Under the pieces are notes generated by a model, which was not told the DNA's origin, did not search any database, and was given only the letters and a program-made list of their open reading frames with translations. The translations under genes and the position numbers were made by a program. From NCBI GenBank assembly GCA_947627215.1, contig CANQVD010000026.1, positions 1 through 53,822 of the forward strand: a stretch of DNA of 53,822 nucleotides. The letters run 5' to 3'. This document shows, piece after piece, positions 1 to 53,822 of the stretch; within the stretch, counting starts at the first letter, position 1, and every line of letters starts with the position of its first letter. The DNA comes from an uncultured Eisenbergiella sp. GTDB taxonomy: Bacteria; Bacillota; Clostridia; Lachnospirales; Lachnospiraceae.

Positions 1-63
1 TTTACCACTTTTCCCACGTTTCGTTAAGCAAGTTACGATGCAAGCATCGGGGAATGTACCCTC

Positions 64-270
64 CTATGATTCAAATATATCCTGAAAGATATAATGATGC
101 ATTTGAAGAAGATGGGCATAATCATAGGCACCATATAAAGGCTTTATCGCTATTTCTTTCAGCCGATAAGTTACATAATCTGCTTCTGCTTCATCCAGAA
201 GATTTTTATCACGAATGTCCAACAGATTCTTCAGGACATCACAATCCTCATACAGATAGATATCCTGCAT
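64..270 (-). pseudogene. Fic/Doc family AMP-transferase toxin, N-terminal fragment
   Basis: The 68 codons from ATG 270 (RBS AGAGGG) read as the start of a class I Fic protein, including the stretch YLYEDCDVLKN and the helix ending HHYIFQDIFE. Family members normally continue with a Trp-Ala-Gly segment and later the catalytic HPFx(D/E)GNGR loop. Here a TAG follows FES directly and the catalytic loop is absent. Downstream of the stop the same frame stays open to the window edge but does not look like Fic. The antitoxin gene lies 4 bases upstream, the usual antitoxin-toxin order. The fragment cannot adenylylate targets. The break coincides with a direct repeat also found at 8760, so it is probably a recombination scar. 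Homology is clear; the cause of truncation is inferred. Confidence 0.75.
65..84. repeat. left copy of a direct repeat bracketing the accessory island
   Basis: The 20 bases here match 8760-8777 in the same orientation except for a two-base AT indel. The repeat covers the last intact Fic codons (QDIFE) and the point where the Fic reading frame departs from its family. It may be an attachment-site-like junction, but this is inference because no integrase gene is visible. Confidence 0.45.
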
Positions 271-274
271 TCTC

Positions 275-442
275 TTATCCCTCTTTTACTTTGTATTTCT
301 TGTCAAGATACCGCTTAATATCCTCCATGGTAACTTCTCCGCGCTTTTCTTTTTCAATATACTCTTTAAATTCTTCTGTCGGCTCAAGACCGTCTACTTT
401 TATCATACCTACTGCATAATCCCATGCCTGCGTATTCGTCAT
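275..442 (-). CDS. VbhA-like antitoxin of a Fic module
   Basis: This 55-residue acidic/basic helical protein begins MTNTQAWDYAVGMIKVDG and continues with EPTEEFKEYIEKEKRGEVT. That is the pattern of the antitoxin VbhA family, whose inhibitory helix places a Glu in the Fic active site to block AMP transfer. The start at 442 is chosen because GGAGGGA sits just upstream; a longer in-frame extension has no ribosome site. It is followed within 5 bases by the Fic gene, so the two form a toxin-antitoxin operon in which only the antitoxin is intact. Without a working toxin it may be relic or may neutralise Fic proteins elsewhere in the genome. The family call rests on sequence pattern and position. 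Confidence 0.7.
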   Translation of the reverse strand: MTNTQAWDYAVGMIKVDGLEPTEEFKEYIEKEKRGEVTMEDIKRYLDKKYKVKEG

Positions 443-485
443 GTGTATTCCCTCCGTCCATAATCTTTGATTTGCTGTTATATTA

Positions 486-1139
486 TCATTTACCGCTATG
501 ATCCTCAATAAATCTGCCAGATTCTTTATTCGTCAAACGTCCCCTGCGCTGTAATTTTTTTGACAGACCCGTTTTACCCTTTTTCTCCCTTTTGATCGCC
601 TGGCTCCGCTTTTCCGCGACAAAAACAAAATATCCATTGATCCTGTAGATCTTAACGCCGCCAAATACAGAGATCAGTTTGTTCTTATACCAATCGAGCC
701 TTTTGGTGACCATGATCAGTTTCCCGCCCAAAACGAGTTTTTTAAATCCTGTCTCGATAAAGCGTTTGGGGACAGAAAAGTCCGCATGATACGGCGGATT
801 GGATAATATCAGCGTAAAATCGTTTTCTTCCACACGATCATAACCGTTGCTCAATCGGATGTCGATATTGGGTACGCCGTTCAGGGCCGCATTTCTTTTC
901 GCGAAATCCACTGCCGGTTCGGATATATCACACATGATCACATTCTCTTCGCCGATCAGTTTCGCGGCAAGGATTCCGACCACACCATACCCGCAGCCCA
1001 GGTCCAACACCTTATCGCCGGGAAGAAAATCCACAACCGACAGCATGGACATCGTACCGGCGTCAATTCCATGGGGCGAAAAAAGAGCATCATCCGTTTG
1101 AAATTTTAAATCGATATCTTTAATCCTTGCTGAAATCAT
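486..1139 (-). CDS. RsmC-like class I SAM methyltransferase (small-domain family)
   Basis: A 217-residue protein with SAM-binding motif I (VLDLGCGYGVVG, about residues 44-55) and the catalytic NPPY motif at about 114-117. NPPY marks amino methylation of a base, as in the 16S rRNA guanine N2-methyltransferases RsmC/RsmD and the MTS fold. The C-terminal 40 residues are strongly basic, suiting an RNA substrate. It is shorter than E. coli RsmC because it lacks the N-terminal pseudo-domain, which is normal for Firmicutes homologues. Start ATG 1139 has GGGAGA upstream. It is a stand-alone minus-strand unit in a row of unrelated small enzymes. The exact target is unknown. Confidence 0.8.
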   Translation of the reverse strand: MISARIKDIDLKFQTDDALFSPHGIDAGTMSMLSVVDFLPGDKVLDLGCGYGVVGILAAKLIGEENVIMCDISEPAVDFAKRNAALNGVPNIDIRLSNGYDRVEENDFTLILSNPPYHADFSVPKRFIETGFKKLVLGGKLIMVTKRLDWYKNKLISVFGGVKIYRINGYFVFVAEKRSQAIKREKKGKTGLSKKLQRRGRLTNKESGRFIEDHSGK

Positions 1140-1207
1140 AAGTATCTCCCGAACAGAGCGGCGACACTCCTCTTTGACCGGTTTCCCTGAGGCGATATCC
1201 CACGTTA

Positions 1208-1858
1208 TCAGCGTGCAAGCAGGGTGTAAGTGGCTTCCCAGTTTCGCATGATCCGCACATCTGAAAAGCCTGCTTTCTTCAGGACCTCAATTTCATGCTC
1301 CACGGTCAGCGGCGTGTCATAGTGATAAAACGCATTTACTTCAAGTCCCTGCTCCGTTTTCAGCTTTTCTAATTCGGAAAAGTAAAAATGCTCTGCTTCT
1401 TCCGACTCTGCGAAATAATCTGTCAGAACGAAATACCCGTTATCGGTCAGCGCGGTATTCAGCTTCTGATACAGTTCCAGCTTTTGCGCGGCGGTGAAGT
1501 GATGGAGCGATTCGACTGACACGGCGGCGTCAAAACAGTTTGCCTCAAAAGGAACATCAAAATAGGAACCGCAGATCAGCCTGATCTTACGGTCCGAAAA
1601 TTTCCGATTCAGCGCTGACAGCATATCGGAAGACAGATCTATCCCTGTCACCGACGCACCGCCGTTCAGGGCAAAGTAATATTCAAGTTCAAGACCCGTA
1701 CCGCAGCCCAGATCCAGCACATTTGCATCTCGTTCCAACGGCAGCAAGGCCGCTGTATAGGGATAAAACTCTTTTGCGCCCTTGATCTCCGTCATCATAT
1801 GCTCGTCATATCCGTTCAAACGGGCGGTGAAAAAAGCATCCATTTTCTCAAGTTTCAT
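1208..1858 (-). CDS. class I SAM-dependent methyltransferase (Methyltransf_11/25 type)
   Basis: A 216-residue Rossmann-fold methyltransferase. Motif I is VLDLGCGTGLELEYY, followed by an acidic SAM-ribose strand (VTGIDLS) and FDAAVSVESLHHF, typical of small-molecule methylases. No NPPY motif is present, so a nucleic-acid amino target is unlikely. The start at 1858 gives MKLEKMDAFFTARLNGYDEHM, a common beginning for this family, with GGAGA upstream. In-frame starts further upstream lack ribosome sites. Substrate unknown; the neighbours are likewise stand-alone modifying enzymes. Confidence 0.8.
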   Translation of the reverse strand: MKLEKMDAFFTARLNGYDEHMMTEIKGAKEFYPYTAALLPLERDANVLDLGCGTGLELEYYFALNGGASVTGIDLSSDMLSALNRKFSDRKIRLICGSYFDVPFEANCFDAAVSVESLHHFTAAQKLELYQKLNTALTDNGYFVLTDYFAESEEAEHFYFSELEKLKTEQGLEVNAFYHYDTPLTVEHEIEVLKKAGFSDVRIMRNWEATYTLLAR

Positions 1859-2048
1859 AGGAATCTCCATTCCGAAACGGGAATTACCAATTCTATTTTG
1901 CGGTGAGAATATGCCCAATATCCGTTCCGGCAAAGCCGCATTTTCGACATAAACGTTCCGGATTAGATGGATTATTCATTTTCCCGGAAACCGTTGCGAA
2001 CTTTGCCTTATTCTTCATTTTAGAGAGCAGCGTATTTACTGCGTAAAG

Positions 2049-3077
2049 TTATACACTCACGCCGCTTTCCAAAATAGCAAAAGTCTTTTCCTCACAATTG
2101 ATCTCGGCAAGTGCGCCGTAAGGCAAAACAAACCCAGGAGACGAGTGGCCAAAATTCAGTCCGTACAATACAGGAATTGCGCAGGAATATGTACCGGAGA
2201 TGATTTCTCTGATCCTCTGCGACCGCCGTGAAAAGGAGCCGTTCTCGTTGGCCTTCCCAATAATGATCCCGTTGAGTTTCTGCAAAATACCATTCTCGCC
2301 CAGGTAATGGAAAAAAATACTTACGGCAGTTTCATCAAAAAATTCCGGTATATCCTCCACAAACAGGATCGCCCCATCATAATCTTCCGGTTTGAGCGCA
2401 ATAGCGGAATCTTCAAGTTCCATGAGTCCTGTGTGGCCGCCTATCAATCGTCCTGTTACAGTCCCTATTCCCTGGATAAGAACGTACCCATCGTTTGGAT
2501 AATACTTTCTTCTTGTTTCGGCATGGAGATAGTCTAACGGCTCAAATGTCCAATCGGGAGAAGGCTCTATCTGCCCAATGGCCTGTGTGTCAAATAACGT
2601 TTTCAGAAACCATTTTTTACTATAACTATGCCATCCGGACTGGTCCGATATAGGATGGAACAGATTGCTGCCATAAAAAGAGGACAGTCCACAGCGATAA
2701 CACAGCAAATGAATATTCATAACATCCGAATATCCGATAAAAATTTTAGGATGGCCTGAAATTGCTTTTGCGTCTATGTAAGGGATGACTTTTATGCTGT
2801 CATTTCCTCCAACATTGGCAATAACTGCATCAACAGCATCATTTTCAAATGCCCATATGATATCTTCCGCCCGTGCTTTCGGGTTCTTTGACAAATAATC
2901 GGAACCCCTCATCGAATTTGGCGCGGCAACTACCTGAAGACCGATTTCCCGCAGGCGGGAAATCCCTAAATCGTATACCCACCTTGTTTCCGTGTCGCCC
3001 GCCCAACCGTTACATGGGCTGACGGTTGCGATCGTATCGCCTTTTGCCAGACGCCTTGGTTTCATAAGTGTTTTCAT
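2049..3077 (-). CDS. S66 family serine peptidase, MccF / LD-carboxypeptidase-like
   Basis: This 342-residue cytoplasmic protein has the S66 catalytic set in order: nucleophile Ser117 in GYSD, Glu241 in LFVEDIPE and His311 in NFGHSSP. S66 enzymes include LD-carboxypeptidase A, which trims murein tetrapeptides, and MccF, which cleaves the amide of microcin C and its processed aminoacyl adenylate to give immunity. The long N-terminal half, the linker and the AGDTE segment look closer to MccF-type proteins than to LdcA. That is a family-level impression and not proof. A self-immunity or detoxification role would fit an accessory island. The length matches the family. Confidence 0.78.
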   Translation of the reverse strand: MKTLMKPRRLAKGDTIATVSPCNGWAGDTETRWVYDLGISRLREIGLQVVAAPNSMRGSDYLSKNPKARAEDIIWAFENDAVDAVIANVGGNDSIKVIPYIDAKAISGHPKIFIGYSDVMNIHLLCYRCGLSSFYGSNLFHPISDQSGWHSYSKKWFLKTLFDTQAIGQIEPSPDWTFEPLDYLHAETRRKYYPNDGYVLIQGIGTVTGRLIGGHTGLMELEDSAIALKPEDYDGAILFVEDIPEFFDETAVSIFFHYLGENGILQKLNGIIIGKANENGSFSRRSQRIREIISGTYSCAIPVLYGLNFGHSSPGFVLPYGALAEINCEEKTFAILESGVSV

Positions 3078-3105
3078 GATTCCATTCCCTAAAACAACCC
3101 CTCAT

Positions 3106-3627
3106 TCAGACACATTTCGATAAATACAATACAAGATCATCGTCATTGCAGCAATCACGGTACGGCTCACAGATCTGATCCCTATACCAGACGCCGCTCC
3201 CGTCCGGAATGTATCCCCGCTTGACATACATTCTCTGGGCGCTTCCGTATCCGCTGTGCAGTCCCACGCCGAGATATACCACGTCCGAATAAGAGAACGC
3301 GATCTGTTCCGCAACATCCATGAGCTTGCCGCCAATGCCTCTGCGCCTGTATTTCTCCAGAACGCCGAAGTCAACGATCTCCGCATAGCCCCGACCCGCG
3401 AACGCGCCGCTCCTGGCATCGGGATAAACGTTGATATATCCGGCAACATTCCCATTCCATTCGGCCACCAATGCGATCGCTCTGCCCTCGGCCTGGTGTC
3501 TCAGCCTCATTTCATATTTATCGGTCGTCGCCTGCCAGCCCTGCGCGATTTCTTCCTCTGTAATGATCTGGGCATCGCTCTGCTGCAGATCCCGGATTAC
3601 AATTCCATTTTCATCATAATAGACCAT
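3106..3627 (-). CDS. GNAT family N-acetyltransferase
   Basis: A 173-residue protein with the acetyl-CoA pyrophosphate loop RRRGIGGKLM at about residues 94-103 and the preceding strand YAEIVDFGVLEKY, the core of the Gcn5-related fold. It transfers an acetyl group from acetyl-CoA to an amine; the substrate is not recognisable. The start at 3627 is preferred over the ATG two codons upstream because AGGAGA lies 8 bases before 3627 but only 2 before the other. It is the intact acetyltransferase of the island; a broken one lies at 4063-4380. Confidence 0.8.
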   Translation of the reverse strand: MVYYDENGIVIRDLQQSDAQIITEEEIAQGWQATTDKYEMRLRHQAEGRAIALVAEWNGNVAGYINVYPDARSGAFAGRGYAEIVDFGVLEKYRRRGIGGKLMDVAEQIAFSYSDVVYLGVGLHSGYGSAQRMYVKRGYIPDGSGVWYRDQICEPYRDCCNDDDLVLYLSKCV

Positions 3628-3659
3628 ACCCATATCTCCTGTAAATTACGTTTGACCGG

Positions 3660-4136
3660 TCACTCCCGCTCTGTCCGAATGGTAAACTGTTCCGGAAGAT
3701 TGAAAATGTCTGTTTTCAGAAAGATAGGATAGAAATATTCATCCCGCAGCCGTTCAAATGCAAGCCATTCAAAGTCATGCGTATGGCGGCCTTCCTGGAG
3801 CGTAAACCGTTCCCCCTTGTCCAATAACCCCGTCCCGGAAATGTCCATCAGATAATAGATGCAGATCTCATGATAATCCAGCCGGTCAACATCTTCGGTA
3901 AAGAAACTCTGATTCAGCCATAAAGGGCGAATGATTTCAGGCGTGATATTCAGTTCTTCCTCCACCTCTCTGACCACCGCATGCTCAGCAGTTTCTCCCA
4001 TCTGAACTCTGCCCCCGGGCAAATAAAAATATGGGGAACGTTCGTCGTGCATTGCCAGGATTTTATTGTTCGAGATAATGACAGCACAAACCCTGTAATT
4101 GAACTTTTTGCGTCCGGAAATATAGGTGATGTCCAT
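3660..4136 (-). CDS. Nudix hydrolase (first of three)
   Basis: A 158-residue protein with a full Nudix box: GGRVQMGE, seven residues, then REVEEEL (about residues 40-62). The final Gly of the motif is replaced by Asn. Nudix enzymes hydrolyse nucleoside diphosphates linked to another moiety, using metal held by the REUxEE glutamates. The substrate here cannot be inferred. The start ATG 4136 follows GGAAGGGAGG. The gene abuts, on the 5' side, the remnant of an acetyltransferase whose open frame runs 74 bases into it. Confidence 0.82.
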   Translation of the reverse strand: MDITYISGRKKFNYRVCAVIISNNKILAMHDERSPYFYLPGGRVQMGETAEHAVVREVEEELNITPEIIRPLWLNQSFFTEDVDRLDYHEICIYYLMDISGTGLLDKGERFTLQEGRHTHDFEWLAFERLRDEYFYPIFLKTDIFNLPEQFTIRTERE

Positions 4137-4380
4137 TCATATGCCTCCCTTCCAATGCCGGTTCTATGTTCCTGCTGAACTTGATACAAGCGAAAAGCTT
4201 TGTCAAGTTATCGTTTCCGCTCCATTTGCTTATAAGAGTATCATCTTCTTCAAATCTATTAAGGATTTTCTCCCACTTTTTCATATCCTGTTCTTCATTC
4301 GGAGGATATTTTGTCAGGTAATCAAAATACAGCGTCTTTAAATCATGTACATCTTTGCCGTTTGCTTTTCTAATGTTCAT
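4063..4380 (-). pseudogene. broken GNAT acetyltransferase, N-terminal remnant
   Basis: Codons 1-48 (4237-4380) look like the start of a GNAT acetyltransferase: MNIRKANGKDVHDLKTLYF, then YPPNEEQDMKKWEKIL. Family members then carry the acetyl-CoA loop, but here the frame turns into unrelated sequence after FEEDD. That sequence includes a short repeat shared with 5657-5689, and it runs into the Nudix gene. About two thirds of the gene is missing. The loss looks like a deletion joining the remnant to the next cassette. Start ATG 4380 has a weak AGGAGA-like site upstream. It is not expected to be active. Confidence 0.6.
4163..4195. repeat. short dispersed repeat, copy 1
   Basis: TCTATGTTCCTGCTG followed by a TTGATACAA block. 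The same 34-base stretch recurs at 5657-5689 with about six differences, in the same orientation. This copy lies where the acetyltransferase remnant loses homology, just upstream of the Nudix ribosome site. It may be a recombination point between gene cassettes; that is inference. Confidence 0.5.
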
Positions 4381-4414
4381 AATTTATCTCCTAAATCGCA
4401 ATGCTGTTATTCGC

Positions 4415-4873
4415 TTAAAATTCGAGGTGTCGAGGTGGGAACGCAGGCAAAAATCCCCGTCGCTTTGCCTCATTTATTAAATGTGGTTGGATATTAGGAT
4501 ATGTCCATCTTTCCGGCAGCTCATCCAGCAGCGCGATTTCCTCAATTTCACTATGTAACTCTGTTTCAAAAGACTCAATATCGGCAAAAAACAACATACC
4601 GAAGGTTTCCTCGCCATCAAAATTATCAGGTGCTGTAACAGAATATACACAAACAGGTTTTATTTCAAATTTTACAGCGCTGGTTTCTTCATAGAGTTCC
4701 CGCTTCGCCGTATCCATAATATTTTCTCCCGCCTCCCTATGACCTCCAGGGATTTCCCATGTATCTCTGTCCTTATGCCTGCAGAAAACATATTGATCCT
4801 GTGTTTTGGAAATAATGACCGCGAACTTAAGCAATTCATCTTCTACACTTTCATAAAATTTAACCTCTGTCAT
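4415..4873 (-). CDS. Nudix hydrolase (second of three)
   Basis: A 152-residue protein with a Nudix box GGHREAGE, seven residues, then RELYEET (about residues 44-66); the motif Gly after EET is Ser. Before it, ISKTQDQYVFCRHKDRDTWEIPGG is the usual substrate-strand pattern of MutT-like members. The start at 4873 (MTEVKFYESV) is chosen because AGGAGG lies 9 bases upstream; the frame is open for 29 more codons without a ribosome site. Sequence similarity to the other two Nudix proteins here is confined to the motif, so these are independent acquisitions and not tandem duplicates. Substrate unknown. Confidence 0.82.
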   Translation of the reverse strand: MTEVKFYESVEDELLKFAVIISKTQDQYVFCRHKDRDTWEIPGGHREAGENIMDTAKRELYEETSAVKFEIKPVCVYSVTAPDNFDGEETFGMLFFADIESFETELHSEIEEIALLDELPERWTYPNIQPHLINEAKRRGFLPAFPPRHLEF

Positions 4874-4979
4874 CCAAACCTTTCCTCCTACCCATTCTTT
4901 CATTTTGGGAAAACGTGAATTTACCATATCCCTATTTCCCTGTATATTCTCTCCGTCCAATAACGTCTTGATTTCCTAC

Positions 4980-5069
4980 ATGGCGGTAACCAATGCTATT
5001 CAAAGCGGCAACGACGTCATTGAACAAAGAGTAATCTCTTATGATACAGAAAAAAGACTTTCTTACTAA
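4980..5069 (+). other. possible C-terminal remnant of a plus-strand gene
   Basis: A short plus-strand frame begins MAVTNAIQSGNDVIEQRV and ends DTEKRLSY before TAA. Its composition is protein-like, and it is the only plus-strand coding-looking stretch between two minus-strand genes. There is no ribosome site before the ATG, and the frame continues a few codons upstream, so it would be the tail of a lost gene. I do not recognise the family. It may be chance. Confidence 0.2.
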
Positions 5070-5551
5070 AACGCCGGGAATTGTATAAATTCAACCTTGT
5101 CTCCGTCAGCAACGCCAACATACATTTCCGCTGTATATTTTCCCTTCTCTAAGTAATGCTCTATAACATATTTGGCGGTATAAGGCATCTTCAATTCGTG
5201 TAACTTATTCATTGGAAACCACTTTAAAATTCCTTCGTTTGATACGAGGTCAAAATCCTGTTTCAGACGCGCGAAAAAATAATAGTTTTGCCGCACTTCT
5301 TCCTTTGTACGCCTTAATGTAATATACCTTAAGGAAAAGTCCTCAATATCGTCTCCCGTTATCCCGAGTTCTTCCTGCATTTCCCGCAGTACGCAGGCCC
5401 TGGAATCGTTCAATTCATTTTCTTCAAAATGCCCACCTGCAGAACCTGTCCAAACATTATTTACGACTCTGCCGCCTTGTCTGTACAACAATAGCATATT
5501 CTCATCATTCACCAAATAAATTGAAGTCATATTTCGCAATCTGCCAAGCAT
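5066..5551 (-). CDS. Nudix hydrolase (third of three)
   Basis: A 161-residue protein with N-terminal MTSIYLVNDENMLLLYR and a Nudix region GGHFEENE, then REMQEELG. The spacer between the first Glu and the REMQEE helix is nine residues, two longer than the classical seven; the catalytic REUxEE glutamates are kept. This variant is typical of a Firmicutes subgroup described only as NUDIX domain proteins. The ATG at 5551 is preferred over a TTG four codons upstream because AGGAG and GAGG are correctly spaced only for the ATG. It is the first gene after the repeat-bearing gap at 5564-5707. Confidence 0.8.
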   Translation of the reverse strand: MLGRLRNMTSIYLVNDENMLLLYRQGGRVVNNVWTGSAGGHFEENELNDSRACVLREMQEELGITGDDIEDFSLRYITLRRTKEEVRQNYYFFARLKQDFDLVSNEGILKWFPMNKLHELKMPYTAKYVIEHYLEKGKYTAEMYVGVADGDKVEFIQFPAF

Positions 5552-5656
5552 AATGATCCTCAACTCCTGTTTTATTTCCCTATGCCATCCTTAAATTTAA
5601 CGCAAAGATGCATTTTTGATTTCCCCCAACCTTGTATCAAACTCCGTAAGATGATA

Positions 5657-5689
5657 TCTATGTTCCTGCTGGCTTTGATACAAACAGAA
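5657..5689. repeat. short dispersed repeat, copy 2, with inverted flank
   Basis: This matches 4163-4195. Here the block TTTGATACAA (5674-5683) also has an inverted partner TTGTATCAAA at 5632-5641, giving a 10-bp stem with a 32-base loop. It lies about 20 bases beyond the stop of the methyltransferase at 5708-6457, in the gap before the third Nudix gene. Confidence 0.5.
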
Positions 5690-5707
5690 ATTTTTCAAAA
5701 AAGCAGT

Positions 5708-6457
5708 TTATACAGTTTTTTTACACCGAAAAAACACAAAATCAGGACAGTGTATCGTTCCGCCAAACATATCCGGATACTGCACTCTCATTTCATCAGA
5801 TATATGTGATTCCTGACATTCTTCGATGATAAAACCGGATTTGATTATCAAATTCAGCAGACTGGAAAAGGTTCTATGGTAAAGTTCATAATCATCCAAT
5901 ACCCATTTTATTTTTCTGCACCCTTCCACAAAATAGTTGCTGATATTTGCATATAAACGCTCTCCTGATTCCGAGCGGGTGTATCTGTCATAGGTTCCGT
6001 CATATGCCGTTGCCATTGGATGGGACATACTGAAAACAAGTTGTGCCTCTTCTTTCATCAACATGGAAATGTTCTTCAATAGAGTATCAAAATCTTCAAC
6101 ATAATCAAATACCAAAGAACTTGTGACCAGATCAAACTGCCTGCCTATATGGTCAATATCTTCCATTGCCATCTGCTGATAGGTAATATTACATGCCTTG
6201 TTGTGCGCTCTTGCGTATTCCAGCATTTTTTCGGAAATATCAATCCCCAGAACTGACGCGGCACCCATTTCGGAATACTGTTTTGCATGCTGCCCCATGC
6301 CGCAGCCGATATCCAGAATCTCCTTTCCCTGCAGGTCAGGAAGCATGGAAAGCAAAATAGGAGTTTCAATACAATCATTAAAATTGATTTTATTGCTCCT
6401 GATCTTTTGAAAGTTCTCAAAGAAAACCTCATTGTCGTAGATGTTTTGTTTTGACAT
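5708..6457 (-). CDS. class I SAM-dependent methyltransferase
   Basis: A 249-residue methyltransferase beginning MSKQNIYDNEVFFENFQKIR, with motif I EILDIGCGMGQHAKQY and post-motif SVLGIDISEKML. The MSHPMATAYDG and FVEGCRKIKWVL segments are typical of a widespread Firmicutes small-molecule methyltransferase group. The start at 6457 follows AGGAGG with 8-base spacing; an in-frame extension of 18 codons has no ribosome site. It is not similar to the methyltransferase at 1208-1858 beyond motif I. Substrate unknown. Confidence 0.82.
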   Translation of the reverse strand: MSKQNIYDNEVFFENFQKIRSNKINFNDCIETPILLSMLPDLQGKEILDIGCGMGQHAKQYSEMGAASVLGIDISEKMLEYARAHNKACNITYQQMAMEDIDHIGRQFDLVTSSLVFDYVEDFDTLLKNISMLMKEEAQLVFSMSHPMATAYDGTYDRYTRSESGERLYANISNYFVEGCRKIKWVLDDYELYHRTFSSLLNLIIKSGFIIEECQESHISDEMRVQYPDMFGGTIHCPDFVFFRCKKTV

Positions 6458-6547
6458 GCCTATATCCTCCTGAACGAAGAAAAGTATAGCACATTTTTCT
6501 ATCCCGAACAATACAGATGATAAAGGCGGCGGCTTATAAGCGGCCTG

Positions 6548-6583
6548 AATTTCCCCCGGTGCGTATTAAATTTCCCTCCGGTG
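6548..6583 (+). repeat. tandem operator-like repeat upstream of abrB-like gene
   Basis: Two direct copies of AATTTCCC(T)CCGGTG occur at 6548-6561 and 6569-6583, about 21 bases apart, immediately before the -35 box. Spaced direct repeats of this kind are typical sites for AbrB/MazE-type autoregulation, but that role is inferred. Confidence 0.45.
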
Positions 6584-6612
6584 TTTACTTTCGATCAATT
6601 TGGGAATATAAT
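6584..6612 (+). promoter_or_regulatory. sigma-A promoter of the abrB-like gene
   Basis: TTTACT (6584-6589), 17-base spacer, TATAAT (6607-6612). It lies 52 bases before the start codon and directly after the tandem repeats. Confidence 0.65.
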
Positions 6613-6663
6613 AATATTGAACTCAAGTTTTCTTTAGATTTCAAGAATGAAGGGGTGAATTTT

Positions 6664-6771
6664 ATGAATTTAGCAAAAGTTTCTGCTAACGGTCAGATTA
6701 CAGTACCGATAGAAATCCGTCGTCTGCTCGGCCTCAAGTCCGGCGATAAAATCCTGTTTTTCCAGAAATAG
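6664..6771 (+). CDS. AbrB/MazE-type antitoxin, truncated
   Basis: Only 35 codons: MNLAKVSANGQITVPIEIRR, then LLGLKSGDKILFFQK and TAG. This is the swapped-hairpin AbrB DNA-binding half, VSANGQITVPxEIRxxLGLxxGD. Family members normally run on for another 10-50 residues that finish the fold and bind the toxin. The TAG falls one base before the convergent ybaK stop, so the 3' part and any toxin gene seem to have been lost in a rearrangement. The start ATG 6664 has AGGGGTGA upstream. The gene keeps a good promoter and operator-like repeats. It may still make a short DNA-binding peptide, but this is not certain. Confidence 0.6.
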   Translation: MNLAKVSANGQITVPIEIRRLLGLKSGDKILFFQK

Positions 6772-6772
6772 A

Positions 6773-7249
6773 TCAATCCCACCCTTTGCAGACATCGATC
6801 CATGCGGCAAATCCGGAATACGTTTCCAGTTCGGCTATGGTCAGTTCGATTGCGCTGTTGCTGCTCCCGCAGGCCGGAAACACGGTTTGAAATCTTTTCA
6901 GCGATATGTCAAGATATACTGCAACGCCATCGTTGACCGCAAACGGGCAGACTCCGCCGACAGCATGACCGATCAGGGCCGCCGCTTCATCCGGAGACAG
7001 CATTTTTGCCTTTGTTCCAAATTGTGCCTTATATTTCGGATTATCTATTTTGGCGTCTCCCGCCGTCACGATCAGGACAGGGCTGCTGTCGCTGTTTCCC
7101 CTGAACGAAAGCGTTTTCGCGATCCGGCCGGGCTCACAATGCAGCGCTTTGGCGGCAAGCTCGACCGTCGCGCTGGAAACCTCAAATTCCTGTATCCGGC
7201 TTTCCATCCCGTATTTCCTGAAATATTCTTTGACTCTTTTGACCGACAT
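6773..7249 (-). CDS. YbaK/EbsC-family aminoacyl-tRNA deacylase
   Basis: A 158-residue protein of the YbaK/ProX editing superfamily. Visible features are the helix MSVKRVKEYFRKYGME, the conserved lysine segment IAKTLSFRG, and the glycine loop GGVCPFAV that binds the 3' end of tRNA. Family members hydrolyse mischarged tRNA such as Cys-tRNAPro or Ala-tRNAPro in trans. The start at 7249 follows AGGAGG; the frame is open for 26 more codons but without a ribosome site. It is convergent with the truncated abrB-like gene, with one base between stops. Which tRNA it edits cannot be told. Confidence 0.82.
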   Translation of the reverse strand: MSVKRVKEYFRKYGMESRIQEFEVSSATVELAAKALHCEPGRIAKTLSFRGNSDSSPVLIVTAGDAKIDNPKYKAQFGTKAKMLSPDEAAALIGHAVGGVCPFAVNDGVAVYLDISLKRFQTVFPACGSSNSAIELTIAELETYSGFAAWIDVCKGWD

Positions 7250-7304
7250 TTTCCTGCCTCCTGATATCCGCTCCCGCAGCGGCGTTATTTTTCTGCAACC
7301 AACG

Positions 7305-8606
7305 CTACATATCGATCGCACTCTCATCCAGCAAAAATTGTTCTACACTGATAAATAGGATTCCGTTTTCATCCCGCCATGGATTAATATCGTCTCTCAC
7401 AACCACCAGCTTCTTAAAGAAATCCGGAATTCTTTTCAGCGACTCCGTTTCCTGTTCCTTTTTCTTCGGGTCGGCAACCGTAAGCGCCGACTGTATATAG
7501 CATCTCCGGTCCCCCCGGTTTACAACAAAATCAACCTCCAGATTTTTTCTGATCTTTTTCCCGTCCCCATCCACACAGTTATATTCGACCATTCCGACAT
7601 CTACATCAAATCCACGCCGTTTGAGATCACAGTACAACACGTTTTCCATAATATGCGTTTCTTCCTGCTGCCGGAAGCCAACACGCGCATTCCGAAGACC
7701 AACATCTGTAAAATAATACTTTTGAGGAGTCTTCATGTACTTTTTCCCTTTGATGTCATACCGTTCTGCCCTCTGCAGGAAAAAGGCGTCGATGAAATAA
7801 TCGAGATAACGCTCTATTGTTGCAGAAGCTATTTTTATCCGCTTCTCACTGGCAAATGTATGAGACAGTTTTGCCGGATTTGTGAATGAACCGATCGCTG
7901 AAGACACAATATTTAAAAGATCCTCCAGTACTTCCGCATCATTGAGGATCATATGCCGTTCCACTACATCCTTTAAATACGTTTTTGTAAACAGTTCACG
8001 CAAATATTTGCTCTTTTCTTCATGCGTATTCAGAGACAGCACTACAGGCATCCCGCCATAGGTACAGTAATCCCTCCATGCATGCCGCTTATCTCCCGCA
8101 TAAGCAGCATAAAACTCTGCGTATGACAGCGGGAAAACACGTATTTCATCACCGCGGTCCCGAAATTGAGTGAGAATGTCAGAAGACAGCATCTTTGAAT
8201 TACTGCCGGTTACATAGATGTCAGCATTCTTAATCTTCATGAGCCCCAGAACCACGTCGATAAAGGTAATCTTTGCACCGGGATCGTCAACATATGGATT
8301 CTGGATTTCTGACACGAATTGAATTTCATCGATCAGGACGTAATATCTTTTCGATTTATCCGCGATCCTGCTCCTGATATACTGATACAGTTCCATGGGA
8401 TTGCGGTATCTCGCATTTGGCAATTCATCCAAAGCAATTCCAATGATCTGATCCTCATTTACGCCATTGTTTAAAAGATATCTCGTATATAACTCAAATA
8501 ACAGATAGGATTTCCCGCAGCGGCGGATTCCTGTTACAATTTTCACCCGACCGTTGTCTTTCTTCCTGATAAGCTGATCCAGGTATTGTTTTCTTGCCAG
8601 TTCCAT
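7305..8606 (-). CDS. AAA_14 / DUF4143 ATPase (first of two)
   Basis: A 433-residue ATPase. The N-terminal half holds Walker A (GIRRCGKS, about residues 26-33), Walker B (YYVLIDEIQ) and a sensor strand DIYVTGSNS. The C-terminal half has the DUF4143 PD-(D/E)XK-like fold, with LEVDFVVNRGDRRCYIQ as its nuclease-like core. Such proteins are very common in gut Clostridia and Bacteroidetes, often in several copies and in defence or mobile contexts. Their function is not established. The promoter and a bidirectional terminator lie upstream. It is only distantly similar to the second copy at 34694-36019, sharing motifs but not sequence. Confidence 0.85.
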   Translation of the reverse strand: MELARKQYLDQLIRKKDNGRVKIVTGIRRCGKSYLLFELYTRYLLNNGVNEDQIIGIALDELPNARYRNPMELYQYIRSRIADKSKRYYVLIDEIQFVSEIQNPYVDDPGAKITFIDVVLGLMKIKNADIYVTGSNSKMLSSDILTQFRDRGDEIRVFPLSYAEFYAAYAGDKRHAWRDYCTYGGMPVVLSLNTHEEKSKYLRELFTKTYLKDVVERHMILNDAEVLEDLLNIVSSAIGSFTNPAKLSHTFASEKRIKIASATIERYLDYFIDAFFLQRAERYDIKGKKYMKTPQKYYFTDVGLRNARVGFRQQEETHIMENVLYCDLKRRGFDVDVGMVEYNCVDGDGKKIRKNLEVDFVVNRGDRRCYIQSALTVADPKKKEQETESLKRIPDFFKKLVVVRDDINPWRDENGILFISVEQFLLDESAIDM

Positions 8607-8663
8607 ATGCTTCCCTCATCCTGCTTCTATTTTATATATTCCGTATTTCTCAGGTCTATGGAC

Positions 8664-8692
8664 AGCATACCACGGACATAATACTGTTTCAA
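8664..8692 (-). promoter_or_regulatory. sigma-A promoter of the DUF4143 ATPase
   Basis: On the minus strand TTGAAA (8687-8692), 17 bases, TATGCT (8664-8669), located 58 bases before the start codon. Confidence 0.6.
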
Positions 8693-8710
8693 TAACAAGT
8701 TGTAAAAAAA

Positions 8711-8733
8711 GTGCGGATTTCCGCACTTTTTTA
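8711..8733. terminator. bidirectional hairpin terminator at the island edge
   Basis: GTGCGGA-TT-TCCGCAC (8711-8726) is a perfect 7-bp stem, with a run of seven A on the left and six T on the right. It can act on either strand and insulates the trp operon from the island. Confidence 0.8.
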
Positions 8734-8759
8734 TGATCCGTCTGTTTTTCAAAGCACTG

Positions 8760-8777
8760 TATGATTCAAATATCCTG
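8760..8777. repeat. right copy of the direct repeat bracketing the island
   Basis: TATGATTCAAATATCCTG matches 65-84 in the same orientation apart from one AT step. It lies between the ATPase-side terminator and the trp promoter, where base composition changes from moderate to high GC. Confidence 0.45.
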
Positions 8778-8846
8778 GGCAGATATCACCGGACTGCGCA
8801 ATCTTTCACCCAATCTTTCACCCGGCCTTTCCTCCCGAAAAAAATC

Positions 8847-8875
8847 TTGACACCTCCCCGCCCCGGTGCTATAAT
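8847..8875 (+). promoter_or_regulatory. trp operon promoter
   Basis: TTGACA (8847-8852), a 17-base spacer and TATAAT (8870-8875), with an extended -10 TG at 8867. This is a full consensus sigma-A promoter; transcription should start near 8882. Confidence 0.9.
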
Positions 8876-8881
8876 GACACC

Positions 8882-9172
8882 AATTTAACAGAGCAAACCG
8901 ATGAAGCGGAAATAACGGCAATGATGCCTTTACAGAGAGCCTGCGATGCTGAGAGTCAGGTGAGAAACAAGTTGTCAAATGGGCCGCGGAGGGTGCAGTC
9001 AAATGTGATCCGTCACAGAGTATTCTGCAACGTGAGGGCATACGTCAGTTGCCGGGGATATGTCAGTATCCTGTCGAGCGCACGGGATTTCCCGTGAAGT
9101 CGGGGTGGCACCGCGGATAAGATTTTATTCGTCCCTGACAGAAAGCATATTTCTGTCAGGGGCGTTTTTTAT
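8882..9172 (+). promoter_or_regulatory. T-box riboswitch, tryptophan-responsive, controlling trpEGDCFBA
   Basis: The leader has the T-box architecture. A Stem I carries the AGAGAG k-turn-like motif (about 8933-8940), and a long middle region follows. The antiterminator holds the canonical T-box AAGTCGGGGTGGCACCGCGG (9097-9116), and an intrinsic terminator ends the leader. TGG at 8980-8982, in the unpaired 3' side of Stem I, is the best specifier codon and matches tRNATrp and the operon that follows. Uncharged tRNATrp pairs its NCCA end with the TGGC bulge, stabilises the antiterminator and allows transcription into trpE. The T-box is seen directly; the specifier assignment is inferred from position and context. 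Confidence 0.93.
9133..9170 (+). terminator. T-box attenuator terminator
   Basis: CCCTGACAGAAA (9133-9144) pairs perfectly with TTTCTGTCAGGG (9150-9161), followed by GGCG and six T. It competes with the T-box antiterminator. Between it and element A (9171-9289) are small GC-rich hairpins but no gene. Confidence 0.9.
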
Positions 9173-9289
9173 TGCGGGAAACGGCGCCGCAGACATTCCG
9201 GCGCATCGGGCCGCAGGGATGTCCGGTCTCAGACCGAGCGGGCCTCGGACACTTCCGTCCGGCCCCTGACAGCGATCAGGAGGTGAAAA

Positions 9290-9421
9290 ATTGAAAAATA
9301 AGCCCGATGGCTTATTTTTCAATCTGCGTTTTGTGCCGCGGGCGTCACAAAACGCGGGAGCGCAGCGCCAAATCTGAGATTTGGCGCGCGTATCAGCTCG
9401 CATACGCTCGCAGTATGGAGG
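9290..9421 (+). repeat. hairpin element A, four consecutive stem-loops before trpE
   Basis: Four back-to-back stem-loops: TTGAAAAATAAGCC/GGCTTATTTTTCAA (9291-9322, loop CGAT), GCGTTTTGTG/CACAAAACGC (9326-9355), GCGCCAAATC/GATTTGGCGC (9365-9387, loop TGA) and GCGTAT/ATACGC (9388-9407). The unit ends TATGGAGG, which supplies the trpE ribosome site. The sequence GAAAAATTGAAAA occurs on both flanks (9285 and 9421), like a target duplication. Element B in the trpD-trpC gap has the same order and loops but different, compensated stems. The element lies inside the transcribed leader, so it is present in the trp mRNA. Confidence 0.7.
9291..9377 (+). other. possible 28-codon leader peptide in element A
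   Basis: A TTG at 9291 sits 7 bases after AGGAGG (9278-9283) and opens a 28-residue frame beginning MKNKPDGLFFNLRFVPR. Its TGA stop forms the loop of the third hairpin. Element B has an equivalent frame with GGAGG-N7-TTG beginning [17 protein letters not shown]. The shared residues may only reflect the shared hairpins. It contains no Trp codon, so it is not an attenuator peptide of the trpL kind. Confidence 0.25.
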
Positions 9422-9426
9422 AAAAA

Positions 9427-10893
9427 TTGAAAATAGTACCGACCCTGGACGAGGTGAATCGGATCGCCGCCTCCGGCGCATATGATGTGCTGCCGGTGAG
9501 CTGCGAGATGCTGTCCGACTTCACCACGCCCATCGAAACCATGAAGATCCTGAAAAACGTCTCGACCCACTGCTACATGCTGGAATCCGCCGCGGCCGAC
9601 GACAGATGGGGCCGCTACACGTTCCTGGGCTTCGATCCGAAGATGGAGATCACCTGCATGAGCGGCGAGATGAAGGCCGGAGATCTCAGTTTTTCTACCG
9701 AAGACCCCTCCGGCTGTCTGCGCCAGATCCTGGCCCGGTACAGAAGCCCCCGTTTTGACTGGCTCCCTTCCTTCACCGGAGGGCTGGTAGGATACTTTTC
9801 CTACGATTATCTGGGCTACAGCGAGCCCTCGGTCCGGTGCGGCGCGGAGGACACTGAGGCGTTCAAGGATGTGGACCTGATGCTCTTCGACAAGGTCATC
9901 GCCTTCGACAACATCCGTCAGAAGATCGTCCTCATCGTCAACATGCCGCTGACGGAGCCGGAGACGGGCTACAACAGGGCGGTGATGGAGCTGGAGCATC
10001 TGGCCAGGCTCCTGCGCACCGGGAAAAAGAAGGAGGAGCCGGGCGGACGGCTTCTGGGCGAGGTCACGGCGCTGTTCGACCGGGATGCCTACTGCGCTAT
10101 GGTGGAAAAGGCCAAGCACCACATCCGCGAAGGGGACATCTTTCAAATCGTGCTCTCCAACCGGCTGAGCGCGCCGTTTGAGGGGAGCCTGCTCAACACC
10201 TACCGGGTGCTGCGCACCATCAACCCCTCCCCCTATATGTTTTATTTTTCCGGCACGGACGTGGAGGTGGCCGGTGCATCCCCGGAAACGCTGGTGAAGC
10301 TGGAAAACGGCGTCCTGCACACCTTCCCGCTGGCGGGCACCCGCCCCAGGGGAAAGACTGAGGCGGAGGACGCGGCGCTGGAGGCGGAGCTTTTGGCCGA
10401 CGAAAAGGAGCTGGCCGAGCACAACATGCTGGTGGACCTGGGCCGCAACGACCTGGGAAAGATCAGCCGGTTCGGCACCGTTTCCGTGGAAAAGCTGCAC
10501 TCCATCGAACGGTTTTCCCACGTGATGCACATCGGCTCCACCGTGCGGGGCGAGATCCGCGAGGACCGCGACGCTCTGGACGCCATCGAAGCCGTGCTGC
10601 CCGCCGGGACCCTGTCGGGCGCGCCCAAGATCCGGGCCTGTCAGCTCATCGGGGAGCTGGAAAACAACAAACGGGGCATTTACGGCGGCGCCATCGGCTA
10701 TATCGACTTCACCGGCAACATGGATACCTGCATCGCCATCCGCATCGCCTACCGGAAAAACGGCCGGGTATTCGTCAGAAGCGGCGCGGGGATCGTGGCC
10801 GACTCCGTCCCGGAAAAAGAGTATGAGGAATGTCTGAACAAGGCGAAGGCCTCCCTGAAGGCGCTTTCGCTCGCACAGGAGGCAGAGCTATGA
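9427..10893 (+). CDS. trpE: anthranilate synthase component I
   Basis: This 488-residue chorismate-binding enzyme makes anthranilate from chorismate with TrpG, the first committed step to tryptophan. The start is the TTG at 9427 (MKIVPTLDEVNRIA), 5 bases after GGAGG; longer frames run through hairpin element A. The N-terminal domain has the feedback-site pattern MLESAAADDRWGRYTF, where the LES serine normally contacts tryptophan. The C-terminal catalytic domain has DLGRNDLGK, HVMHIGSTVRG, LPAGTLSGAPK and RSGAGIVADS, all family landmarks. Length is normal. It overlaps trpG by four bases (ATGA), implying coupled translation. Control is by the upstream T-box. Confidence 0.97.
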   Translation: MKIVPTLDEVNRIAASGAYDVLPVSCEMLSDFTTPIETMKILKNVSTHCYMLESAAADDRWGRYTFLGFDPKMEITCMSGEMKAGDLSFSTEDPSGCLRQILARYRSPRFDWLPSFTGGLVGYFSYDYLGYSEPSVRCGAEDTEAFKDVDLMLFDKVIAFDNIRQKIVLIVNMPLTEPETGYNRAVMELEHLARLLRTGKKKEEPGGRLLGEVTALFDRDAYCAMVEKAKHHIREGDIFQIVLSNRLSAPFEGSLLNTYRVLRTINPSPYMFYFSGTDVEVAGASPETLVKLENGVLHTFPLAGTRPRGKTEAEDAALEAELLADEKELAEHNMLVDLGRNDLGKISRFGTVSVEKLHSIERFSHVMHIGSTVRGEIREDRDALDAIEAVLPAGTLSGAPKIRACQLIGELENNKRGIYGGAIGYIDFTGNMDTCIAIRIAYRKNGRVFVRSGAGIVADSVPEKEYEECLNKAKASLKALSLAQEAEL

Positions 10894-11462
10894 TCCTTCT
10901 CATCGACAACTACGACAGCTTTTCCTACAACCTGTATCAGCTCGTCGGGGAGATCTGCCCGGATATCAGGGTCATCCGCAACGACGAAATGACCGTGGAG
11001 CAGATCGAAGCGCTGACACCGGAACGCATCATCCTCTCCCCCGGGCCGGGCAGGCCGGAGGACGCGGGCGTGATCATCGAGGCCGTGAAAAAACTGGGGC
11101 CGACCGTCCCCATCCTGGGCGTCTGCCTGGGACACCAGGCCATCTGCGCGGCTTACGGCGCCGCGATCACCTACGCGAAAAAGCTGATGCACGGGAAACA
11201 GTCGCTGGTCCGCTTCGATCCGGACTGCCCTCTGTTCCTTCACTGTCCGGGAACGGCCCCGGTCGCCAGATACCATTCCCTGGCGGCGGACCCGACCACC
11301 CTGCCGGACGTCCTGCGGGTGACGGCCCGCACCGAGGACGGCGAGGTGATGGCGGTCCAACACAGGACATTTCCCGTCTATGGCGTCCAGTTCCACCCGG
11401 AATCCATCATGACCCCAGACGGAAAGACAATGCTTAACAACTTCATAAACGGAAAACGATAA
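10890..11462 (+). CDS. trpG: anthranilate synthase component II, glutamine amidotransferase
   Basis: A 190-residue class I glutamine amidotransferase that passes ammonia to TrpE. The nucleophile Cys is in GVCLGHQAI (about residue 79), and the HPES motif near residue 169 supplies His and Glu. The oxyanion region is LSPGPGRPEDAG. The start ATG 10890 overlaps the trpE stop and has AGGAGG just upstream. It is a stand-alone amidotransferase, not fused to trpD as in some enterobacteria. It could also serve PabB if pab genes lack their own partner. Confidence 0.96.
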   Translation: MILLIDNYDSFSYNLYQLVGEICPDIRVIRNDEMTVEQIEALTPERIILSPGPGRPEDAGVIIEAVKKLGPTVPILGVCLGHQAICAAYGAAITYAKKLMHGKQSLVRFDPDCPLFLHCPGTAPVARYHSLAADPTTLPDVLRVTARTEDGEVMAVQHRTFPVYGVQFHPESIMTPDGKTMLNNFINGKR

Positions 11463-11489
11463 CTATTAATAAGGTAAAGGAGAAAAATC

Positions 11490-12521
11490 ATGATCAAAGA
11501 AGCCATCGAAAAAATCGTAAACAAGCAGGATCTCACCTATGACGAGGCCTATACCGTCATGAACGAGATCATGAGCGGCGAGACCACGCCCACCCAGAAC
11601 GCGGCCTTTCTCTCGGCCCTCTCCACCAAGAGCGCCCGGGCGGAAACCACCGAAGAGATCGCGGGCTGCGCGGCCGCCATGCGGGACCACGCCACCAAAG
11701 TCACCACCGACATGGAGCTCTTTGAGATCGTGGGCACCGGCGGCGACAACGCGCACAGCTTCAACATTTCCACCACCTCCGCCCTGGTGGCGGCGGCCGG
11801 AGGCGTGAAGGTCGCCAAGCACGGGAACCGGGCGGCCTCCTCTCAGTGCGGCACCGCCGACTGTCTGGAAGCCCTGGGCGTCAACATCCAGCAGAGCCCG
11901 CAAAGATGCGTGGAGCTGCTGAAGGAAGCAGGCATGTGCTTCTTCTTCGCCCAGAAATACCACACCTCCATGAAATATGTGGGCGCCATCCGCAAAGAGC
12001 TGGGCTTCCGCACCGTGTTCAACATCCTCGGCCCCCTCACCAACCCGGGTTCCCCCTCCATGCAGCTTCTGGGCGTGTACGACGAATATCTGGTCCAGCC
12101 GCTGGCGCAGGTGCTCATCAATCTGGGCGTGAAGCGCGGCATGGTGGTCTACGGACAGGATAAGCTGGATGAGATCTCCATGAGTTCTCCCACCACGGTA
12201 TGCGAGTTCAAGGACGGCTGGATGAAAAACTACACGATCTGTCCGGAGGATTTCGGCCTCACCCGCTGCACAAAGGAAGCTCTCGTGGGCGGCACGCCGG
12301 AGGAAAACGCGAAGATCACGCTGTCGATCTTAAACGGCAAGCAGGGCCCCAGGCGCGGCGCTGTGCTGATGAACGCCGGTGCCGCGCTCTACCTCGGCGG
12401 CAAGGCCGAGAGCATGAAGGATGGCATCGCGCTGGCCGCGGAGCTGATCGATTCCGGCAAGGCTCTGGAAACCCTGAAAAAACTCATCGAGGTCAGCAAT
12501 CGGCCGGAGGCGGAAGATTGA
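11490..12521 (+). CDS. trpD: anthranilate phosphoribosyltransferase
   Basis: A 343-residue enzyme that joins anthranilate to PRPP. Visible landmarks are [14 protein letters not shown] (PRPP diphosphate loop), [21 protein letters not shown] and [11 protein letters not shown]. Start ATG 11490 follows AAAGGAG. The TGA stop (12519-12521) lies inside the first hairpin of element B, and overlaps a TTG with its own GGAGG, so the mRNA structure begins exactly at the end of the gene. Length and motifs are normal. Confidence 0.97.
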
Positions 12522-12652
12522 AAAATGAGCTTGATAGCTCATTTTTCAATCGGCAATTTGTGCCGGAGCGTCACAAATTGCCCTGATGGCAGATGAGAAA
12601 TCGCATTCGCGAATTTCTCATCGCCCCGTCGCGTAAACGCTCCGGAATGGAG
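12517..12652 (+). repeat. hairpin element B, four stem-loops between trpD and trpC
   Basis: Stem-loops in order: TTGAAAAATGAGCT/AGCTCATTTTTCAA (12518-12549, loop TGAT), GGCAATTTGTG/CACAAATTGCC (12552-12582), GATGAGAAAT/ATTTCTCATC (12592-12622) and a small GCGT/ACGC (12631-12640). It ends CGGAATGGAG, the trpC ribosome site. It aligns with element A in order, in loop sequence (YGAT; CCG..GCGT) and in the closing GTG/CAC pairs, while the outer stem bases differ in a compensated way. It may also influence expression of the distal genes; no U-tract terminator is present. Confidence 0.7.
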
Positions 12653-12658
12653 TAAAGC

Positions 12659-13438
12659 ATGACGATCCTCGACCAGTTGGCCGCCCATGCGAGAGAACGC
12701 ACGGAACTGGCAAAAGCGGCGATTTCCCCGGAGGAGCTGCGGGAGCGGGCCCGCTCCCTTCCCTCCCGGGGTTTCGCCTTTGAAAAAGCGCTGAAAAAAG
12801 ACGATATCGCCTTTATCTGCGAATGCAAAAAGGCCTCCCCCTCCAAAGGGCTGATCGCGCCGGATTTCCCATATCTGCAGATCGCCCGGGAATACGAGGC
12901 GGCCGGGGCCGACTGCATCTCCGTCCTCACCGAGCCCAAGTGGTTTCTGGGCAGCGGCCGTTATCTGGAACAGATCGCGGCGGCGGTTTCCATCCCCTGC
13001 CTGCGCAAGGACTTCACGGTGGACGACTATATGATCTATGAGGCCCGGCTGTTTGGCGCTTCCGCGGTGCTGCTGATCTGCTCCATCCTGAACGAAGCGC
13101 AGCTAAAGGCCTATATCGGCGTCTGCGACTCGCTGGGCCTTTCCGCCCTGGTGGAGGTCCACGATGAGGCCGAGATCCGAATGGCAATAAACGCCGGAGC
13201 CAGGATCATCGGCGTCAACAACCGGAATCTGAAGGATTTCTCGGTGGACACGGAAAACAGCCGCCGTCTCCGGGAAAAGATCCCTCCCGATGTGCTCTTC
13301 GTTTCGGAGAGCGGCGTGAACGGCCCGCAGGACGTGGCGAACCTCCGCGCCATCGGCGCGGACGCGGTGCTGGTGGGCGAGGCGCTGATGCGGGCCCCCG
13401 ACAAAAAAGCGAAGCTGGCCGAGCTGCGGGGCCTGTGA
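12659..13438 (+). CDS. trpC: indole-3-glycerol phosphate synthase
   Basis: A 259-residue TIM-barrel enzyme that closes the indole ring. Landmarks: CECKKASPSKG (catalytic Lys on strand 2), ISVLTEPKWFLGS, LRKDFTVDDY, ALVEVHDEAE, GVNNRNLKDFSVD and VSESGV. The start ATG 12659 follows ATGGAGTAA, which is the tail of element B. The gene is separate from trpF, unlike the fused enterobacterial protein. Confidence 0.97.
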   Translation: MTILDQLAAHARERTELAKAAISPEELRERARSLPSRGFAFEKALKKDDIAFICECKKASPSKGLIAPDFPYLQIAREYEAAGADCISVLTEPKWFLGSGRYLEQIAAAVSIPCLRKDFTVDDYMIYEARLFGASAVLLICSILNEAQLKAYIGVCDSLGLSALVEVHDEAEIRMAINAGARIIGVNNRNLKDFSVDTENSRRLREKIPPDVLFVSESGVNGPQDVANLRAIGADAVLVGEALMRAPDKKAKLAELRGL

Positions 13439-13483
13439 CGGCAGGCGGCCGTTACCATTTTTCACCATCCTGCGAGGTTATCC

Positions 13484-14134
13484 ATGACAAAGATCAAACT
13501 GTGCGGCCTGTCCCGCCCCTGTGACATCCAGACTGCCAATGAACTGCGGCCCGACTATATCGGCTTCGTTTTCGCCCCCAGAAGTCACCGATATGTGACG
13601 CCCGGGCAGGCCGCGGAGCTGAAAAAGCGCCTGTCCCCCGATATTCAGACAGTAGGCGTATTCGTCCGGGAAGACCCCCGCGCGGTCGCGGCGCTTCTGC
13701 GTGACGGCATCATCGACATCGCCCAGCTCCATGGCGGCGAGGATGACGACTACATCCGGTCGCTGCGGGCGCTCACCGACAAGCCCGTCATTCAGGCATT
13801 CCGGATCGACACGGCGGATGACATCCGCCGGGCCTGGAACAGCCCCGCGGACTTCATCCTGCTGGATTCCGGAGAAGGCGGGACGGGCACATCCTTCGAC
13901 TGGACGCTGCTCGGCGCGCTCTCCCGTCCCTGCTTTCTGGCCGGCGGCCTGGCCCCCAGCAACGTGGGAGAGGCCGTCCGCACCCTGCACCCCTACGCGG
14001 TGGACGTCAGCTCCGGCATCGAAACGGACGGTCAGAAGGACAGCGCGAAAATGGAAGCATTTGTGACCGCGGTCAGAGCGGCGGACGAAGCCGCGGCCCC
14101 TTTATCCCGATTTGGAAAGGAAGACGATCTATGA
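13484..14134 (+). CDS. trpF: phosphoribosylanthranilate isomerase
   Basis: A 216-residue TIM barrel that performs the Amadori rearrangement. It opens [14 protein letters not shown], giving the catalytic Cys; FAPRSHRYV forms the phosphate-side loop and [10 protein letters not shown] holds the catalytic Asp. FLAGGL and VDVSSGIET finish the phosphate site. The ATG start at 13484 has a GAGG site. It overlaps trpB by four bases. Confidence 0.95.
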
Positions 14135-15321
14135 CAAATCCCAACGGACGCTTCGGCATTCACGGCGGACAGTACATTCCCGAAACGCTGATGAATGCGG
14201 TCATCGAACTGGAAGAAGCATACAACCATTATAAAAACGACCCCGCCTTCAACCGGGAGCTGACGGAGCTTCTCAACGAATACGCGGGGCGGCCCTCCAG
14301 ACTGTATTTCGCCCGGAAAATGACGGAGGATCTGGGCGGCGCGAAGATCTATCTCAAACGCGAGGACTTAAACCACACCGGCGCGCACAAGATCAACAAC
14401 GTGCTGGGGCAGGCGCTCCTGGCGAAAAAAATGGGCAAGACCCGTCTCATCGCGGAGACCGGCGCGGGCCAGCACGGCGTGGCCACCGCCACCGCCGCGG
14501 CCCTGATGGGCATGGAATGCGTGGTCTTCATGGGTGAGGAGGACACCGTCCGCCAGGCCCTCAACGTCTATCGGATGCGGCTTTTGGGCGCCACGGTGAT
14601 CCCGGTGAAGACCGGCACCGCCACCCTCAAGGACGCGGTCTCCGAGGCGATGCGCGAATGGACCTCCCGCATCAGCGACACCCACTACTGCCTGGGCTCG
14701 GTGATGGGCCCGCATCCCTTCCCTACCATCGTGCGGGATTTCCAGTCGGTGATCTCCCGAGAGATCAAAGAGCAGCTTTTTCAAAAGGAAGGCCGTCTTC
14801 CCGACGCGGTCCTCGCCTGTGTGGGCGGAGGTTCCAACGCCATTGGCAGCTTCTATCACTTTATCGGGGATAAAAACGTGCGCCTCATCGGCTGCGAGGC
14901 TGCTGGAAGGGGCATCGACACCTTCCAGACGGCCGCCACGATGAACACCGGCAGGCTCGGCATCTTCCACGGCATGAAATCCTATTTCTGCCAGGACGAA
15001 TACGGACAGATCGCGCCGGTCTACTCCATCTCCGCCGGTCTGGACTATCCCGGCGTGGGGCCGGAGCACGCCTATCTGCACGATATCGGCAGGGCGGAAT
15101 ATGTGCCCGTAACGGACGATGAGGCCGTGGACGCTTTCGAATACCTGTCCCGGATGGAGGGCATCATCCCCGCCATCGAATCGGCCCATGCGGTCGCCTA
15201 CGCGCGAAAGCTGGCCCCTTCCATGCAAAAGGACCAGATCATCGTCATCACGATCTCCGGCAGGGGCGACAAAGACTGCGCCGCCATCGCGCGCTACAGA
15301 GGGGAGGATATCCATGAGTAA
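14131..15321 (+). CDS. trpB: tryptophan synthase beta subunit
   Basis: A 396-residue PLP enzyme that condenses indole with serine. The PLP lysine is in HTGAHKINN (about residue 87), the glycine-rich phosphate cradle in [10 protein letters not shown], and the [10 protein letters not shown] loop binds the serine carboxylate. It is the TrpB1 type, with a short N-terminus ([16 protein letters not shown]). The start overlaps the trpF stop (ATGA), and the stop overlaps the trpA start by eight bases, so trpF-B-A are likely translationally coupled. Confidence 0.97.
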
Positions 15322-16084
15322 CATTAAATCCGCTTTTGCAGACGGAAAAGCCTTTATCGCTTTCATCACCTGCGGTGATCCCGACTTAAAGACCACCGCA
15401 GCGGCCGTCCGCGCCGCGGTCGAAAACGGGGCGGACCTCATCGAGCTGGGGATCCCCTTTTCCGACCCCACGGCGGAGGGGCCCGTGATCCAGGGCGCCA
15501 ACCTGCGCGCCTTAAGCGGCGGCGTCACCACGGACCTGATCTTCGCTTTCGTAAAAGAGCTCCGGCAGGATGTGAAGATTCCCATGGTCTTCATGACCTA
15601 CGCCAACGTGATCTTTTCCTACGGCGCAGAACGGTTCATCTCCGCCTGCCGGGACATCGGCATCGACGGGCTGATCCTGCCCGATCTTCCCTTTGAGGAA
15701 AAGGAGGAATTTCTTCCCTTCTGCCACAAATACGGTGTGGACCTGATCTCCCTCATCGCCCCCACCTCTGCCAACCGCATCGCCATGATCGCGAAGGAAG
15801 CGGAAGGCTTTCTGTATCTGGTGTCCAGCCTGGGCGTCACCGGCACGAGGAGCGAGATCACCACGGACCTGGCTTCCATCGTCCGCGTGGTCCGGGAAAA
15901 CACCGATATTCCCTGCGCCATCGGCTTCGGCATCTCCACTCCCGAGCAGGCGAAAAAAATGGCCGGGCTCTCCGATGGGGCCATCGTTGGCTCCGCCATC
16001 ATCAAGCTTCTGGAGCAGTACGGCACCGACGCGCCCGCGCACATCGGCGCTTATGTAAAGTCCATGAAGGACGCGTTGCGCTGA
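15314..16084 (+). CDS. trpA: tryptophan synthase alpha subunit
   Basis: A 256-residue TIM barrel that cleaves indole-3-glycerol phosphate and channels indole to TrpB. It has the catalytic pair Glu in [16 protein letters not shown] and Asp in [14 protein letters not shown], and the phosphate site FGISTPEQA. The start at 15314 ([12 protein letters not shown]) follows GGGGAGG and overlaps trpB by eight bases. It is the last gene of the operon. No U-tract terminator follows; instead the large fold-back element C begins 20 bases after the stop. Confidence 0.96.
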
Positions 16085-16104
16085 GCGGGCAGACCCCAGT
16101 CCCG

Positions 16105-16331
16105 AAAAGCCGCCCGCCGACAAAACGCCGCCCCACCCCTGTGTGCACATCCCTTTTCCGGACACGCTCGCGCTCGAGAAAAACGCAGCGGATGCTAGGT
16201 TCAGCTGCGCCCTGTCGGGCTTGCTTCACCAGAGATGCGAAGCAGCTCTTGGGCCGAGCGTTTTTCTGACGGTCCGGGAAAATGGGATGTGCACACAGGG
16301 GTGGGGCGGCGTCTTGTCGACGGGCTGTTTT
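16105..16331. repeat. fold-back element C (long inverted repeat with conserved core)
   Basis: Left arm 16105-16163 and right arm 16272-16331 are complementary over about 58 bases with few mismatches, including the perfect stretch CCGCCCCACCCCTGTGTGCA. The inner part continues with GAGAAAAACGC / GCGTTTTTCT and small hairpins. The core (about 16150-16286: CCTTTTCCGGACACGCTC ... ACGGTCCGGGAAAATGG) is shared with element D at 34468-34678, but the outer arms are not. It fills the gap between trpA and the convergent amidohydrolase. It could terminate or protect both transcripts as RNA; no protein is encoded. Confidence 0.75.
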
Positions 16332-16358
16332 ACGAGGCCGACTGCTCAATGCAATGCA

Positions 16359-16415
16359 TCCGGAAAAGGGATGTGCCCGCAGGGGCGGGGCGGCGTTTTG
16401 TTGGCGGGCTGTTTT
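16359..16415. repeat. solo arm related to element C
   Basis: A further copy of the right arm of element C, in the same orientation, running from TCCGGAAAAGGGATGTGC to GGCGGGCTGTTTT. It differs at about ten positions and has no core. It ends 17 bases before the amidohydrolase stop. Confidence 0.65.
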
Positions 16416-16432
16416 ATGTGGACCTGTATGAA

Positions 16433-17635
16433 TCACTGCCGTTCTTTTCTCTGATACACGATTTCTCCGTTGATGATTGTGAACAGGGTCCGCGAAAAGA
16501 CTTCCATTGGATTGGAGGTGAATACGGCGATGTCCGCGTCTTTGCCCTCTTCCAGGCTGCCTACCCGGTCATAGACGCCGCAGATCCGGGCGGGATTGCA
16601 GGTGATGACCTCCAGGCCCGCATACATGGGCAGTCCCTCTTTCACCGCGAGTCCGGCGCACAGCGGCAGGGACTGGATCGTGGATACCGGATGGTCGGTG
16701 CAGATAGCGATCTGTACGCCCGCCCGGTACAGGACGCCGGAGGTTTTGAAATCCACATTCTGGATCTCGATCTTGTTCCGGCTGGACAGATCCGGCCCCA
16801 CGATGGCGGGGAATCCGCTGGCCGCGATCTCGTCGGCGATCAGGTGTCCCTCGCTGCAGTGGTCCAGCGTCATGCGCAGGCCGAATTCCTCCGCGATGCG
16901 GATCGCCGTGAAAATATCGTCCACCCGGTGGACATGGGCCTTCAGCGGGATCTGACGGGAGAATACAGGCACCCAGGGCTCCAGGCAGAAGTCTTCCTCC
17001 GTTTCTCCCTGCTGCCGCTGTTGGCAGTACCTTCTTGCCGCAAACAGTTCCCGGCGCAGCATGCCCGCGATGGCCATCCGGGTCACCGGACTTTTTCCCA
17101 TCCCCGCATAATTCACCTTGGGATTTTCCCCGAAAGCGATCTTCATGGCGGCGGGCGCGCGGACGATCAGATCGTCGATGCGCCGCCCTCTGGTCTTCAG
17201 GAACGCGAACTGTCCGCCCACCACATTGGAGCTGCCCGGTCCCGCCATCAGGGAAGTGATCCCGGCCTGCACCGCATCATCAAAGGCGGCGTCCATGGTA
17301 TTGATGGCGTCGACGGCCCGCAGCCAGGGCGTGACGGGCTCCACGTTTTCATTGCAGTCGTCCCCTTCAATCCCCTTTTTCTCTTCGGTGATGCCCACAT
17401 GACAGTGGGCATCGATGAGGCCCGGCATCACCAGACAGCCGGAGGCATCAATGACCTGCGCCTCCGCACCCTCCGGCATCTGAATATCCGGCGCGATCCG
17501 CTCTATTTTCCCGTCCCGGCACAGAATGTCCAGCGCCTCCCCGGCCAGGGCGTCCGCCCTCTCCCGGTCCGCTGCATGATCCCGCGCCGTGCCCTGCGCC
17601 ATCCTCAGCACACGTCCGTTTTTGATCAGAAGCAT
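16433..17635 (-). CDS. amidohydrolase, imidazolonepropionase-like
   Basis: A 400-residue metal-dependent amidohydrolase. It has the HxH metal pair in GLIDAHCHVG, further metal ligands in KAHVHR and DHCSEGH, and the catalytic Asp in ICTDHPV. The N- and C-terminal strands form the composite beta-sandwich (LLIKNGRVL ... GKDADIAVF). This subgroup is annotated as imidazolonepropionase-related or dihydroorotase-like, without known substrate. No other histidine-degradation genes are nearby, so a hut role is not supported. ATG 17635 follows GGAGGCGAGG. It may be co-transcribed after spoIIQ. Confidence 0.82.
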   Translation of the reverse strand: MLLIKNGRVLRMAQGTARDHAADRERADALAGEALDILCRDGKIERIAPDIQMPEGAEAQVIDASGCLVMPGLIDAHCHVGITEEKKGIEGDDCNENVEPVTPWLRAVDAINTMDAAFDDAVQAGITSLMAGPGSSNVVGGQFAFLKTRGRRIDDLIVRAPAAMKIAFGENPKVNYAGMGKSPVTRMAIAGMLRRELFAARRYCQQRQQGETEEDFCLEPWVPVFSRQIPLKAHVHRVDDIFTAIRIAEEFGLRMTLDHCSEGHLIADEIAASGFPAIVGPDLSSRNKIEIQNVDFKTSGVLYRAGVQIAICTDHPVSTIQSLPLCAGLAVKEGLPMYAGLEVITCNPARICGVYDRVGSLEEGKDADIAVFTSNPMEVFSRTLFTIINGEIVYQRKERQ

Positions 17636-17759
17636 TTCCCTCGCCTCCCGCTCTCATGCTTTTCGGCTGCTGCACAGTGTCCGTGCCTTTTTCCCGCTGC
17701 CCGATCCGACTGCGCGCTTCCCGGCCGGCAAACGGCGTCCGCGCCAAACGGCTTCTCCG

Positions 17760-19040
17760 TTATCCCAGATAATCCAGCGGGTTCACGGGCTCCCCGTCCT
17801 TCGTCAGCTTGATATAGACGTTGGTTCCCTCCACGCTGTAATATTTCGTGGGCGCCGCCACCTGTCCCAGCACCACGCCCTCTTCCACGAAATCGCCTTC
17901 CTCCACGGTCACGTTGGCGAGCTGGCCGTAGGTCAGTTCATAGCCGTCTCCCAGGCTGGTCACGACTGTGTTTCCGGTCTGGGCGTCCTCGTAAACTTCT
18001 TTTACCATACCGTTTGCCGCGCAGGTCACATTGGTTCCCTGGGTGGAGGCGATCACTACAGAAGGATTATACCTGTACTGCCGGAGCGTGGGGAAATAAA
18101 TGGTCTTGTCCATGCTGTAATTGAGCAGGATATTCCCGGCGATGGGCCAGGCCAGATCATCGTTCTCCGAAAAATGCAGGTTCAGCGCCTCCCGCATCAC
18201 ATCTGCCACCGCTTCCAGCGCTTCCTCCTCCGCACCTGCCTCCATACCGGAAACCGGCGCCGCTGATGCGGATACCGTTCCGGAGGTGCCGGCCGTTCCT
18301 TCCGCCGTCTGTCCTGTACCGTCTGTTTCCTGTCCGCTGTCCGCGGTCAGCCCGGCCGCTTCCTGCCCGCCGTCACCGTCCGGCGCATCCGAACCCTGTC
18401 CGTCACTGCCTGCCGGCGTATCCGATGTCTGCCCGTCGCCTGCCGCGTCGGCTTCCTGCCCGCCGTTATTGTCCGGCGCATCCATCACCCATTCCTCCGC
18501 TTCCCCGGCCTCCGGACCGTCTGCCGTTCCAACGCCTGGCACACCGCTCCTTTCAATCATGGCATATCCCACGTTATTGACCATGCCGCCGGAAACGGAT
18601 CCATCCGTCAGCGGATCCAGCGAATCGACTGCCTCCGGCGGGTCGGAAACCGCTTCCGGCAGAAGCTCGTCCTGCATATCCGCCGCCTCTTCGGCCGTCC
18701 CGGCGTCCCGGGCCGCGGCCTGTGTGTCCGCACCCTGCGCCTGTCCGTTCAGCAGCCGCTCCTGTTCGATATAATAAGGATCATAATCCAGTTCTCCCTC
18801 CGCACGCTGTCCGCTGGTCAGGTTCCTCGCCGTGCTGTTTTCCGCCTGCGCCACCTGTCCGTCTGCCGCGTCATCCTCCAGCACGGAGAAATCCACCACA
18901 TTACCCTCCGGCTCCTGCGCCTGACCGTTTCTGTAAATGTAGACTCCCGTCACCGTCATCGCCGCCATCACCAGCACGCTGGAGGCGATCATGATCATTT
19001 TCTCTTTCTGATAGCCTGATTTCCTTCTTTTCATATCCAT
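17760..19040 (-). CDS. spoIIQ: SpoIIQ-like forespore engulfment protein, degenerate LytM domain
   Basis: A 426-residue protein: basic N-terminus, one membrane helix (about residues 14-35, MIMIASSVLVMAAMTVTGVY), a long acidic Gly/Asp/Gln-rich linker (about 40-280), then a peptidase M23/LytM-like domain (295-426). In active LytM proteins the metal ligands are HxxxD and HxH. Here the equivalent positions read NPSVV and LTYGQ, so zinc binding looks lost and a structural role is likely, as in the B. subtilis protein. SpoIIQ pairs with SpoIIIAH across the engulfing septum. It lies directly after spoIID, a common clostridial order. The linker is unusually long, with imperfect repeats such as DGQTSDTPAGSDGQGSDAPD. 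Confidence 0.8.
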   Translation of the reverse strand: MDMKRRKSGYQKEKMIMIASSVLVMAAMTVTGVYIYRNGQAQEPEGNVVDFSVLEDDAADGQVAQAENSTARNLTSGQRAEGELDYDPYYIEQERLLNGQAQGADTQAAARDAGTAEEAADMQDELLPEAVSDPPEAVDSLDPLTDGSVSGGMVNNVGYAMIERSGVPGVGTADGPEAGEAEEWVMDAPDNNGGQEADAAGDGQTSDTPAGSDGQGSDAPDGDGGQEAAGLTADSGQETDGTGQTAEGTAGTSGTVSASAAPVSGMEAGAEEEALEAVADVMREALNLHFSENDDLAWPIAGNILLNYSMDKTIYFPTLRQYRYNPSVVIASTQGTNVTCAANGMVKEVYEDAQTGNTVVTSLGDGYELTYGQLANVTVEEGDFVEEGVVLGQVAAPTKYYSVEGTNVYIKLTKDGEPVNPLDYLG

Positions 19041-19164
19041 TGTCCTTTCTGCGGCAATGGGAGACTCGTCTTCCCGCTTCCCATCGCCATGAATTTATGA
19101 CCGCCGTCCGCGCGCCGGTCCGGATTGAATTCCGTCAGGCATAGTTTTTCCAGTAATATCGGGA

Positions 19165-20160
19165 TTATTCCATTTTTTCCAGCGTCAGCCCCTCAAAAAA
19201 GACGTCCAGAAGCTGCAGGTAATCCGCTCCCTCTGCGGCCAGCAGATCCGCGCCGTACTGGTCGAAGCCCAGACCGTGTCCCACCCCCTTTGTCCGCATC
19301 ACGACCTCTCCGTTTTCCTCCTCCAACACAAAACAGGCGGAAGGAAGCGCAAAAAGCTGCCGGAACCGCTCCCCCGCCATCCGCGCCGTATCGCTCTCCA
19401 CCGCGGTCACATACCCTGCGCCGTCCCGGACCAGCCGCAACCGCGCGTCCTGTCCGGGCAGCTCCATTCCGGCTTTTTTCAGCGTTTCCAGGAAATTCGC
19501 CCAGGGTATCCTCTTTTCCTGCAAAAATTCCTCTGCCTCGATATCATGGGGACAATCGACGCTTTTGCACCAGGAAAACGCCTCCGCCCCCCAGATCTGC
19601 GCCGCATCCCTGGTCTTCCCGGCGCTGAGCCGGAAAAAGGGTGGACCGACCGTTTCGCCCTCCCGGGCCAGCACGATCCCTTCCGTCTCCCGCACCGCCG
19701 CGGAAAACTTTTCCTCCAGCGCTTCCCAGTCCGCTCCCCAGTGATCGCGCCGCTGCGCCGCGTCCAGATATTCCAGCCCGCTGTCCGCCTGATACAGAAG
19801 GCCGGATGTGTTTCCCCGCGCCCCCGCTTTCGCCCGGCAGATGCTTCGCAGGATCACAGCCTGCGCCTTCAGCGTTTCCTCCCGGTACTCCTCCGGTATA
19901 CAGGCCGCCAGCGCGCCCACCAGAAATTCCTCCAGCGGCATTCGCAAAACGCCGTTTTCCCGCTCCAGGCACAGCGTCAGGCCGTCCCGCGCGCGCAGAG
20001 CGGCCCCGGAGGTCTCCACCGCCTCCTCCTGCCGGATGCCGCTCACCAGACTGCAGGTGTAGGGCAGCAGGAGCAAAAAGAAAAGAACCGCAAGAAGGTC
20101 CTGTATTCGCTTCCTTCCTGCGGTTCCGGCCGCTTTTCCTTCCTGATTGGTTTTCCGCAT
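19165..20160 (-). CDS. spoIID: stage II sporulation protein D, lytic transglycosylase
   Basis: A 331-residue protein with an N-terminal membrane anchor (about residues 20-42, IQDLLAVLFFLLLLPYTCSL) and the SpoIID/LytB domain. Landmarks are the catalytic region LVGALAACIPEEYREETLKAQAVILRS with the PEEYREE glutamate, then the C-terminal MRTKGVGHGLGFDQYGA. SpoIID cleaves glycan strands left by SpoIIP and drives engulfment in the mother cell. The ATG at 20160 is chosen because GGAGG lies 8 bases upstream; a GTG six codons earlier overlaps that site. A sigma-E-like promoter lies about 20 bases upstream. The C-terminal half is shorter and more divergent than in Bacillus. Confidence 0.88.
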   Translation of the reverse strand: MRKTNQEGKAAGTAGRKRIQDLLAVLFFLLLLPYTCSLVSGIRQEEAVETSGAALRARDGLTLCLERENGVLRMPLEEFLVGALAACIPEEYREETLKAQAVILRSICRAKAGARGNTSGLLYQADSGLEYLDAAQRRDHWGADWEALEEKFSAAVRETEGIVLAREGETVGPPFFRLSAGKTRDAAQIWGAEAFSWCKSVDCPHDIEAEEFLQEKRIPWANFLETLKKAGMELPGQDARLRLVRDGAGYVTAVESDTARMAGERFRQLFALPSACFVLEEENGEVVMRTKGVGHGLGFDQYGADLLAAEGADYLQLLDVFFEGLTLEKME

Positions 20161-20178
20161 GGCGCATCCCTCCCCCAC

Positions 20179-20207
20179 ATTATATGGAAGGGAGCGCTCC
20201 GTTATGC
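20179..20207 (-). promoter_or_regulatory. putative sigma-E promoter of spoIID
   Basis: On the minus strand GCATAAC (20201-20207), 14 bases, CATATAAT (20179-20186). The -10 fits the mother-cell sigma-E consensus CATAYAAT, and the -35 matches five of seven positions of KMATATT. A GGAGCGCTCC palindrome lies in the spacer. SpoIID belongs to the sigma-E regulon in model species, which supports the reading. Confidence 0.5.
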
Positions 20208-20275
20208 GTTTCCGCCCTCCGCGCAGAAGACCCTCCGCGGATCGGCGCCGGCCGATACGAAACGGCCTTTGTCCG

Positions 20276-22567
20276 TTATCCCACGCGGTTATAATTGATC
20301 AGACATCCTTTCAGGATGATCTGACGTTCCTCGTCGGTCAGTTCGCCCAGCGTCACCGTGAACGCCGACAGCCCGCCGTCCTTCACCACATACCCCGTGA
20401 TCTCCGGCACTTTTTCCTCCACCGCGGTCCGGATGCCGGGGAAGAACAGATAATCCAGATTGGCAAAAGGCAGCGCCCCTTCCCCGATCAAAAACGGCAG
20501 CATGCCCCAGTTGATCAGATTGGAACGGTAACGCTTGGTGGCGTATTCGTTGGCGATGTTGGCCCAGCCGCCCAGCACCTTCTGACAGCTTGCCGCCTGC
20601 TCTCTGGCAGAGCCGTCGCCCGGCTTCACCGCGAAGATCGTGGAGCCGAAACCGAGATTTTCCCGCTTCACGTCAGGATACTTCGTATGCACAGCGTCCA
20701 GCACGGCCTTCAGCTCCGGCTTTTCCTCCGCCGGACATCTGCCCTCCATGAGGGCCATCTGAGCCTTCTGAATGTCCTTCGCCAGCCCTACATAGGCGGG
20801 ATCCTTTCTGGACAGGGTGAATTCCGCCAGTCCCAACGGATTGGAGCGGTAGGAGCTGGTCTCCCCGGAGGGAATCAGCTCATCCGTGGTGGTGACGGGA
20901 TCGTGGATCTCGGAAACCACCCGCAGGATCAGATTCTCCGGCAGGGCGCACATGGCCGGCCAGTCTTTGATGTTGGGGCCGAACTGGATCTCCACCGACG
21001 GGTCCGCAATGCCTTTGGAATCAAACACCCGGTTTTCATATATTTTCGCATCGAAATGATAGCGGTATTTCCCGATGGGGCCGTCGAATTCCGTCGCCGC
21101 CGTCAGCCGCCCCTGATTGGCCGCCGTCGCCGCGATGGAACGGGCGTCCATCAGCGCCACGGAAGCGATCTGACCGCTCTGCAGCCTGGAGCCTTCCCGG
21201 TTCGGGAAGTTGCGCGTGGAATGCCGGATGGAAAAAGCGTTGTTGGCCGGCGTGTCTCCCGCGCCGAAGCACGGGCCGCAGAACGCGGTCTTCATCACCG
21301 CGCCGGTCTCCAGAATTGCCGCCGCACAGCCGTTTTTGATCAGCTCCATATAGATCGGCATGGAGGCGGGGTAAACGCTCAGCGTGAAGCCGCCGTTTCC
21401 GATATAACTGCCCCGCAGGATATCCGCCGCCGCGCAGATGTTTTCAAACCCGCCGCCCGCGCAGCCCGCGATGATGCCCTGATCCACATAAAACCGGCCG
21501 TCCTTCACCTTGTCCCGCAGACTGTATTCCACCGCGTTGTCCAGGCTCACCGCCGCGCGTTTTTCCACGTCCGCCAGAATATCGGTGAGGTTGACGTTGA
21601 GCTCCTCGATCGTATAGGTGTTGCTGGGATGGAACGGCATGGCGATCATGGGCTTCACCTGATCCAGATCCACCGTGATCAATCCATCGTAATAGGCCAC
21701 CGTGCCGGGCTTCAGTTCCCGGTACTCGCCGCTCCTGCCGTGAATCTCATAAAAATCAGCGATCTCACTGTCCGTTTCCCAGATGGAGGACAGGCAGGTG
21801 GTTTCCGTGGTCATCACGTCCACGCCGATCCGGAAATCCGCGCTTAATGACGCGACGCCGGGGCCCACAAACTCCATCACCTTATTTTTCACATAGCCGT
21901 TTTTGAACACCGCGCCGATGATGGCCAGCGCCACGTCCTGCGGCCCTACGCCCTTCTGCGGCTTCCCCGTCAGATAGACGCAGACCACGCCGGGCATATT
22001 GATATCGTAGGTCTGGTTCAGAAGCTGCTTCACCAGCTCCGGTCCGCCCTCGCCCACGGCCATGGTGCCCAGCGCCCCGTAGCGGGTATGGGAATCCGAG
22101 CCCAGGATCATCTTCCCGCCGCCGGCCAGCATTTCACGGGCATACTGATGGATGACCGCCTGATGAGGGGGGACATAGACGCCGCCGTAGCGCTTCGCGC
22201 AGGTCAGGCCGAACATGTGGTCATCCTCATTGATGGTGCCGCCCACCGCGCACAGAGAATTGTGGCAGTTGGTCAGCACATAGGGAATCGGGAATTTCGT
22301 CAGCCCCGACGCGCGGGCCGTCTGAATGATGCCCACGAAGGTGATGTCGTGGCTGGTGAGCTTGTCGAACCTGATTTTCAGTTTTTTCATATCGCCGGAC
22401 GTATTGTGGGCCTCCAGGATCCCGTAGGCGATGGTATTTTTCGCCGCCTCCTCCCTGGAAACGTCCCGGCCGGTCTTTGCCCGCAGAGCTTCCTTCTCTC
22501 CGGGTCCCTCCGGCACCAACTCCCTGCCGTTTATGAGATAAGCGCCTTTTTCCGCCAGTGTTACCAT
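20276..22567 (-). CDS. aconitase-family hydratase, YbhJ-like
   Basis: A 763-residue aconitase-superfamily protein. It keeps the substrate loop GSDSHTRYG and the three cluster cysteines, one in [12 protein letters not shown] and two in [11 protein letters not shown], so a 4Fe-4S cluster is expected. The swivel domain in the C-terminal third carries [10 protein letters not shown] and [13 protein letters not shown]. Family length and motifs fit the group named after E. coli YbhJ rather than AcnA or AcnB. In many Clostridia this is the only aconitase-like enzyme and probably turns citrate into isocitrate for glutamate synthesis, which is inference. GGAGG lies 9 bases before ATG 22567. It is divergent from an AraC regulator. 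Confidence 0.88.
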
Positions 22568-22670
22568 ATCGTACTGCCTCCTTTACCGTTCTGACCGAAA
22601 TGCCGCGGCCCCGGGATCCCGGACCGGATCTCTGTGAACCGCAGCACCGGAATATTTCCATAACGATTTT

Positions 22671-22699
22671 ATTAAAACACACTCGTTGAAAATTGTCAA
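22671..22699 (-). promoter_or_regulatory. promoter of the aconitase-family hydratase
   Basis: Minus strand TTGACA (22694-22699), 17 bases, TTTAAT (22671-22676). It overlaps the opposing promoter at 22686-22714. Confidence 0.75.
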
Positions 22700-22714
22700 A
22701 AATTATGATAAAAT
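22686..22714 (+). promoter_or_regulatory. promoter of the AraC-type regulator
   Basis: TTGAAA (22686-22691), 17 bases, TAAAAT (22709-22714). The -35 boxes of the two divergent promoters interleave, so polymerase or regulator binding at one should affect the other. Confidence 0.65.
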
Positions 22715-22820
22715 AATTTTGTTTCCGATATCAGGCATTCTTTCTGTCTGCTTTATCTTTTCGATTCGGTCTGTTTTATCCTTCCGACGCGCTTTTGCAT
22801 CGTTTTTCAGAGGTGATCCC

Positions 22821-23729
22821 ATGACCCCATTTCCGCTCGTCCCGCAGCCGCTGTTCTGTGTGGAAACGATTCTTTTCATGCGGCGGCTCGAATGCCGGAG
22901 GGAGCTCTCCTTCCGGGAAATGCAAAAAGAGCTTTCCGGACCGGGAAACGCCGCCACCGCGCTGCTGATCCCGGAGAAAGGCCCTCTGCTTCTGAACACT
23001 CTTTGCGGTTCCGTCTCTCTCCCGCCCGGCCAGGCGTTCCTCTGCCCCTTCCCCGGGCCGAAATCCTGCCAAAGCCCGAACGGAGCCGGCTTCACCCTGA
23101 CCCTGCTGCTGTTTTCCTGCGCGCCTGCGCCGCACATCCTGGAAAACCGCGGCTTTCCGCTCGGCGTAGAGGAGCGGACGCTGCTCCAAAAGCTGTTCGG
23201 GGAGTTCTCCGCGCTGCTCGAAAGCACACCGTCCGGCTGCGGCCCCCGGACCGGCTGTTCCCATCTGATCCGGCTATATCTGGAAGAGCTTCTTATCTGT
23301 CTGACCCGGCAGCAGATACAGGCGATCCCGCCCGGCGCGCAGGACCCCGCGGAGCTGTCCCGGATCCTCCGCTATCTGAATGCCCATCTGGACGCGCCGC
23401 TCAGCATCGGGCAGATCTGCCGCGACAACCTGATCGGCCGCGCCCGTCTCGCCGGACTGTTTCACAGCGCTTACGGCTGCGGCGTCATCTCTTTTTTCAC
23501 CTGGCTGAAAATCCGGCGTGCCCAGGAAATGATCCGGGACGGCCGGCTGAACTTTTCCCAGATCGCCGACGCCCTCGGCTATGCCTCCGTCCAGTATTTT
23601 TCCCGCCGATTCCGTCAGATCGCCGGGCTGACGCCCTCCGGATATGCGGCCGCGGTGCGAAAGGGCGGACAGATACAGAAAGTCCCGGCGCCGGGTCCGC
23701 CGCGGGCGGGATCCTGCCGGGAGCTTTGA
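22821..23729 (+). CDS. AraC-family transcriptional regulator
   Basis: A 302-residue regulator. The C-terminal 100 residues hold the two helix-turn-helix motifs of AraC proteins, seen in LSIGQICRDNLIGRARLAGLF and in FSQIADALGYASVQYFSRRF followed by GLTPSGY. The N-terminal sensing half (about 1-190) shows no clear cupin motif that I can recognise. The ATG at 22821 follows AGAGGTGA; the frame is open upstream but lacks a ribosome site. Being divergent from the aconitase-like gene with overlapping promoters, it is a good candidate to regulate it. The convergent 3' neighbour is the RND pump. Confidence 0.85.
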   Translation: MTPFPLVPQPLFCVETILFMRRLECRRELSFREMQKELSGPGNAATALLIPEKGPLLLNTLCGSVSLPPGQAFLCPFPGPKSCQSPNGAGFTLTLLLFSCAPAPHILENRGFPLGVEERTLLQKLFGEFSALLESTPSGCGPRTGCSHLIRLYLEELLICLTRQQIQAIPPGAQDPAELSRILRYLNAHLDAPLSIGQICRDNLIGRARLAGLFHSAYGCGVISFFTWLKIRRAQEMIRDGRLNFSQIADALGYASVQYFSRRFRQIAGLTPSGYAAAVRKGGQIQKVPAPGPPRAGSCREL

Positions 23730-23751
23730 CTGCTTTGTCTGACAGCGGAAA

Positions 23752-23765
23752 GCAGGCGCGCCTGC
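23752..23765. terminator. palindrome between convergent araC-type and RND genes
   Basis: GCAGGCGCGCCTGC is a perfect 14-base palindrome in the 46-base gap between two convergent stops. A second inverted pair, CTGCTTT/AAAGCAG, precedes it. There is no clear U-tract, so termination is only a guess. Confidence 0.3.
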
Positions 23766-23775
23766 CGCCGCTGCC

Positions 23776-26700
23776 TCAGGCCGCCGCCTTCTTTTTCGAT
23801 CTCTTGTCGATCATCAGATACACGGTGGGCATCAGGATCAGAGTCAGCAGCGTAGAGGCGATCAGGCCGCCCACGATGACCAGCGCCATGCCCTGCATCA
23901 TCTGCGCATTGTCGCCGATCCCCATGGCCAGGGGCAGCATGGAAAGGATCGTGGTCAGCGTGGTCATCAGGATCGGGCGCAGCCGGATGGAACCGGACTC
24001 CACCAGCGCGTCCTGCAGCGGCATTTCCTGCCGGAGCTGGTTCGCCGTATCCACATACAGAATGCCGTTGTTCACCACGATACCTACCAGCATCAGGAAG
24101 CCCATCAGGGAGACCATGCTCAGCGTGGAACGGGTAATGTAAAGCAGGAAAATGGAACCCACCAGGCTGAACGGGATGCACATCATAACCATCATGGAAA
24201 AACGCGGCGACTCGAACTGCATCGCCATCACCAGAAAGACCAGGAACACCGCCGTCAGAATGGAGCGATACAAAACGGCGAACTCCTCGTTCATCATGGA
24301 GGTGAGCATATCCTCCGTCTGAGTCACGCCGATGGGAAGCACCATGTTCTCCACCCGCCCGATCATCTCGTCTCTGGCCGAAAAATGCGCCTTCTGCGTG
24401 GTGGTGGCCACCAGGCTCACCTGATAGCGTCCATCCACCTTTTCTATGGTCTGCGCCGCATCCGTATAGACAGGCTCCGCAATCTGGCGCAGGGGCACCT
24501 GCATGCCTCTGGCATTCACCAGAACGGCGTCCATCAGGCTGTTCACGTCGTCATACAGGCCCTCCGGATATTCCAGCTTCACCTCATACTCTGCGCCCTG
24601 ATTGGTGATGGTCAGCGCGGTGACGCCGCTGAGCATATAGTTCAGCTCCTGCGCCACCTGAACCGGCGTCAGCCCGTAATGCATGGCCATCAGCGGGTCC
24701 ACCTGTATCTTCACCGCCGTGCTGGCGTCCGTGGTGGAGGAGACCACCTTGATCACCCCGTCCACCTGCTCCATTTCAGCCTTCACGTCCCGGGCGGCCT
24801 CCTTCAGGGCATCCATATCGTAGCCCTGCAGATCAATCTCCGTGGTGGAGGTATTCATCATGCTGCCGCTCATGCTGCTGCCGCCGGAGGAAATGGTCAG
24901 TTCCATATCCGTCACGTCCCGGGTGGCCTCATTCCATTTTTCCACGATGTCCGCCGTGGACAGCTCCCGATCTCCCTTCAGATAGGCGCGCAGGCTGGCG
25001 GAGGAATCGCTGTTGACGGTCAGGCTGTAGCTCAGCACGTCCGGCTCCTCCGTGGCCATCTGTTCCATCGCCGACATAGCCGCTTCCTTGGCCTCCAGCG
25101 TGGTGCCGGGCCGGAACGACGCGGCGACATCCACGATGCCCTCGTCCGAAGCGGGCATCAGTTCCATGTCCACGTCCGTAACCATCCACACCGCCAGCGC
25201 CACCAGCAGAAGAGTGACGAGGATCGTCAAAAGCTTCCGGTACAGGATCCCGCGCAGTATCTTTTTATAGCCGGCAGTGATCACCTCCAGCAAACGGTTG
25301 ACAGGCGAATTCTTTTTTTCATGGGGCTGGAACAGGGAGTAGAACAGCGGCACCAGCGTCATGGCGGAGATCAGAGAGGCCGTCATGGCGAAAACGATGG
25401 TAAAGCAGAGCTGTCCGAAGATCTGTCCCACCAGATCCTCCACCAGCGCCATGGGCAGATACACGACGCAGGTCGTGATGGTGGAGGCGATGATGGACAT
25501 CGTCACCACCTTCGTCCCGCGGAAGGCCGCCTCTTTGAAATCCGTCTCCGTGTCCTTCGCCCGGAAACAGCTTTCGATGACGACGATGGAATTGTCCACG
25601 ATCATGCCGATGGCGATGACCAGGGAGCCCAGCGTGACGATATTCAGGGAATACCCCATCATGTGCATGAGAATGATGGTGGCCAGCAGGGAGATTGGCA
25701 TGGAGCTGCCGACGATCAGGCTGGCCTTGAAATCGCCGAAGAACAAAAACAGCACGGCCATGGAAATGAACACGCCTGCGATCAGCGTCTTCGCCACCGA
25801 CCAGAGCGAAGCCGTAATGGTATCCGCTGAATTATACTCCATCACCAGGCTCACATTCGGATTCGCCGCGGAAAATTCCGCCATGGCCTCCTCCACGGAG
25901 TCCGTCACCTGCACCACGCTGGCGCTCTGCTTTTTCTGAACGCTGATGCTGACGTTGTCCCGGCCCGCACTGCGGCTGATGGTGTCGGACGCTTCCTTGA
26001 CCTGGGAGACCTCCGCGATATCTGACAACTGCACCACGCCGCCCGTGGCCGTCACGATGGGGACCCGGTTCAGCTTCTGTGCCGTGTTGTACTCCATCGC
26101 CGTGCTCACGGACACGTCCTGCGAACCCTGTCTCACGCTTCCCGCCGGGAGCGTGAAATCCACTGCCGCCAGATAGGATGCCACGTTGCTGATGGTAAGC
26201 CCGTACTGGCGCATCGCATCCTCATTGAGCAGGACACGGATATAATCCTGCGCGCCGCCGGAAACGGAGACCTGCGCCACATCCGCGATGGATTCCAGCT
26301 CCGGCACCAGTTCGTCCTCTATTTTTTTGCGCAGATCCATGTTCTCGTCCGTCACAGCAGAAAGCGTCATGTCCGCGGTCTGATTCATGTTCAGCTCGAT
26401 GACCACCGGCGCCTCCGCGTCCGCGGGCATCAAAAGGCTCGCGGTATCCAGCGCCGTCCGCAGATCCGCGTAGCACTCGTCGATATTCACGCCGTATTCA
26501 TAGGAAAAAAGCACGGTCGAAACGTTGGCGGAGGACTGAGAGGTGACGGATTCAATACCGCCCAGCACAGAGCCCGCGTCCTCCACCACGCTGGTCACCA
26601 GCTCGTCCACGCTCTCCGGATCCGCCCCCGGATAAGCGGTCATGACGATCAGCATCGGCATATCCATATCGGGAATGAGCTGCATTTTAAAATCAGGTAT

Positions 26701-26784
26701 GGAGCTTAAGCCGAACACCGCCAGCGCCAGAATGATCAGAATCATCGACACCGGCCGTTTCAGCGCCAGTCTTGTCAGATTCAT
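23776..26784 (-). CDS. RND efflux permease (AcrB/HAE1-like)
   Basis: A 1002-residue, 12-helix resistance-nodulation-division transporter with the two-fold repeat. There is an N-terminal helix (PVSMILIILALAVFGLSSIP), a large external loop, helices 2-6, helix 7, a second loop and helices 8-12. In helix 4 the proton-relay region reads IGMIVDNSIVVIES, with one Asp kept and the second Asp of AcrB replaced by Asn. Gram-positive RND pumps of this type work with an adaptor lipoprotein and no outer-membrane channel. Its start overlaps the adaptor stop by four bases. The substrate, such as drugs, bile-related compounds or lipids, cannot be inferred. Confidence 0.93.
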   Translation of the reverse strand: MNLTRLALKRPVSMILIILALAVFGLSSIPDFKMQLIPDMDMPMLIVMTAYPGADPESVDELVTSVVEDAGSVLGGIESVTSQSSANVSTVLFSYEYGVNIDECYADLRTALDTASLLMPADAEAPVVIELNMNQTADMTLSAVTDENMDLRKKIEDELVPELESIADVAQVSVSGGAQDYIRVLLNEDAMRQYGLTISNVASYLAAVDFTLPAGSVRQGSQDVSVSTAMEYNTAQKLNRVPIVTATGGVVQLSDIAEVSQVKEASDTISRSAGRDNVSISVQKKQSASVVQVTDSVEEAMAEFSAANPNVSLVMEYNSADTITASLWSVAKTLIAGVFISMAVLFLFFGDFKASLIVGSSMPISLLATIILMHMMGYSLNIVTLGSLVIAIGMIVDNSIVVIESCFRAKDTETDFKEAAFRGTKVVTMSIIASTITTCVVYLPMALVEDLVGQIFGQLCFTIVFAMTASLISAMTLVPLFYSLFQPHEKKNSPVNRLLEVITAGYKKILRGILYRKLLTILVTLLLVALAVWMVTDVDMELMPASDEGIVDVAASFRPGTTLEAKEAAMSAMEQMATEEPDVLSYSLTVNSDSSASLRAYLKGDRELSTADIVEKWNEATRDVTDMELTISSGGSSMSGSMMNTSTTEIDLQGYDMDALKEAARDVKAEMEQVDGVIKVVSSTTDASTAVKIQVDPLMAMHYGLTPVQVAQELNYMLSGVTALTITNQGAEYEVKLEYPEGLYDDVNSLMDAVLVNARGMQVPLRQIAEPVYTDAAQTIEKVDGRYQVSLVATTTQKAHFSARDEMIGRVENMVLPIGVTQTEDMLTSMMNEEFAVLYRSILTAVFLVFLVMAMQFESPRFSMMVMMCIPFSLVGSIFLLYITRSTLSMVSLMGFLMLVGIVVNNGILYVDTANQLRQEMPLQDALVESGSIRLRPILMTTLTTILSMLPLAMGIGDNAQMMQGMALVIVGGLIASTLLTLILMPTVYLMIDKRSKKKAAA

Positions 26785-28994
26785 TCTCCTGTCTCCTCCG
26801 GCGCGGTCTGTGCGCCGATCACCCGCACCTTAACGCCGTCCTCCAACTGCGTGGACCAGGTGGCTACCAGCCGGTCACCGGCGGAAATTCCTTCCGTCAC
26901 CTCGACCATATCCTCGCTCATCAGTCCCAGCGTCACCGGCGTCCGCACCGCTGTGTCTTCCTCTGTGACGACGAACACATAGGCCTGCTCGCTCTCAAAA
27001 TGCACCGCATCGTAAGGGATCAGCACCGCGTTTTCCGTCCGGAAGGTGTCCACTGTCAGCTTCACCGCCGTTCCGCTGATGAGCTGATCCCCGCCGGCCT
27101 CCGTCACGGCCTTTATCACGAACAGCCCGCCGCTCTGGGCGTCTGCCGCCTCTCCGATCTCCATGACCGTGCCGGTAAAGGTATTGCCGTTTTTCTCCAG
27201 CGTGACAGGCATTCCCACATAGAGATTCGCCCGCACCTGCTCGCTCACCGAAAACGTGACGTTCATGGCATCCTGATTGGAAATCACAAAGGCCGCGTAG
27301 CCCGGCTGGGCGAGGCCGTACTGCTCCACGCTCCTGCTCACCACCGTGCCGGAGATCGGCGAGGTGGGAGAATAATACTCCAACTGGAGATTCGCGCTCT
27401 TGATCCCCACATCCGCCGCCTGCATCTGCGTCGCCAGCGCCGCCGCGGAGTCCTGATAGGCCTGCCCGTTGGCGATCCCGTAGGTCACCTGGGCGTCCTG
27501 CAGATTGTCCTCATAAAAATCGATGGTCTTTTCCGTCGTATCCCTGGCGGTCACCGCCTGATCGATACTGCTGTCCAGGGACGCCTGATTGCTGCGCAAC
27601 TGGGATGCCTGATACTCCAGCGCCGCGATCTGAGCGGCATGCTCCAGGATTTCGGAGCTGGCCGCGCCGCTGCCGATGTCGTAAGCATCGTAGCCCAGCT
27701 CCTCCGCGTCCGCCTTCGCCGCATTGATCTCCTGCTGCTCGCGATAGGCCGCCTTTGCCCCATTCAGATCCGTAGTACTACGCGCCGGTACATGTCCCTC
27801 CGGCAGAACCTCACCGCTGAAATAATACCCCCGGGCGGTTCCTTCGATCCCGTCCCGACTGTAAAACGCGGTTTCCTCCGACTTCTCCTGCACCGTCGGC
27901 CCCGGCAGGGATTCCCCCGCAGAAAGGCCCTCCAGTCCCGGGAGCTTTTGCTTTCCCTCCGCAGAGGTGTTTCCGGGAACGCTTTCCTCCTCCGACTGTG
28001 CACCGGTCCCGGCAGTCTCATCGGTTTCGCTGCCCGCAGAGGAACTCTCCTCGGAAGAAGCTTCCGTTCCGACAGGCGCGGTCTCACTCCCGTCCCCGTC
28101 TTTCCCATCTCCGGAATCCTGCTGCCCTTCTCCGATCCCGTCCGCCTCAGAAGCGGATGGCTCCGACTCTTCCGAGGACTGGACTTCCGTCTCGGGAGCG
28201 CTTTCTCCGCTTTCCGGCGTTCCCTCCGTACCGTCCGCCGCAGGCCCGTCGGCCAAGATATTCGGCATCAAGTAACCGGGCCCCGGATAGGAAGCGGCAT
28301 ACGGCCACTCATAATAATCCGGCGGCTCCGGATAATCGTATGCAACCCTGTAACGGTAATTCCCGTTCACGCTTCCCATACGGTCAATATACCGTTCTGC
28401 CCTGGCCACCACCTCGGACCGTCTCGCCTGGTTTGCATTCATCTCTGCCAGCGAGCTCTCGATTTCGGACAGAGCATCCTCCATCTCCGTCTTGGCCTGC
28501 TGCGCATCCACGATGCCGTCCACCGCCGACTGATACTGGTCCTTCGCGTTCTCGATCTGGAACTCGATGGAACGGATGTTGGACTGCATGGAGATGTTGT
28601 TCATCACCTGACTGGAACCCAACTGCATCTGCGCCGTGATCTCGGCGCTTTTGCGGGTCAGCTCGGCATTCTCCTTCTGCAGCCGCGCCGCGTCGTCCTT
28701 GATATGGAACAGCACATCCCCGGCCTTCACCTCGTCGCCGACCTCAAAATAGACCTGATCCACCTCGCCGGAGACCATCGGCATGACCGTCACCTGCTGC
28801 TGAGGCGACACCGTACCGATGAATTCATTGCTCACCGCCAGCGTCCCGATCTGTGCGCTGACCGCCTTTACCGCCACCGCGGCCTCCTCCGCCGGTTCCG
28901 TTTCTTCGGACGGATCCGCCTGCTGCGCGCAGCCGCTCAGCAGAAGCGATGCCGCCAAAACCAGAAAAAGCCTCCGAAACGATTTTTCCGCCAT
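26781..28994 (-). CDS. RND pump adaptor lipoprotein (HlyD/AcrA family) with large acidic insert
   Basis: A 737-residue membrane-fusion protein. The signal peptide ends LLLSGC, lipidated at Cys22. The first lipoyl half is VMPMVSGEVDQVYFEVGDEVKAGD (about 71-94); coiled-coil helices follow (about 105-200), and the returning helix is at about 410-520. The second lipoyl half (SPISGTVVSRSVEQYGLAQPG) and beta-barrel come after. Between the helices lies about 200 extra residues, Tyr/Pro-rich then Ser/Glu/Gly/Asp-rich (about 245-375), which look disordered. Usual adaptors are 350-450 residues, so this insert nearly doubles the length. The start at 28994 follows AGAGGG. It is co-transcribed with the permease. 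Confidence 0.9.
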   Translation of the reverse strand: MAEKSFRRLFLVLAASLLLSGCAQQADPSEETEPAEEAAVAVKAVSAQIGTLAVSNEFIGTVSPQQQVTVMPMVSGEVDQVYFEVGDEVKAGDVLFHIKDDAARLQKENAELTRKSAEITAQMQLGSSQVMNNISMQSNIRSIEFQIENAKDQYQSAVDGIVDAQQAKTEMEDALSEIESSLAEMNANQARRSEVVARAERYIDRMGSVNGNYRYRVAYDYPEPPDYYEWPYAASYPGPGYLMPNILADGPAADGTEGTPESGESAPETEVQSSEESEPSASEADGIGEGQQDSGDGKDGDGSETAPVGTEASSEESSSAGSETDETAGTGAQSEEESVPGNTSAEGKQKLPGLEGLSAGESLPGPTVQEKSEETAFYSRDGIEGTARGYYFSGEVLPEGHVPARSTTDLNGAKAAYREQQEINAAKADAEELGYDAYDIGSGAASSEILEHAAQIAALEYQASQLRSNQASLDSSIDQAVTARDTTEKTIDFYEDNLQDAQVTYGIANGQAYQDSAAALATQMQAADVGIKSANLQLEYYSPTSPISGTVVSRSVEQYGLAQPGYAAFVISNQDAMNVTFSVSEQVRANLYVGMPVTLEKNGNTFTGTVMEIGEAADAQSGGLFVIKAVTEAGGDQLISGTAVKLTVDTFRTENAVLIPYDAVHFESEQAYVFVVTEEDTAVRTPVTLGLMSEDMVEVTEGISAGDRLVATWSTQLEDGVKVRVIGAQTAPEETGE

Positions 28995-29181
28995 CCTAAT
29001 TTCCCTCTTTTCCGTACAGACCGTGCCGCCCGCACGTCGTTCCTTCCGTCTCCGCACATTCAGGCAGCACCTATCATCCGCCGTTTTCCCGTAAAAAATC
29101 AAACGCAGATCCGTCCGGCATTTCCCGGCCGGATATCCGGGCACGGCACTTTGGCTTCATCAAAACAGCGATTTCATTTTT

Positions 29182-29210
29182 ATCTTAGCTTTCCGTTTCT
29201 TTTCCGTCAA
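29182..29210 (-). promoter_or_regulatory. promoter of the RND adaptor-permease operon
   Basis: Minus strand TTGACG (29205-29210), 17 bases, TAAGAT (29182-29187). It leaves a leader of about 180 bases before the adaptor start. The 28995-29383 gap otherwise holds only this promoter, the glgP terminator and a small hairpin near 29260. Confidence 0.6.
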
Positions 29211-29343
29211 TAAAATAAATATTAAATCTGCCGAAACTTCATGCCTCCGTTTTTCGCACGGAACGAAACGGTCCTTCGTTCCCCCTGATCTGCGCAAAAG
29301 CTATCCCCTCCCGCCGGGACACAGACCGCGCGGAAACAAAACG

Positions 29344-29372
29344 AGGCCGTCGGAACGAATCCGGCGGCCCCT
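29344..29372 (-). terminator. glgP terminator
   Basis: On the minus strand GAGGGGCCGCCGGA-TTCG-TTCCGACGGCCTC forms a strong hairpin with a TTCG loop, followed by GTTTTGTTT. It lies 12 bases after the glgP stop. Confidence 0.75.
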
Positions 29373-29383
29373 CGGCACATCTT

Positions 29384-31867
29384 TTATTTTGTGATCTCTT
29401 CTTCTCTGGGCAGTTCCACCTTGTCCAGGTGCCACAGCTCATCCACATATTCCCGGATCGTGCGGTCAGAGGTGAACTTGCCGCAGCTTGCCACATTGAG
29501 GATCGCGCTCCTCGCCCAGCCCTTTTCATCCTTATAGGCAGCCTCCACGCGGCGCTGCGCCTCCGCATACGCCTTGAAATCGGCCAGGATGAAGTAAGTA
29601 TCCGCTTTGGACGTGCTCTGCGTATTGAGCAGAGAATTGTACAGCGGGCGGAACAGCTCGGTATCGTGGGAATAGGTCCCGTTGATGAGCTGCATCAGCA
29701 CGCGGCGGATATCCTGATCGCTGTTGAAAATATCCATGGGATTGTAGCCGCCGAAGTTCTCATAGCGGATGACATCATCGGAGCTCAGGCCGAAGATGAA
29801 AGCGTTCTCCCTGCCCACCTCTTCCACGATCTCCACGTTGGCACCGTCCATGGTGCCCAGCGTCAGCGCGCCGTTGAGCATGAACTTCATGTTGCCGGTG
29901 CCGGAAGCCTCCTTGCTGGCCGTGGAAATCTGCTCGGACACGTCCGCCGCCGCGAAAATCCACTCCGCGTTGGAAACCCGGTAGTTTTCGATGAACACCA
30001 CCTTGATCCGCCCGTTGATCACGGGATCGTTGTTTACCACATCCGCCACGGAATTGATCAGCTTGATGGTCAGCTTGGCGATGCGGTAGCCCGCCGCGGC
30101 CTTGGCGCCGAAAATGAAGGTTCTGGGATAGAAGTCCATATCCGGATGGTCCTTCAGCTCGTTGTACAGATACATCACATGCAGGATGTTCAAAAGCTGC
30201 CGCTTGTATTCGTGCAGGCGCTTCACCTGCACGTCGAAGATGGAACGGGGATCGACGGAAATGCCGTTGTGCTCCCAGATGTATTTCGCCAGACGCACCT
30301 TGTTCTGGTATTTGATATTCATGAATTCCTGCTGCGCCTTCTCATCGTCCGCATAGACGCGCAGCCTGCTGATCTTGGGCAAATCGGTGATCCAGTCGTC
30401 TCCCACATGCTCCGTGACCCAGGAAGCCAACAGCGGATTGCCGTGCAGCAGGAATCTTCTCTGAGTGATGCCGTTGGTCTTGTTGTTGAATTTCTCGGGC
30501 ATCATCTCATAGAAATCCTTCAGCTCCTGCTTCTTGAGGATCTCGGTATGCAGTCTCGCCACGCCGTTGACGGAGAAACCGGCGCAGATCGCCAGATGGG
30601 CCATTTTCACCTGACCGTCATAAATGATCGCCATTTTGCGGACCTTCTCATGGTCGCCCGGATACCTCTGCTCGATCTGCTGGATGAACCGCTTGTTGAT
30701 CTCCTCCACGATCTGGTAGATCCTGGGCAGCAGACGGGAGAACAGCTCGATGGGCCATTTTTCCAGCGCCTCAGACATGATCGTGTGGTTCGTATAAGCG
30801 CAGGTCTTCGTGGTCACGGCCCAGGCCTCGTCCCAGGTCAGATAATAATCATCCATCAGCACGCGCATCAGCTCGGCCACCGCCACGGTGGGATGGGTAT
30901 CGTTGAGCTGGAACGTCACCTTCTCGTAGAACTTATGGATATCGTCGTGGTTGCGCATGTATTTCGCCACCGCCTCCTGTACGGATGCGGAAATGAAGAA
31001 ATACTGCTGTTTCAGACGGAGCTCTTTTCCGGCATAATGGTTATCGTTGGGGTAGAGCACCTCCACGATGTTGCGGGCCATGTTCTCCTGCTCCACGGCC
31101 TTCTGATAATTTCCTTTGTCAAAGGAATCCAGGCTGAAGCACTCCACCGGCTCCGCATCCCAGATACGCAGGGTGTTCACGATGCCGTTGCCGTAGCCGA
31201 CGATGGGCATATCGTAGGGGATGGCCCTGACAGACTGATATCCCTCCTGCTTGAAAACGAACCGCCCGTTGGCGTCCATGTGCGTGCTGATCCAGCCGCC
31301 GAACTTGATCTCCTTGGCATACTCCGGGCGGCGCAGCTCAAACGGATAGCCGTCCACCAGCCAGTTGTCCGGCACCTCGATCTGAAAGCCGTCGCGGATC
31401 TCCTGCTTGAACATGCCGTAACGGTAACGGATGCCGCAGCCGTAGGCGGCATACCCCAGTGTCGCCAGGGAATCCAGGAAACAGGCCGCCAGACGTCCCA
31501 GACCGCCGTTGCCCAGCGCGGGATCGGGCTCCTGATCCTCCACCACGTTGATGTCCACGCCCAGCTCCTCCAGCGCTTCCTTCACGCTGTCATAGGCCTG
31601 CAGGTTGATCAGGTTATTGCCCAGCGCCCGGCCCATCAAAAACTCCATGGACATGTAATAGACCATCTTGGGGTCCTGCTTCTCGTATTCCTTCTGGGTC
31701 GTCATCCAGTTGTCCACGATCACGTCCTTGATCGCATAGGAGACCGCCTGAAAAACCTGCTGCGGCGTAGCCTCCTCCAGCGTCTTGCGGTACAGGGTCT
31801 TGACCGTACTGCTCACGCTTCTCTTAAAAAGCTCTTTATCGAATTTGATCGATGCTTTCTGCAACAT
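29384..31867 (-). CDS. glgP: glycogen/starch/alpha-glucan phosphorylase
   Basis: An 827-residue GT35 phosphorylase that releases glucose-1-phosphate from alpha-1,4-glucans. The PLP lysine is at about 661 in EASGTGNMKFMLNGALT. Other landmarks are the N-terminal MSMEFLMGRALGNNL, DPALGNGGLGRLAACF, FQLNDTHP and KRLHEYKRQ. It is the long glycogen-phosphorylase type, without the extra domain of plant forms. The start ATG 31867 follows GGAGGAG. No glycogen-synthesis genes lie in the window; it is a single-gene unit with its own promoter and terminator. Confidence 0.96.
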   Translation of the reverse strand: MLQKASIKFDKELFKRSVSSTVKTLYRKTLEEATPQQVFQAVSYAIKDVIVDNWMTTQKEYEKQDPKMVYYMSMEFLMGRALGNNLINLQAYDSVKEALEELGVDINVVEDQEPDPALGNGGLGRLAACFLDSLATLGYAAYGCGIRYRYGMFKQEIRDGFQIEVPDNWLVDGYPFELRRPEYAKEIKFGGWISTHMDANGRFVFKQEGYQSVRAIPYDMPIVGYGNGIVNTLRIWDAEPVECFSLDSFDKGNYQKAVEQENMARNIVEVLYPNDNHYAGKELRLKQQYFFISASVQEAVAKYMRNHDDIHKFYEKVTFQLNDTHPTVAVAELMRVLMDDYYLTWDEAWAVTTKTCAYTNHTIMSEALEKWPIELFSRLLPRIYQIVEEINKRFIQQIEQRYPGDHEKVRKMAIIYDGQVKMAHLAICAGFSVNGVARLHTEILKKQELKDFYEMMPEKFNNKTNGITQRRFLLHGNPLLASWVTEHVGDDWITDLPKISRLRVYADDEKAQQEFMNIKYQNKVRLAKYIWEHNGISVDPRSIFDVQVKRLHEYKRQLLNILHVMYLYNELKDHPDMDFYPRTFIFGAKAAAGYRIAKLTIKLINSVADVVNNDPVINGRIKVVFIENYRVSNAEWIFAAADVSEQISTASKEASGTGNMKFMLNGALTLGTMDGANVEIVEEVGRENAFIFGLSSDDVIRYENFGGYNPMDIFNSDQDIRRVLMQLINGTYSHDTELFRPLYNSLLNTQSTSKADTYFILADFKAYAEAQRRVEAAYKDEKGWARSAILNVASCGKFTSDRTIREYVDELWHLDKVELPREEEITK

Positions 31868-31949
31868 AAATTCTCCTCCTCAGAGTCCTTTTTCACAATC
31901 TCTTATCAAACATATCACGTCCGAAGACCCGGACATAATCATAACAGAA

Positions 31950-31978
31950 ATTATACCAATACTTTCCCCGATGCGCAA
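31950..31978 (-). promoter_or_regulatory. glgP promoter
   Basis: Minus strand TTGCGC (31973-31978), 17 bases, TATAAT (31950-31955), with an extended TG before the -10. Confidence 0.7.
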
Positions 31979-31992
31979 CAGCCGAATTTAAA

Positions 31993-32011
31993 GAAAAAAA
32001 ACGGCTTGCCG
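31993..32011 (-). terminator. possible terminator of the LysR-type gene
   Basis: Minus strand CGGC-AA-GCCG followed by eight T. The stem is short; a longer GGCC hairpin lies upstream near 32045. Confidence 0.4.
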
Positions 32012-32075
32012 GGCATTTTGCGGGCAATTTCCCGAAAACAGGCCCCAAAGGCCCAGTTTTCTCCGCAGCCGGCAG

Positions 32076-32963
32076 TTACAGCCAGGATTCCACCCCTTTG
32101 AAGGTGCGAAGATGACGGTCCAACTGAAACAGGAACCGGCCGATCAGCGGGTTCTCATTCTCCTCATGCACCAGGCTGTATATGATGCGGCGGGGCGGTC
32201 CGCCCTTCAGCCTGCGGATGCGGATCCCCTTTTTCTCCAGCCTGGAGGCCACCGTCACCGGCACCACCGCCCAGGTCCTGTCCGTCAGAAATTCCTCCAT
32301 GAGCGACATCTGGTCCAGAAAGACCAGCGGATAGACGCTGTCCGGGAAACAGCGGATATGCCACTGATCGCAATCCCCGTTCCAGGGCAGCCGGATCTCC
32401 GCGGCCGGGTCCAGCTCCTCCACTAAGACTTCCCCGCCGGGGTCGGACAGGGAGGCCCCGCCCGCCAGCACGAAGGGCTCCGAGAACGCCGGTCTCACCT
32501 GCAGCGATCTGGCGTATCTCTGATCCGATACAAAGGCCAGATCCGTCATTTTCTGTTCCACATAGCCGTATGCCTCGTGGGAATGATACTGATGAAAATT
32601 CAGGTGATACTCCGGATTTTCCCCGAGAAACCGCTGAAAGACCTCCGGGAAGATGTAATGGCTGACGCTCCCCACAGAGGCCAGCTTCAACTGGCGCTGC
32701 TTCTTTTTCCCCAGGACGGCGCCGGTCTCCGCCCATAGCCGCCTCCATTTCTCCGCGATGGGCAGAAAGTCTTCCCCCTCCCTGGTGAGCCTGGCCTCCC
32801 GCACGCCCTTCTGCCGCGCGAACAGCGGATAGCCGATCTCCTCCTCCAGCGTCTGGATCCGCCTGGTCAGGGCGGGCTGGGTGACGAACAAATGCTCCGC
32901 CGCCGCGGAAACCGTTCCGTACCGCACCACGGCGAGAAACGCTTCTATCTCCGGATTGGTCAT
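32076..32963 (-). CDS. LysR-family transcriptional regulator
   Basis: A 295-residue LysR regulator. The N-terminal winged HTH reads TVSAAAEHLFVTQPALTRRIQTLEEEIG (about residues 17-44), followed by the linker helix and a periplasmic-binding-like sensor domain. The start at 32963 follows AAGGAG; the frame is open upstream but without a ribosome site. It is divergent from a MATE transporter across about 157 AT-rich bases, the usual arrangement for a LysR protein and its target. The effector is unknown. Confidence 0.9.
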   Translation of the reverse strand: MTNPEIEAFLAVVRYGTVSAAAEHLFVTQPALTRRIQTLEEEIGYPLFARQKGVREARLTREGEDFLPIAEKWRRLWAETGAVLGKKKQRQLKLASVGSVSHYIFPEVFQRFLGENPEYHLNFHQYHSHEAYGYVEQKMTDLAFVSDQRYARSLQVRPAFSEPFVLAGGASLSDPGGEVLVEELDPAAEIRLPWNGDCDQWHIRCFPDSVYPLVFLDQMSLMEEFLTDRTWAVVPVTVASRLEKKGIRIRRLKGGPPRRIIYSLVHEENENPLIGRFLFQLDRHLRTFKGVESWL

Positions 32964-33120
32964 GACCGATTCTCCTTTTAATATAATGTTTAATTTATAT
33001 TTTATATCAGAATTATTCATTATGCAATCCCCGGAAAATGTATTACGATTACTCCGATGAGAAGGCACCGGTACGGAACGGACGGACCCGCCGCCCGCCG
33101 GAGCGCGAAAAGAGGACTCC

Positions 33121-34473
33121 ATGAAACCAATGACCGCATCCCAAACAGACACCCTGCTGTCCGGCAATATCCGGCGCGAGCTCATCGCGCTCACGCTGCC
33201 GCTGCTTTTGTCCAATATCCTCCAGCAGCTTTATAATACGGGGGACTCGCTCATCATCGCCCGCTTTCTGGGGAGCCTCGCCTTCGCCTCCACCGGCGTC
33301 TCCGGCACGCTGATGAACCTGTTCCTTTTCATGCTGAACGGCTTCTGCGTCGGCGTTTCCGTTCTGTTCGCCCAGGCTTACGGCATTGGCAATCCCCGGG
33401 TGTTCCGGCAGGATTTCTTTCACGCCCTTCTGACTGGGACGGCGCTGACGCTCCTGTTCGCCGCTCTGACCATCGGCCTGCTGGACCCGCTCCTGACCCT
33501 GATCCGCACGCCGGACGCGCTGAGGGACTATTGCCGGATCTATATGACGGTCATCCTGGCCGGACTTCCCGCTTCCTTTTTTTATAATTTCTTCGCCTCT
33601 GTCCTGCGCTCGGTGGGCAATACCCGGTGGGCGCTGTACGTTCTGCTGCTGTCCGTGACGGCGAACATCCTTCTGGACCTTTTGTTCGTCGCCGCATGGG
33701 GCATGGGGATCGCGGGCGCCGCCTATGCCACCGTGCTCGCCCAGCTGCTGTCTGCCCTCTGCTGTTTTCTCTGCCTGAAAAGAAAATATCCCGACCTGAT
33801 CTGCCGCCGGGAGGATCTTCGTCCCCGGTTCCCCGTCTTCGCAAAGGTTCTCCGGTTCGGCATGGTTTCCGCCCTGCACCAGTCCAGCCTCTATATCGGC
33901 AAGATCCTGGTGCAGGGAGCGGTCAACACGCAGGGTGCCTCCGGCATCGCGGCCTACACCGCCACCATGCGGACGGAGGGCTTCGTCAACTCCTTCGGGG
34001 ACAGCGGCTCCCAGGCCATGAGCATTTTCATTTCCCAGAATTACGGCGCGGGGAACCGGGAACGGACGAAGGACGGCTTTCGCCAGGGCGCGATCCTGCT
34101 CACCGCCTTCGGGGCCCTTGCCTCCGCCCTCATGTTTTTCGCCTCCCGCGCCTGTCTGCTCCTGTTCCTGGATCCGTCCGACGGACTGTCCCTGGGATAC
34201 GGCGTTTCCTATCTGAAGATCGTGGCGCTGTTTTATGTCCTCTGCTTCCTGGGGAACGCCTTCGTCGGCTGGTTCCGCGGGATCGGCCGGGTCGCGGTCC
34301 CCTTCTTCGGCACCACGCTCCACCTCACCCTGCGGGTGATCCTCTCCTGGGCATTCATCGGCAGGCTGGGACTTCCCGCCGTGGCCCTCGCCACGGGAGC
34401 CGGATGGATGCTGGTGATCGTGTTCTTCATCGCCGTGACCGCCCTCCTGCGCCGGTCAGGTCCTCTGGGATAA
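33121..34473 (+). CDS. MATE family multidrug/sodium antiporter
   Basis: A 450-residue protein with twelve predicted helices in two six-helix bundles. The first begins at IRRELIALTLPLLLSNILQQLYNTGDSLI, the standard MATE opening; the second half starts near FAKVLRFGMVSALHQSSLY. It is of the DinF/NorM-like type common in Clostridia and exports cationic compounds against Na+ or H+. The start ATG 33121 follows AGAGGA. It is divergent from, and likely controlled by, the LysR gene. The TAA stop lies inside the outer arm of element D. Confidence 0.92.
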   Translation: MKPMTASQTDTLLSGNIRRELIALTLPLLLSNILQQLYNTGDSLIIARFLGSLAFASTGVSGTLMNLFLFMLNGFCVGVSVLFAQAYGIGNPRVFRQDFFHALLTGTALTLLFAALTIGLLDPLLTLIRTPDALRDYCRIYMTVILAGLPASFFYNFFASVLRSVGNTRWALYVLLLSVTANILLDLLFVAAWGMGIAGAAYATVLAQLLSALCCFLCLKRKYPDLICRREDLRPRFPVFAKVLRFGMVSALHQSSLYIGKILVQGAVNTQGASGIAAYTATMRTEGFVNSFGDSGSQAMSIFISQNYGAGNRERTKDGFRQGAILLTAFGALASALMFFASRACLLLFLDPSDGLSLGYGVSYLKIVALFYVLCFLGNAFVGWFRGIGRVAVPFFGTTLHLTLRVILSWAFIGRLGLPAVALATGAGWMLVIVFFIAVTALLRRSGPLG

Positions 34474-34678
34474 GGCCCCGGCAGAAGACAGGGGCAGCGG
34501 CCGCCCTTGCGTATTCCTTTTCCGGACACGCTCTCGCTCGGAGAAAAACGCAGCGGACACTAAGCTCGCCTGCGTCCTGACGGACTTGCCTCGCTAAGTG
34601 CCGGCGTTTTTCTACGGTCCGGGAAAATGGAATACGCAAGGGCGGCTGCTGACCCTGCTTTCTGCCGGGGCCTTATCC
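34468..34678. repeat. fold-back element D (long inverted repeat with conserved core)
   Basis: Left arm 34468-34527 and right arm 34617-34678 are complementary over about 60 bases, for example GGATAAGGCCCCGGCAGAA and CCGCCCTTGCGTATTCC. The inside carries GAGAAAAACGCAGCGGA ... GCGTTTTTCT and matches element C from CCTTTTCCGGACACGCTC inward. Outside this core the arms are unrelated to those of element C. The left arm includes the last codon and stop of the MATE gene, and the right arm is its inverted copy. It lies between convergent genes. Confidence 0.75.
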
Positions 34679-34693
34679 GGGAGGGCGGACGGA

Positions 34694-36019
34694 TCATAAA
34701 TACCGCTTCAACAGGAACGCGCAGAAGTAGGGGAACGTATAGATCTGACCGCCGTATCCGATATTGCCTCCCGTGAATTTGATCCCACAGCGGATATCGG
34801 GATACCTCTCTCCGCTGATCAGAGTCCTCATGGACTTGGCCGTCCCGTTCGCCGCCTTCACCTCCACAGGGATGAGGGCGTCGGCCGTCCTGACAAAAAA
34901 GTCCTGCTCCAGCGTGGAATCTTCTTTTTTGTAATAATAGAGCCGGTATCCGGACTTGACCAGCGCTTCTCCCACCACGTTCTCATAGAGCGCCCCTTTA
35001 TAGACGCCGAGATTTTTGTTCGCGCGAAGGTCCTCCTGGGCCTCCTCGTCCAGCATCGCCACGAGCAGACCGCTGTCTGCAAAGTAGATCTTGTACCTGG
35101 TCTCGTCATAATTGCCCTGAAGCGGCAGCTCCGGGAAATTCAGACAATAGCAGAGATTGACCATTCCGGCGTCGTTCAGCCATTCGATACATCCGCGATA
35201 GTCCCGAAAACGCGCCCCGGAAGCCACCTTGGAAATCTGGAACTTTTTATTGTCTTTCGCGAGCTGCACCGGGATGTGCTGAAATACATTCAGGATCCTC
35301 GTCTGATCCAACCCCCCGGCATATTTCCGGATATCCTCTTTATAATCCGCGATCAACTGCCGCTGAGTCTCCAGCGAGCCTTCAAAAGTTCCTTTTGAGA
35401 TAAACTCGCGAACGACCGCGGGCATCCCGCCCAGAATGCAGTAATCGAGAAAAAGCGCGCTGCAGACCGACATTTCCGCCTCGTTAAACGGGGTGAGGCT
35501 CCGCATATGCTCCAGCATATCGTCCACAAAGGCGTCACCGTACCCTCTGGCCCACAGAAACTCCTCAAAATCCAGAGAGCACATCCCATAATCCGATTTG
35601 TACCCGACACTGTTGCTCTCGATCTTCCGGTAATTGATCCCCAGCATGGAGCCGCTGCAGATCACGTCGAATCTGCCGTCGATCTTGAAAAACTTCAGCG
35701 CCGTAGCGATATCCGGAAATTCCTGCAGTTCGTCAAAAAAGATCAGGGTATCTCCCACAGGGAAGCGTTTGGACGGATCCAGCCGGGAGATATTCTTAAC
35801 GATGTCATCCACCCCGTAACCGTCCGCCGTGATCATCTTATATTTCGGTTCTTCCACAAAGTTAATATTAACCACGCTTCCATAATGCCTGCCGGCAAAC
35901 CGGCTGACCGATTCCGTTTTGCCGACCTGCCGGGGGCCCTTAACGATCAGCGGCTTCCTGTCCGGGTCGGACTTCCAGGCTTCCAGATACGCATCAATTT
36001 TTCGTTTCAGATAGAGCAT
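34694..36019 (-). CDS. AAA_14 / DUF4143 ATPase (second of two)
   Basis: A 441-residue ATPase with Walker A in VKGPRQVGKTES (about residues 25-36) and Walker B in TLIFFDELQEFPD. A sensor strand FDVICSGSMLG follows, then a C-terminal DUF4143 domain ending with the PD-(D/E)XK-like DFFVRTADALIPVEVKA. It has the same architecture as the gene at 7305-8606 but belongs to a clearly different branch. Function unestablished; such genes are abundant in gut Firmicutes. Its promoter and the tandem hairpins at 36098-36161 lie upstream. Start ATG 36019 has AGGAGGAG upstream. Confidence 0.87.
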   Translation of the reverse strand: MLYLKRKIDAYLEAWKSDPDRKPLIVKGPRQVGKTESVSRFAGRHYGSVVNINFVEEPKYKMITADGYGVDDIVKNISRLDPSKRFPVGDTLIFFDELQEFPDIATALKFFKIDGRFDVICSGSMLGINYRKIESNSVGYKSDYGMCSLDFEEFLWARGYGDAFVDDMLEHMRSLTPFNEAEMSVCSALFLDYCILGGMPAVVREFISKGTFEGSLETQRQLIADYKEDIRKYAGGLDQTRILNVFQHIPVQLAKDNKKFQISKVASGARFRDYRGCIEWLNDAGMVNLCYCLNFPELPLQGNYDETRYKIYFADSGLLVAMLDEEAQEDLRANKNLGVYKGALYENVVGEALVKSGYRLYYYKKEDSTLEQDFFVRTADALIPVEVKAANGTAKSMRTLISGERYPDIRCGIKFTGGNIGYGGQIYTFPYFCAFLLKRYL

Positions 36020-36049
36020 GCCCTTCTCCTCCTCTGTTTCTTAGTTTAT

Positions 36050-36077
36050 ATTATACCCGCAAAATCCTGGAAATCAA
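36050..36077 (-). promoter_or_regulatory. promoter of the second DUF4143 ATPase
   Basis: Minus strand TTGATT (36072-36077), 16 bases, TATAAT (36050-36055), 31 bases before the start codon. Confidence 0.65.
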
Positions 36078-36097
36078 CCGCGTTCACAAAAAATGAG

Positions 36098-36161
36098 CGA
36101 GTTTTTTAGTGTTCTGCACATTTTTAGAACGAGTTTTTTGCCGCCCTGCACATTTTCAGGG
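36098..36161. repeat. tandem pair of hairpins with the same loop and different stems
   Basis: The unit CGAGTTTTTT plus hairpin occurs twice with a period of about 33 bases. Hairpin 1 is GTTC-TGCACATTTTTA-GAAC (36111-36130) and hairpin 2 is CCC-TGCACATTTTCA-GGG (36144-36161). The TGCACATTTT loop is constant and the stems change in a paired way. They lie upstream of the ATPase promoter; function unknown. Confidence 0.55.
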
Positions 36162-36226
36162 TGGGCGCCCCATTCCCACATGTCCGCAGACCATTGAAAA
36201 GGCCGAATCTGCTGCCGTACTTCTGT

Positions 36227-36258
36227 AAAATAAAAGACCGCGGACAATCTGCCGCGGC
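36227..36258 (-). terminator. pst-pho operon terminator
   Basis: Minus strand GCCGCGGCAGATTGTCCGCGGTC: CCGCGG (36252-36257) pairs with CCGCGG (36238-36243), then TTTTATTTT. It lies about 30 bases after the phoR stop. Confidence 0.75.
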
Positions 36259-36287
36259 GTTTGCTTTCATTATTCTAAGATTTTTGT

Positions 36288-37952
36288 TTACGCTTTTCCT
36301 TCGGGGAAAACCACCGTAACCGTTGTGCCTTTTCCCTCTTCGCTTTGCAGTTCTATTTTTGCATGATGCAGGCGGGCTGCGTGTTTGACGATAGATAATC
36401 CCAAACCGGTACCGCCAAGCTCTTTTGACCGGCTCTTGTCCACCCGGTAGAAACGCTCGAAAATGCGCTCCCGAAGCTCCTGCGGAATACCGATGCCCGT
36501 ATCAGCCGCGCAAAGGCGAACGCCCTCCGCAGTGCGGCCCACGGACACCTTAACCGTTCCGCCCTGCCGGTTGTACTTGATCGCATTGTCCGTGAGGTTA
36601 TAAACGATGCTCTCAAGAAGCTGCGGGATACCACATACCACGGCACTTTCCCCTTCAATGCTGACGGAGACACCGGCGCTTTCTGCCTCGCGGGAAAGTG
36701 ACTTCACTGCTTCGGCAGCCAGATCATAAAGATCGACGGGCTCCCGCTTCATATCCCCCGCTCCCTCGTCCAAATGGGAAAGGCGAATAATATCTTCCAC
36801 CAAAGCGATCATGCGTCCGGCCTCGCCGCGGATCTGAGAATAGAACCTTGGCATATCCTCTGGGCGCACCATGCCGTTTTCCAAAAGCTCCGCGCACCCC
36901 GCGATGGTATGCAGCGGTGTTTTGAGTTCATGGGATACATTCGCCGTAAACTCCCGGCGCATCTGTTCCGCCTGCTCCTTCTCCGTAACGTCGAGCATGA
37001 GAAGCACCGCGCCGGAAACATTGCTGCTCCCCCTGACCGGGTTCAGCGCAAGCTGATATTTCCCGCCGTTTAAGTCTACGATCTTTTCTGTCCGCACACC
37101 GCTTTCCATTCCCGAAAGAAGCTCCGACAGTTCTATATTCCGATTGACCGATAAAATGTATTTGCCGATGGAATTGCGGGTTGTGCCAAAAAGGATGGCC
37201 GCGGCGCGATTGATCCCCAGGATCATGCCCTTTGTGTTCAGAAGGATAATGCCCTCGGCCATATTTTCCGTAACGGCTTCAAATTCCTCCTGTTTTTGCT
37301 GAAGCGCCTTTTCCTGCCTCCGGATCTGGCGCTGCTGGGCGTCGATCCGCCGAAAAAGCGGTGAAAGCTCATCATATCCCTCATTGTTCAGCGGATCGTC
37401 CAGATTGAGCTGATTTAAGGGAGCGGTAATGTTTTCGGAAAGACGGTGTGCCAGCCAGAAAGAAATACCGATGGCGATCACAATGATAATGACGATGGGC
37501 TGCGTCATGCCGAGAAGCAGCGTCAGGAGTGTATTTTGTGCAACGGACAGCCGGACCACTGTTCCGTCGGACAGCCTTTTTGCGCTGTAAAGTGTGCGTT
37601 CCATCAGCGTCGCGGAATACCTGGCGCTCTCGCCGTAGCCGGATTCAAGCGCCTCCTCGATCTCCTCACGGGCAAGGTGATTTTCCATTTCAGAGGAGTC
37701 CGCTTCACTGTCATAAAGCACTTTGCCGTCCGCACTGATCCATGAGACGCGGTATCCTCTGGGGGAGAGTCCCTCAAGGTATTCCGCGCCCACAGTCTCG
37801 ACACCCCGCGCCGCCAGCTCGGTCTGCGTCTTTAACCCCCTTTGCTGGACATTTCCAAAATAATCATAAAGCACGCAGAGAAAGAGAGCCACGGATGCAA
37901 GGAAAACCGCGATCGCAGCAAAACAGATGGATCTGAAAATTCGTTTTGTCAT
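36288..37952 (-). CDS. phoR: phosphate-regulon sensor histidine kinase
   Basis: A 554-residue membrane kinase: helix 1 (about residues 8-30), an extracellular loop of about 110 residues, helix 2 (about 148-168), and a short HAMP-like linker. A PAS domain (ILLNTKGMILGINRAAAILFG) follows, then HisKA with the phospho-His in FTANVSHELKTPLHTIAG and a HATPase with NLTDNAIKYN, DTGIGIP and GGTGLGLSIV. It phosphorylates PhoB when phosphate is scarce. Its ATG overlaps the phoB stop (ATGA). It is the last gene of pstSCAB-phoU-phoBR, so the kinase is co-expressed with the transporter that senses phosphate. Confidence 0.93.
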   Translation of the reverse strand: MTKRIFRSICFAAIAVFLASVALFLCVLYDYFGNVQQRGLKTQTELAARGVETVGAEYLEGLSPRGYRVSWISADGKVLYDSEADSSEMENHLAREEIEEALESGYGESARYSATLMERTLYSAKRLSDGTVVRLSVAQNTLLTLLLGMTQPIVIIIVIAIGISFWLAHRLSENITAPLNQLNLDDPLNNEGYDELSPLFRRIDAQQRQIRRQEKALQQKQEEFEAVTENMAEGIILLNTKGMILGINRAAAILFGTTRNSIGKYILSVNRNIELSELLSGMESGVRTEKIVDLNGGKYQLALNPVRGSSNVSGAVLLMLDVTEKEQAEQMRREFTANVSHELKTPLHTIAGCAELLENGMVRPEDMPRFYSQIRGEAGRMIALVEDIIRLSHLDEGAGDMKREPVDLYDLAAEAVKSLSREAESAGVSVSIEGESAVVCGIPQLLESIVYNLTDNAIKYNRQGGTVKVSVGRTAEGVRLCAADTGIGIPQELRERIFERFYRVDKSRSKELGGTGLGLSIVKHAARLHHAKIELQSEEGKGTTVTVVFPEGKA

Positions 37953-38617
37953 TTCTCCGCCCCCAGCCGATAGCCAACACCGCGCACGGTTTCGATGCAG
38001 TCGCCGCAGCGTCCCAGCTTGCTCCGCAGCGTACCGATATGAACGTCCACCGTGCGGGTTTCCCCTGCGTAAAGATCACCCCATATGCTTGTGAGAAGCT
38101 GGTCGCGCGTAAACACCCGGCCGGGATTTTCCATAAATCTTCGGAGCAGTTCGTATTCCTTAAAGGTAAGCTCAACCCGCGCCCCGTCCACTGTTACCAT
38201 GTGCTGTGCCGTGTCCATCCGTATCCCGCCGCGCGCCAGCACCTCGCTTTGAGAAACAGGAGAAATACGGCGGAGCACCGCTTTTACACGGGACACCATC
38301 TCCATCATGCCAAAGGGCTTTGCAAGATAGTCGTCCGCACCGAGATCGAGCCCGATCACTTTATCATATTCGGTCCCTTTGGCAGTAGCCATGATGACCG
38401 GCACCTGACTGCCGTCCGACCGCAGCCGTTTCAAAATACCGATGCCGTCCTCGCCGGGGAGCATGATATCGAGAAGCACCAGCTCCGGACATTCCTGACG
38501 AAATGCCTCCCAAAAGGACGCTCCGTCCGAAAAGCCCTTTGCCTCAAAGCCCGCAGCATTCAGGGTATATATCATCAGATCACGGATCCCGTTGTCATCT
38601 TCTACACAGAAAATCAA
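37949..38617 (-). CDS. phoB: phosphate-regulon response regulator
   Basis: A 222-residue OmpR/PhoB-type regulator. The receiver domain has its acidic pair in FCVEDDNG, the phospho-Asp in LVLLDIMLPGEDG and Lys in LAKPFG. The winged-helix DNA-binding domain follows (FKEYELLRRFMENPGRVFTRDQLL ... VDVHIGTLRSKLG). The best start is the TTG at 38617 (MIFCVEDDNGIRD), because GGAAGGTGA is correctly spaced and the protein then begins like other PhoB proteins. The GTG and ATG further upstream lack sites. It should bind the repeats at 42829-42858. An internal promoter precedes it. Confidence 0.93.
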   Translation of the reverse strand: MIFCVEDDNGIRDLMIYTLNAAGFEAKGFSDGASFWEAFRQECPELVLLDIMLPGEDGIGILKRLRSDGSQVPVIMATAKGTEYDKVIGLDLGADDYLAKPFGMMEMVSRVKAVLRRISPVSQSEVLARGGIRMDTAQHMVTVDGARVELTFKEYELLRRFMENPGRVFTRDQLLTSIWGDLYAGETRTVDVHIGTLRSKLGRCGDCIETVRGVGYRLGAEK

Positions 38618-38680
38618 GAAATTCACCTTCCTTTGGATGGGAAATGCCCGGCAGTCAGGCAAACGGCTGTCTGCCATGAT

Positions 38681-38708
38681 ATTGTATCATATTCTTGTAC
38701 TTTTTCAA
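38681..38708 (-). promoter_or_regulatory. internal promoter for phoB-phoR
   Basis: Minus strand TTGAAA (38703-38708), 16 bases, TACAAT (38681-38686). It would give basal phoBR expression independent of the pstS promoter. Confidence 0.6.
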
Positions 38709-38715
38709 TCGGTCG

Positions 38716-38762
38716 GCGGCTGCACGCTTTTCTGGTCTACATCTGCGGCTGCACGCTTTTCT
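38716..38762. repeat. 29-base tandem duplication at the phoU 3' end
   Basis: GCGGCTGCACGCTTTTCT occurs at 38716-38733 and again at 38745-38762. The second copy encodes the last phoU codons and the first lies just beyond the stop, so it looks like a recent slippage duplication. Confidence 0.6.
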
Positions 38763-39390
38763 CGCCGGTAACAGCGAACAACACCCAATCGGCAATATTC
38801 GTGGCATGGTCTCCAATCCGCTCAAAATATTTTGCCACCATCAAAAGATCAAGGGCATATTCTCCCTCGGTAGGATTCTGCGCGATCAGAGAGATCAGAC
38901 TGCTTTTAATGTCAATGAAGTAATCGTCCACAATGTCGTCAGAAGCAATGACCGCTTCGGCTATGGAGATATCCTGCTTCACATAAGCGTCCACGCTGTC
39001 CGTTACCATTTTGATGGCCGCCTTTGCCATTTCCCGGATTTTGATGTGTTCCGGCAGCGTTCTGTCATTCAGGAACGGCAGGATTTCCGCAATATCCTCC
39101 GCCTGGTCTCCGATCCGCTCCATATCCGTTATCATTTTCAGGGCGGCCGATATTTGCCGCAGATCCCGCGCCACCGGCTGCTGCTGGAGCAGAAGCCGCA
39201 GGCACATGGATTCGATCTGCCGTTCCTTTTCGTCTATTGTCTGGTCGAGCGGGGCGATCTTCGCCGCCAGCGAATCGTCCTTTTGGATGAGAGCAGAAGC
39301 CGCCAGAGAGATCACTTCTTCGCACAGCGCCCCCATCTTGATCAGTTCCTGTCCCAATGTATTGAGCTGCTCGTCAAACCGCGTTCTCAT
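38737..39390 (-). CDS. phoU: phosphate transport regulator PhoU
   Basis: A 217-residue all-helical protein built of two PhoU repeats, each with the metal-binding E/DxxxD pattern: DMERIGDQAEDIAE (about 93-106) and YFERIGDHATNIAD (about 189-202). PhoU links the PstSCAB transporter to PhoR and keeps the kinase off when phosphate is plentiful. The start overlaps the pstB stop (TAATG). The order pstB-phoU-phoB-phoR supports a single signalling unit. Confidence 0.95.
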   Translation of the reverse strand: MRTRFDEQLNTLGQELIKMGALCEEVISLAASALIQKDDSLAAKIAPLDQTIDEKERQIESMCLRLLLQQQPVARDLRQISAALKMITDMERIGDQAEDIAEILPFLNDRTLPEHIKIREMAKAAIKMVTDSVDAYVKQDISIAEAVIASDDIVDDYFIDIKSSLISLIAQNPTEGEYALDLLMVAKYFERIGDHATNIADWVLFAVTGEKSVQPQM

Positions 39391-40145
39391 TATCCGAACC
39401 TCCCCGTAATGTAGTCCTCCGTACGTTTGTCCTCCGGCCGGGAAAACATCTTTTCCGTATCCCCGTATTCTACCAGCTCACCCAAAAGGAAAAATGCCGT
39501 CCGGTCTGAAATGCGTACCGCCTGCTGCATATTGTGGGTGACAATGATGATCGTATATTTTTCCTTCAGCGTCATTGCCAGTTCTTCGATTTTTGAGGTC
39601 GAGATCGGATCGAGCGCCGAGGTGGGTTCGTCCATTAAAAGGACTTCCGGTTCCACGGCCAGCGCGCGGGCGATACAAAGGCGCTGCTGCTGTCCGCCGG
39701 ATAGCCCCAGCGCGTTCTTTTTCAGTCTGTCTTTTACTTCGTCCCAAATCGCCGCGTCCCGTAGGGATCGTTCTACAATATCGTCCAGCTTCGCTTTGGC
39801 ACGGATCCCATGCGTGCGGGGACCGTAGGCGATATTGTCATAGACCGACATGGGAAACGGATTGGGTTTCTGGAACACCATGCCGATTTCCTTGCGGAGC
39901 ATGTTGACATCCACGCCGGGCGCAAAAATGTCTTCTCCCCTGTAGGAAACCTCCCCCGTTATCTTGACGTCCCGGATCAGGTCGTTCATTCGATCCAGCG
40001 TCTTCAAAAAAGTGGATTTTCCGCAGCCAGACGGCCCGATCAGCGCCGTGATCGCCTTTTCCGGAATATCCAGACTGACGTGATGGAGCGCCTGTACGCT
40101 GCCATACCAGAGATTCAGGTCCCGGACCGTAATGATATCATTCAT
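39390..40145 (-). CDS. pstB: phosphate ABC transporter ATPase
   Basis: A 251-residue ABC ATPase with Walker [11 protein letters not shown]-loop [18 protein letters not shown] (the PNPFP signature of PstB), the ABC signature [15 protein letters not shown] and Walker [14 protein letters not shown]. The His switch is in IVTHNM. The start at 40145 follows AGGAGG and overlaps the pstA stop by eight bases. It powers phosphate import through PstCA. Confidence 0.97.
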
Positions 40146-41010
40146 GGTTCTGCCTCCTTTTGAACCAGCGCCCTGCAAGCACAGCGAGGAGATTTACAAG
40201 AAGCGTGAGCACCGTCAAAATGGCCGCGATCGCGAAGGCCACGCCAAATTCGCCCTGTTCCTTCGCGTAAACATAAAGGGAAACCGTCAGCGTTGCTCCG
40301 GCGCTTCCAAGCCCCGCAAAAAATCCGTTCAGCGTATGGGCAAATCCCGCCGTAAACAGCAGCGCCGCCGATTCTCCGAGAATGCGCCCCACAGACAGGA
40401 TACAGCCCGTGATCACCCCATCGATACAGCCGGGCAGAACGACCGTGCGTATCACACGCCATTTACCGGCTCCGAGCCCGAAAGCTCCCTCCCGGTACGA
40501 CTGCGGCACCGTTTTCAGACTTTCCTGCGTGGTACGCATAACGGTCGGCAGGTTCATGATCACAAGCGTCAATGCTCCCGCCAAAAGAGAGGTCTGCATA
40601 TTCAGGAACTGGCAGAAGAACAGCATACCCACCAGCCCGTAAATGATGGACGGGATCCCGGAAAGCGTCTCGGCGGCATATTCGATCACAGCGACAATTT
40701 TCTTGTTTTTCGCATACTCCGTGAGATAGACCGCTGCTCCCACGCCCAGCGGCAGCACAAAGACGAGCGTTGCGGCGATCATGTACATCGTATTCAGAAT
40801 GTCCGGCAGGATACCGATTTTCCCGGAAAGATAGCTCGGCTTTGTGGACAGCAGCTCCCATGAGAGATTCGGGATGCCCTTTGCGAGGATGTAGACTAAA
40901 AGAAACAGCACGAGGGCGCAGGTGAAAACGGCGCTGGTCCCGCACAAAACACGCAGTAAAGCGATCTGGATCTTTCGTTTTGCGTTTATTTGACTGCTCA
41001 CAGGTTTCAT
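40138..41010 (-). CDS. pstA: phosphate ABC transporter permease
   Basis: A 290-residue permease with six predicted helices and the EAA loop pattern [25 protein letters not shown], which docks on PstB. The N-terminus is short and begins [13 protein letters not shown]. The start region GTGATG overlaps the pstC stop, and AAGGAG lies very close, so translation is probably coupled to pstC; the exact start (41010, 41013 or a GTG just downstream) is unsettled. Confidence 0.94.
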
Positions 41011-41873
41011 CACTCCTTACTGCGTTTCAAGAAGAAATTCAGAACCGCGTTGATCAGCATAATGAACAGGAACAGCACAAGGGCGATGGAGAAAAGCGCC
41101 TGTCTCTGCAATCCGCCGGAATAGGACATTTCGCTTGCTACCGCCGTTGTCAAAAAACGGACGCTTCCGAAAAGCTCCGGCAGATTCGGCGCATTGCCGG
41201 ATACCATCATAACAGCCATCGCTTCTCCGATCGCCCGTCCGACCCCCAGTACCACCGCCGCGGCGATCCCGCTTTTCGCTGCGGGAACTGAAACCCTGAA
41301 ATAAGTTTCCACCGGCGCCGCGCCGAGGGCCAGCGACGCATCTTCATACTCCTTTGGCACAGCCTCCAAAGCTGTAATCGACACATTGATAATAGAGGGC
41401 AGGATCATAATGGCCAGCACAATGATCGCGGCCAACAGGCTCGCTCCGTCCGGGATACGGAACAGACTTCTGATGCCGGGAACAAGCACCATCATTCCCA
41501 CAAGACCATAAACAACTGACGGGATGCCTGCCAAAAGGCTGACAGCGCCTGATACGACCGTCCTGACTTTTGCAGGGGCGAGCTTTGCCAGATAGACCGA
41601 CGTTAAAAATCCGATCGGTACGCCGATCAGGATCGCGCCTGCCGTGCCGTAAATGCTTGTCAGGATAAACGGCAGAATCCCGTAGGACGGTTCGCTTGCG
41701 GTAGATGCCCATCTGGGATTGAACAGAAAATCCCCAAGCCCGATCTTACGGATCGCCGGGATCCCCGCGACGACCAGATAAAGCGTGATCAGCAGCACGC
41801 ACCCCACCGTTATCAGGCCGAGGATCAGAAAGATTCCGTGAATGAAGGTCTCAAATGCTTTTTGTTTTTTCAT
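41010..41873 (-). CDS. pstC: phosphate ABC transporter permease
   Basis: A 287-residue permease with six helices and the EAA loop ITALEAVPKEYEDASLALGAAPVETYF. It has GIPSVVYGLVGMMVLVP and GRAIGEAMAVMMVSGN, both characteristic of PstC. The start ATG 41873 (MKKQKAFETF) follows AAGGTG. The gene ends in an overlap with pstA and lies 62 bases after pstS, in the standard pstSCAB order. Confidence 0.95.
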   Translation of the reverse strand: MKKQKAFETFIHGIFLILGLITVGCVLLITLYLVVAGIPAIRKIGLGDFLFNPRWASTASEPSYGILPFILTSIYGTAGAILIGVPIGFLTSVYLAKLAPAKVRTVVSGAVSLLAGIPSVVYGLVGMMVLVPGIRSLFRIPDGASLLAAIIVLAIMILPSIINVSITALEAVPKEYEDASLALGAAPVETYFRVSVPAAKSGIAAAVVLGVGRAIGEAMAVMMVSGNAPNLPELFGSVRFLTTAVASEMSYSGGLQRQALFSIALVLFLFIMLINAVLNFFLKRSKE

Positions 41874-41935
41874 TCCTGCGCACCTTGCTTTTGGGAAAGA
41901 CCGGCGGCGATCGAACGCCACCGGTCAATGTCCCT

Positions 41936-42745
41936 TTATTTTACGGGTACCGCTCCCGCCTGCGAGATAAATGGGGCCGCCTCGTCCGATGTCGCAAAGT
42001 CAAAGAATTTCTGCGCCGCATCGGAAAGCTCCACGCCGTCCTTGGTTACCAGCACGAACGGACGCTGAATGACGTAACTGCCATCTTTCACAGTCTCCTC
42101 ACTGGGCGAAACGCCGCCTACAGAAAGAGCCTTTATCTGAGCGTTGAGGGCGGCGAGAGAAGCATAACCGATCGCGTCCGGGTTCTGAGAAACGGTGGTG
42201 ATCACGTCGCCGGTCGATGTAAGCTCCTGACGGTACTTGCAAGCGTCCTCCGTACCCGTAATGGATTCAAAACCATCTCTTGTTCCGCTGCCCGCTTCAC
42301 GTCCGATCACAACGATCTCGGCGTCAGTTCCGCCGACCTCGGACCAATCTGTGATCTCCCCCTTATAGATTTTGGCGATCGTCTCGATATCGAGGTCATT
42401 TACTGCGTTTTTCGGATTCACAATGACGGCGATCCCGTCGTTGGCAAGGACAGTTTCCGAAAGACCGTCCGCCTTTTCTTCTTCTTTCAGGCTGCGGCTG
42501 GAAAGGCCGATGTCACAGCGCCCTTCCCTGACGGCCTGGATCCCGGAGCCGGAACCGGTGGGATTATAAGTGAAAGTCATGCCGCTGTACTTTTCCTGAA
42601 ATGCCTCTCCCAGAACGCCGATCACTTCCTCCATCGATGTGGAGCCGTCAGTGGAAACCGTTCCGCCCTTTTGCTGCGCCGAGCAGCCCGCGAGCGCGGA
42701 TACCGCCAGAACCGCGGCTGTCATGAGCCCCAAAAATTTTCTCAT
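41936..42745 (-). CDS. pstS: phosphate-binding lipoprotein
   Basis: A 269-residue extracellular lipoprotein. The signal peptide ends ALAGC, lipidated at Cys21. The phosphate-binding motifs are GSTSMEEVIG, NPTGSGSGIQAVREGRCDIGLSSR and GREAGSGTRDGFE, typical of PstS. The ATG at 42745 is preferred to one two codons upstream because AGGAG is then 8 bases away instead of 2-3. It is the first gene of the phosphate regulon, behind the Pho-box promoter. Confidence 0.95.
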   Translation of the reverse strand: MRKFLGLMTAAVLAVSALAGCSAQQKGGTVSTDGSTSMEEVIGVLGEAFQEKYSGMTFTYNPTGSGSGIQAVREGRCDIGLSSRSLKEEEKADGLSETVLANDGIAVIVNPKNAVNDLDIETIAKIYKGEITDWSEVGGTDAEIVVIGREAGSGTRDGFESITGTEDACKYRQELTSTGDVITTVSQNPDAIGYASLAALNAQIKALSVGGVSPSEETVKDGSYVIQRPFVLVTKDGVELSDAAQKFFDFATSDEAAPFISQAGAVPVK

Positions 42746-42781
42746 TTTCATTTCTCCTTTGATGATTTTTCACCCCGGGGT

Positions 42782-42858
42782 ACAATGCAATGATAGCCCG
42801 GGAATGTCAAATTCTTTATCGGAGAAATGTAAAATCTGGGTAAAATTTTTGAGTAAAA
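42782..42858 (-). promoter_or_regulatory. pstS promoter with putative Pho box
   Basis: Minus strand TTGACA (42805-42810), 17 bases, then a weak -10 CATTGT (42782-42787). Upstream are three direct copies of TTTTAC (42853-42858, 42840-42845, 42829-42834) spaced 13 and 11 bases apart, which resemble the spaced TTnACA-type repeats bound by PhoB/PhoP regulators. A weak -10 with activator repeats fits induction under phosphate starvation. Confidence 0.6.
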
Positions 42859-42862
42859 GAAA

Positions 42863-42900
42863 GTACCCAAACCGATTTTACGATTTGGGTACCCTTTTTT
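42863..42900. terminator. ileS terminator, bidirectional
   Basis: GTACCCAAA (42863-42871) pairs with TTTGGGTAC (42884-42892); CG and AT pairs extend the stem. On the minus strand it is followed by TTTCTTTTA, ending the ileS transcript; on the plus strand by CCTTTTTT. Between it and the ileS stop (42901-43053) I see no gene. Confidence 0.75.
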
Positions 42901-43053
42901 AAAAAGCTGTATCGGTCTCCGCCGTATCCTCTCACTCCTCACGGCGGCTCTCAAATTTGCGCTGCAGATCCCGCCGGCGGCCGACATCAGGCCCGAAATC
43001 TGTATTCGCAGGGATTGAAGCATATCGGATGCAGGTTTCCTTAAGGGCAGCGT

Positions 43054-46000
43054 TTATCTCGTCTTTTCCACCCCGATGGTCACGGTCTCGCCGTTGACGT
43101 TCCACTCCTTCTGCACCGCCAGCGCCTCATCGGTGACGATCTCATCGGCCAGCACCTTGCCCGCGATCACGTCCCGGTTGGCCGCCGCGACGGCCGCGAT
43201 CTTCTCATTGCCGCAGACGGCGACCCGGATGCGGTCCATGACCTCGAAGCCCGCGTCCTTGCGCATGGTCTGGATCTTGCTGATGACCTCGTAGACGAAG
43301 CCCTCCTCCACCAGCGCATCCGTCAGGTTGGTGTCCAGCACCACGGTCATGACATTGTCCGCCTCGGAAACATAGCCGGGCTTCTGGCTCATCTCGATGA
43401 GCAGATCGTCCCTGGCGAGCTCCACCGCCGTGCCGTTCACCTCGAAGCGAAGCGCGCCCTCCGCCTCCAGGGCGTCCATAGCCGCGTTGCCGTCCAGCGT
43501 CTCCAGATATTTCCGGATGCCGCCCAGTTGTTTGCCGTATTTGGGCCCCACGGTGCGCAACTGGGGCTTGAAGGTATAGGTGGTGAACGCCCGCACGTCG
43601 TCGGTGAAGATCACCTTCTTCACGTTCAGCTCGTCCTCGATGATCTCCGTATAGAAATCGGACAGCGCCTTTTCGGCCTTCACGAACATGGTGCCGATGG
43701 GCTGACGGTTCTTGATGTTGGCGGTGTTGCGGCAGGCGCGGCCCATGACCACCACCTTGAGCACCTCGGCCATATCGGCCTCCAGCTTCTCGTCGATCCA
43801 GTCCGGGTTCACCGTCGGAAAATCGCACAGATGCACGCTCTCTGGCGCGTCCGCGTCCGTGCTGCGCACCAGGTTTTGATACATTTCCTCCGTCATGAAG
43901 GGTACCATGGGCGCGGCGGCCTTGGCCGCGGTCAGCAGCGCGGTATACAGCGTCATATAGGCGTTGATCTTGTCCTGCTCCATGCCCTTCGCCCAGAAAC
44001 GCTCCCGGCTCCTTCTCACGTACCAGTTGCTCAGATCGTCCACGAAATCCTCCAGGGCCCTGGCAGCCTCCGGAATGCGGTACGCGTCCAGACTGCCGTC
44101 CACGGTCTTCACCATGGTGTTCATCCGGGACAGGAGCCATTTATCCATGACGGACAGCTTTTCATATTCCAGCTCGTGCTCGCTGGCATTGAAATTGTCG
44201 ATGTTCGCATAGAGCACGAAAAACGCATAGGAGTTCCAGAGGGTGCTCATGAACTTGCGCTGTCCCTCCAGTACGGCCTTGCCGCTGTAGCGCTTGGGGA
44301 TCCAGGGGGCGGATACCGTAAAGAAATACCAGCGGTTGGCATCCGCGCCGTACTTCTCCAGCGCCTCGAAGGGATCCACGGCGTTGCCCTTGGATTTGCT
44401 CATCTTCTGGCCGTTTTCATCCTGCACATGGCCCATGACGATGACGTTCTCATAAGGAGAGCAGTTGAACAGCAGCGTGGACTCTGCCATCAGGGAATGG
44501 AACCAGCCCCGGGTCTGATCCACGGCCTCGGAAATGAACTGCGCCGGGAACTGCTGCTCGAACAGCTCTTTGTTTTCAAACGGATAATGGTGCTGCGCAA
44601 AAGGCATGGCGCCGGAATCGAACCAGCAGTCGATGACCTCCGGCACCCGGTGCATCTGTCCGCCGCACTTCGGGCAGACCAGCGTCACCTCGTCGATATA
44701 GGGACGGTGCAGCTCCACCCCGGCGCTCTTCGGATCGCGGCTCATCTCGGCCAGCTCCTGCCTGCTGCCCACGCAGTGCTGATAGCCGCAGCCGCACTCC
44801 CAGATGTTCAGAGGGGTGCCCCAGTAGCGGTTCCGGGAGATGGCCCAGTCCTGAATGTTCTCCAGCCAGTTGCCGAACCGGCCCTTGCCGATGGAATCCG
44901 GAATCCAGTTGACCGTATTGTTGTTGCGAACCAGATCGTCCCGCACCGCGGTCTCCCGGATATACCAGGAATCTCTCGCGTAATAGATCAGAGGGGTATC
45001 GCAGCGCCAGCAGTGGGGATAGCTGTGCTCGAATTTGGGCGCGGAAAACAGAAGGCCCGCCTTCTCCAGCGCTTCCAGCACCATGGGATCGGCCTTTTTC
45101 ACGAACACACCGGCCCAGGGCGTCTCTTCCGTCATCTCGCCTTTGCCGTTGACCAACTGTACGAAGGGCAGGTCGTAGATCCGGCCCACATTGGCATCGT
45201 CCTCACCGAAGGCGGGTGCGATATGCACCACGCCGGTGCCGTCGGTCAGCGTGACATAGGAATCGCAGGTCACATAAAATGCCTTCTTCTGCTGCTTTTT
45301 GCAGATCTCCACTGCGCAGTCGAACAGCGGCTCGTATTCCTTATATTCCAGCTCTTTTCCGGTACAGCGCTCCAGAATCTCATAAGCCGGGACATCGGGC
45401 GTTTCCTTATTTAAATTGCCCAGCACCGTATCCAGCAGGGCCTCGGCCATATAATAGGTATAGCCGTCGGCGGCCTTCACTTTGCAGTAGCTCTCCGCGG
45501 GGTTGACGCACAGCGCCACGTTGGAGGGCAGCGTCCAGGGCGTGGTGGTCCAGGCCAGGATATAGGCGTCCTCCCCCTTCACCTTAAAACGGGCGATGGC
45601 GGAACGCTCCTTCACATCCTTATAGCCCTGTGCCACCTCCTGCGCGGACAGCGGGGTGCCGCAGCGCGGACAGTAGGGCACGATCTTGAAGCCCTTGTAC
45701 AAGAGGCCCTTGTCCCAGATCTGGCGCAGCGCCCACCACTCGGATTCGATATAATCGTCGTGGTAGGTGACGTACGGATCGTCCATATCCGCCCAGAAGC
45801 CCACAGTGCCGGAGAAATCCTCCCACATGCCCTTGTACTTCCAGACGCTCTCCTTACACTTGTCGATAAAAGGCTCCAGGCCGTACTGCTCGATCTGATC
45901 CTTGCCGTCCAGACCCAACTGCCGTTCCACCTCCAGCTCCACCGGCAGGCCATGGGTATCCCAGCCTGCCTTGCGGGGCACGAAATAGCCCTTCATGGTG

Positions 46001-46215
46001 CGGTAGCGCGGGATCATATCCTTGATGACCCTGGTCTCCAGATGCCCGATGTGGGGCTTGCCGTTGGCCGTAGGCGGCCCATCGTAAAAGGTATAGGTAG
46101 GACAGCCCTCCCGGATCTTCATGCTCTTCCGGAAAATGTCATTCTCGCGCCAGAACTTTTCAATCTTCTTCTCGCGCTCCACAAAATTCAGGTTCGTATC
46201 GACCTTATTGTACAT
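43054..46215 (-). CDS. ileS: isoleucyl-tRNA synthetase, long type-2-like form
   Basis: A 1053-residue class I synthetase charging tRNAIle. The HIGH motif is in NGKPHIGHLETR (about residue 55) and the KMSKS motif in GQKMSKSKGNAV. The CP editing domain begins near GLLYKGFKIVPYCPRCG and keeps WTTTPWTLPSN. After the anticodon-binding domain comes an extra C-terminal region of about 150 residues instead of the C-terminal zinc finger of the 930-residue type 1 enzyme. This is the type 2 layout, which includes mupirocin-tolerant enzymes. The start ATG 46215 follows AAGGAG. It is controlled by an Ile-type T-box leader. Confidence 0.95.
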   Translation of the reverse strand: MYNKVDTNLNFVEREKKIEKFWRENDIFRKSMKIREGCPTYTFYDGPPTANGKPHIGHLETRVIKDMIPRYRTMKGYFVPRKAGWDTHGLPVELEVERQLGLDGKDQIEQYGLEPFIDKCKESVWKYKGMWEDFSGTVGFWADMDDPYVTYHDDYIESEWWALRQIWDKGLLYKGFKIVPYCPRCGTPLSAQEVAQGYKDVKERSAIARFKVKGEDAYILAWTTTPWTLPSNVALCVNPAESYCKVKAADGYTYYMAEALLDTVLGNLNKETPDVPAYEILERCTGKELEYKEYEPLFDCAVEICKKQQKKAFYVTCDSYVTLTDGTGVVHIAPAFGEDDANVGRIYDLPFVQLVNGKGEMTEETPWAGVFVKKADPMVLEALEKAGLLFSAPKFEHSYPHCWRCDTPLIYYARDSWYIRETAVRDDLVRNNNTVNWIPDSIGKGRFGNWLENIQDWAISRNRYWGTPLNIWECGCGYQHCVGSRQELAEMSRDPKSAGVELHRPYIDEVTLVCPKCGGQMHRVPEVIDCWFDSGAMPFAQHHYPFENKELFEQQFPAQFISEAVDQTRGWFHSLMAESTLLFNCSPYENVIVMGHVQDENGQKMSKSKGNAVDPFEALEKYGADANRWYFFTVSAPWIPKRYSGKAVLEGQRKFMSTLWNSYAFFVLYANIDNFNASEHELEYEKLSVMDKWLLSRMNTMVKTVDGSLDAYRIPEAARALEDFVDDLSNWYVRRSRERFWAKGMEQDKINAYMTLYTALLTAAKAAAPMVPFMTEEMYQNLVRSTDADAPESVHLCDFPTVNPDWIDEKLEADMAEVLKVVVMGRACRNTANIKNRQPIGTMFVKAEKALSDFYTEIIEDELNVKKVIFTDDVRAFTTYTFKPQLRTVGPKYGKQLGGIRKYLETLDGNAAMDALEAEGALRFEVNGTAVELARDDLLIEMSQKPGYVSEADNVMTVVLDTNLTDALVEEGFVYEVISKIQTMRKDAGFEVMDRIRVAVCGNEKIAAVAAANRDVIAGKVLADEIVTDEALAVQKEWNVNGETVTIGVEKTR

Positions 46216-46598
46216 GCGCTTCTCCTTTCTTCCTGCTGTCCGCGCATCCTGCGCGGAAACTACAAAACCCCGTCCTTGTAAAAGGACGGGGCACCGCTTC
46301 AGACGTGACTCATCGACCACCTTTACAGCATACGCCCGCACGGCCCGAAAGCACCGCGGGAAATATGGTTTCCGATAACGCCGGAACTGCGGCAGAACCT
46401 ACTGGAGCCTGCGCACCGTATGCGGCGGTCATTCAACCACCGGTAGGCCGGGCACGGGATCGTTCGGCGCTGCGACTCGGAAGGGATCTTGGGCTGTCCG
46501 TACTCGCGCCGGTTCGCACCTGCTCCGGCTCTCTGAGGCTTTCAGACACAGCTTACTGGCTTCGTCACAGTCTTTTCAACCGATATCGTTCAGTGTTT
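46216..46598 (-). promoter_or_regulatory. T-box leader of ileS, divergent antiterminator
   Basis: A 380-base leader between promoter and gene. Stem I carries AGAGAG followed by GCCGG; an ATC at 46485-46487, in the context AAGATCCC, is the best Ile specifier. The antiterminator has AAAGGTGGTCGATG (TGGT at 46316-46319), whose TGGT can pair with ACCA of tRNAIle, but the usual ACCGCGG after it is replaced by CGATGAG. A terminator hairpin follows. Architecture, specifier and gene agree on an Ile T-box; the altered T-box is noted as a finding. Confidence 0.75.
46268..46291 (-). terminator. ileS leader attenuator hairpin
   Basis: Minus strand CCCCGTCCTT / AAGGACGGGG: a perfect 10-bp stem with a four-base loop, then TTTTG, a short U-tract. 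Confidence 0.75.
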
Positions 46599-46601
46599 CT
46601 C

Positions 46602-46631
46602 AGTATACAACCGGGCTTTGACGCATGTCAA
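46602..46631 (-). promoter_or_regulatory. ileS promoter
   Basis: Minus strand TTGACA (46626-46631), 18 bases, TATACT (46602-46607). Confidence 0.8.
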
Positions 46632-46819
46632 GAGGTTTTCCGGGAGAAATGGAAGGATTCCATTTGGCATAGCCCCGTCTTCTATTTCGCGATTTTGCAT
46701 GCATGGCCTCAGCGCCGTTCCCTGTAAGCCTGTCCTGCAGAGATTTCACCCGCCGCTGCCCACAGCAATTCTCAGCGCTTTCCTCTGATTCTCTGTTTCA
46801 ATAACGTGAAATATGTGCC
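46632..46819. other. gap between ileS promoter and jetD
   Basis: 188 bases with no reading frame that looks coding and no clear terminator for jetD. A GC-rich ileS side changes here to the more AT-rich jet operon. Confidence 0.5.
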
Positions 46820-48064
46820 TCAGCAAACAAAATAGTCTTCCATATTCTCATTCTCTGTTCCGTAAAAGCTCACAATTTCCTGTTCCAGCTTTACGTTCTG
46901 TTCCAACATATATTTGACCGATTCCCGGTATGTTTCCTGCTGCTCCAGTGACCTTAATCTGGTTTGATCCATCTGCGTCAATGGGCGCAAACAAGATTGG
47001 AAATACGGATTTTCCAATTCTTTTCTCGACATCCGATACAATCGGAACGGAATCCCCGTCATCCGACACAAATGCTCATGGATATAAAAACCGCCGGCAT
47101 CCATATCCCCAAAGTGCCAAAAAACGAGCTTGGGATTGTCTTTGTAGACTTTTTTAAGGAAATCCCTTTGAGAACGTACGCAATATCCGCCGAGATAAAA
47201 CAGCACAGCAGCAGAGATTTTCAGGCGCAGCCAGGAAGTCCGGTTTTCAACCGTCATAAAATGAGGTGTATGGATATGAATCCATTCCAACTGATTCAAT
47301 TCGTCCGCAGAAAATTCCACGCCATCTGAAAATGCTCCCAGTTCCAATTCTTTTCCTGCTATCCGAACGGTCATATTGCCCTTCAGACAAATCTTCTGTC
47401 TTTCCCGCACAATATGATATTCCTCCAAAATCTCGTCTTCCAGTTCGTCTTCCTGACAGGGCCGTTCCAAATATTCCCGCAGGATCCTGCACACCGGGTG
47501 CAGTGTATTTTCTTCCAGGTATTTCGAATCCCCATAGATCAGCATGGATGCCTCCCGCAGAAACAGCTCTTTTTCATTCTTCTCAATAAAAACAAGCGCC
47601 TTAAGCACATCTCGCAAAAGCAAATAGTTCTGCGGGATCTGATTCTTTTCCAGCCTCTGCTTCCATTTTCCACACGCGTAATTGGCGGCGGGGGAGCCGT
47701 TTTCGTATGCGGCAATCAGTTCCTCAAGATGCCTTTTCATGGCATATCTTGGCTCATACTGATAAGTTTCCTCCAAATACTGCTCAATTTCCTCAATCTT
47801 CTCATCGACCAGATAGATTATACGGATTTCATTGCTGAACCCTTCCTGCTCAAAGGTCAGAAAACCTCTCTCCCTGCATCGATAAACCGTCTGATTTACT
47901 GCCTCGATTTTTTCCAGATCGCCGTCATTTTGTTTGTATTCTTTATACAGCTTGTCCGGCGTTATACTGGTACGCCTGGCAATCACATTGGTTCCGCTAT
48001 CCTTTTTACTTTTCCGATATTTTTCCGCCAATGCTGCGAGCAGTTTTTTTTCATAATTATCCAT
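46820..48064 (-). CDS. jetD: Wadjet nuclease subunit JetD (DUF2220, TOPRIM)
   Basis: A 414-residue protein. The C-terminal TOPRIM fold has the metal residues Glu at about 273 in TVENRTSW and the DxD pair at about 320-322 in FWHFGDMDAGG. The N-terminal half is the helical arm that docks on the JetABC motor. JetD makes the double-strand cut once the SMC-like motor has extruded a small circular DNA. The start at 48064 follows GAGGAG and overlaps the jetC stop by eight bases; an earlier start is unlikely. All key residues are intact, so the nuclease should be active. Confidence 0.9.
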   Translation of the reverse strand: MDNYEKKLLAALAEKYRKSKKDSGTNVIARRTSITPDKLYKEYKQNDGDLEKIEAVNQTVYRCRERGFLTFEQEGFSNEIRIIYLVDEKIEEIEQYLEETYQYEPRYAMKRHLEELIAAYENGSPAANYACGKWKQRLEKNQIPQNYLLLRDVLKALVFIEKNEKELFLREASMLIYGDSKYLEENTLHPVCRILREYLERPCQEDELEDEILEEYHIVRERQKICLKGNMTVRIAGKELELGAFSDGVEFSADELNQLEWIHIHTPHFMTVENRTSWLRLKISAAVLFYLGGYCVRSQRDFLKKVYKDNPKLVFWHFGDMDAGGFYIHEHLCRMTGIPFRLYRMSRKELENPYFQSCLRPLTQMDQTRLRSLEQQETYRESVKYMLEQNVKLEQEIVSFYGTENENMEDYFVC

Positions 48065-51000
48065 ATGCTTTCTCCTCATGGAACTGCACGATACCGAGTT
48101 CCATTCTGTCCGCCGCCACACGAAGCGCCGGAAGAATCACCTCGCACGCATTTCCGATGGAATCCGTCTTGTCCGGTGAACAGAAAATCACCTGAAGCCG
48201 CTGCGAACGCAAAAAATTCAGCATCAGTTTGACATTTCCCGGATCCATCTTTGCAAACGGCTCGTCAATAAAGACAAGACGGGTCGAATTGATCCGCTGA
48301 TTGTAGATCAGAAGGAGAGCCGAAGCCAAAATCAAAAGGTAGGGGATCTGTACCTCCGCACCGGAATTAAAACCGGTCTGACGGGACAGCTTCGCCCGAT
48401 TCAGGACCTGATTTGTGATCAAGATCTCATAGGTCATGTAGTTGCGATAATCCGCAAACCGGGATATGGCCTCCTCACTGTTTTTTTCGATGATTCGATT
48501 CACAATTCGTTTCATGTCCTGCTCAAGCTGTTCCCCTTCTTCGTCGGATACTGTCGTCAGCATGCCAAAGGTCATCTGCCCTTCCGTTCTGCTCCCAAGC
48601 TGCTCTCTTTCGTCCAGGAATCGGGCATAGTCGATAATCCTGGCATATTCCGAACCATCCCGAACATAGTGAACATCAAATTCATATTTCGCTGCGAAAT
48701 TTAAATTCGCCAGTTCTCTGTTAATCTGTTTCAGATCATCTCTGGCCCTTTCACAGGATTTCAGAATTGTCAGCACAAATTCATTTTTAAAGATATCTTC
48801 ATAGCGGCGGGTCTGCTCCTCGAGCTTTTGTCGAATTTCCTGCAGGTTATCCATCCAGATCCGATCCCGTCTGGCCGCATACTGACTGCGCCCTTCCGTC
48901 CCCCTGGGCAGCATATTGCCGGAATGCTTTGCATTATAGTCGGCCTGAAGCTGCATTAAACTGCTTTTATGCTGTTCAATACTCCTCCCGATACGTCCTC
49001 TGGTCTCTTCAGCCAACAGGCCGCCCGGCCCCTTTTTCCCATTTTCCAAATATTTTTCATAGGCTTCCACGGTTCTCTGCACAACCGCATAATGTTCGAT
49101 CTGATATTCCTCGTAGCGTTTTTCCTGCTCCCCCAATTTTTCCGTTTTATCTTTTATTCTATCTTCACAGCGCACAATGATTGTCTTCTGTTCGCTGTCT
49201 GTCCTGTAATTTTCCGTATATTCTCCGTTGATTGCCGCCTGTTCCTCCTCAAGGCGTCCTACCGTCTCATTCAGTTCAATATATTCCTGATTGTTTATCT
49301 GAGCCTTTCGCAGACGTTCCAACTGCGCCCTGCATTCTCTGACAGCTCCGGACACACTCTGATATTTTAAGGGAGCATCATAATCATATTCCCGGAAAAA
49401 TTCTTTATTTTGTGCCAGAATGCTCTTTTGTCCTATCAGATCGCTCTTAGCGGCCAATTTCTCTTTTCTCTCCCCCTGAAGCCGGGAAATTTCCCTCTGC
49501 GCCCGAATCCGGTTCAGCTCAAAAGCCTTCTGTCCCAGATAGTACGAATGAATCCTTTCAAACCGCAGAAAATAGCCGTCCATGGCAACGGACACACGCC
49601 CTTCTTTGGAAATCGCATTTTCATACATTCGCACTTTTTCCAGCGATACGGCGTGCATCCTGCCAAGCTGAAATTCAAAATAACGCTTCGCCGTCGGATT
49701 CTTGATCTGCAGCATGGATACCACAGAGTCCTCTTCCACCTTTACATTCCGCCGCATCAGGAGCTTCGTATTAAACAAATGGGCATAACGGTATTCCGAT
49801 TGATTGAGTACATCGTCCGCAATATCATAATATTCCGGATCCACCAGAATCGTATAACGGCGAGGTCCTAAAAACGCTTCAATTGCGTTCCTCCAATCCT
49901 CATCCTCCAGACCGATCACATATTCACAGGCAAACTTCGCCCGGGCAGATATTTTTCTTCTCTCCAGTTCCCGGTTGATCTGCTCCTTTAACCCCACGTA
50001 CTCCGGAATTTGTCTATACGTATTTTGATGCCTTTTACACTCCTCCAAAATCCGATCCTGCGTATCCAGTCCTTTCTCCAGGTCGTCGATGCTGCGTTCT
50101 GCGTCAGAAATCTGCTTCACAATTTCATCGTAAGCCTGCTCTGTCTTCCGCTTTATTCCGGCAACCGCTGACGCTTTCTGTGCGGCAGTGTATTCGTATC
50201 CGCACAGAGAAGCCAGAATATTCTCGTCCGCAATTCGTTCTGCTTTCCCGAAAAACCAATTCATGATTTCGCTGACAACCGTTTGAAACCGCTCCAGAGC
50301 ACTGCACTTGTCCTGCAAAGCTTCTCTGTCTTTTTCCAGCTTTTCCAACCTTTCCTGTTCCTGGCTGATCAAACGCATACTGTCCAGACTGTTCAGGCTT
50401 ATTTTTGCCTCCATCAGCCTTTTTTGCACATCCCGTTTTCGATTCTCCAGAATCTTCAGGTTTTCTGCGACATCCTCCCGGGTTCTCTGTGCCTGCTCCC
50501 GCTCCGTATTTTGTTTTTCGATCTCCTCCTTCAGGGTCTTCATGCTCCTGTATACAATACGAATATCATCGGCCAGCAGACGATTCCTCTCACTTTCCCA
50601 CGCATCGTATTCTCCCAATACGCTGTCCAGTTCCCTGATTTCCTCCTGAATCATATTAAAATTATCATTCAGTTGCTCAATATTCTCCTTCGCCTCAATC
50701 AGTTTCCCAAAATCCACATTCCGCTCTTCCAAAACACTTTCACGGATAAACTGGTCAATTCTGGCATTCGGATCGTATGACATGATTCCCCGCAGCTTCC
50801 GAAGATACGTCGGTATCTGCCCTAAATTCAGCTTCAGGCCTGTCATCTGCATAAATCGGGGAAGTCCCTGCTCCCGGTTCAAAAGTATCATCCTGTATTT
50901 CTTCTGAAGAGCCGCTGCACTAAAAGGGATATCAACCCCTTCTTCCTTATAAGTGTGCTCCATCTGATCCAGCGAAAAGCGATCCAATACATATCGGTAA

Positions 51001-51368
51001 GTCTGGCAATTGTTCGCCGCATTTGTTTCAATCACCGCTCCCAGTACAAAAGATTTATCCTCCACATCATCAAAATATTCCAGTGCGACATGGCTGTAAA
51101 CATTCGGCATCTGATCTGCCGGACGCATATAAGTGCCTGCCGTAGCGTCCAACAAGCCCCTTGTATAGGAAGATAACGTCCGGCTCCCCTTACTTTCCGA
51201 TGATTTATTAAAAACCGTGTCTCCGTAAGCTGCATACTTGATCGCATCCAACAGGGCTGATTTCCCATTTCCGTTTCTTCCGGCAATCAGCGTAAAAAAG
51301 CCAATCGGCGCCGTCTCATTTAAAAAACCGTACCAATTAATTAATCGGACTTTTTTAAGTGTGATCAT
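48057..51368 (-). CDS. jetC: Wadjet SMC-like ATPase JetC
   Basis: A 1103-residue MukB/SMC-type ATPase. Walker A is GRNGNGKS at residues 30-37. Long coiled coils run from about 210 to 420 and from about 620 to 830 around a hinge region. The C-terminal head has the signature-like GFNSGAEVQIPYLLILASALL and Walker B LVFIDEPFAKMDPGN (Asp/Glu near 1035-1036). With JetA (kleisin) and JetB it forms the DNA-loop-extruding motor that recognises small plasmids by their circle size. Its ATG overlaps the jetB stop (ATGA). Confidence 0.92.
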   Translation of the reverse strand: MITLKKVRLINWYGFLNETAPIGFFTLIAGRNGNGKSALLDAIKYAAYGDTVFNKSSESKGSRTLSSYTRGLLDATAGTYMRPADQMPNVYSHVALEYFDDVEDKSFVLGAVIETNAANNCQTYRYVLDRFSLDQMEHTYKEEGVDIPFSAAALQKKYRMILLNREQGLPRFMQMTGLKLNLGQIPTYLRKLRGIMSYDPNARIDQFIRESVLEERNVDFGKLIEAKENIEQLNDNFNMIQEEIRELDSVLGEYDAWESERNRLLADDIRIVYRSMKTLKEEIEKQNTEREQAQRTREDVAENLKILENRKRDVQKRLMEAKISLNSLDSMRLISQEQERLEKLEKDREALQDKCSALERFQTVVSEIMNWFFGKAERIADENILASLCGYEYTAAQKASAVAGIKRKTEQAYDEIVKQISDAERSIDDLEKGLDTQDRILEECKRHQNTYRQIPEYVGLKEQINRELERRKISARAKFACEYVIGLEDEDWRNAIEAFLGPRRYTILVDPEYYDIADDVLNQSEYRYAHLFNTKLLMRRNVKVEEDSVVSMLQIKNPTAKRYFEFQLGRMHAVSLEKVRMYENAISKEGRVSVAMDGYFLRFERIHSYYLGQKAFELNRIRAQREISRLQGERKEKLAAKSDLIGQKSILAQNKEFFREYDYDAPLKYQSVSGAVRECRAQLERLRKAQINNQEYIELNETVGRLEEEQAAINGEYTENYRTDSEQKTIIVRCEDRIKDKTEKLGEQEKRYEEYQIEHYAVVQRTVEAYEKYLENGKKGPGGLLAEETRGRIGRSIEQHKSSLMQLQADYNAKHSGNMLPRGTEGRSQYAARRDRIWMDNLQEIRQKLEEQTRRYEDIFKNEFVLTILKSCERARDDLKQINRELANLNFAAKYEFDVHYVRDGSEYARIIDYARFLDEREQLGSRTEGQMTFGMLTTVSDEEGEQLEQDMKRIVNRIIEKNSEEAISRFADYRNYMTYEILITNQVLNRAKLSRQTGFNSGAEVQIPYLLILASALLLIYNQRINSTRLVFIDEPFAKMDPGNVKLMLNFLRSQRLQVIFCSPDKTDSIGNACEVILPALRVAADRMELGIVQFHEEKAYG

Positions 51369-52027
51369 TCCTCTTCCTCCTCAAAATCTTCCGGAATTAC
51401 CTGGTCTGTCAAATTTTCATTCCTTTGCACTTCTTCCTCCTCCGGCGTTTCCTTCAGATATTCTTTCACAACCGTCTGAAACTGCGGAACATCCCACCCA
51501 AACTGCAGGGAAGGATACAATTCAATCTGCATATCCTCCCCTTCTTCCTCGTCGTTGAAATTGATTAAGCTGTATTTTTTGAACAGACGAAAGGCCGCAT
51601 TCAAGTCTGCACGCACTAACGGCAGACCATAGGATTTCATTTTATCAATCAGATCTCCCTTCGTCACAAAATTTCCTTCATTATAACCGAGATTTTCCAG
51701 ATAAACCTCCCAGAGCACCAGCAAAAGATGATATTGCAGTGTCGTAAATGTTACCACATTAGCGCGTTTCAAGCCTGTTGTTTCCGCATCCTCCTCGCTG
51801 GCTATCAGCATGCAGACACCGGTTTTTTCATCAATAATCACATCAAATCCTATCATTCTAAGATACTCGGAAATATCCTGCCGGTTCGATTCCCTGGAAA
51901 CAAACTGATACAATTTTTCATCCTTACTTTGAAGAATGAAGGTCGATTCCAGAAGCTTTCGTATGCTCCGCTTAAACAGATTGATACTCTCTTCCTTTAC
52001 AGAAATCTCCAGACGAATATCACTCAT
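51365..52027 (-). CDS. jetB: Wadjet subunit JetB (DUF4194)
   Basis: A 220-residue protein of two winged-helix-like halves with an acidic C-terminal tail (EEEEVQ ... PEDFEEEEE). Landmarks are SIRKLLESTFILQSKDEKLYQFV and the conserved VVTFTTLQYHLLLVLWEVYLE. JetB is the KITE-like partner that binds the JetA kleisin. Start ATG 52027 overlaps the jetA stop by eight bases (ATGAGTGA), and the stop overlaps jetC. Confidence 0.88.
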   Translation of the reverse strand: MSDIRLEISVKEESINLFKRSIRKLLESTFILQSKDEKLYQFVSRESNRQDISEYLRMIGFDVIIDEKTGVCMLIASEEDAETTGLKRANVVTFTTLQYHLLLVLWEVYLENLGYNEGNFVTKGDLIDKMKSYGLPLVRADLNAAFRLFKKYSLINFNDEEEGEDMQIELYPSLQFGWDVPQFQTVVKEYLKETPEEEEVQRNENLTDQVIPEDFEEEEE

Positions 52028-53438
52028 TGCTCTCCCTCCTCTTCACAGTTACTTTACGAATTCCCGCGATCTGCGTTTCTATCATGCCATCACCGAGTTC
52101 CACTTCATAGGGAAAGCCTTCTGTTCCGGAATATATAATACTGGCGGCAAACATGATCGCATCATCTCTGGTACGAATCCTGCTCTCCTCAATCTGAATT
52201 TTCTTCCGGGCTCCCATCAATTGTTCAAAATATCTCTGCACATTCTCCATATTATATCGATCCGGTGCCCCAGACAGCAGTTCATCTGTCAAACGCTGCC
52301 GTTCCTCTTTTGACAGAGTACTCACGGGCAAACCTGCCGTCTTCCGGTTCGGATTGGACTTTTTTCGCCGCTCAAATGACTTTTTCCCAATATAGCCCAT
52401 ACTCATCAGGCGGTGCGTCTCAGCTAACCGGCGCAGTATCGCTTCTCTATCCTCATCATCCAGATTCTTCATAAGAATCAGAAGCCGATTTAATTCATGC
52501 TCCAGATTTGTATTATTGCTGACTACCATCATCATTCTGGTGGAATACAGATTATAATAGGTGTTGATTTTTCGGTCGATGTAATCCATTTCCTTCTCAT
52601 ATTCCAGATTGATAAAGCTGTCCAATTCTGCAAACTGACGATCAATTTTTTCCTTTACCCGTACCTCTTCCAGATTTTCGATTCGCCGGCAATCTTCAAT
52701 CATGCGGCCGTACAGTTCCGATTGCCGCAGCTTTCGCAGCATTCGATCAATGTCCGCTATATAAGACGGTATCATCCCGCTCTTCTTTATGAAAAAATAA
52801 TCGTTAAAAAACCGGTTCAGCAATTCATCCTTAATCAAAAACTGTCCAAAGCTGTTGGCATCCGCCATTTTAAGCACAGCCCGCATAATCTCCCGAATGC
52901 TGTCCTTCAGAATCAGCAAATCATTCTTTAAATCACACTCATTTTCCACCAGCGGAACTAAGACGTTCTGGTAAGGACGTATTGCCCGGGCACTGTCCCT
53001 TCCAAAGGAGGATTTTAAAATCTCATACATGGAAAATATATGGTTCGTAATTGCACCATTGGCATCCCCGTCAAAAATTTTGTGAATCGCGTCAATCAAT
53101 TTCCGGCAGTATGCTGACACCGATGCAATATTATCCCCGCTGCGCCCGATCTCCTGAGGCGTAATCCAGCCGCACATCCGAAAATACCGCAGAATCGCAG
53201 AGGCATTCTCCTGCGGACTTTTCCCGCTTCCTACCTCTTCTCCGATATTTTCCGTCTCTATGGTATACTCGCAGTTTTTCAAATACAGAATCAGCGTATT
53301 CCTGGCATCTGTCTCATAAAGAACGGAAATCTCCTTCGACTTCTCAATCAACTGATCAATGCAGGCCATGTATATTTCTCTGTTGCGGCAACAAAACGGA
53401 TTGAAAAATTTTTCATCAATTAATTCAAAAAATGACAT
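52020..53438 (-). CDS. jetA: Wadjet kleisin subunit JetA
   Basis: A 472-residue, largely helical protein beginning MSFFELIDEKFFNPFCCRNR, which I recognise as the opening of the JetA family found in Firmicutes Wadjet systems; it is distinct from the DUF3375 JetA of type I. It links the two JetC heads as kleisin. The start at 53438 follows AAGGGG; 16 extra in-frame codons lack a ribosome site. It is the first gene of a tightly overlapping jetABCD operon. The JetA class suggests Wadjet type II, but the subtype needs a profile search. Confidence 0.85.
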   Translation of the reverse strand: MSFFELIDEKFFNPFCCRNREIYMACIDQLIEKSKEISVLYETDARNTLILYLKNCEYTIETENIGEEVGSGKSPQENASAILRYFRMCGWITPQEIGRSGDNIASVSAYCRKLIDAIHKIFDGDANGAITNHIFSMYEILKSSFGRDSARAIRPYQNVLVPLVENECDLKNDLLILKDSIREIMRAVLKMADANSFGQFLIKDELLNRFFNDYFFIKKSGMIPSYIADIDRMLRKLRQSELYGRMIEDCRRIENLEEVRVKEKIDRQFAELDSFINLEYEKEMDYIDRKINTYYNLYSTRMMMVVSNNTNLEHELNRLLILMKNLDDEDREAILRRLAETHRLMSMGYIGKKSFERRKKSNPNRKTAGLPVSTLSKEERQRLTDELLSGAPDRYNMENVQRYFEQLMGARKKIQIEESRIRTRDDAIMFAASIIYSGTEGFPYEVELGDGMIETQIAGIRKVTVKRRESNE

Positions 53439-53495
53439 TGTCTGTCCCCTTCTCGTTCGATCCGAAGAAAACCTTCCATTTTTCAAAGTGACATC

Positions 53496-53522
53496 ATTAT
53501 ATCATGAAGCGACATTTTTTTG
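53496..53522 (-). promoter_or_regulatory. jet operon promoter
   Basis: Minus strand TATAAT (53496-53501) with a weak -35 (TTCAAA-like) 17 bases before it, within an A/T-tract palindrome. It lies 57 bases upstream of jetA. Confidence 0.5.
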
Positions 53523-53772
53523 AAAAAATATTATGCAATTTTAAATATGGAATGAACCCCTGCAGCCGACATCGTTTCAGACTGACGGGCCTGCGGAGGG
53601 CGGCGGCCAGGGTGAACAGCAGTCCCTGCCGGGCATTTTTTCTAAACTGAAATTCGTTCCTGCCGCTTTTTTCGTCAATGCGGATATACGATAAACCGGA
53701 AATTAATATTGTTCAACAAAAAATTTTTATGTTTTTTCAAAAAAGCCCATGTTTTACAGTTTTAATGTCAAA
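53523..53772. other. intergenic region upstream of jetABCD
   Basis: AT-rich apart from a GC-rich patch near 53560-53635. No frame with a ribosome site was found. It may hold remnants of an older gene. Confidence 0.4.
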
Positions 53773-53814
53773 AGATCCCTGCACTGCCCATAAATACGGA
53801 CTTTGCAGGGATCT
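53773..53814. terminator. hairpin at the window end
   Basis: AGATCCCTGCA (53773-53783) pairs with TGCAGGGATCT (53804-53814). On the minus strand TTTTGACATT follows, so it probably ends a gene lying beyond the window. Confidence 0.6.
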
Positions 53815-53822
53815 TCTCTATG

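Follow-up and report, generated by a model that had tools for sequence, protein, structure and literature searches.

A high-copy DNA foldback repeat of Eisenbergiella with a conserved core and self-complementary arms that differ between loci

Introduction

Two foldback elements, C and D, lie in a 53,822-nt stretch of DNA from an uncultured Eisenbergiella sp. (the window; contig CANQVD010000026.1). They raise the question of how two copies of one core can each be flanked by arms that pair with one another while differing from the arms of the other copy. The original prediction for these elements was that local sequence had been copied from one side of the core to the other, by snap-back synthesis or template switching at the core hairpin. 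We found no account of the C/D element in the open-access papers that we searched. Template switching at quasipalindromes is associated with homogenisation of the arms and inversion of the spacer in the available part of Abraham and Hazkani-Covo 2021 (PMC8604942). That text and the available part of Monttinen and Loytynoja 2022 (PMC8794818) describe multinucleotide double changes between inverted-repeat arms. We looked for these outcomes in C, D and their relatives.

Results

C and D have a common core, as predicted: the motif CCTTTTCCGGACACGCTC has two exact matches in the window, at 16152 and 34516 (both +), and the chance expectation is 0.10 with up to 3 mismatches. A scan of the window for inverted repeats ranked D first (34462-34521 / 34625-34684, 60 nt, 88%), an additional arm copy within C that had been overlooked second (16106-16162 / 16359-16415), and C itself third (16103-16157 / 16280-16334, 55 nt, 89%). 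Measured outward from the edge of the core, 48/54 arm positions pair in D and 44/49 in C, so the earlier description "near-perfect" was generous for these two. Both elements do sit between convergent genes, trpA and an amidohydrolase at C and a MatE transporter and an AAA_14 / DUF4143 protein at D. The left arm of D does contain the MATE stop codon, with its inverted copy in the right arm (Table 1).

Table 1. Coordinates in the window of elements C and D and their neighbouring genes
Feature	Position	Strand	Remarks
C left arm	16103..16151	+	trpA stop codon 16082-16084 just outside
C core, long type, 134 bp	16152..16285	+	edges CCTTTTCCGGAC / GTCCGGGAAAATGG
C core loop motif ACGCTCGCGCTC	16164-16175		
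C core stem GAGAAAAACGC	16176-16186		
C right arm R1	16286..16334	-	inverted copy of C left arm, 44/49
C second right arm R2	16359..16415	-	inverted copy of C left arm and the core's left edge
D left arm	34462..34515	+	holds final codons and stop (TAA 34471-34473) of MATE gene
D core, short type, 115 bp	34516..34630	+	
D core loop motif ACGCTCTCGCTC	34528-34539		
D core stem GAGAAAAACGC	34541-34551		
D right arm	34631..34684	-	inverted copy of D left arm, 48/54
C neighbour, tryptophan synthase alpha chain (trpA)	15119..16084	+	ORF start not refined
C neighbour, amidohydrolase	16433..17635	-	
D neighbour, MatE transporter	33121..34473	+	
D neighbour, AAA_14 / DUF4143 protein	34694..36019	-	

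C and D are among at least 50 copies of a foldback repeat in their genome. Across the family the core is 102-135 bp long and has conserved internal-loop motifs, and the whole hairpin measures about 180-350 bp with arms of about 32-106 nt. We compared copies in three close genomes (G000, G002 and G003), which like the other genomes compared are draft assemblies. Self-complementary arms flank 126 of the 132 copies in the DNA compared from these three, and five of the six copies without arms are partial cores. In a smaller set all 31 copies have arms, and many other copies have better paired arms than C and D. G003 alone has 43 core matches: 40 with strong arms, one with weak arms, one with none and one unscored at the edge of a stretch. 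The exact 18-nt core start had no match in viral_contigs.

The arms match across the element and not between non-orthologous loci. Within a locus, arm identity is about 95% for 33 nt and has faded by about 75 nt, whereas the arms of different loci are near background past about 18 nt. Arm scores in 102 copies were 100.5 within loci against a median of 19-20 for non-orthologous comparisons. The arms of C and D are unrelated by alignment, as had been claimed, but inner arms carry a weak family consensus (CCCCGGCAGAAAGCGCCGCCCGCCGCCTGTGTGCATT, as read by eye). Copies elsewhere with the same outer arms, which ordinary transposition of the full palindrome would leave, were absent: when the complete arms of D, of C and of a newly gained copy, L021, were searched for genome-wide, no other occurrence was found. 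These data indicate that C and D are members of a high-copy family of non-coding DNA foldback repeats, in which a conserved core and pairing arms of free sequence make up one long imperfect hairpin per copy.

The window gave a single 2.3-kb match at 75% to the fetched G003 stretches, away from C and D. The only orthologue of element D that we found is in G003, and its arms are nearly identical to those of D; alignments beyond G003 were gene fragments only, and no empty orthologue was found. The D palindrome spanning the MATE stop codon is consistent with local copying, and the comparison does not polarise it. At the place orthologous to C, G003 has a hairpin without a core. BLAST aligned its right side from inside R2 outward, a pairwise alignment placed it on R1, and the evidence on the origin of the C arms is ambiguous. 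The proposed comparison with orthologues thus did not give the ancestral arm at either element.

The G003 hairpin raises the possibility that cores insert into already existing hairpins such as transcription terminators, the arms being the prior stem. This core-less stem follows trpA, its sides match at 30/37 positions by eye, and its right side matches the inverted C left arm over 41 nt at 90%. However, arms begin exactly at the core edge in 31/31 copies of the smaller set, no stem was seen by eye in the empty alleles of L021, and some copies lie between divergent genes. Among 47 copies with scored gene context, 25 lie between tandem, 13 between convergent and 7 between divergent genes (crude ORF calling; some of the divergent cases are doubtful). 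Empty long stems are also rare: 1.54 Mb of G003 contains 51 long inverted repeats, and only 3 of them have neither this core (41 repeats) nor a second core (7 repeats). We rejected pre-existing terminators as the target on this last ground, and insertion into earlier hairpins is highly improbable.

The core stems covary strongly, with 165 double-changed cells against 50.9 in shuffles and 90.7% of cells paired against 69.0%. By our own count, G-U or U-G occurs in only 16 of 679 paired core cells. Because the stems covary with few G-U pairs, these data point to DNA-level hairpins. Covariation together with conserved internal loops and a position mostly after genes (tandem or convergent, as above) could also come from a structured RNA or a strand-specific hairpin transcript under selection, with arms covarying by ordinary compensatory mutation. 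Mismatches in the wider superfamily would fit this, being skewed toward G-U on the minus strand (59 v 90, p 0.014). However, the cores of the three genomes are skewed the opposite way (100 v 75, p 0.07), and in the arms the mismatches that could be G-U pairs divide about evenly between the two strands (119 v 109, p 0.55). With no consistent G-U excess, we rejected selection on a one-strand RNA. A permissive search of Rfam 15 with the C stretch and 15 loci returned two matches, mir-7950 beside C (15.9 of 82 bits) and Fungi_SRP at L021 (23.3 of 65 bits). Both are far below gathering scores, and assignment to a known Rfam family was rejected. Further evidence against a structured RNA, which we regard as very unlikely, comes from the paired indels, the inverted cores and the directional copying described below.

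We then compared copies at orthologous loci. Three of 49 pairs were removed by hand (one that matched over 141 bp at 69.5%, and two in which another copy adjoined the first), and the pairs are not all independent, as four loci give three pairs each. In 44 pairs, 160 of 2298 columns had changed in both arms, against 0.7 expected with independent arms. This count falls to 65 when we leave out pairs in which the first member is any of five loci whose arms are heavily changed; these loci contribute the other 95. Paired gaps cover 98 columns, 52 of them from one pair. Changes in a single arm number 193, and thus correction is not rapid.

Some of these changes have a direction. Sister species have homogenised the arms in opposite directions at L070/L134/L231, and L172, L106 and L126 show directional copying between arms. 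A windowed test for such copying gave 9 events in 44 pairs against 4/430 in the control, and a stricter version gave 6 against 0/220. The nine events count L070 twice, the arms of L244/L183, L211/L110 and L241/L229 are so changed that their alignment may mislead, and the L243/L263 event may be an alignment shift. The events that we rely on are L172, L070/L134 and L106, with L126, which was recognised by eye and did not pass this test. At L074/L233 the same locus carries entirely different arms in two species, and simple mutual correction does not account for this.

In 17 of 46 orthologous pairs the flanks are unchanged and the core between them is inverted. In 8 of these 17 the perfect part of the arm adjoining the core is shorter than 21 nt in both copies, which makes short-read path ambiguity an unlikely cause for those 8; the other 9 include a copy with at least 21 nt. 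Core identity (n=36) is 0.879 to the orthologue and 0.861 to paralogues, and a paralogue is at least equal in 28/36 cases. Cores are exchanged between loci without their flanks and can point either way at orthologous loci. Each locus has arms of its own; the two arms change together, and at times one is rewritten from the opposite side.

All of these genomes are drafts, and perfect inverted repeats pose difficulties in assembly. Short-read assemblers could therefore have collapsed or mis-threaded the palindromes, which the nine inverted pairs with longer perfect arms would fit. Against such an artefact, the same arms occur at orthologous loci in separate assemblies, left and right arms differ often (343 mismatches in 6122 columns), and paired indels and whole-arm replacement would go beyond bubble popping. 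An assembly origin is hardly credible.

Locus L021 polarises one gain of an element. The locus tree is ((G000,G002)0.998,G003), and both other alleles are empty. In the outer arm, 24/24 nt are an inverted copy of the neighbouring DNA of the empty allele. In each arm, the inner 47 nt occur in neither empty allele. No donor of these arms turned up in 61 genomes searched at E <= 0.05, the best non-self match being the 24-nt empty-site flank. The source of the inner 47 nt is thus not local copying. At L172 the neighbouring gene ends ERQS* in G000 and ERQPQS* in G003, apparently because the arm-copying process rewrote the gene end. By a crude ORF rule, 28 of 140 sides have the stop of a neighbouring reading frame inside the paired arm. 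Neighbouring unique DNA has been copied into the arms at some loci, apparently with gene ends included. The claim of local copying therefore stands for arm-to-arm copying, core inversion and capture of neighbouring DNA at some loci. It does not extend to the whole arm, given the weak inner consensus and the inner 47 nt of L021.

A superfamily pattern scan found relatives in other genomes. The pattern is narrow, picking up 8 places in G000, and 65 of its 127 matches lack strong arms; these include clear chance matches in unrelated bacteria and copies with internally looped arms. The arms of relatives elsewhere are mostly shorter and often end alike (GCC is outermost in 17/71), and some records have a similar arm, ATTGTGCAnATnGTATATTCCA. 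At their outer ends the first arm base is G or A, C often precedes it, T often follows the right arm, and some copies have further outer stems by eye. This end did not resolve into a defined terminus. In a crude test for target-site duplications in 71 superfamily copies, repeats of at least 3 nt never passed the flagging rule; 2-nt repeats were in excess at offset 0 (12 v 4.6) and at offset 2 (39 v 11.9; inside arms).

MITEs and foldback elements, like the present family, are short non-coding repeats that have inverted ends and lie dispersed between genes. If this family were MITE-like, the whole palindrome would transpose with the arms as terminal inverted repeats, and the arms would then drift while being kept paired, local DNA never being copied. 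The weak inner consensus, the relatives with shorter arms and a common end, and the largely non-local DNA inserted at L021 agree with this. In contrast to MITEs, however, the ends are locus-specific and a target-site duplication is not apparent by our crude test. Shared terminal repeats are absent from G000, G002 and G003 save for the inner consensus, and partly present in some other genomes. The 24 nt of inverted local DNA in the outer arm of L021, the gene stops within paired arms and the directional rewriting at L172, L106 and L126 also argue against it. Whole-palindrome transposition is an unlikely account, if one with some merit.

Discussion

We consider it likely, from comparison of sequences, that template switching at the core hairpin shapes the arms, and that copies arrive as a core with its inner arms. 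During replication, the nascent strand would fold back at the core and copy the opposite arm, sometimes running on into unique neighbouring DNA. It would then return to the template at a short homology, as in quasipalindrome-type template switching. Inversion of the core may occur by the same template switching or by recombination between the arms, and interlocus gene conversion may homogenise the cores. New copies would probably come as core and inner arms, and the locus-specific arms would be the outcome of template switching after, or during, arrival. Both outcomes associated with such switching, concerted arm changes (in opposite directions in sister species) and spacer inversion (also where perfect arms are short), were found at the orthologous loci.

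Several observations were counted against template switching. The weak inner-arm consensus fits transposition of core and arms; also counted were the non-local inner L021 sequence, the wholly different arms at L074/L233, the share of both-arm changes that comes from heavily changed loci, the single-arm changes, the nine inverted pairs with longer perfect arms and the draft state of the assemblies.

A broader and more tentative possibility is that these are DNA elements conserved as a hairpin and not as a sequence. The core, recognised or folded as single-stranded DNA, would rewrite its own stem, recruit neighbouring DNA including gene ends and stop codons, and exchange and flip between sites, perhaps with a putative single-strand DNA recombinase; the stems would covary without an RNA function.

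Integron attC sites conserve structure over stem sequence, with asymmetric bulges, in a hairpin formed at the DNA level. The present elements resemble them in all three respects, but attC core-site boxes were not recognised by eye.

REP and REPIN sequences with RAYT transposases are likewise extragenic DNA hairpins present in many copies, most of them downstream of genes. In the available parts of PMC3116915 and PMC3733652, REPs are 20-40 bp, whereas here the core alone is 102-135 bp and has free arms in addition. The Y1 (RAYT) transposase PF01797 gave 5 matches in G000 and none in either G002 (68% complete) or G003 (95% complete), and the core had no match within the fetched Y1 loci. We rejected RAYT mobilisation, since the transposase was not found in these two element-rich genomes, G002 being 68% complete. 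REPs have an unpaired GTAG or CGTC tag at one end; these letters occur inside some of the present cores (e.g. CGTAGCGG), and by eye we recognised no such tag at the hairpin foot.

The quasipalindromes in the available parts of PMC8604942 and PMC8794818 are either single short inverted repeats in yeast genes, whose spacer inversions alter 2-5 bp, or the stems of RNA genes. In contrast, the present family is dispersed, has arms of about 32-106 nt and an inverted spacer of about 115 bp, and captures unique flanking DNA. The coding palindromes of Nematomorpha mitochondria (PMC6649704) are also long near-perfect inverted repeats whose arms change in concert. They lie within protein-coding genes of animal mitochondria, and the available part of that paper mentions no shared core family.

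The family thus provides tens of parallel natural template-switching experiments per genome at orthologous loci. It offers arms of tens of bp, a marked spacer with a readable orientation and sister species that resolve one locus in opposite ways, and it shows how perfect stems can arise and be maintained. Strong covariation is possible without RNA function, which calls for caution in covariation-based RNA discovery. For the organisms that carry the repeat, the process appears to edit the ends of genes, altering C-termini and moving stop codons.

The foldback family and its locus-specific arms

The core begins at two sites in the window, 16152 and 34516, and no more were found at up to three mismatches. 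The source genome, G000 (window on contig C26), is a 4.04 Mb draft in 108 contigs. As originally predicted, both elements lie between convergent genes, C between trpA and an amidohydrolase and D between a MatE transporter and an AAA_14/DUF4143 protein, and the left arm of D includes the MATE stop codon.

The D core matched its own genome 42 times, 40 of them strongly (40 of 88 first-look candidates scored). Self-complementary arms of 34-82 nt, beginning at the core edge, were present in 31 of 31 copies (30 fetched plus C). Adding DNA from two sister species, G002 and G003, gave 132 distinct copies (50 in G000, 25 in G002 and 57 in G003). Arms were present in 126 of these, and five of the six armless copies are partial cores. 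Across 100 copies with full flanks, the left arm and the reverse-complemented right arm agreed at ~95% to nt 33 and reached background by ~nt 75, whereas arms from different loci agreed clearly over background for only ~18 nt. Arm scores within a locus had a median of 100.5 (102 copies), compared with a median of 19-20 and a maximum of 65 for 5113 non-orthologous pairs. Arms thus match across the element and not between loci, as had been proposed. The contrary case, the same outer arms at another place, was sought genome-wide using the complete arms of D, C and the G000 element locus L021; no second occurrence was found, and the best other matches were short. Two short D-arm matches (AAGGCCCCGGCAGAAG, C7:57991 and C7:58152) flank a known copy at C7:58026-58132; across the family, the inner arms share a weak consensus.

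Among 51 long inverted repeats in 1.54 Mb of G003, 41 contain this core, seven of the other ten contain a second core and three contain neither. Long inverted arms likewise enclose this second, different core (conserved tip AACTCGCTTCGCTCA.ACA). A coreless 85-nt inverted repeat with 9 nt between its arms lies at L130:1849-2027 (G003:C12).

Coordinates of elements C and D in the window and of the second core family in G003
Feature	Sequence	Positions
C left arm	window	16103-16151
C core	window	16152-16285
C right arm	window	16286-16334
C additional arm copy	window	16359-16415
D left arm	window	34462-34515
D core	window	34516-34630
D right arm	window	34631-34684
Second core family	L139	3617-3903
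Second core family	L139	349-629
Second core family	L185	6654-6909
Second core family	L135	12609-12853
Second core family	L138	5156-5403
Second core family	L174	15549-15795
Second core family	L154	8889-9124

Orthologous loci: concerted arms, inverted and exchanged cores

In 44 orthologous pairs (2298 aligned columns), 160 changes occurred in both arms, compared with 0.7 predicted on the presumption that the arms are independent, and 193 occurred in a single arm. Paired gaps made up 98 columns, with one pair supplying 52. When pairs are set aside in which the first-listed locus is one of five with strongly altered arms, 65 both-arm changes remain. These counts indicate that arms stay with their locus and change in step. 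Separately, L074 (G000:C5:905-1051) and its orthologue L233 (G002:C43) have flanks 87-89% identical and arms of ~70 nt that are self-complementary in each species and wholly unlike between them.

The core is inverted, with flanks and arms in place, in 17 of 46 orthologous pairs, which were set by flanks across three draft assemblies (49, with three dropped) and are mutually non-independent. At 8 of the 17, the perfect arm beside the core is under 21 nt in both copies, so assembler path ambiguity is an unlikely cause there. Cores are also exchanged between loci: median core identity was 0.879 to the orthologue and 0.861 to paralogues (36 orthologous pairs), and in 28 of the 36 a paralogue core was as close as the orthologue or closer.

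Fetched G003 DNA holds the element at 11 of 14 G000 loci with both flanks found. The exceptions are L021 and L004, without an element (L004 is occupied in G002), and C, where a paired stem is present and the core absent; either the core was lost in G003 or a core entered a stem. Window positions 16335-16415 of C appear to be a layered rearrangement, in which the additional arm copy adjoins the core left edge repeated in inverted form; by eye, the spacer before that arm copy resembles the inverted hairpin loop of G003 at the same place. A single orthologue of D was found, in G003, with arms nearly identical to those of D.

Local copying and its direction

L021 is empty in both G002 and G003, whose alleles share a layout in which a short stretch separates a stop codon from a promoter-like region. 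With the locus tree ((G000,G002)0.998,G003), a single gain in G000 is more parsimonious than precise loss on two occasions. In the left arm of G000, the outermost 24 nt match the right flank of the empty G003 allele at 24 of 24 positions in inverted orientation; by eye, the sequence rejoins the left flank through a CGC overlap. Neither empty allele contains the inner 47 nt of either arm, and a search of 61 genomes gave no long match to them. The outer arm was thus produced by local copying. The proposal that local DNA was copied across the core therefore holds for the outer arm and does not extend to the inner 47 nt.

Four further loci are read as copying by parsimony, without an outgroup at any of them. 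Unlike arms are kept in G002 at L231, the left type is on both sides in G003 (L134) and the right type on both in G000 (L070). L172 (G003) was compared with L017 (G000): its outer left arm is similar to the right flank seen in either species, and the adjoining reading frame ends ERQPQS* rather than ERQS*. At L126 (G003), compared with L096 (G002), the left gene end GGCTGAG appears in inverted form in the right flank, under the threshold of the window test. A right-arm stretch at L106 (G002), absent from G003 (L160), matches the left arm. The directional window test gave 9 events, of unequal quality, in 44 pairs versus 4 of 430 in the control.

Relatives and stem structure

Of 392 genomes in the order, 12 carried the narrow superfamily pattern CGCTYBCGCTYN{9,13}AGCGGNNSHTAR, which was found at 8 places in G000; in a named collection it was present in at least 120 stretches. 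Among the 80 matches listed, most are titled Lachnospiraceae or genera placed there, some are Selenomonadaceae and a few are likely chance matches. A simple test classed the arms as strong in 62 of 127 pattern matches but not in the other 65. Four relatives (L390, L348, L378 and L418) have arms of 30-34 nt and similar adjoining outer sequence (TGAnAnGGnC before, TAC after), as though the repeat continued past the paired arms. Outside Lachnospiraceae, L385 and L377 (Selenomonadaceae, Anaerovibrio records) have arms that are longer and imperfect and that resemble one another from copy to copy, unlike those of the window genus.

We aligned 40 members (39 from other genomes, one from G000) out of 53 passing length and arm filters; loop motifs are invariant and stems vary freely. 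At 19 stem pairs, 90.7% of cells pair, compared with 69.0% when shuffled and 34-44% in slid controls, and double changes number 165 versus 50.9 in shuffles. By our count, 16 of 679 paired cells are G-U or U-G. Mismatches that could form G-U on the plus versus the minus strand numbered 119 and 109 in arms (P = 0.55), 59 and 90 in the superfamily (P = 0.014) and 100 and 75 in cores (P = 0.07). Because G-U cells are few and a one-strand G-U excess was not consistent across arms, superfamily and cores, we take stem pairing to act at the DNA level.

Mechanism and possible role

The loci show arms that are specific to each site and change in concert, cores that are inverted and exchanged, and one polarised case of local copying. 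Arm homogenisation with spacer inversion is the published hallmark of template switching at inverted repeats (PMC8604942), and it is matched here by arm homogenisation with core inversion. A second study proposes that template switching generates perfect stems and keeps them perfect (PMC8794818). We interpret C and D as belonging to a dispersed foldback family in which template switching rewrites the arms and sometimes extends them into neighbouring DNA. For this rewriting we infer a replication mechanism; cores would undergo gene conversion, and dispersal would probably be as a core with its inner arms.

A Y1 transposase was not found in G002 or G003, so RAYT seems not to be needed for element maintenance. 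When ORFs were scored crudely, the genes on either side of 47 G000 copies were in tandem (25), convergent (13) or divergent (7) orientation, with two giving no call; some of the divergent cases may reflect spurious ORFs that extend into arms. A role as a putative bidirectional terminator or nuclease target is possible.
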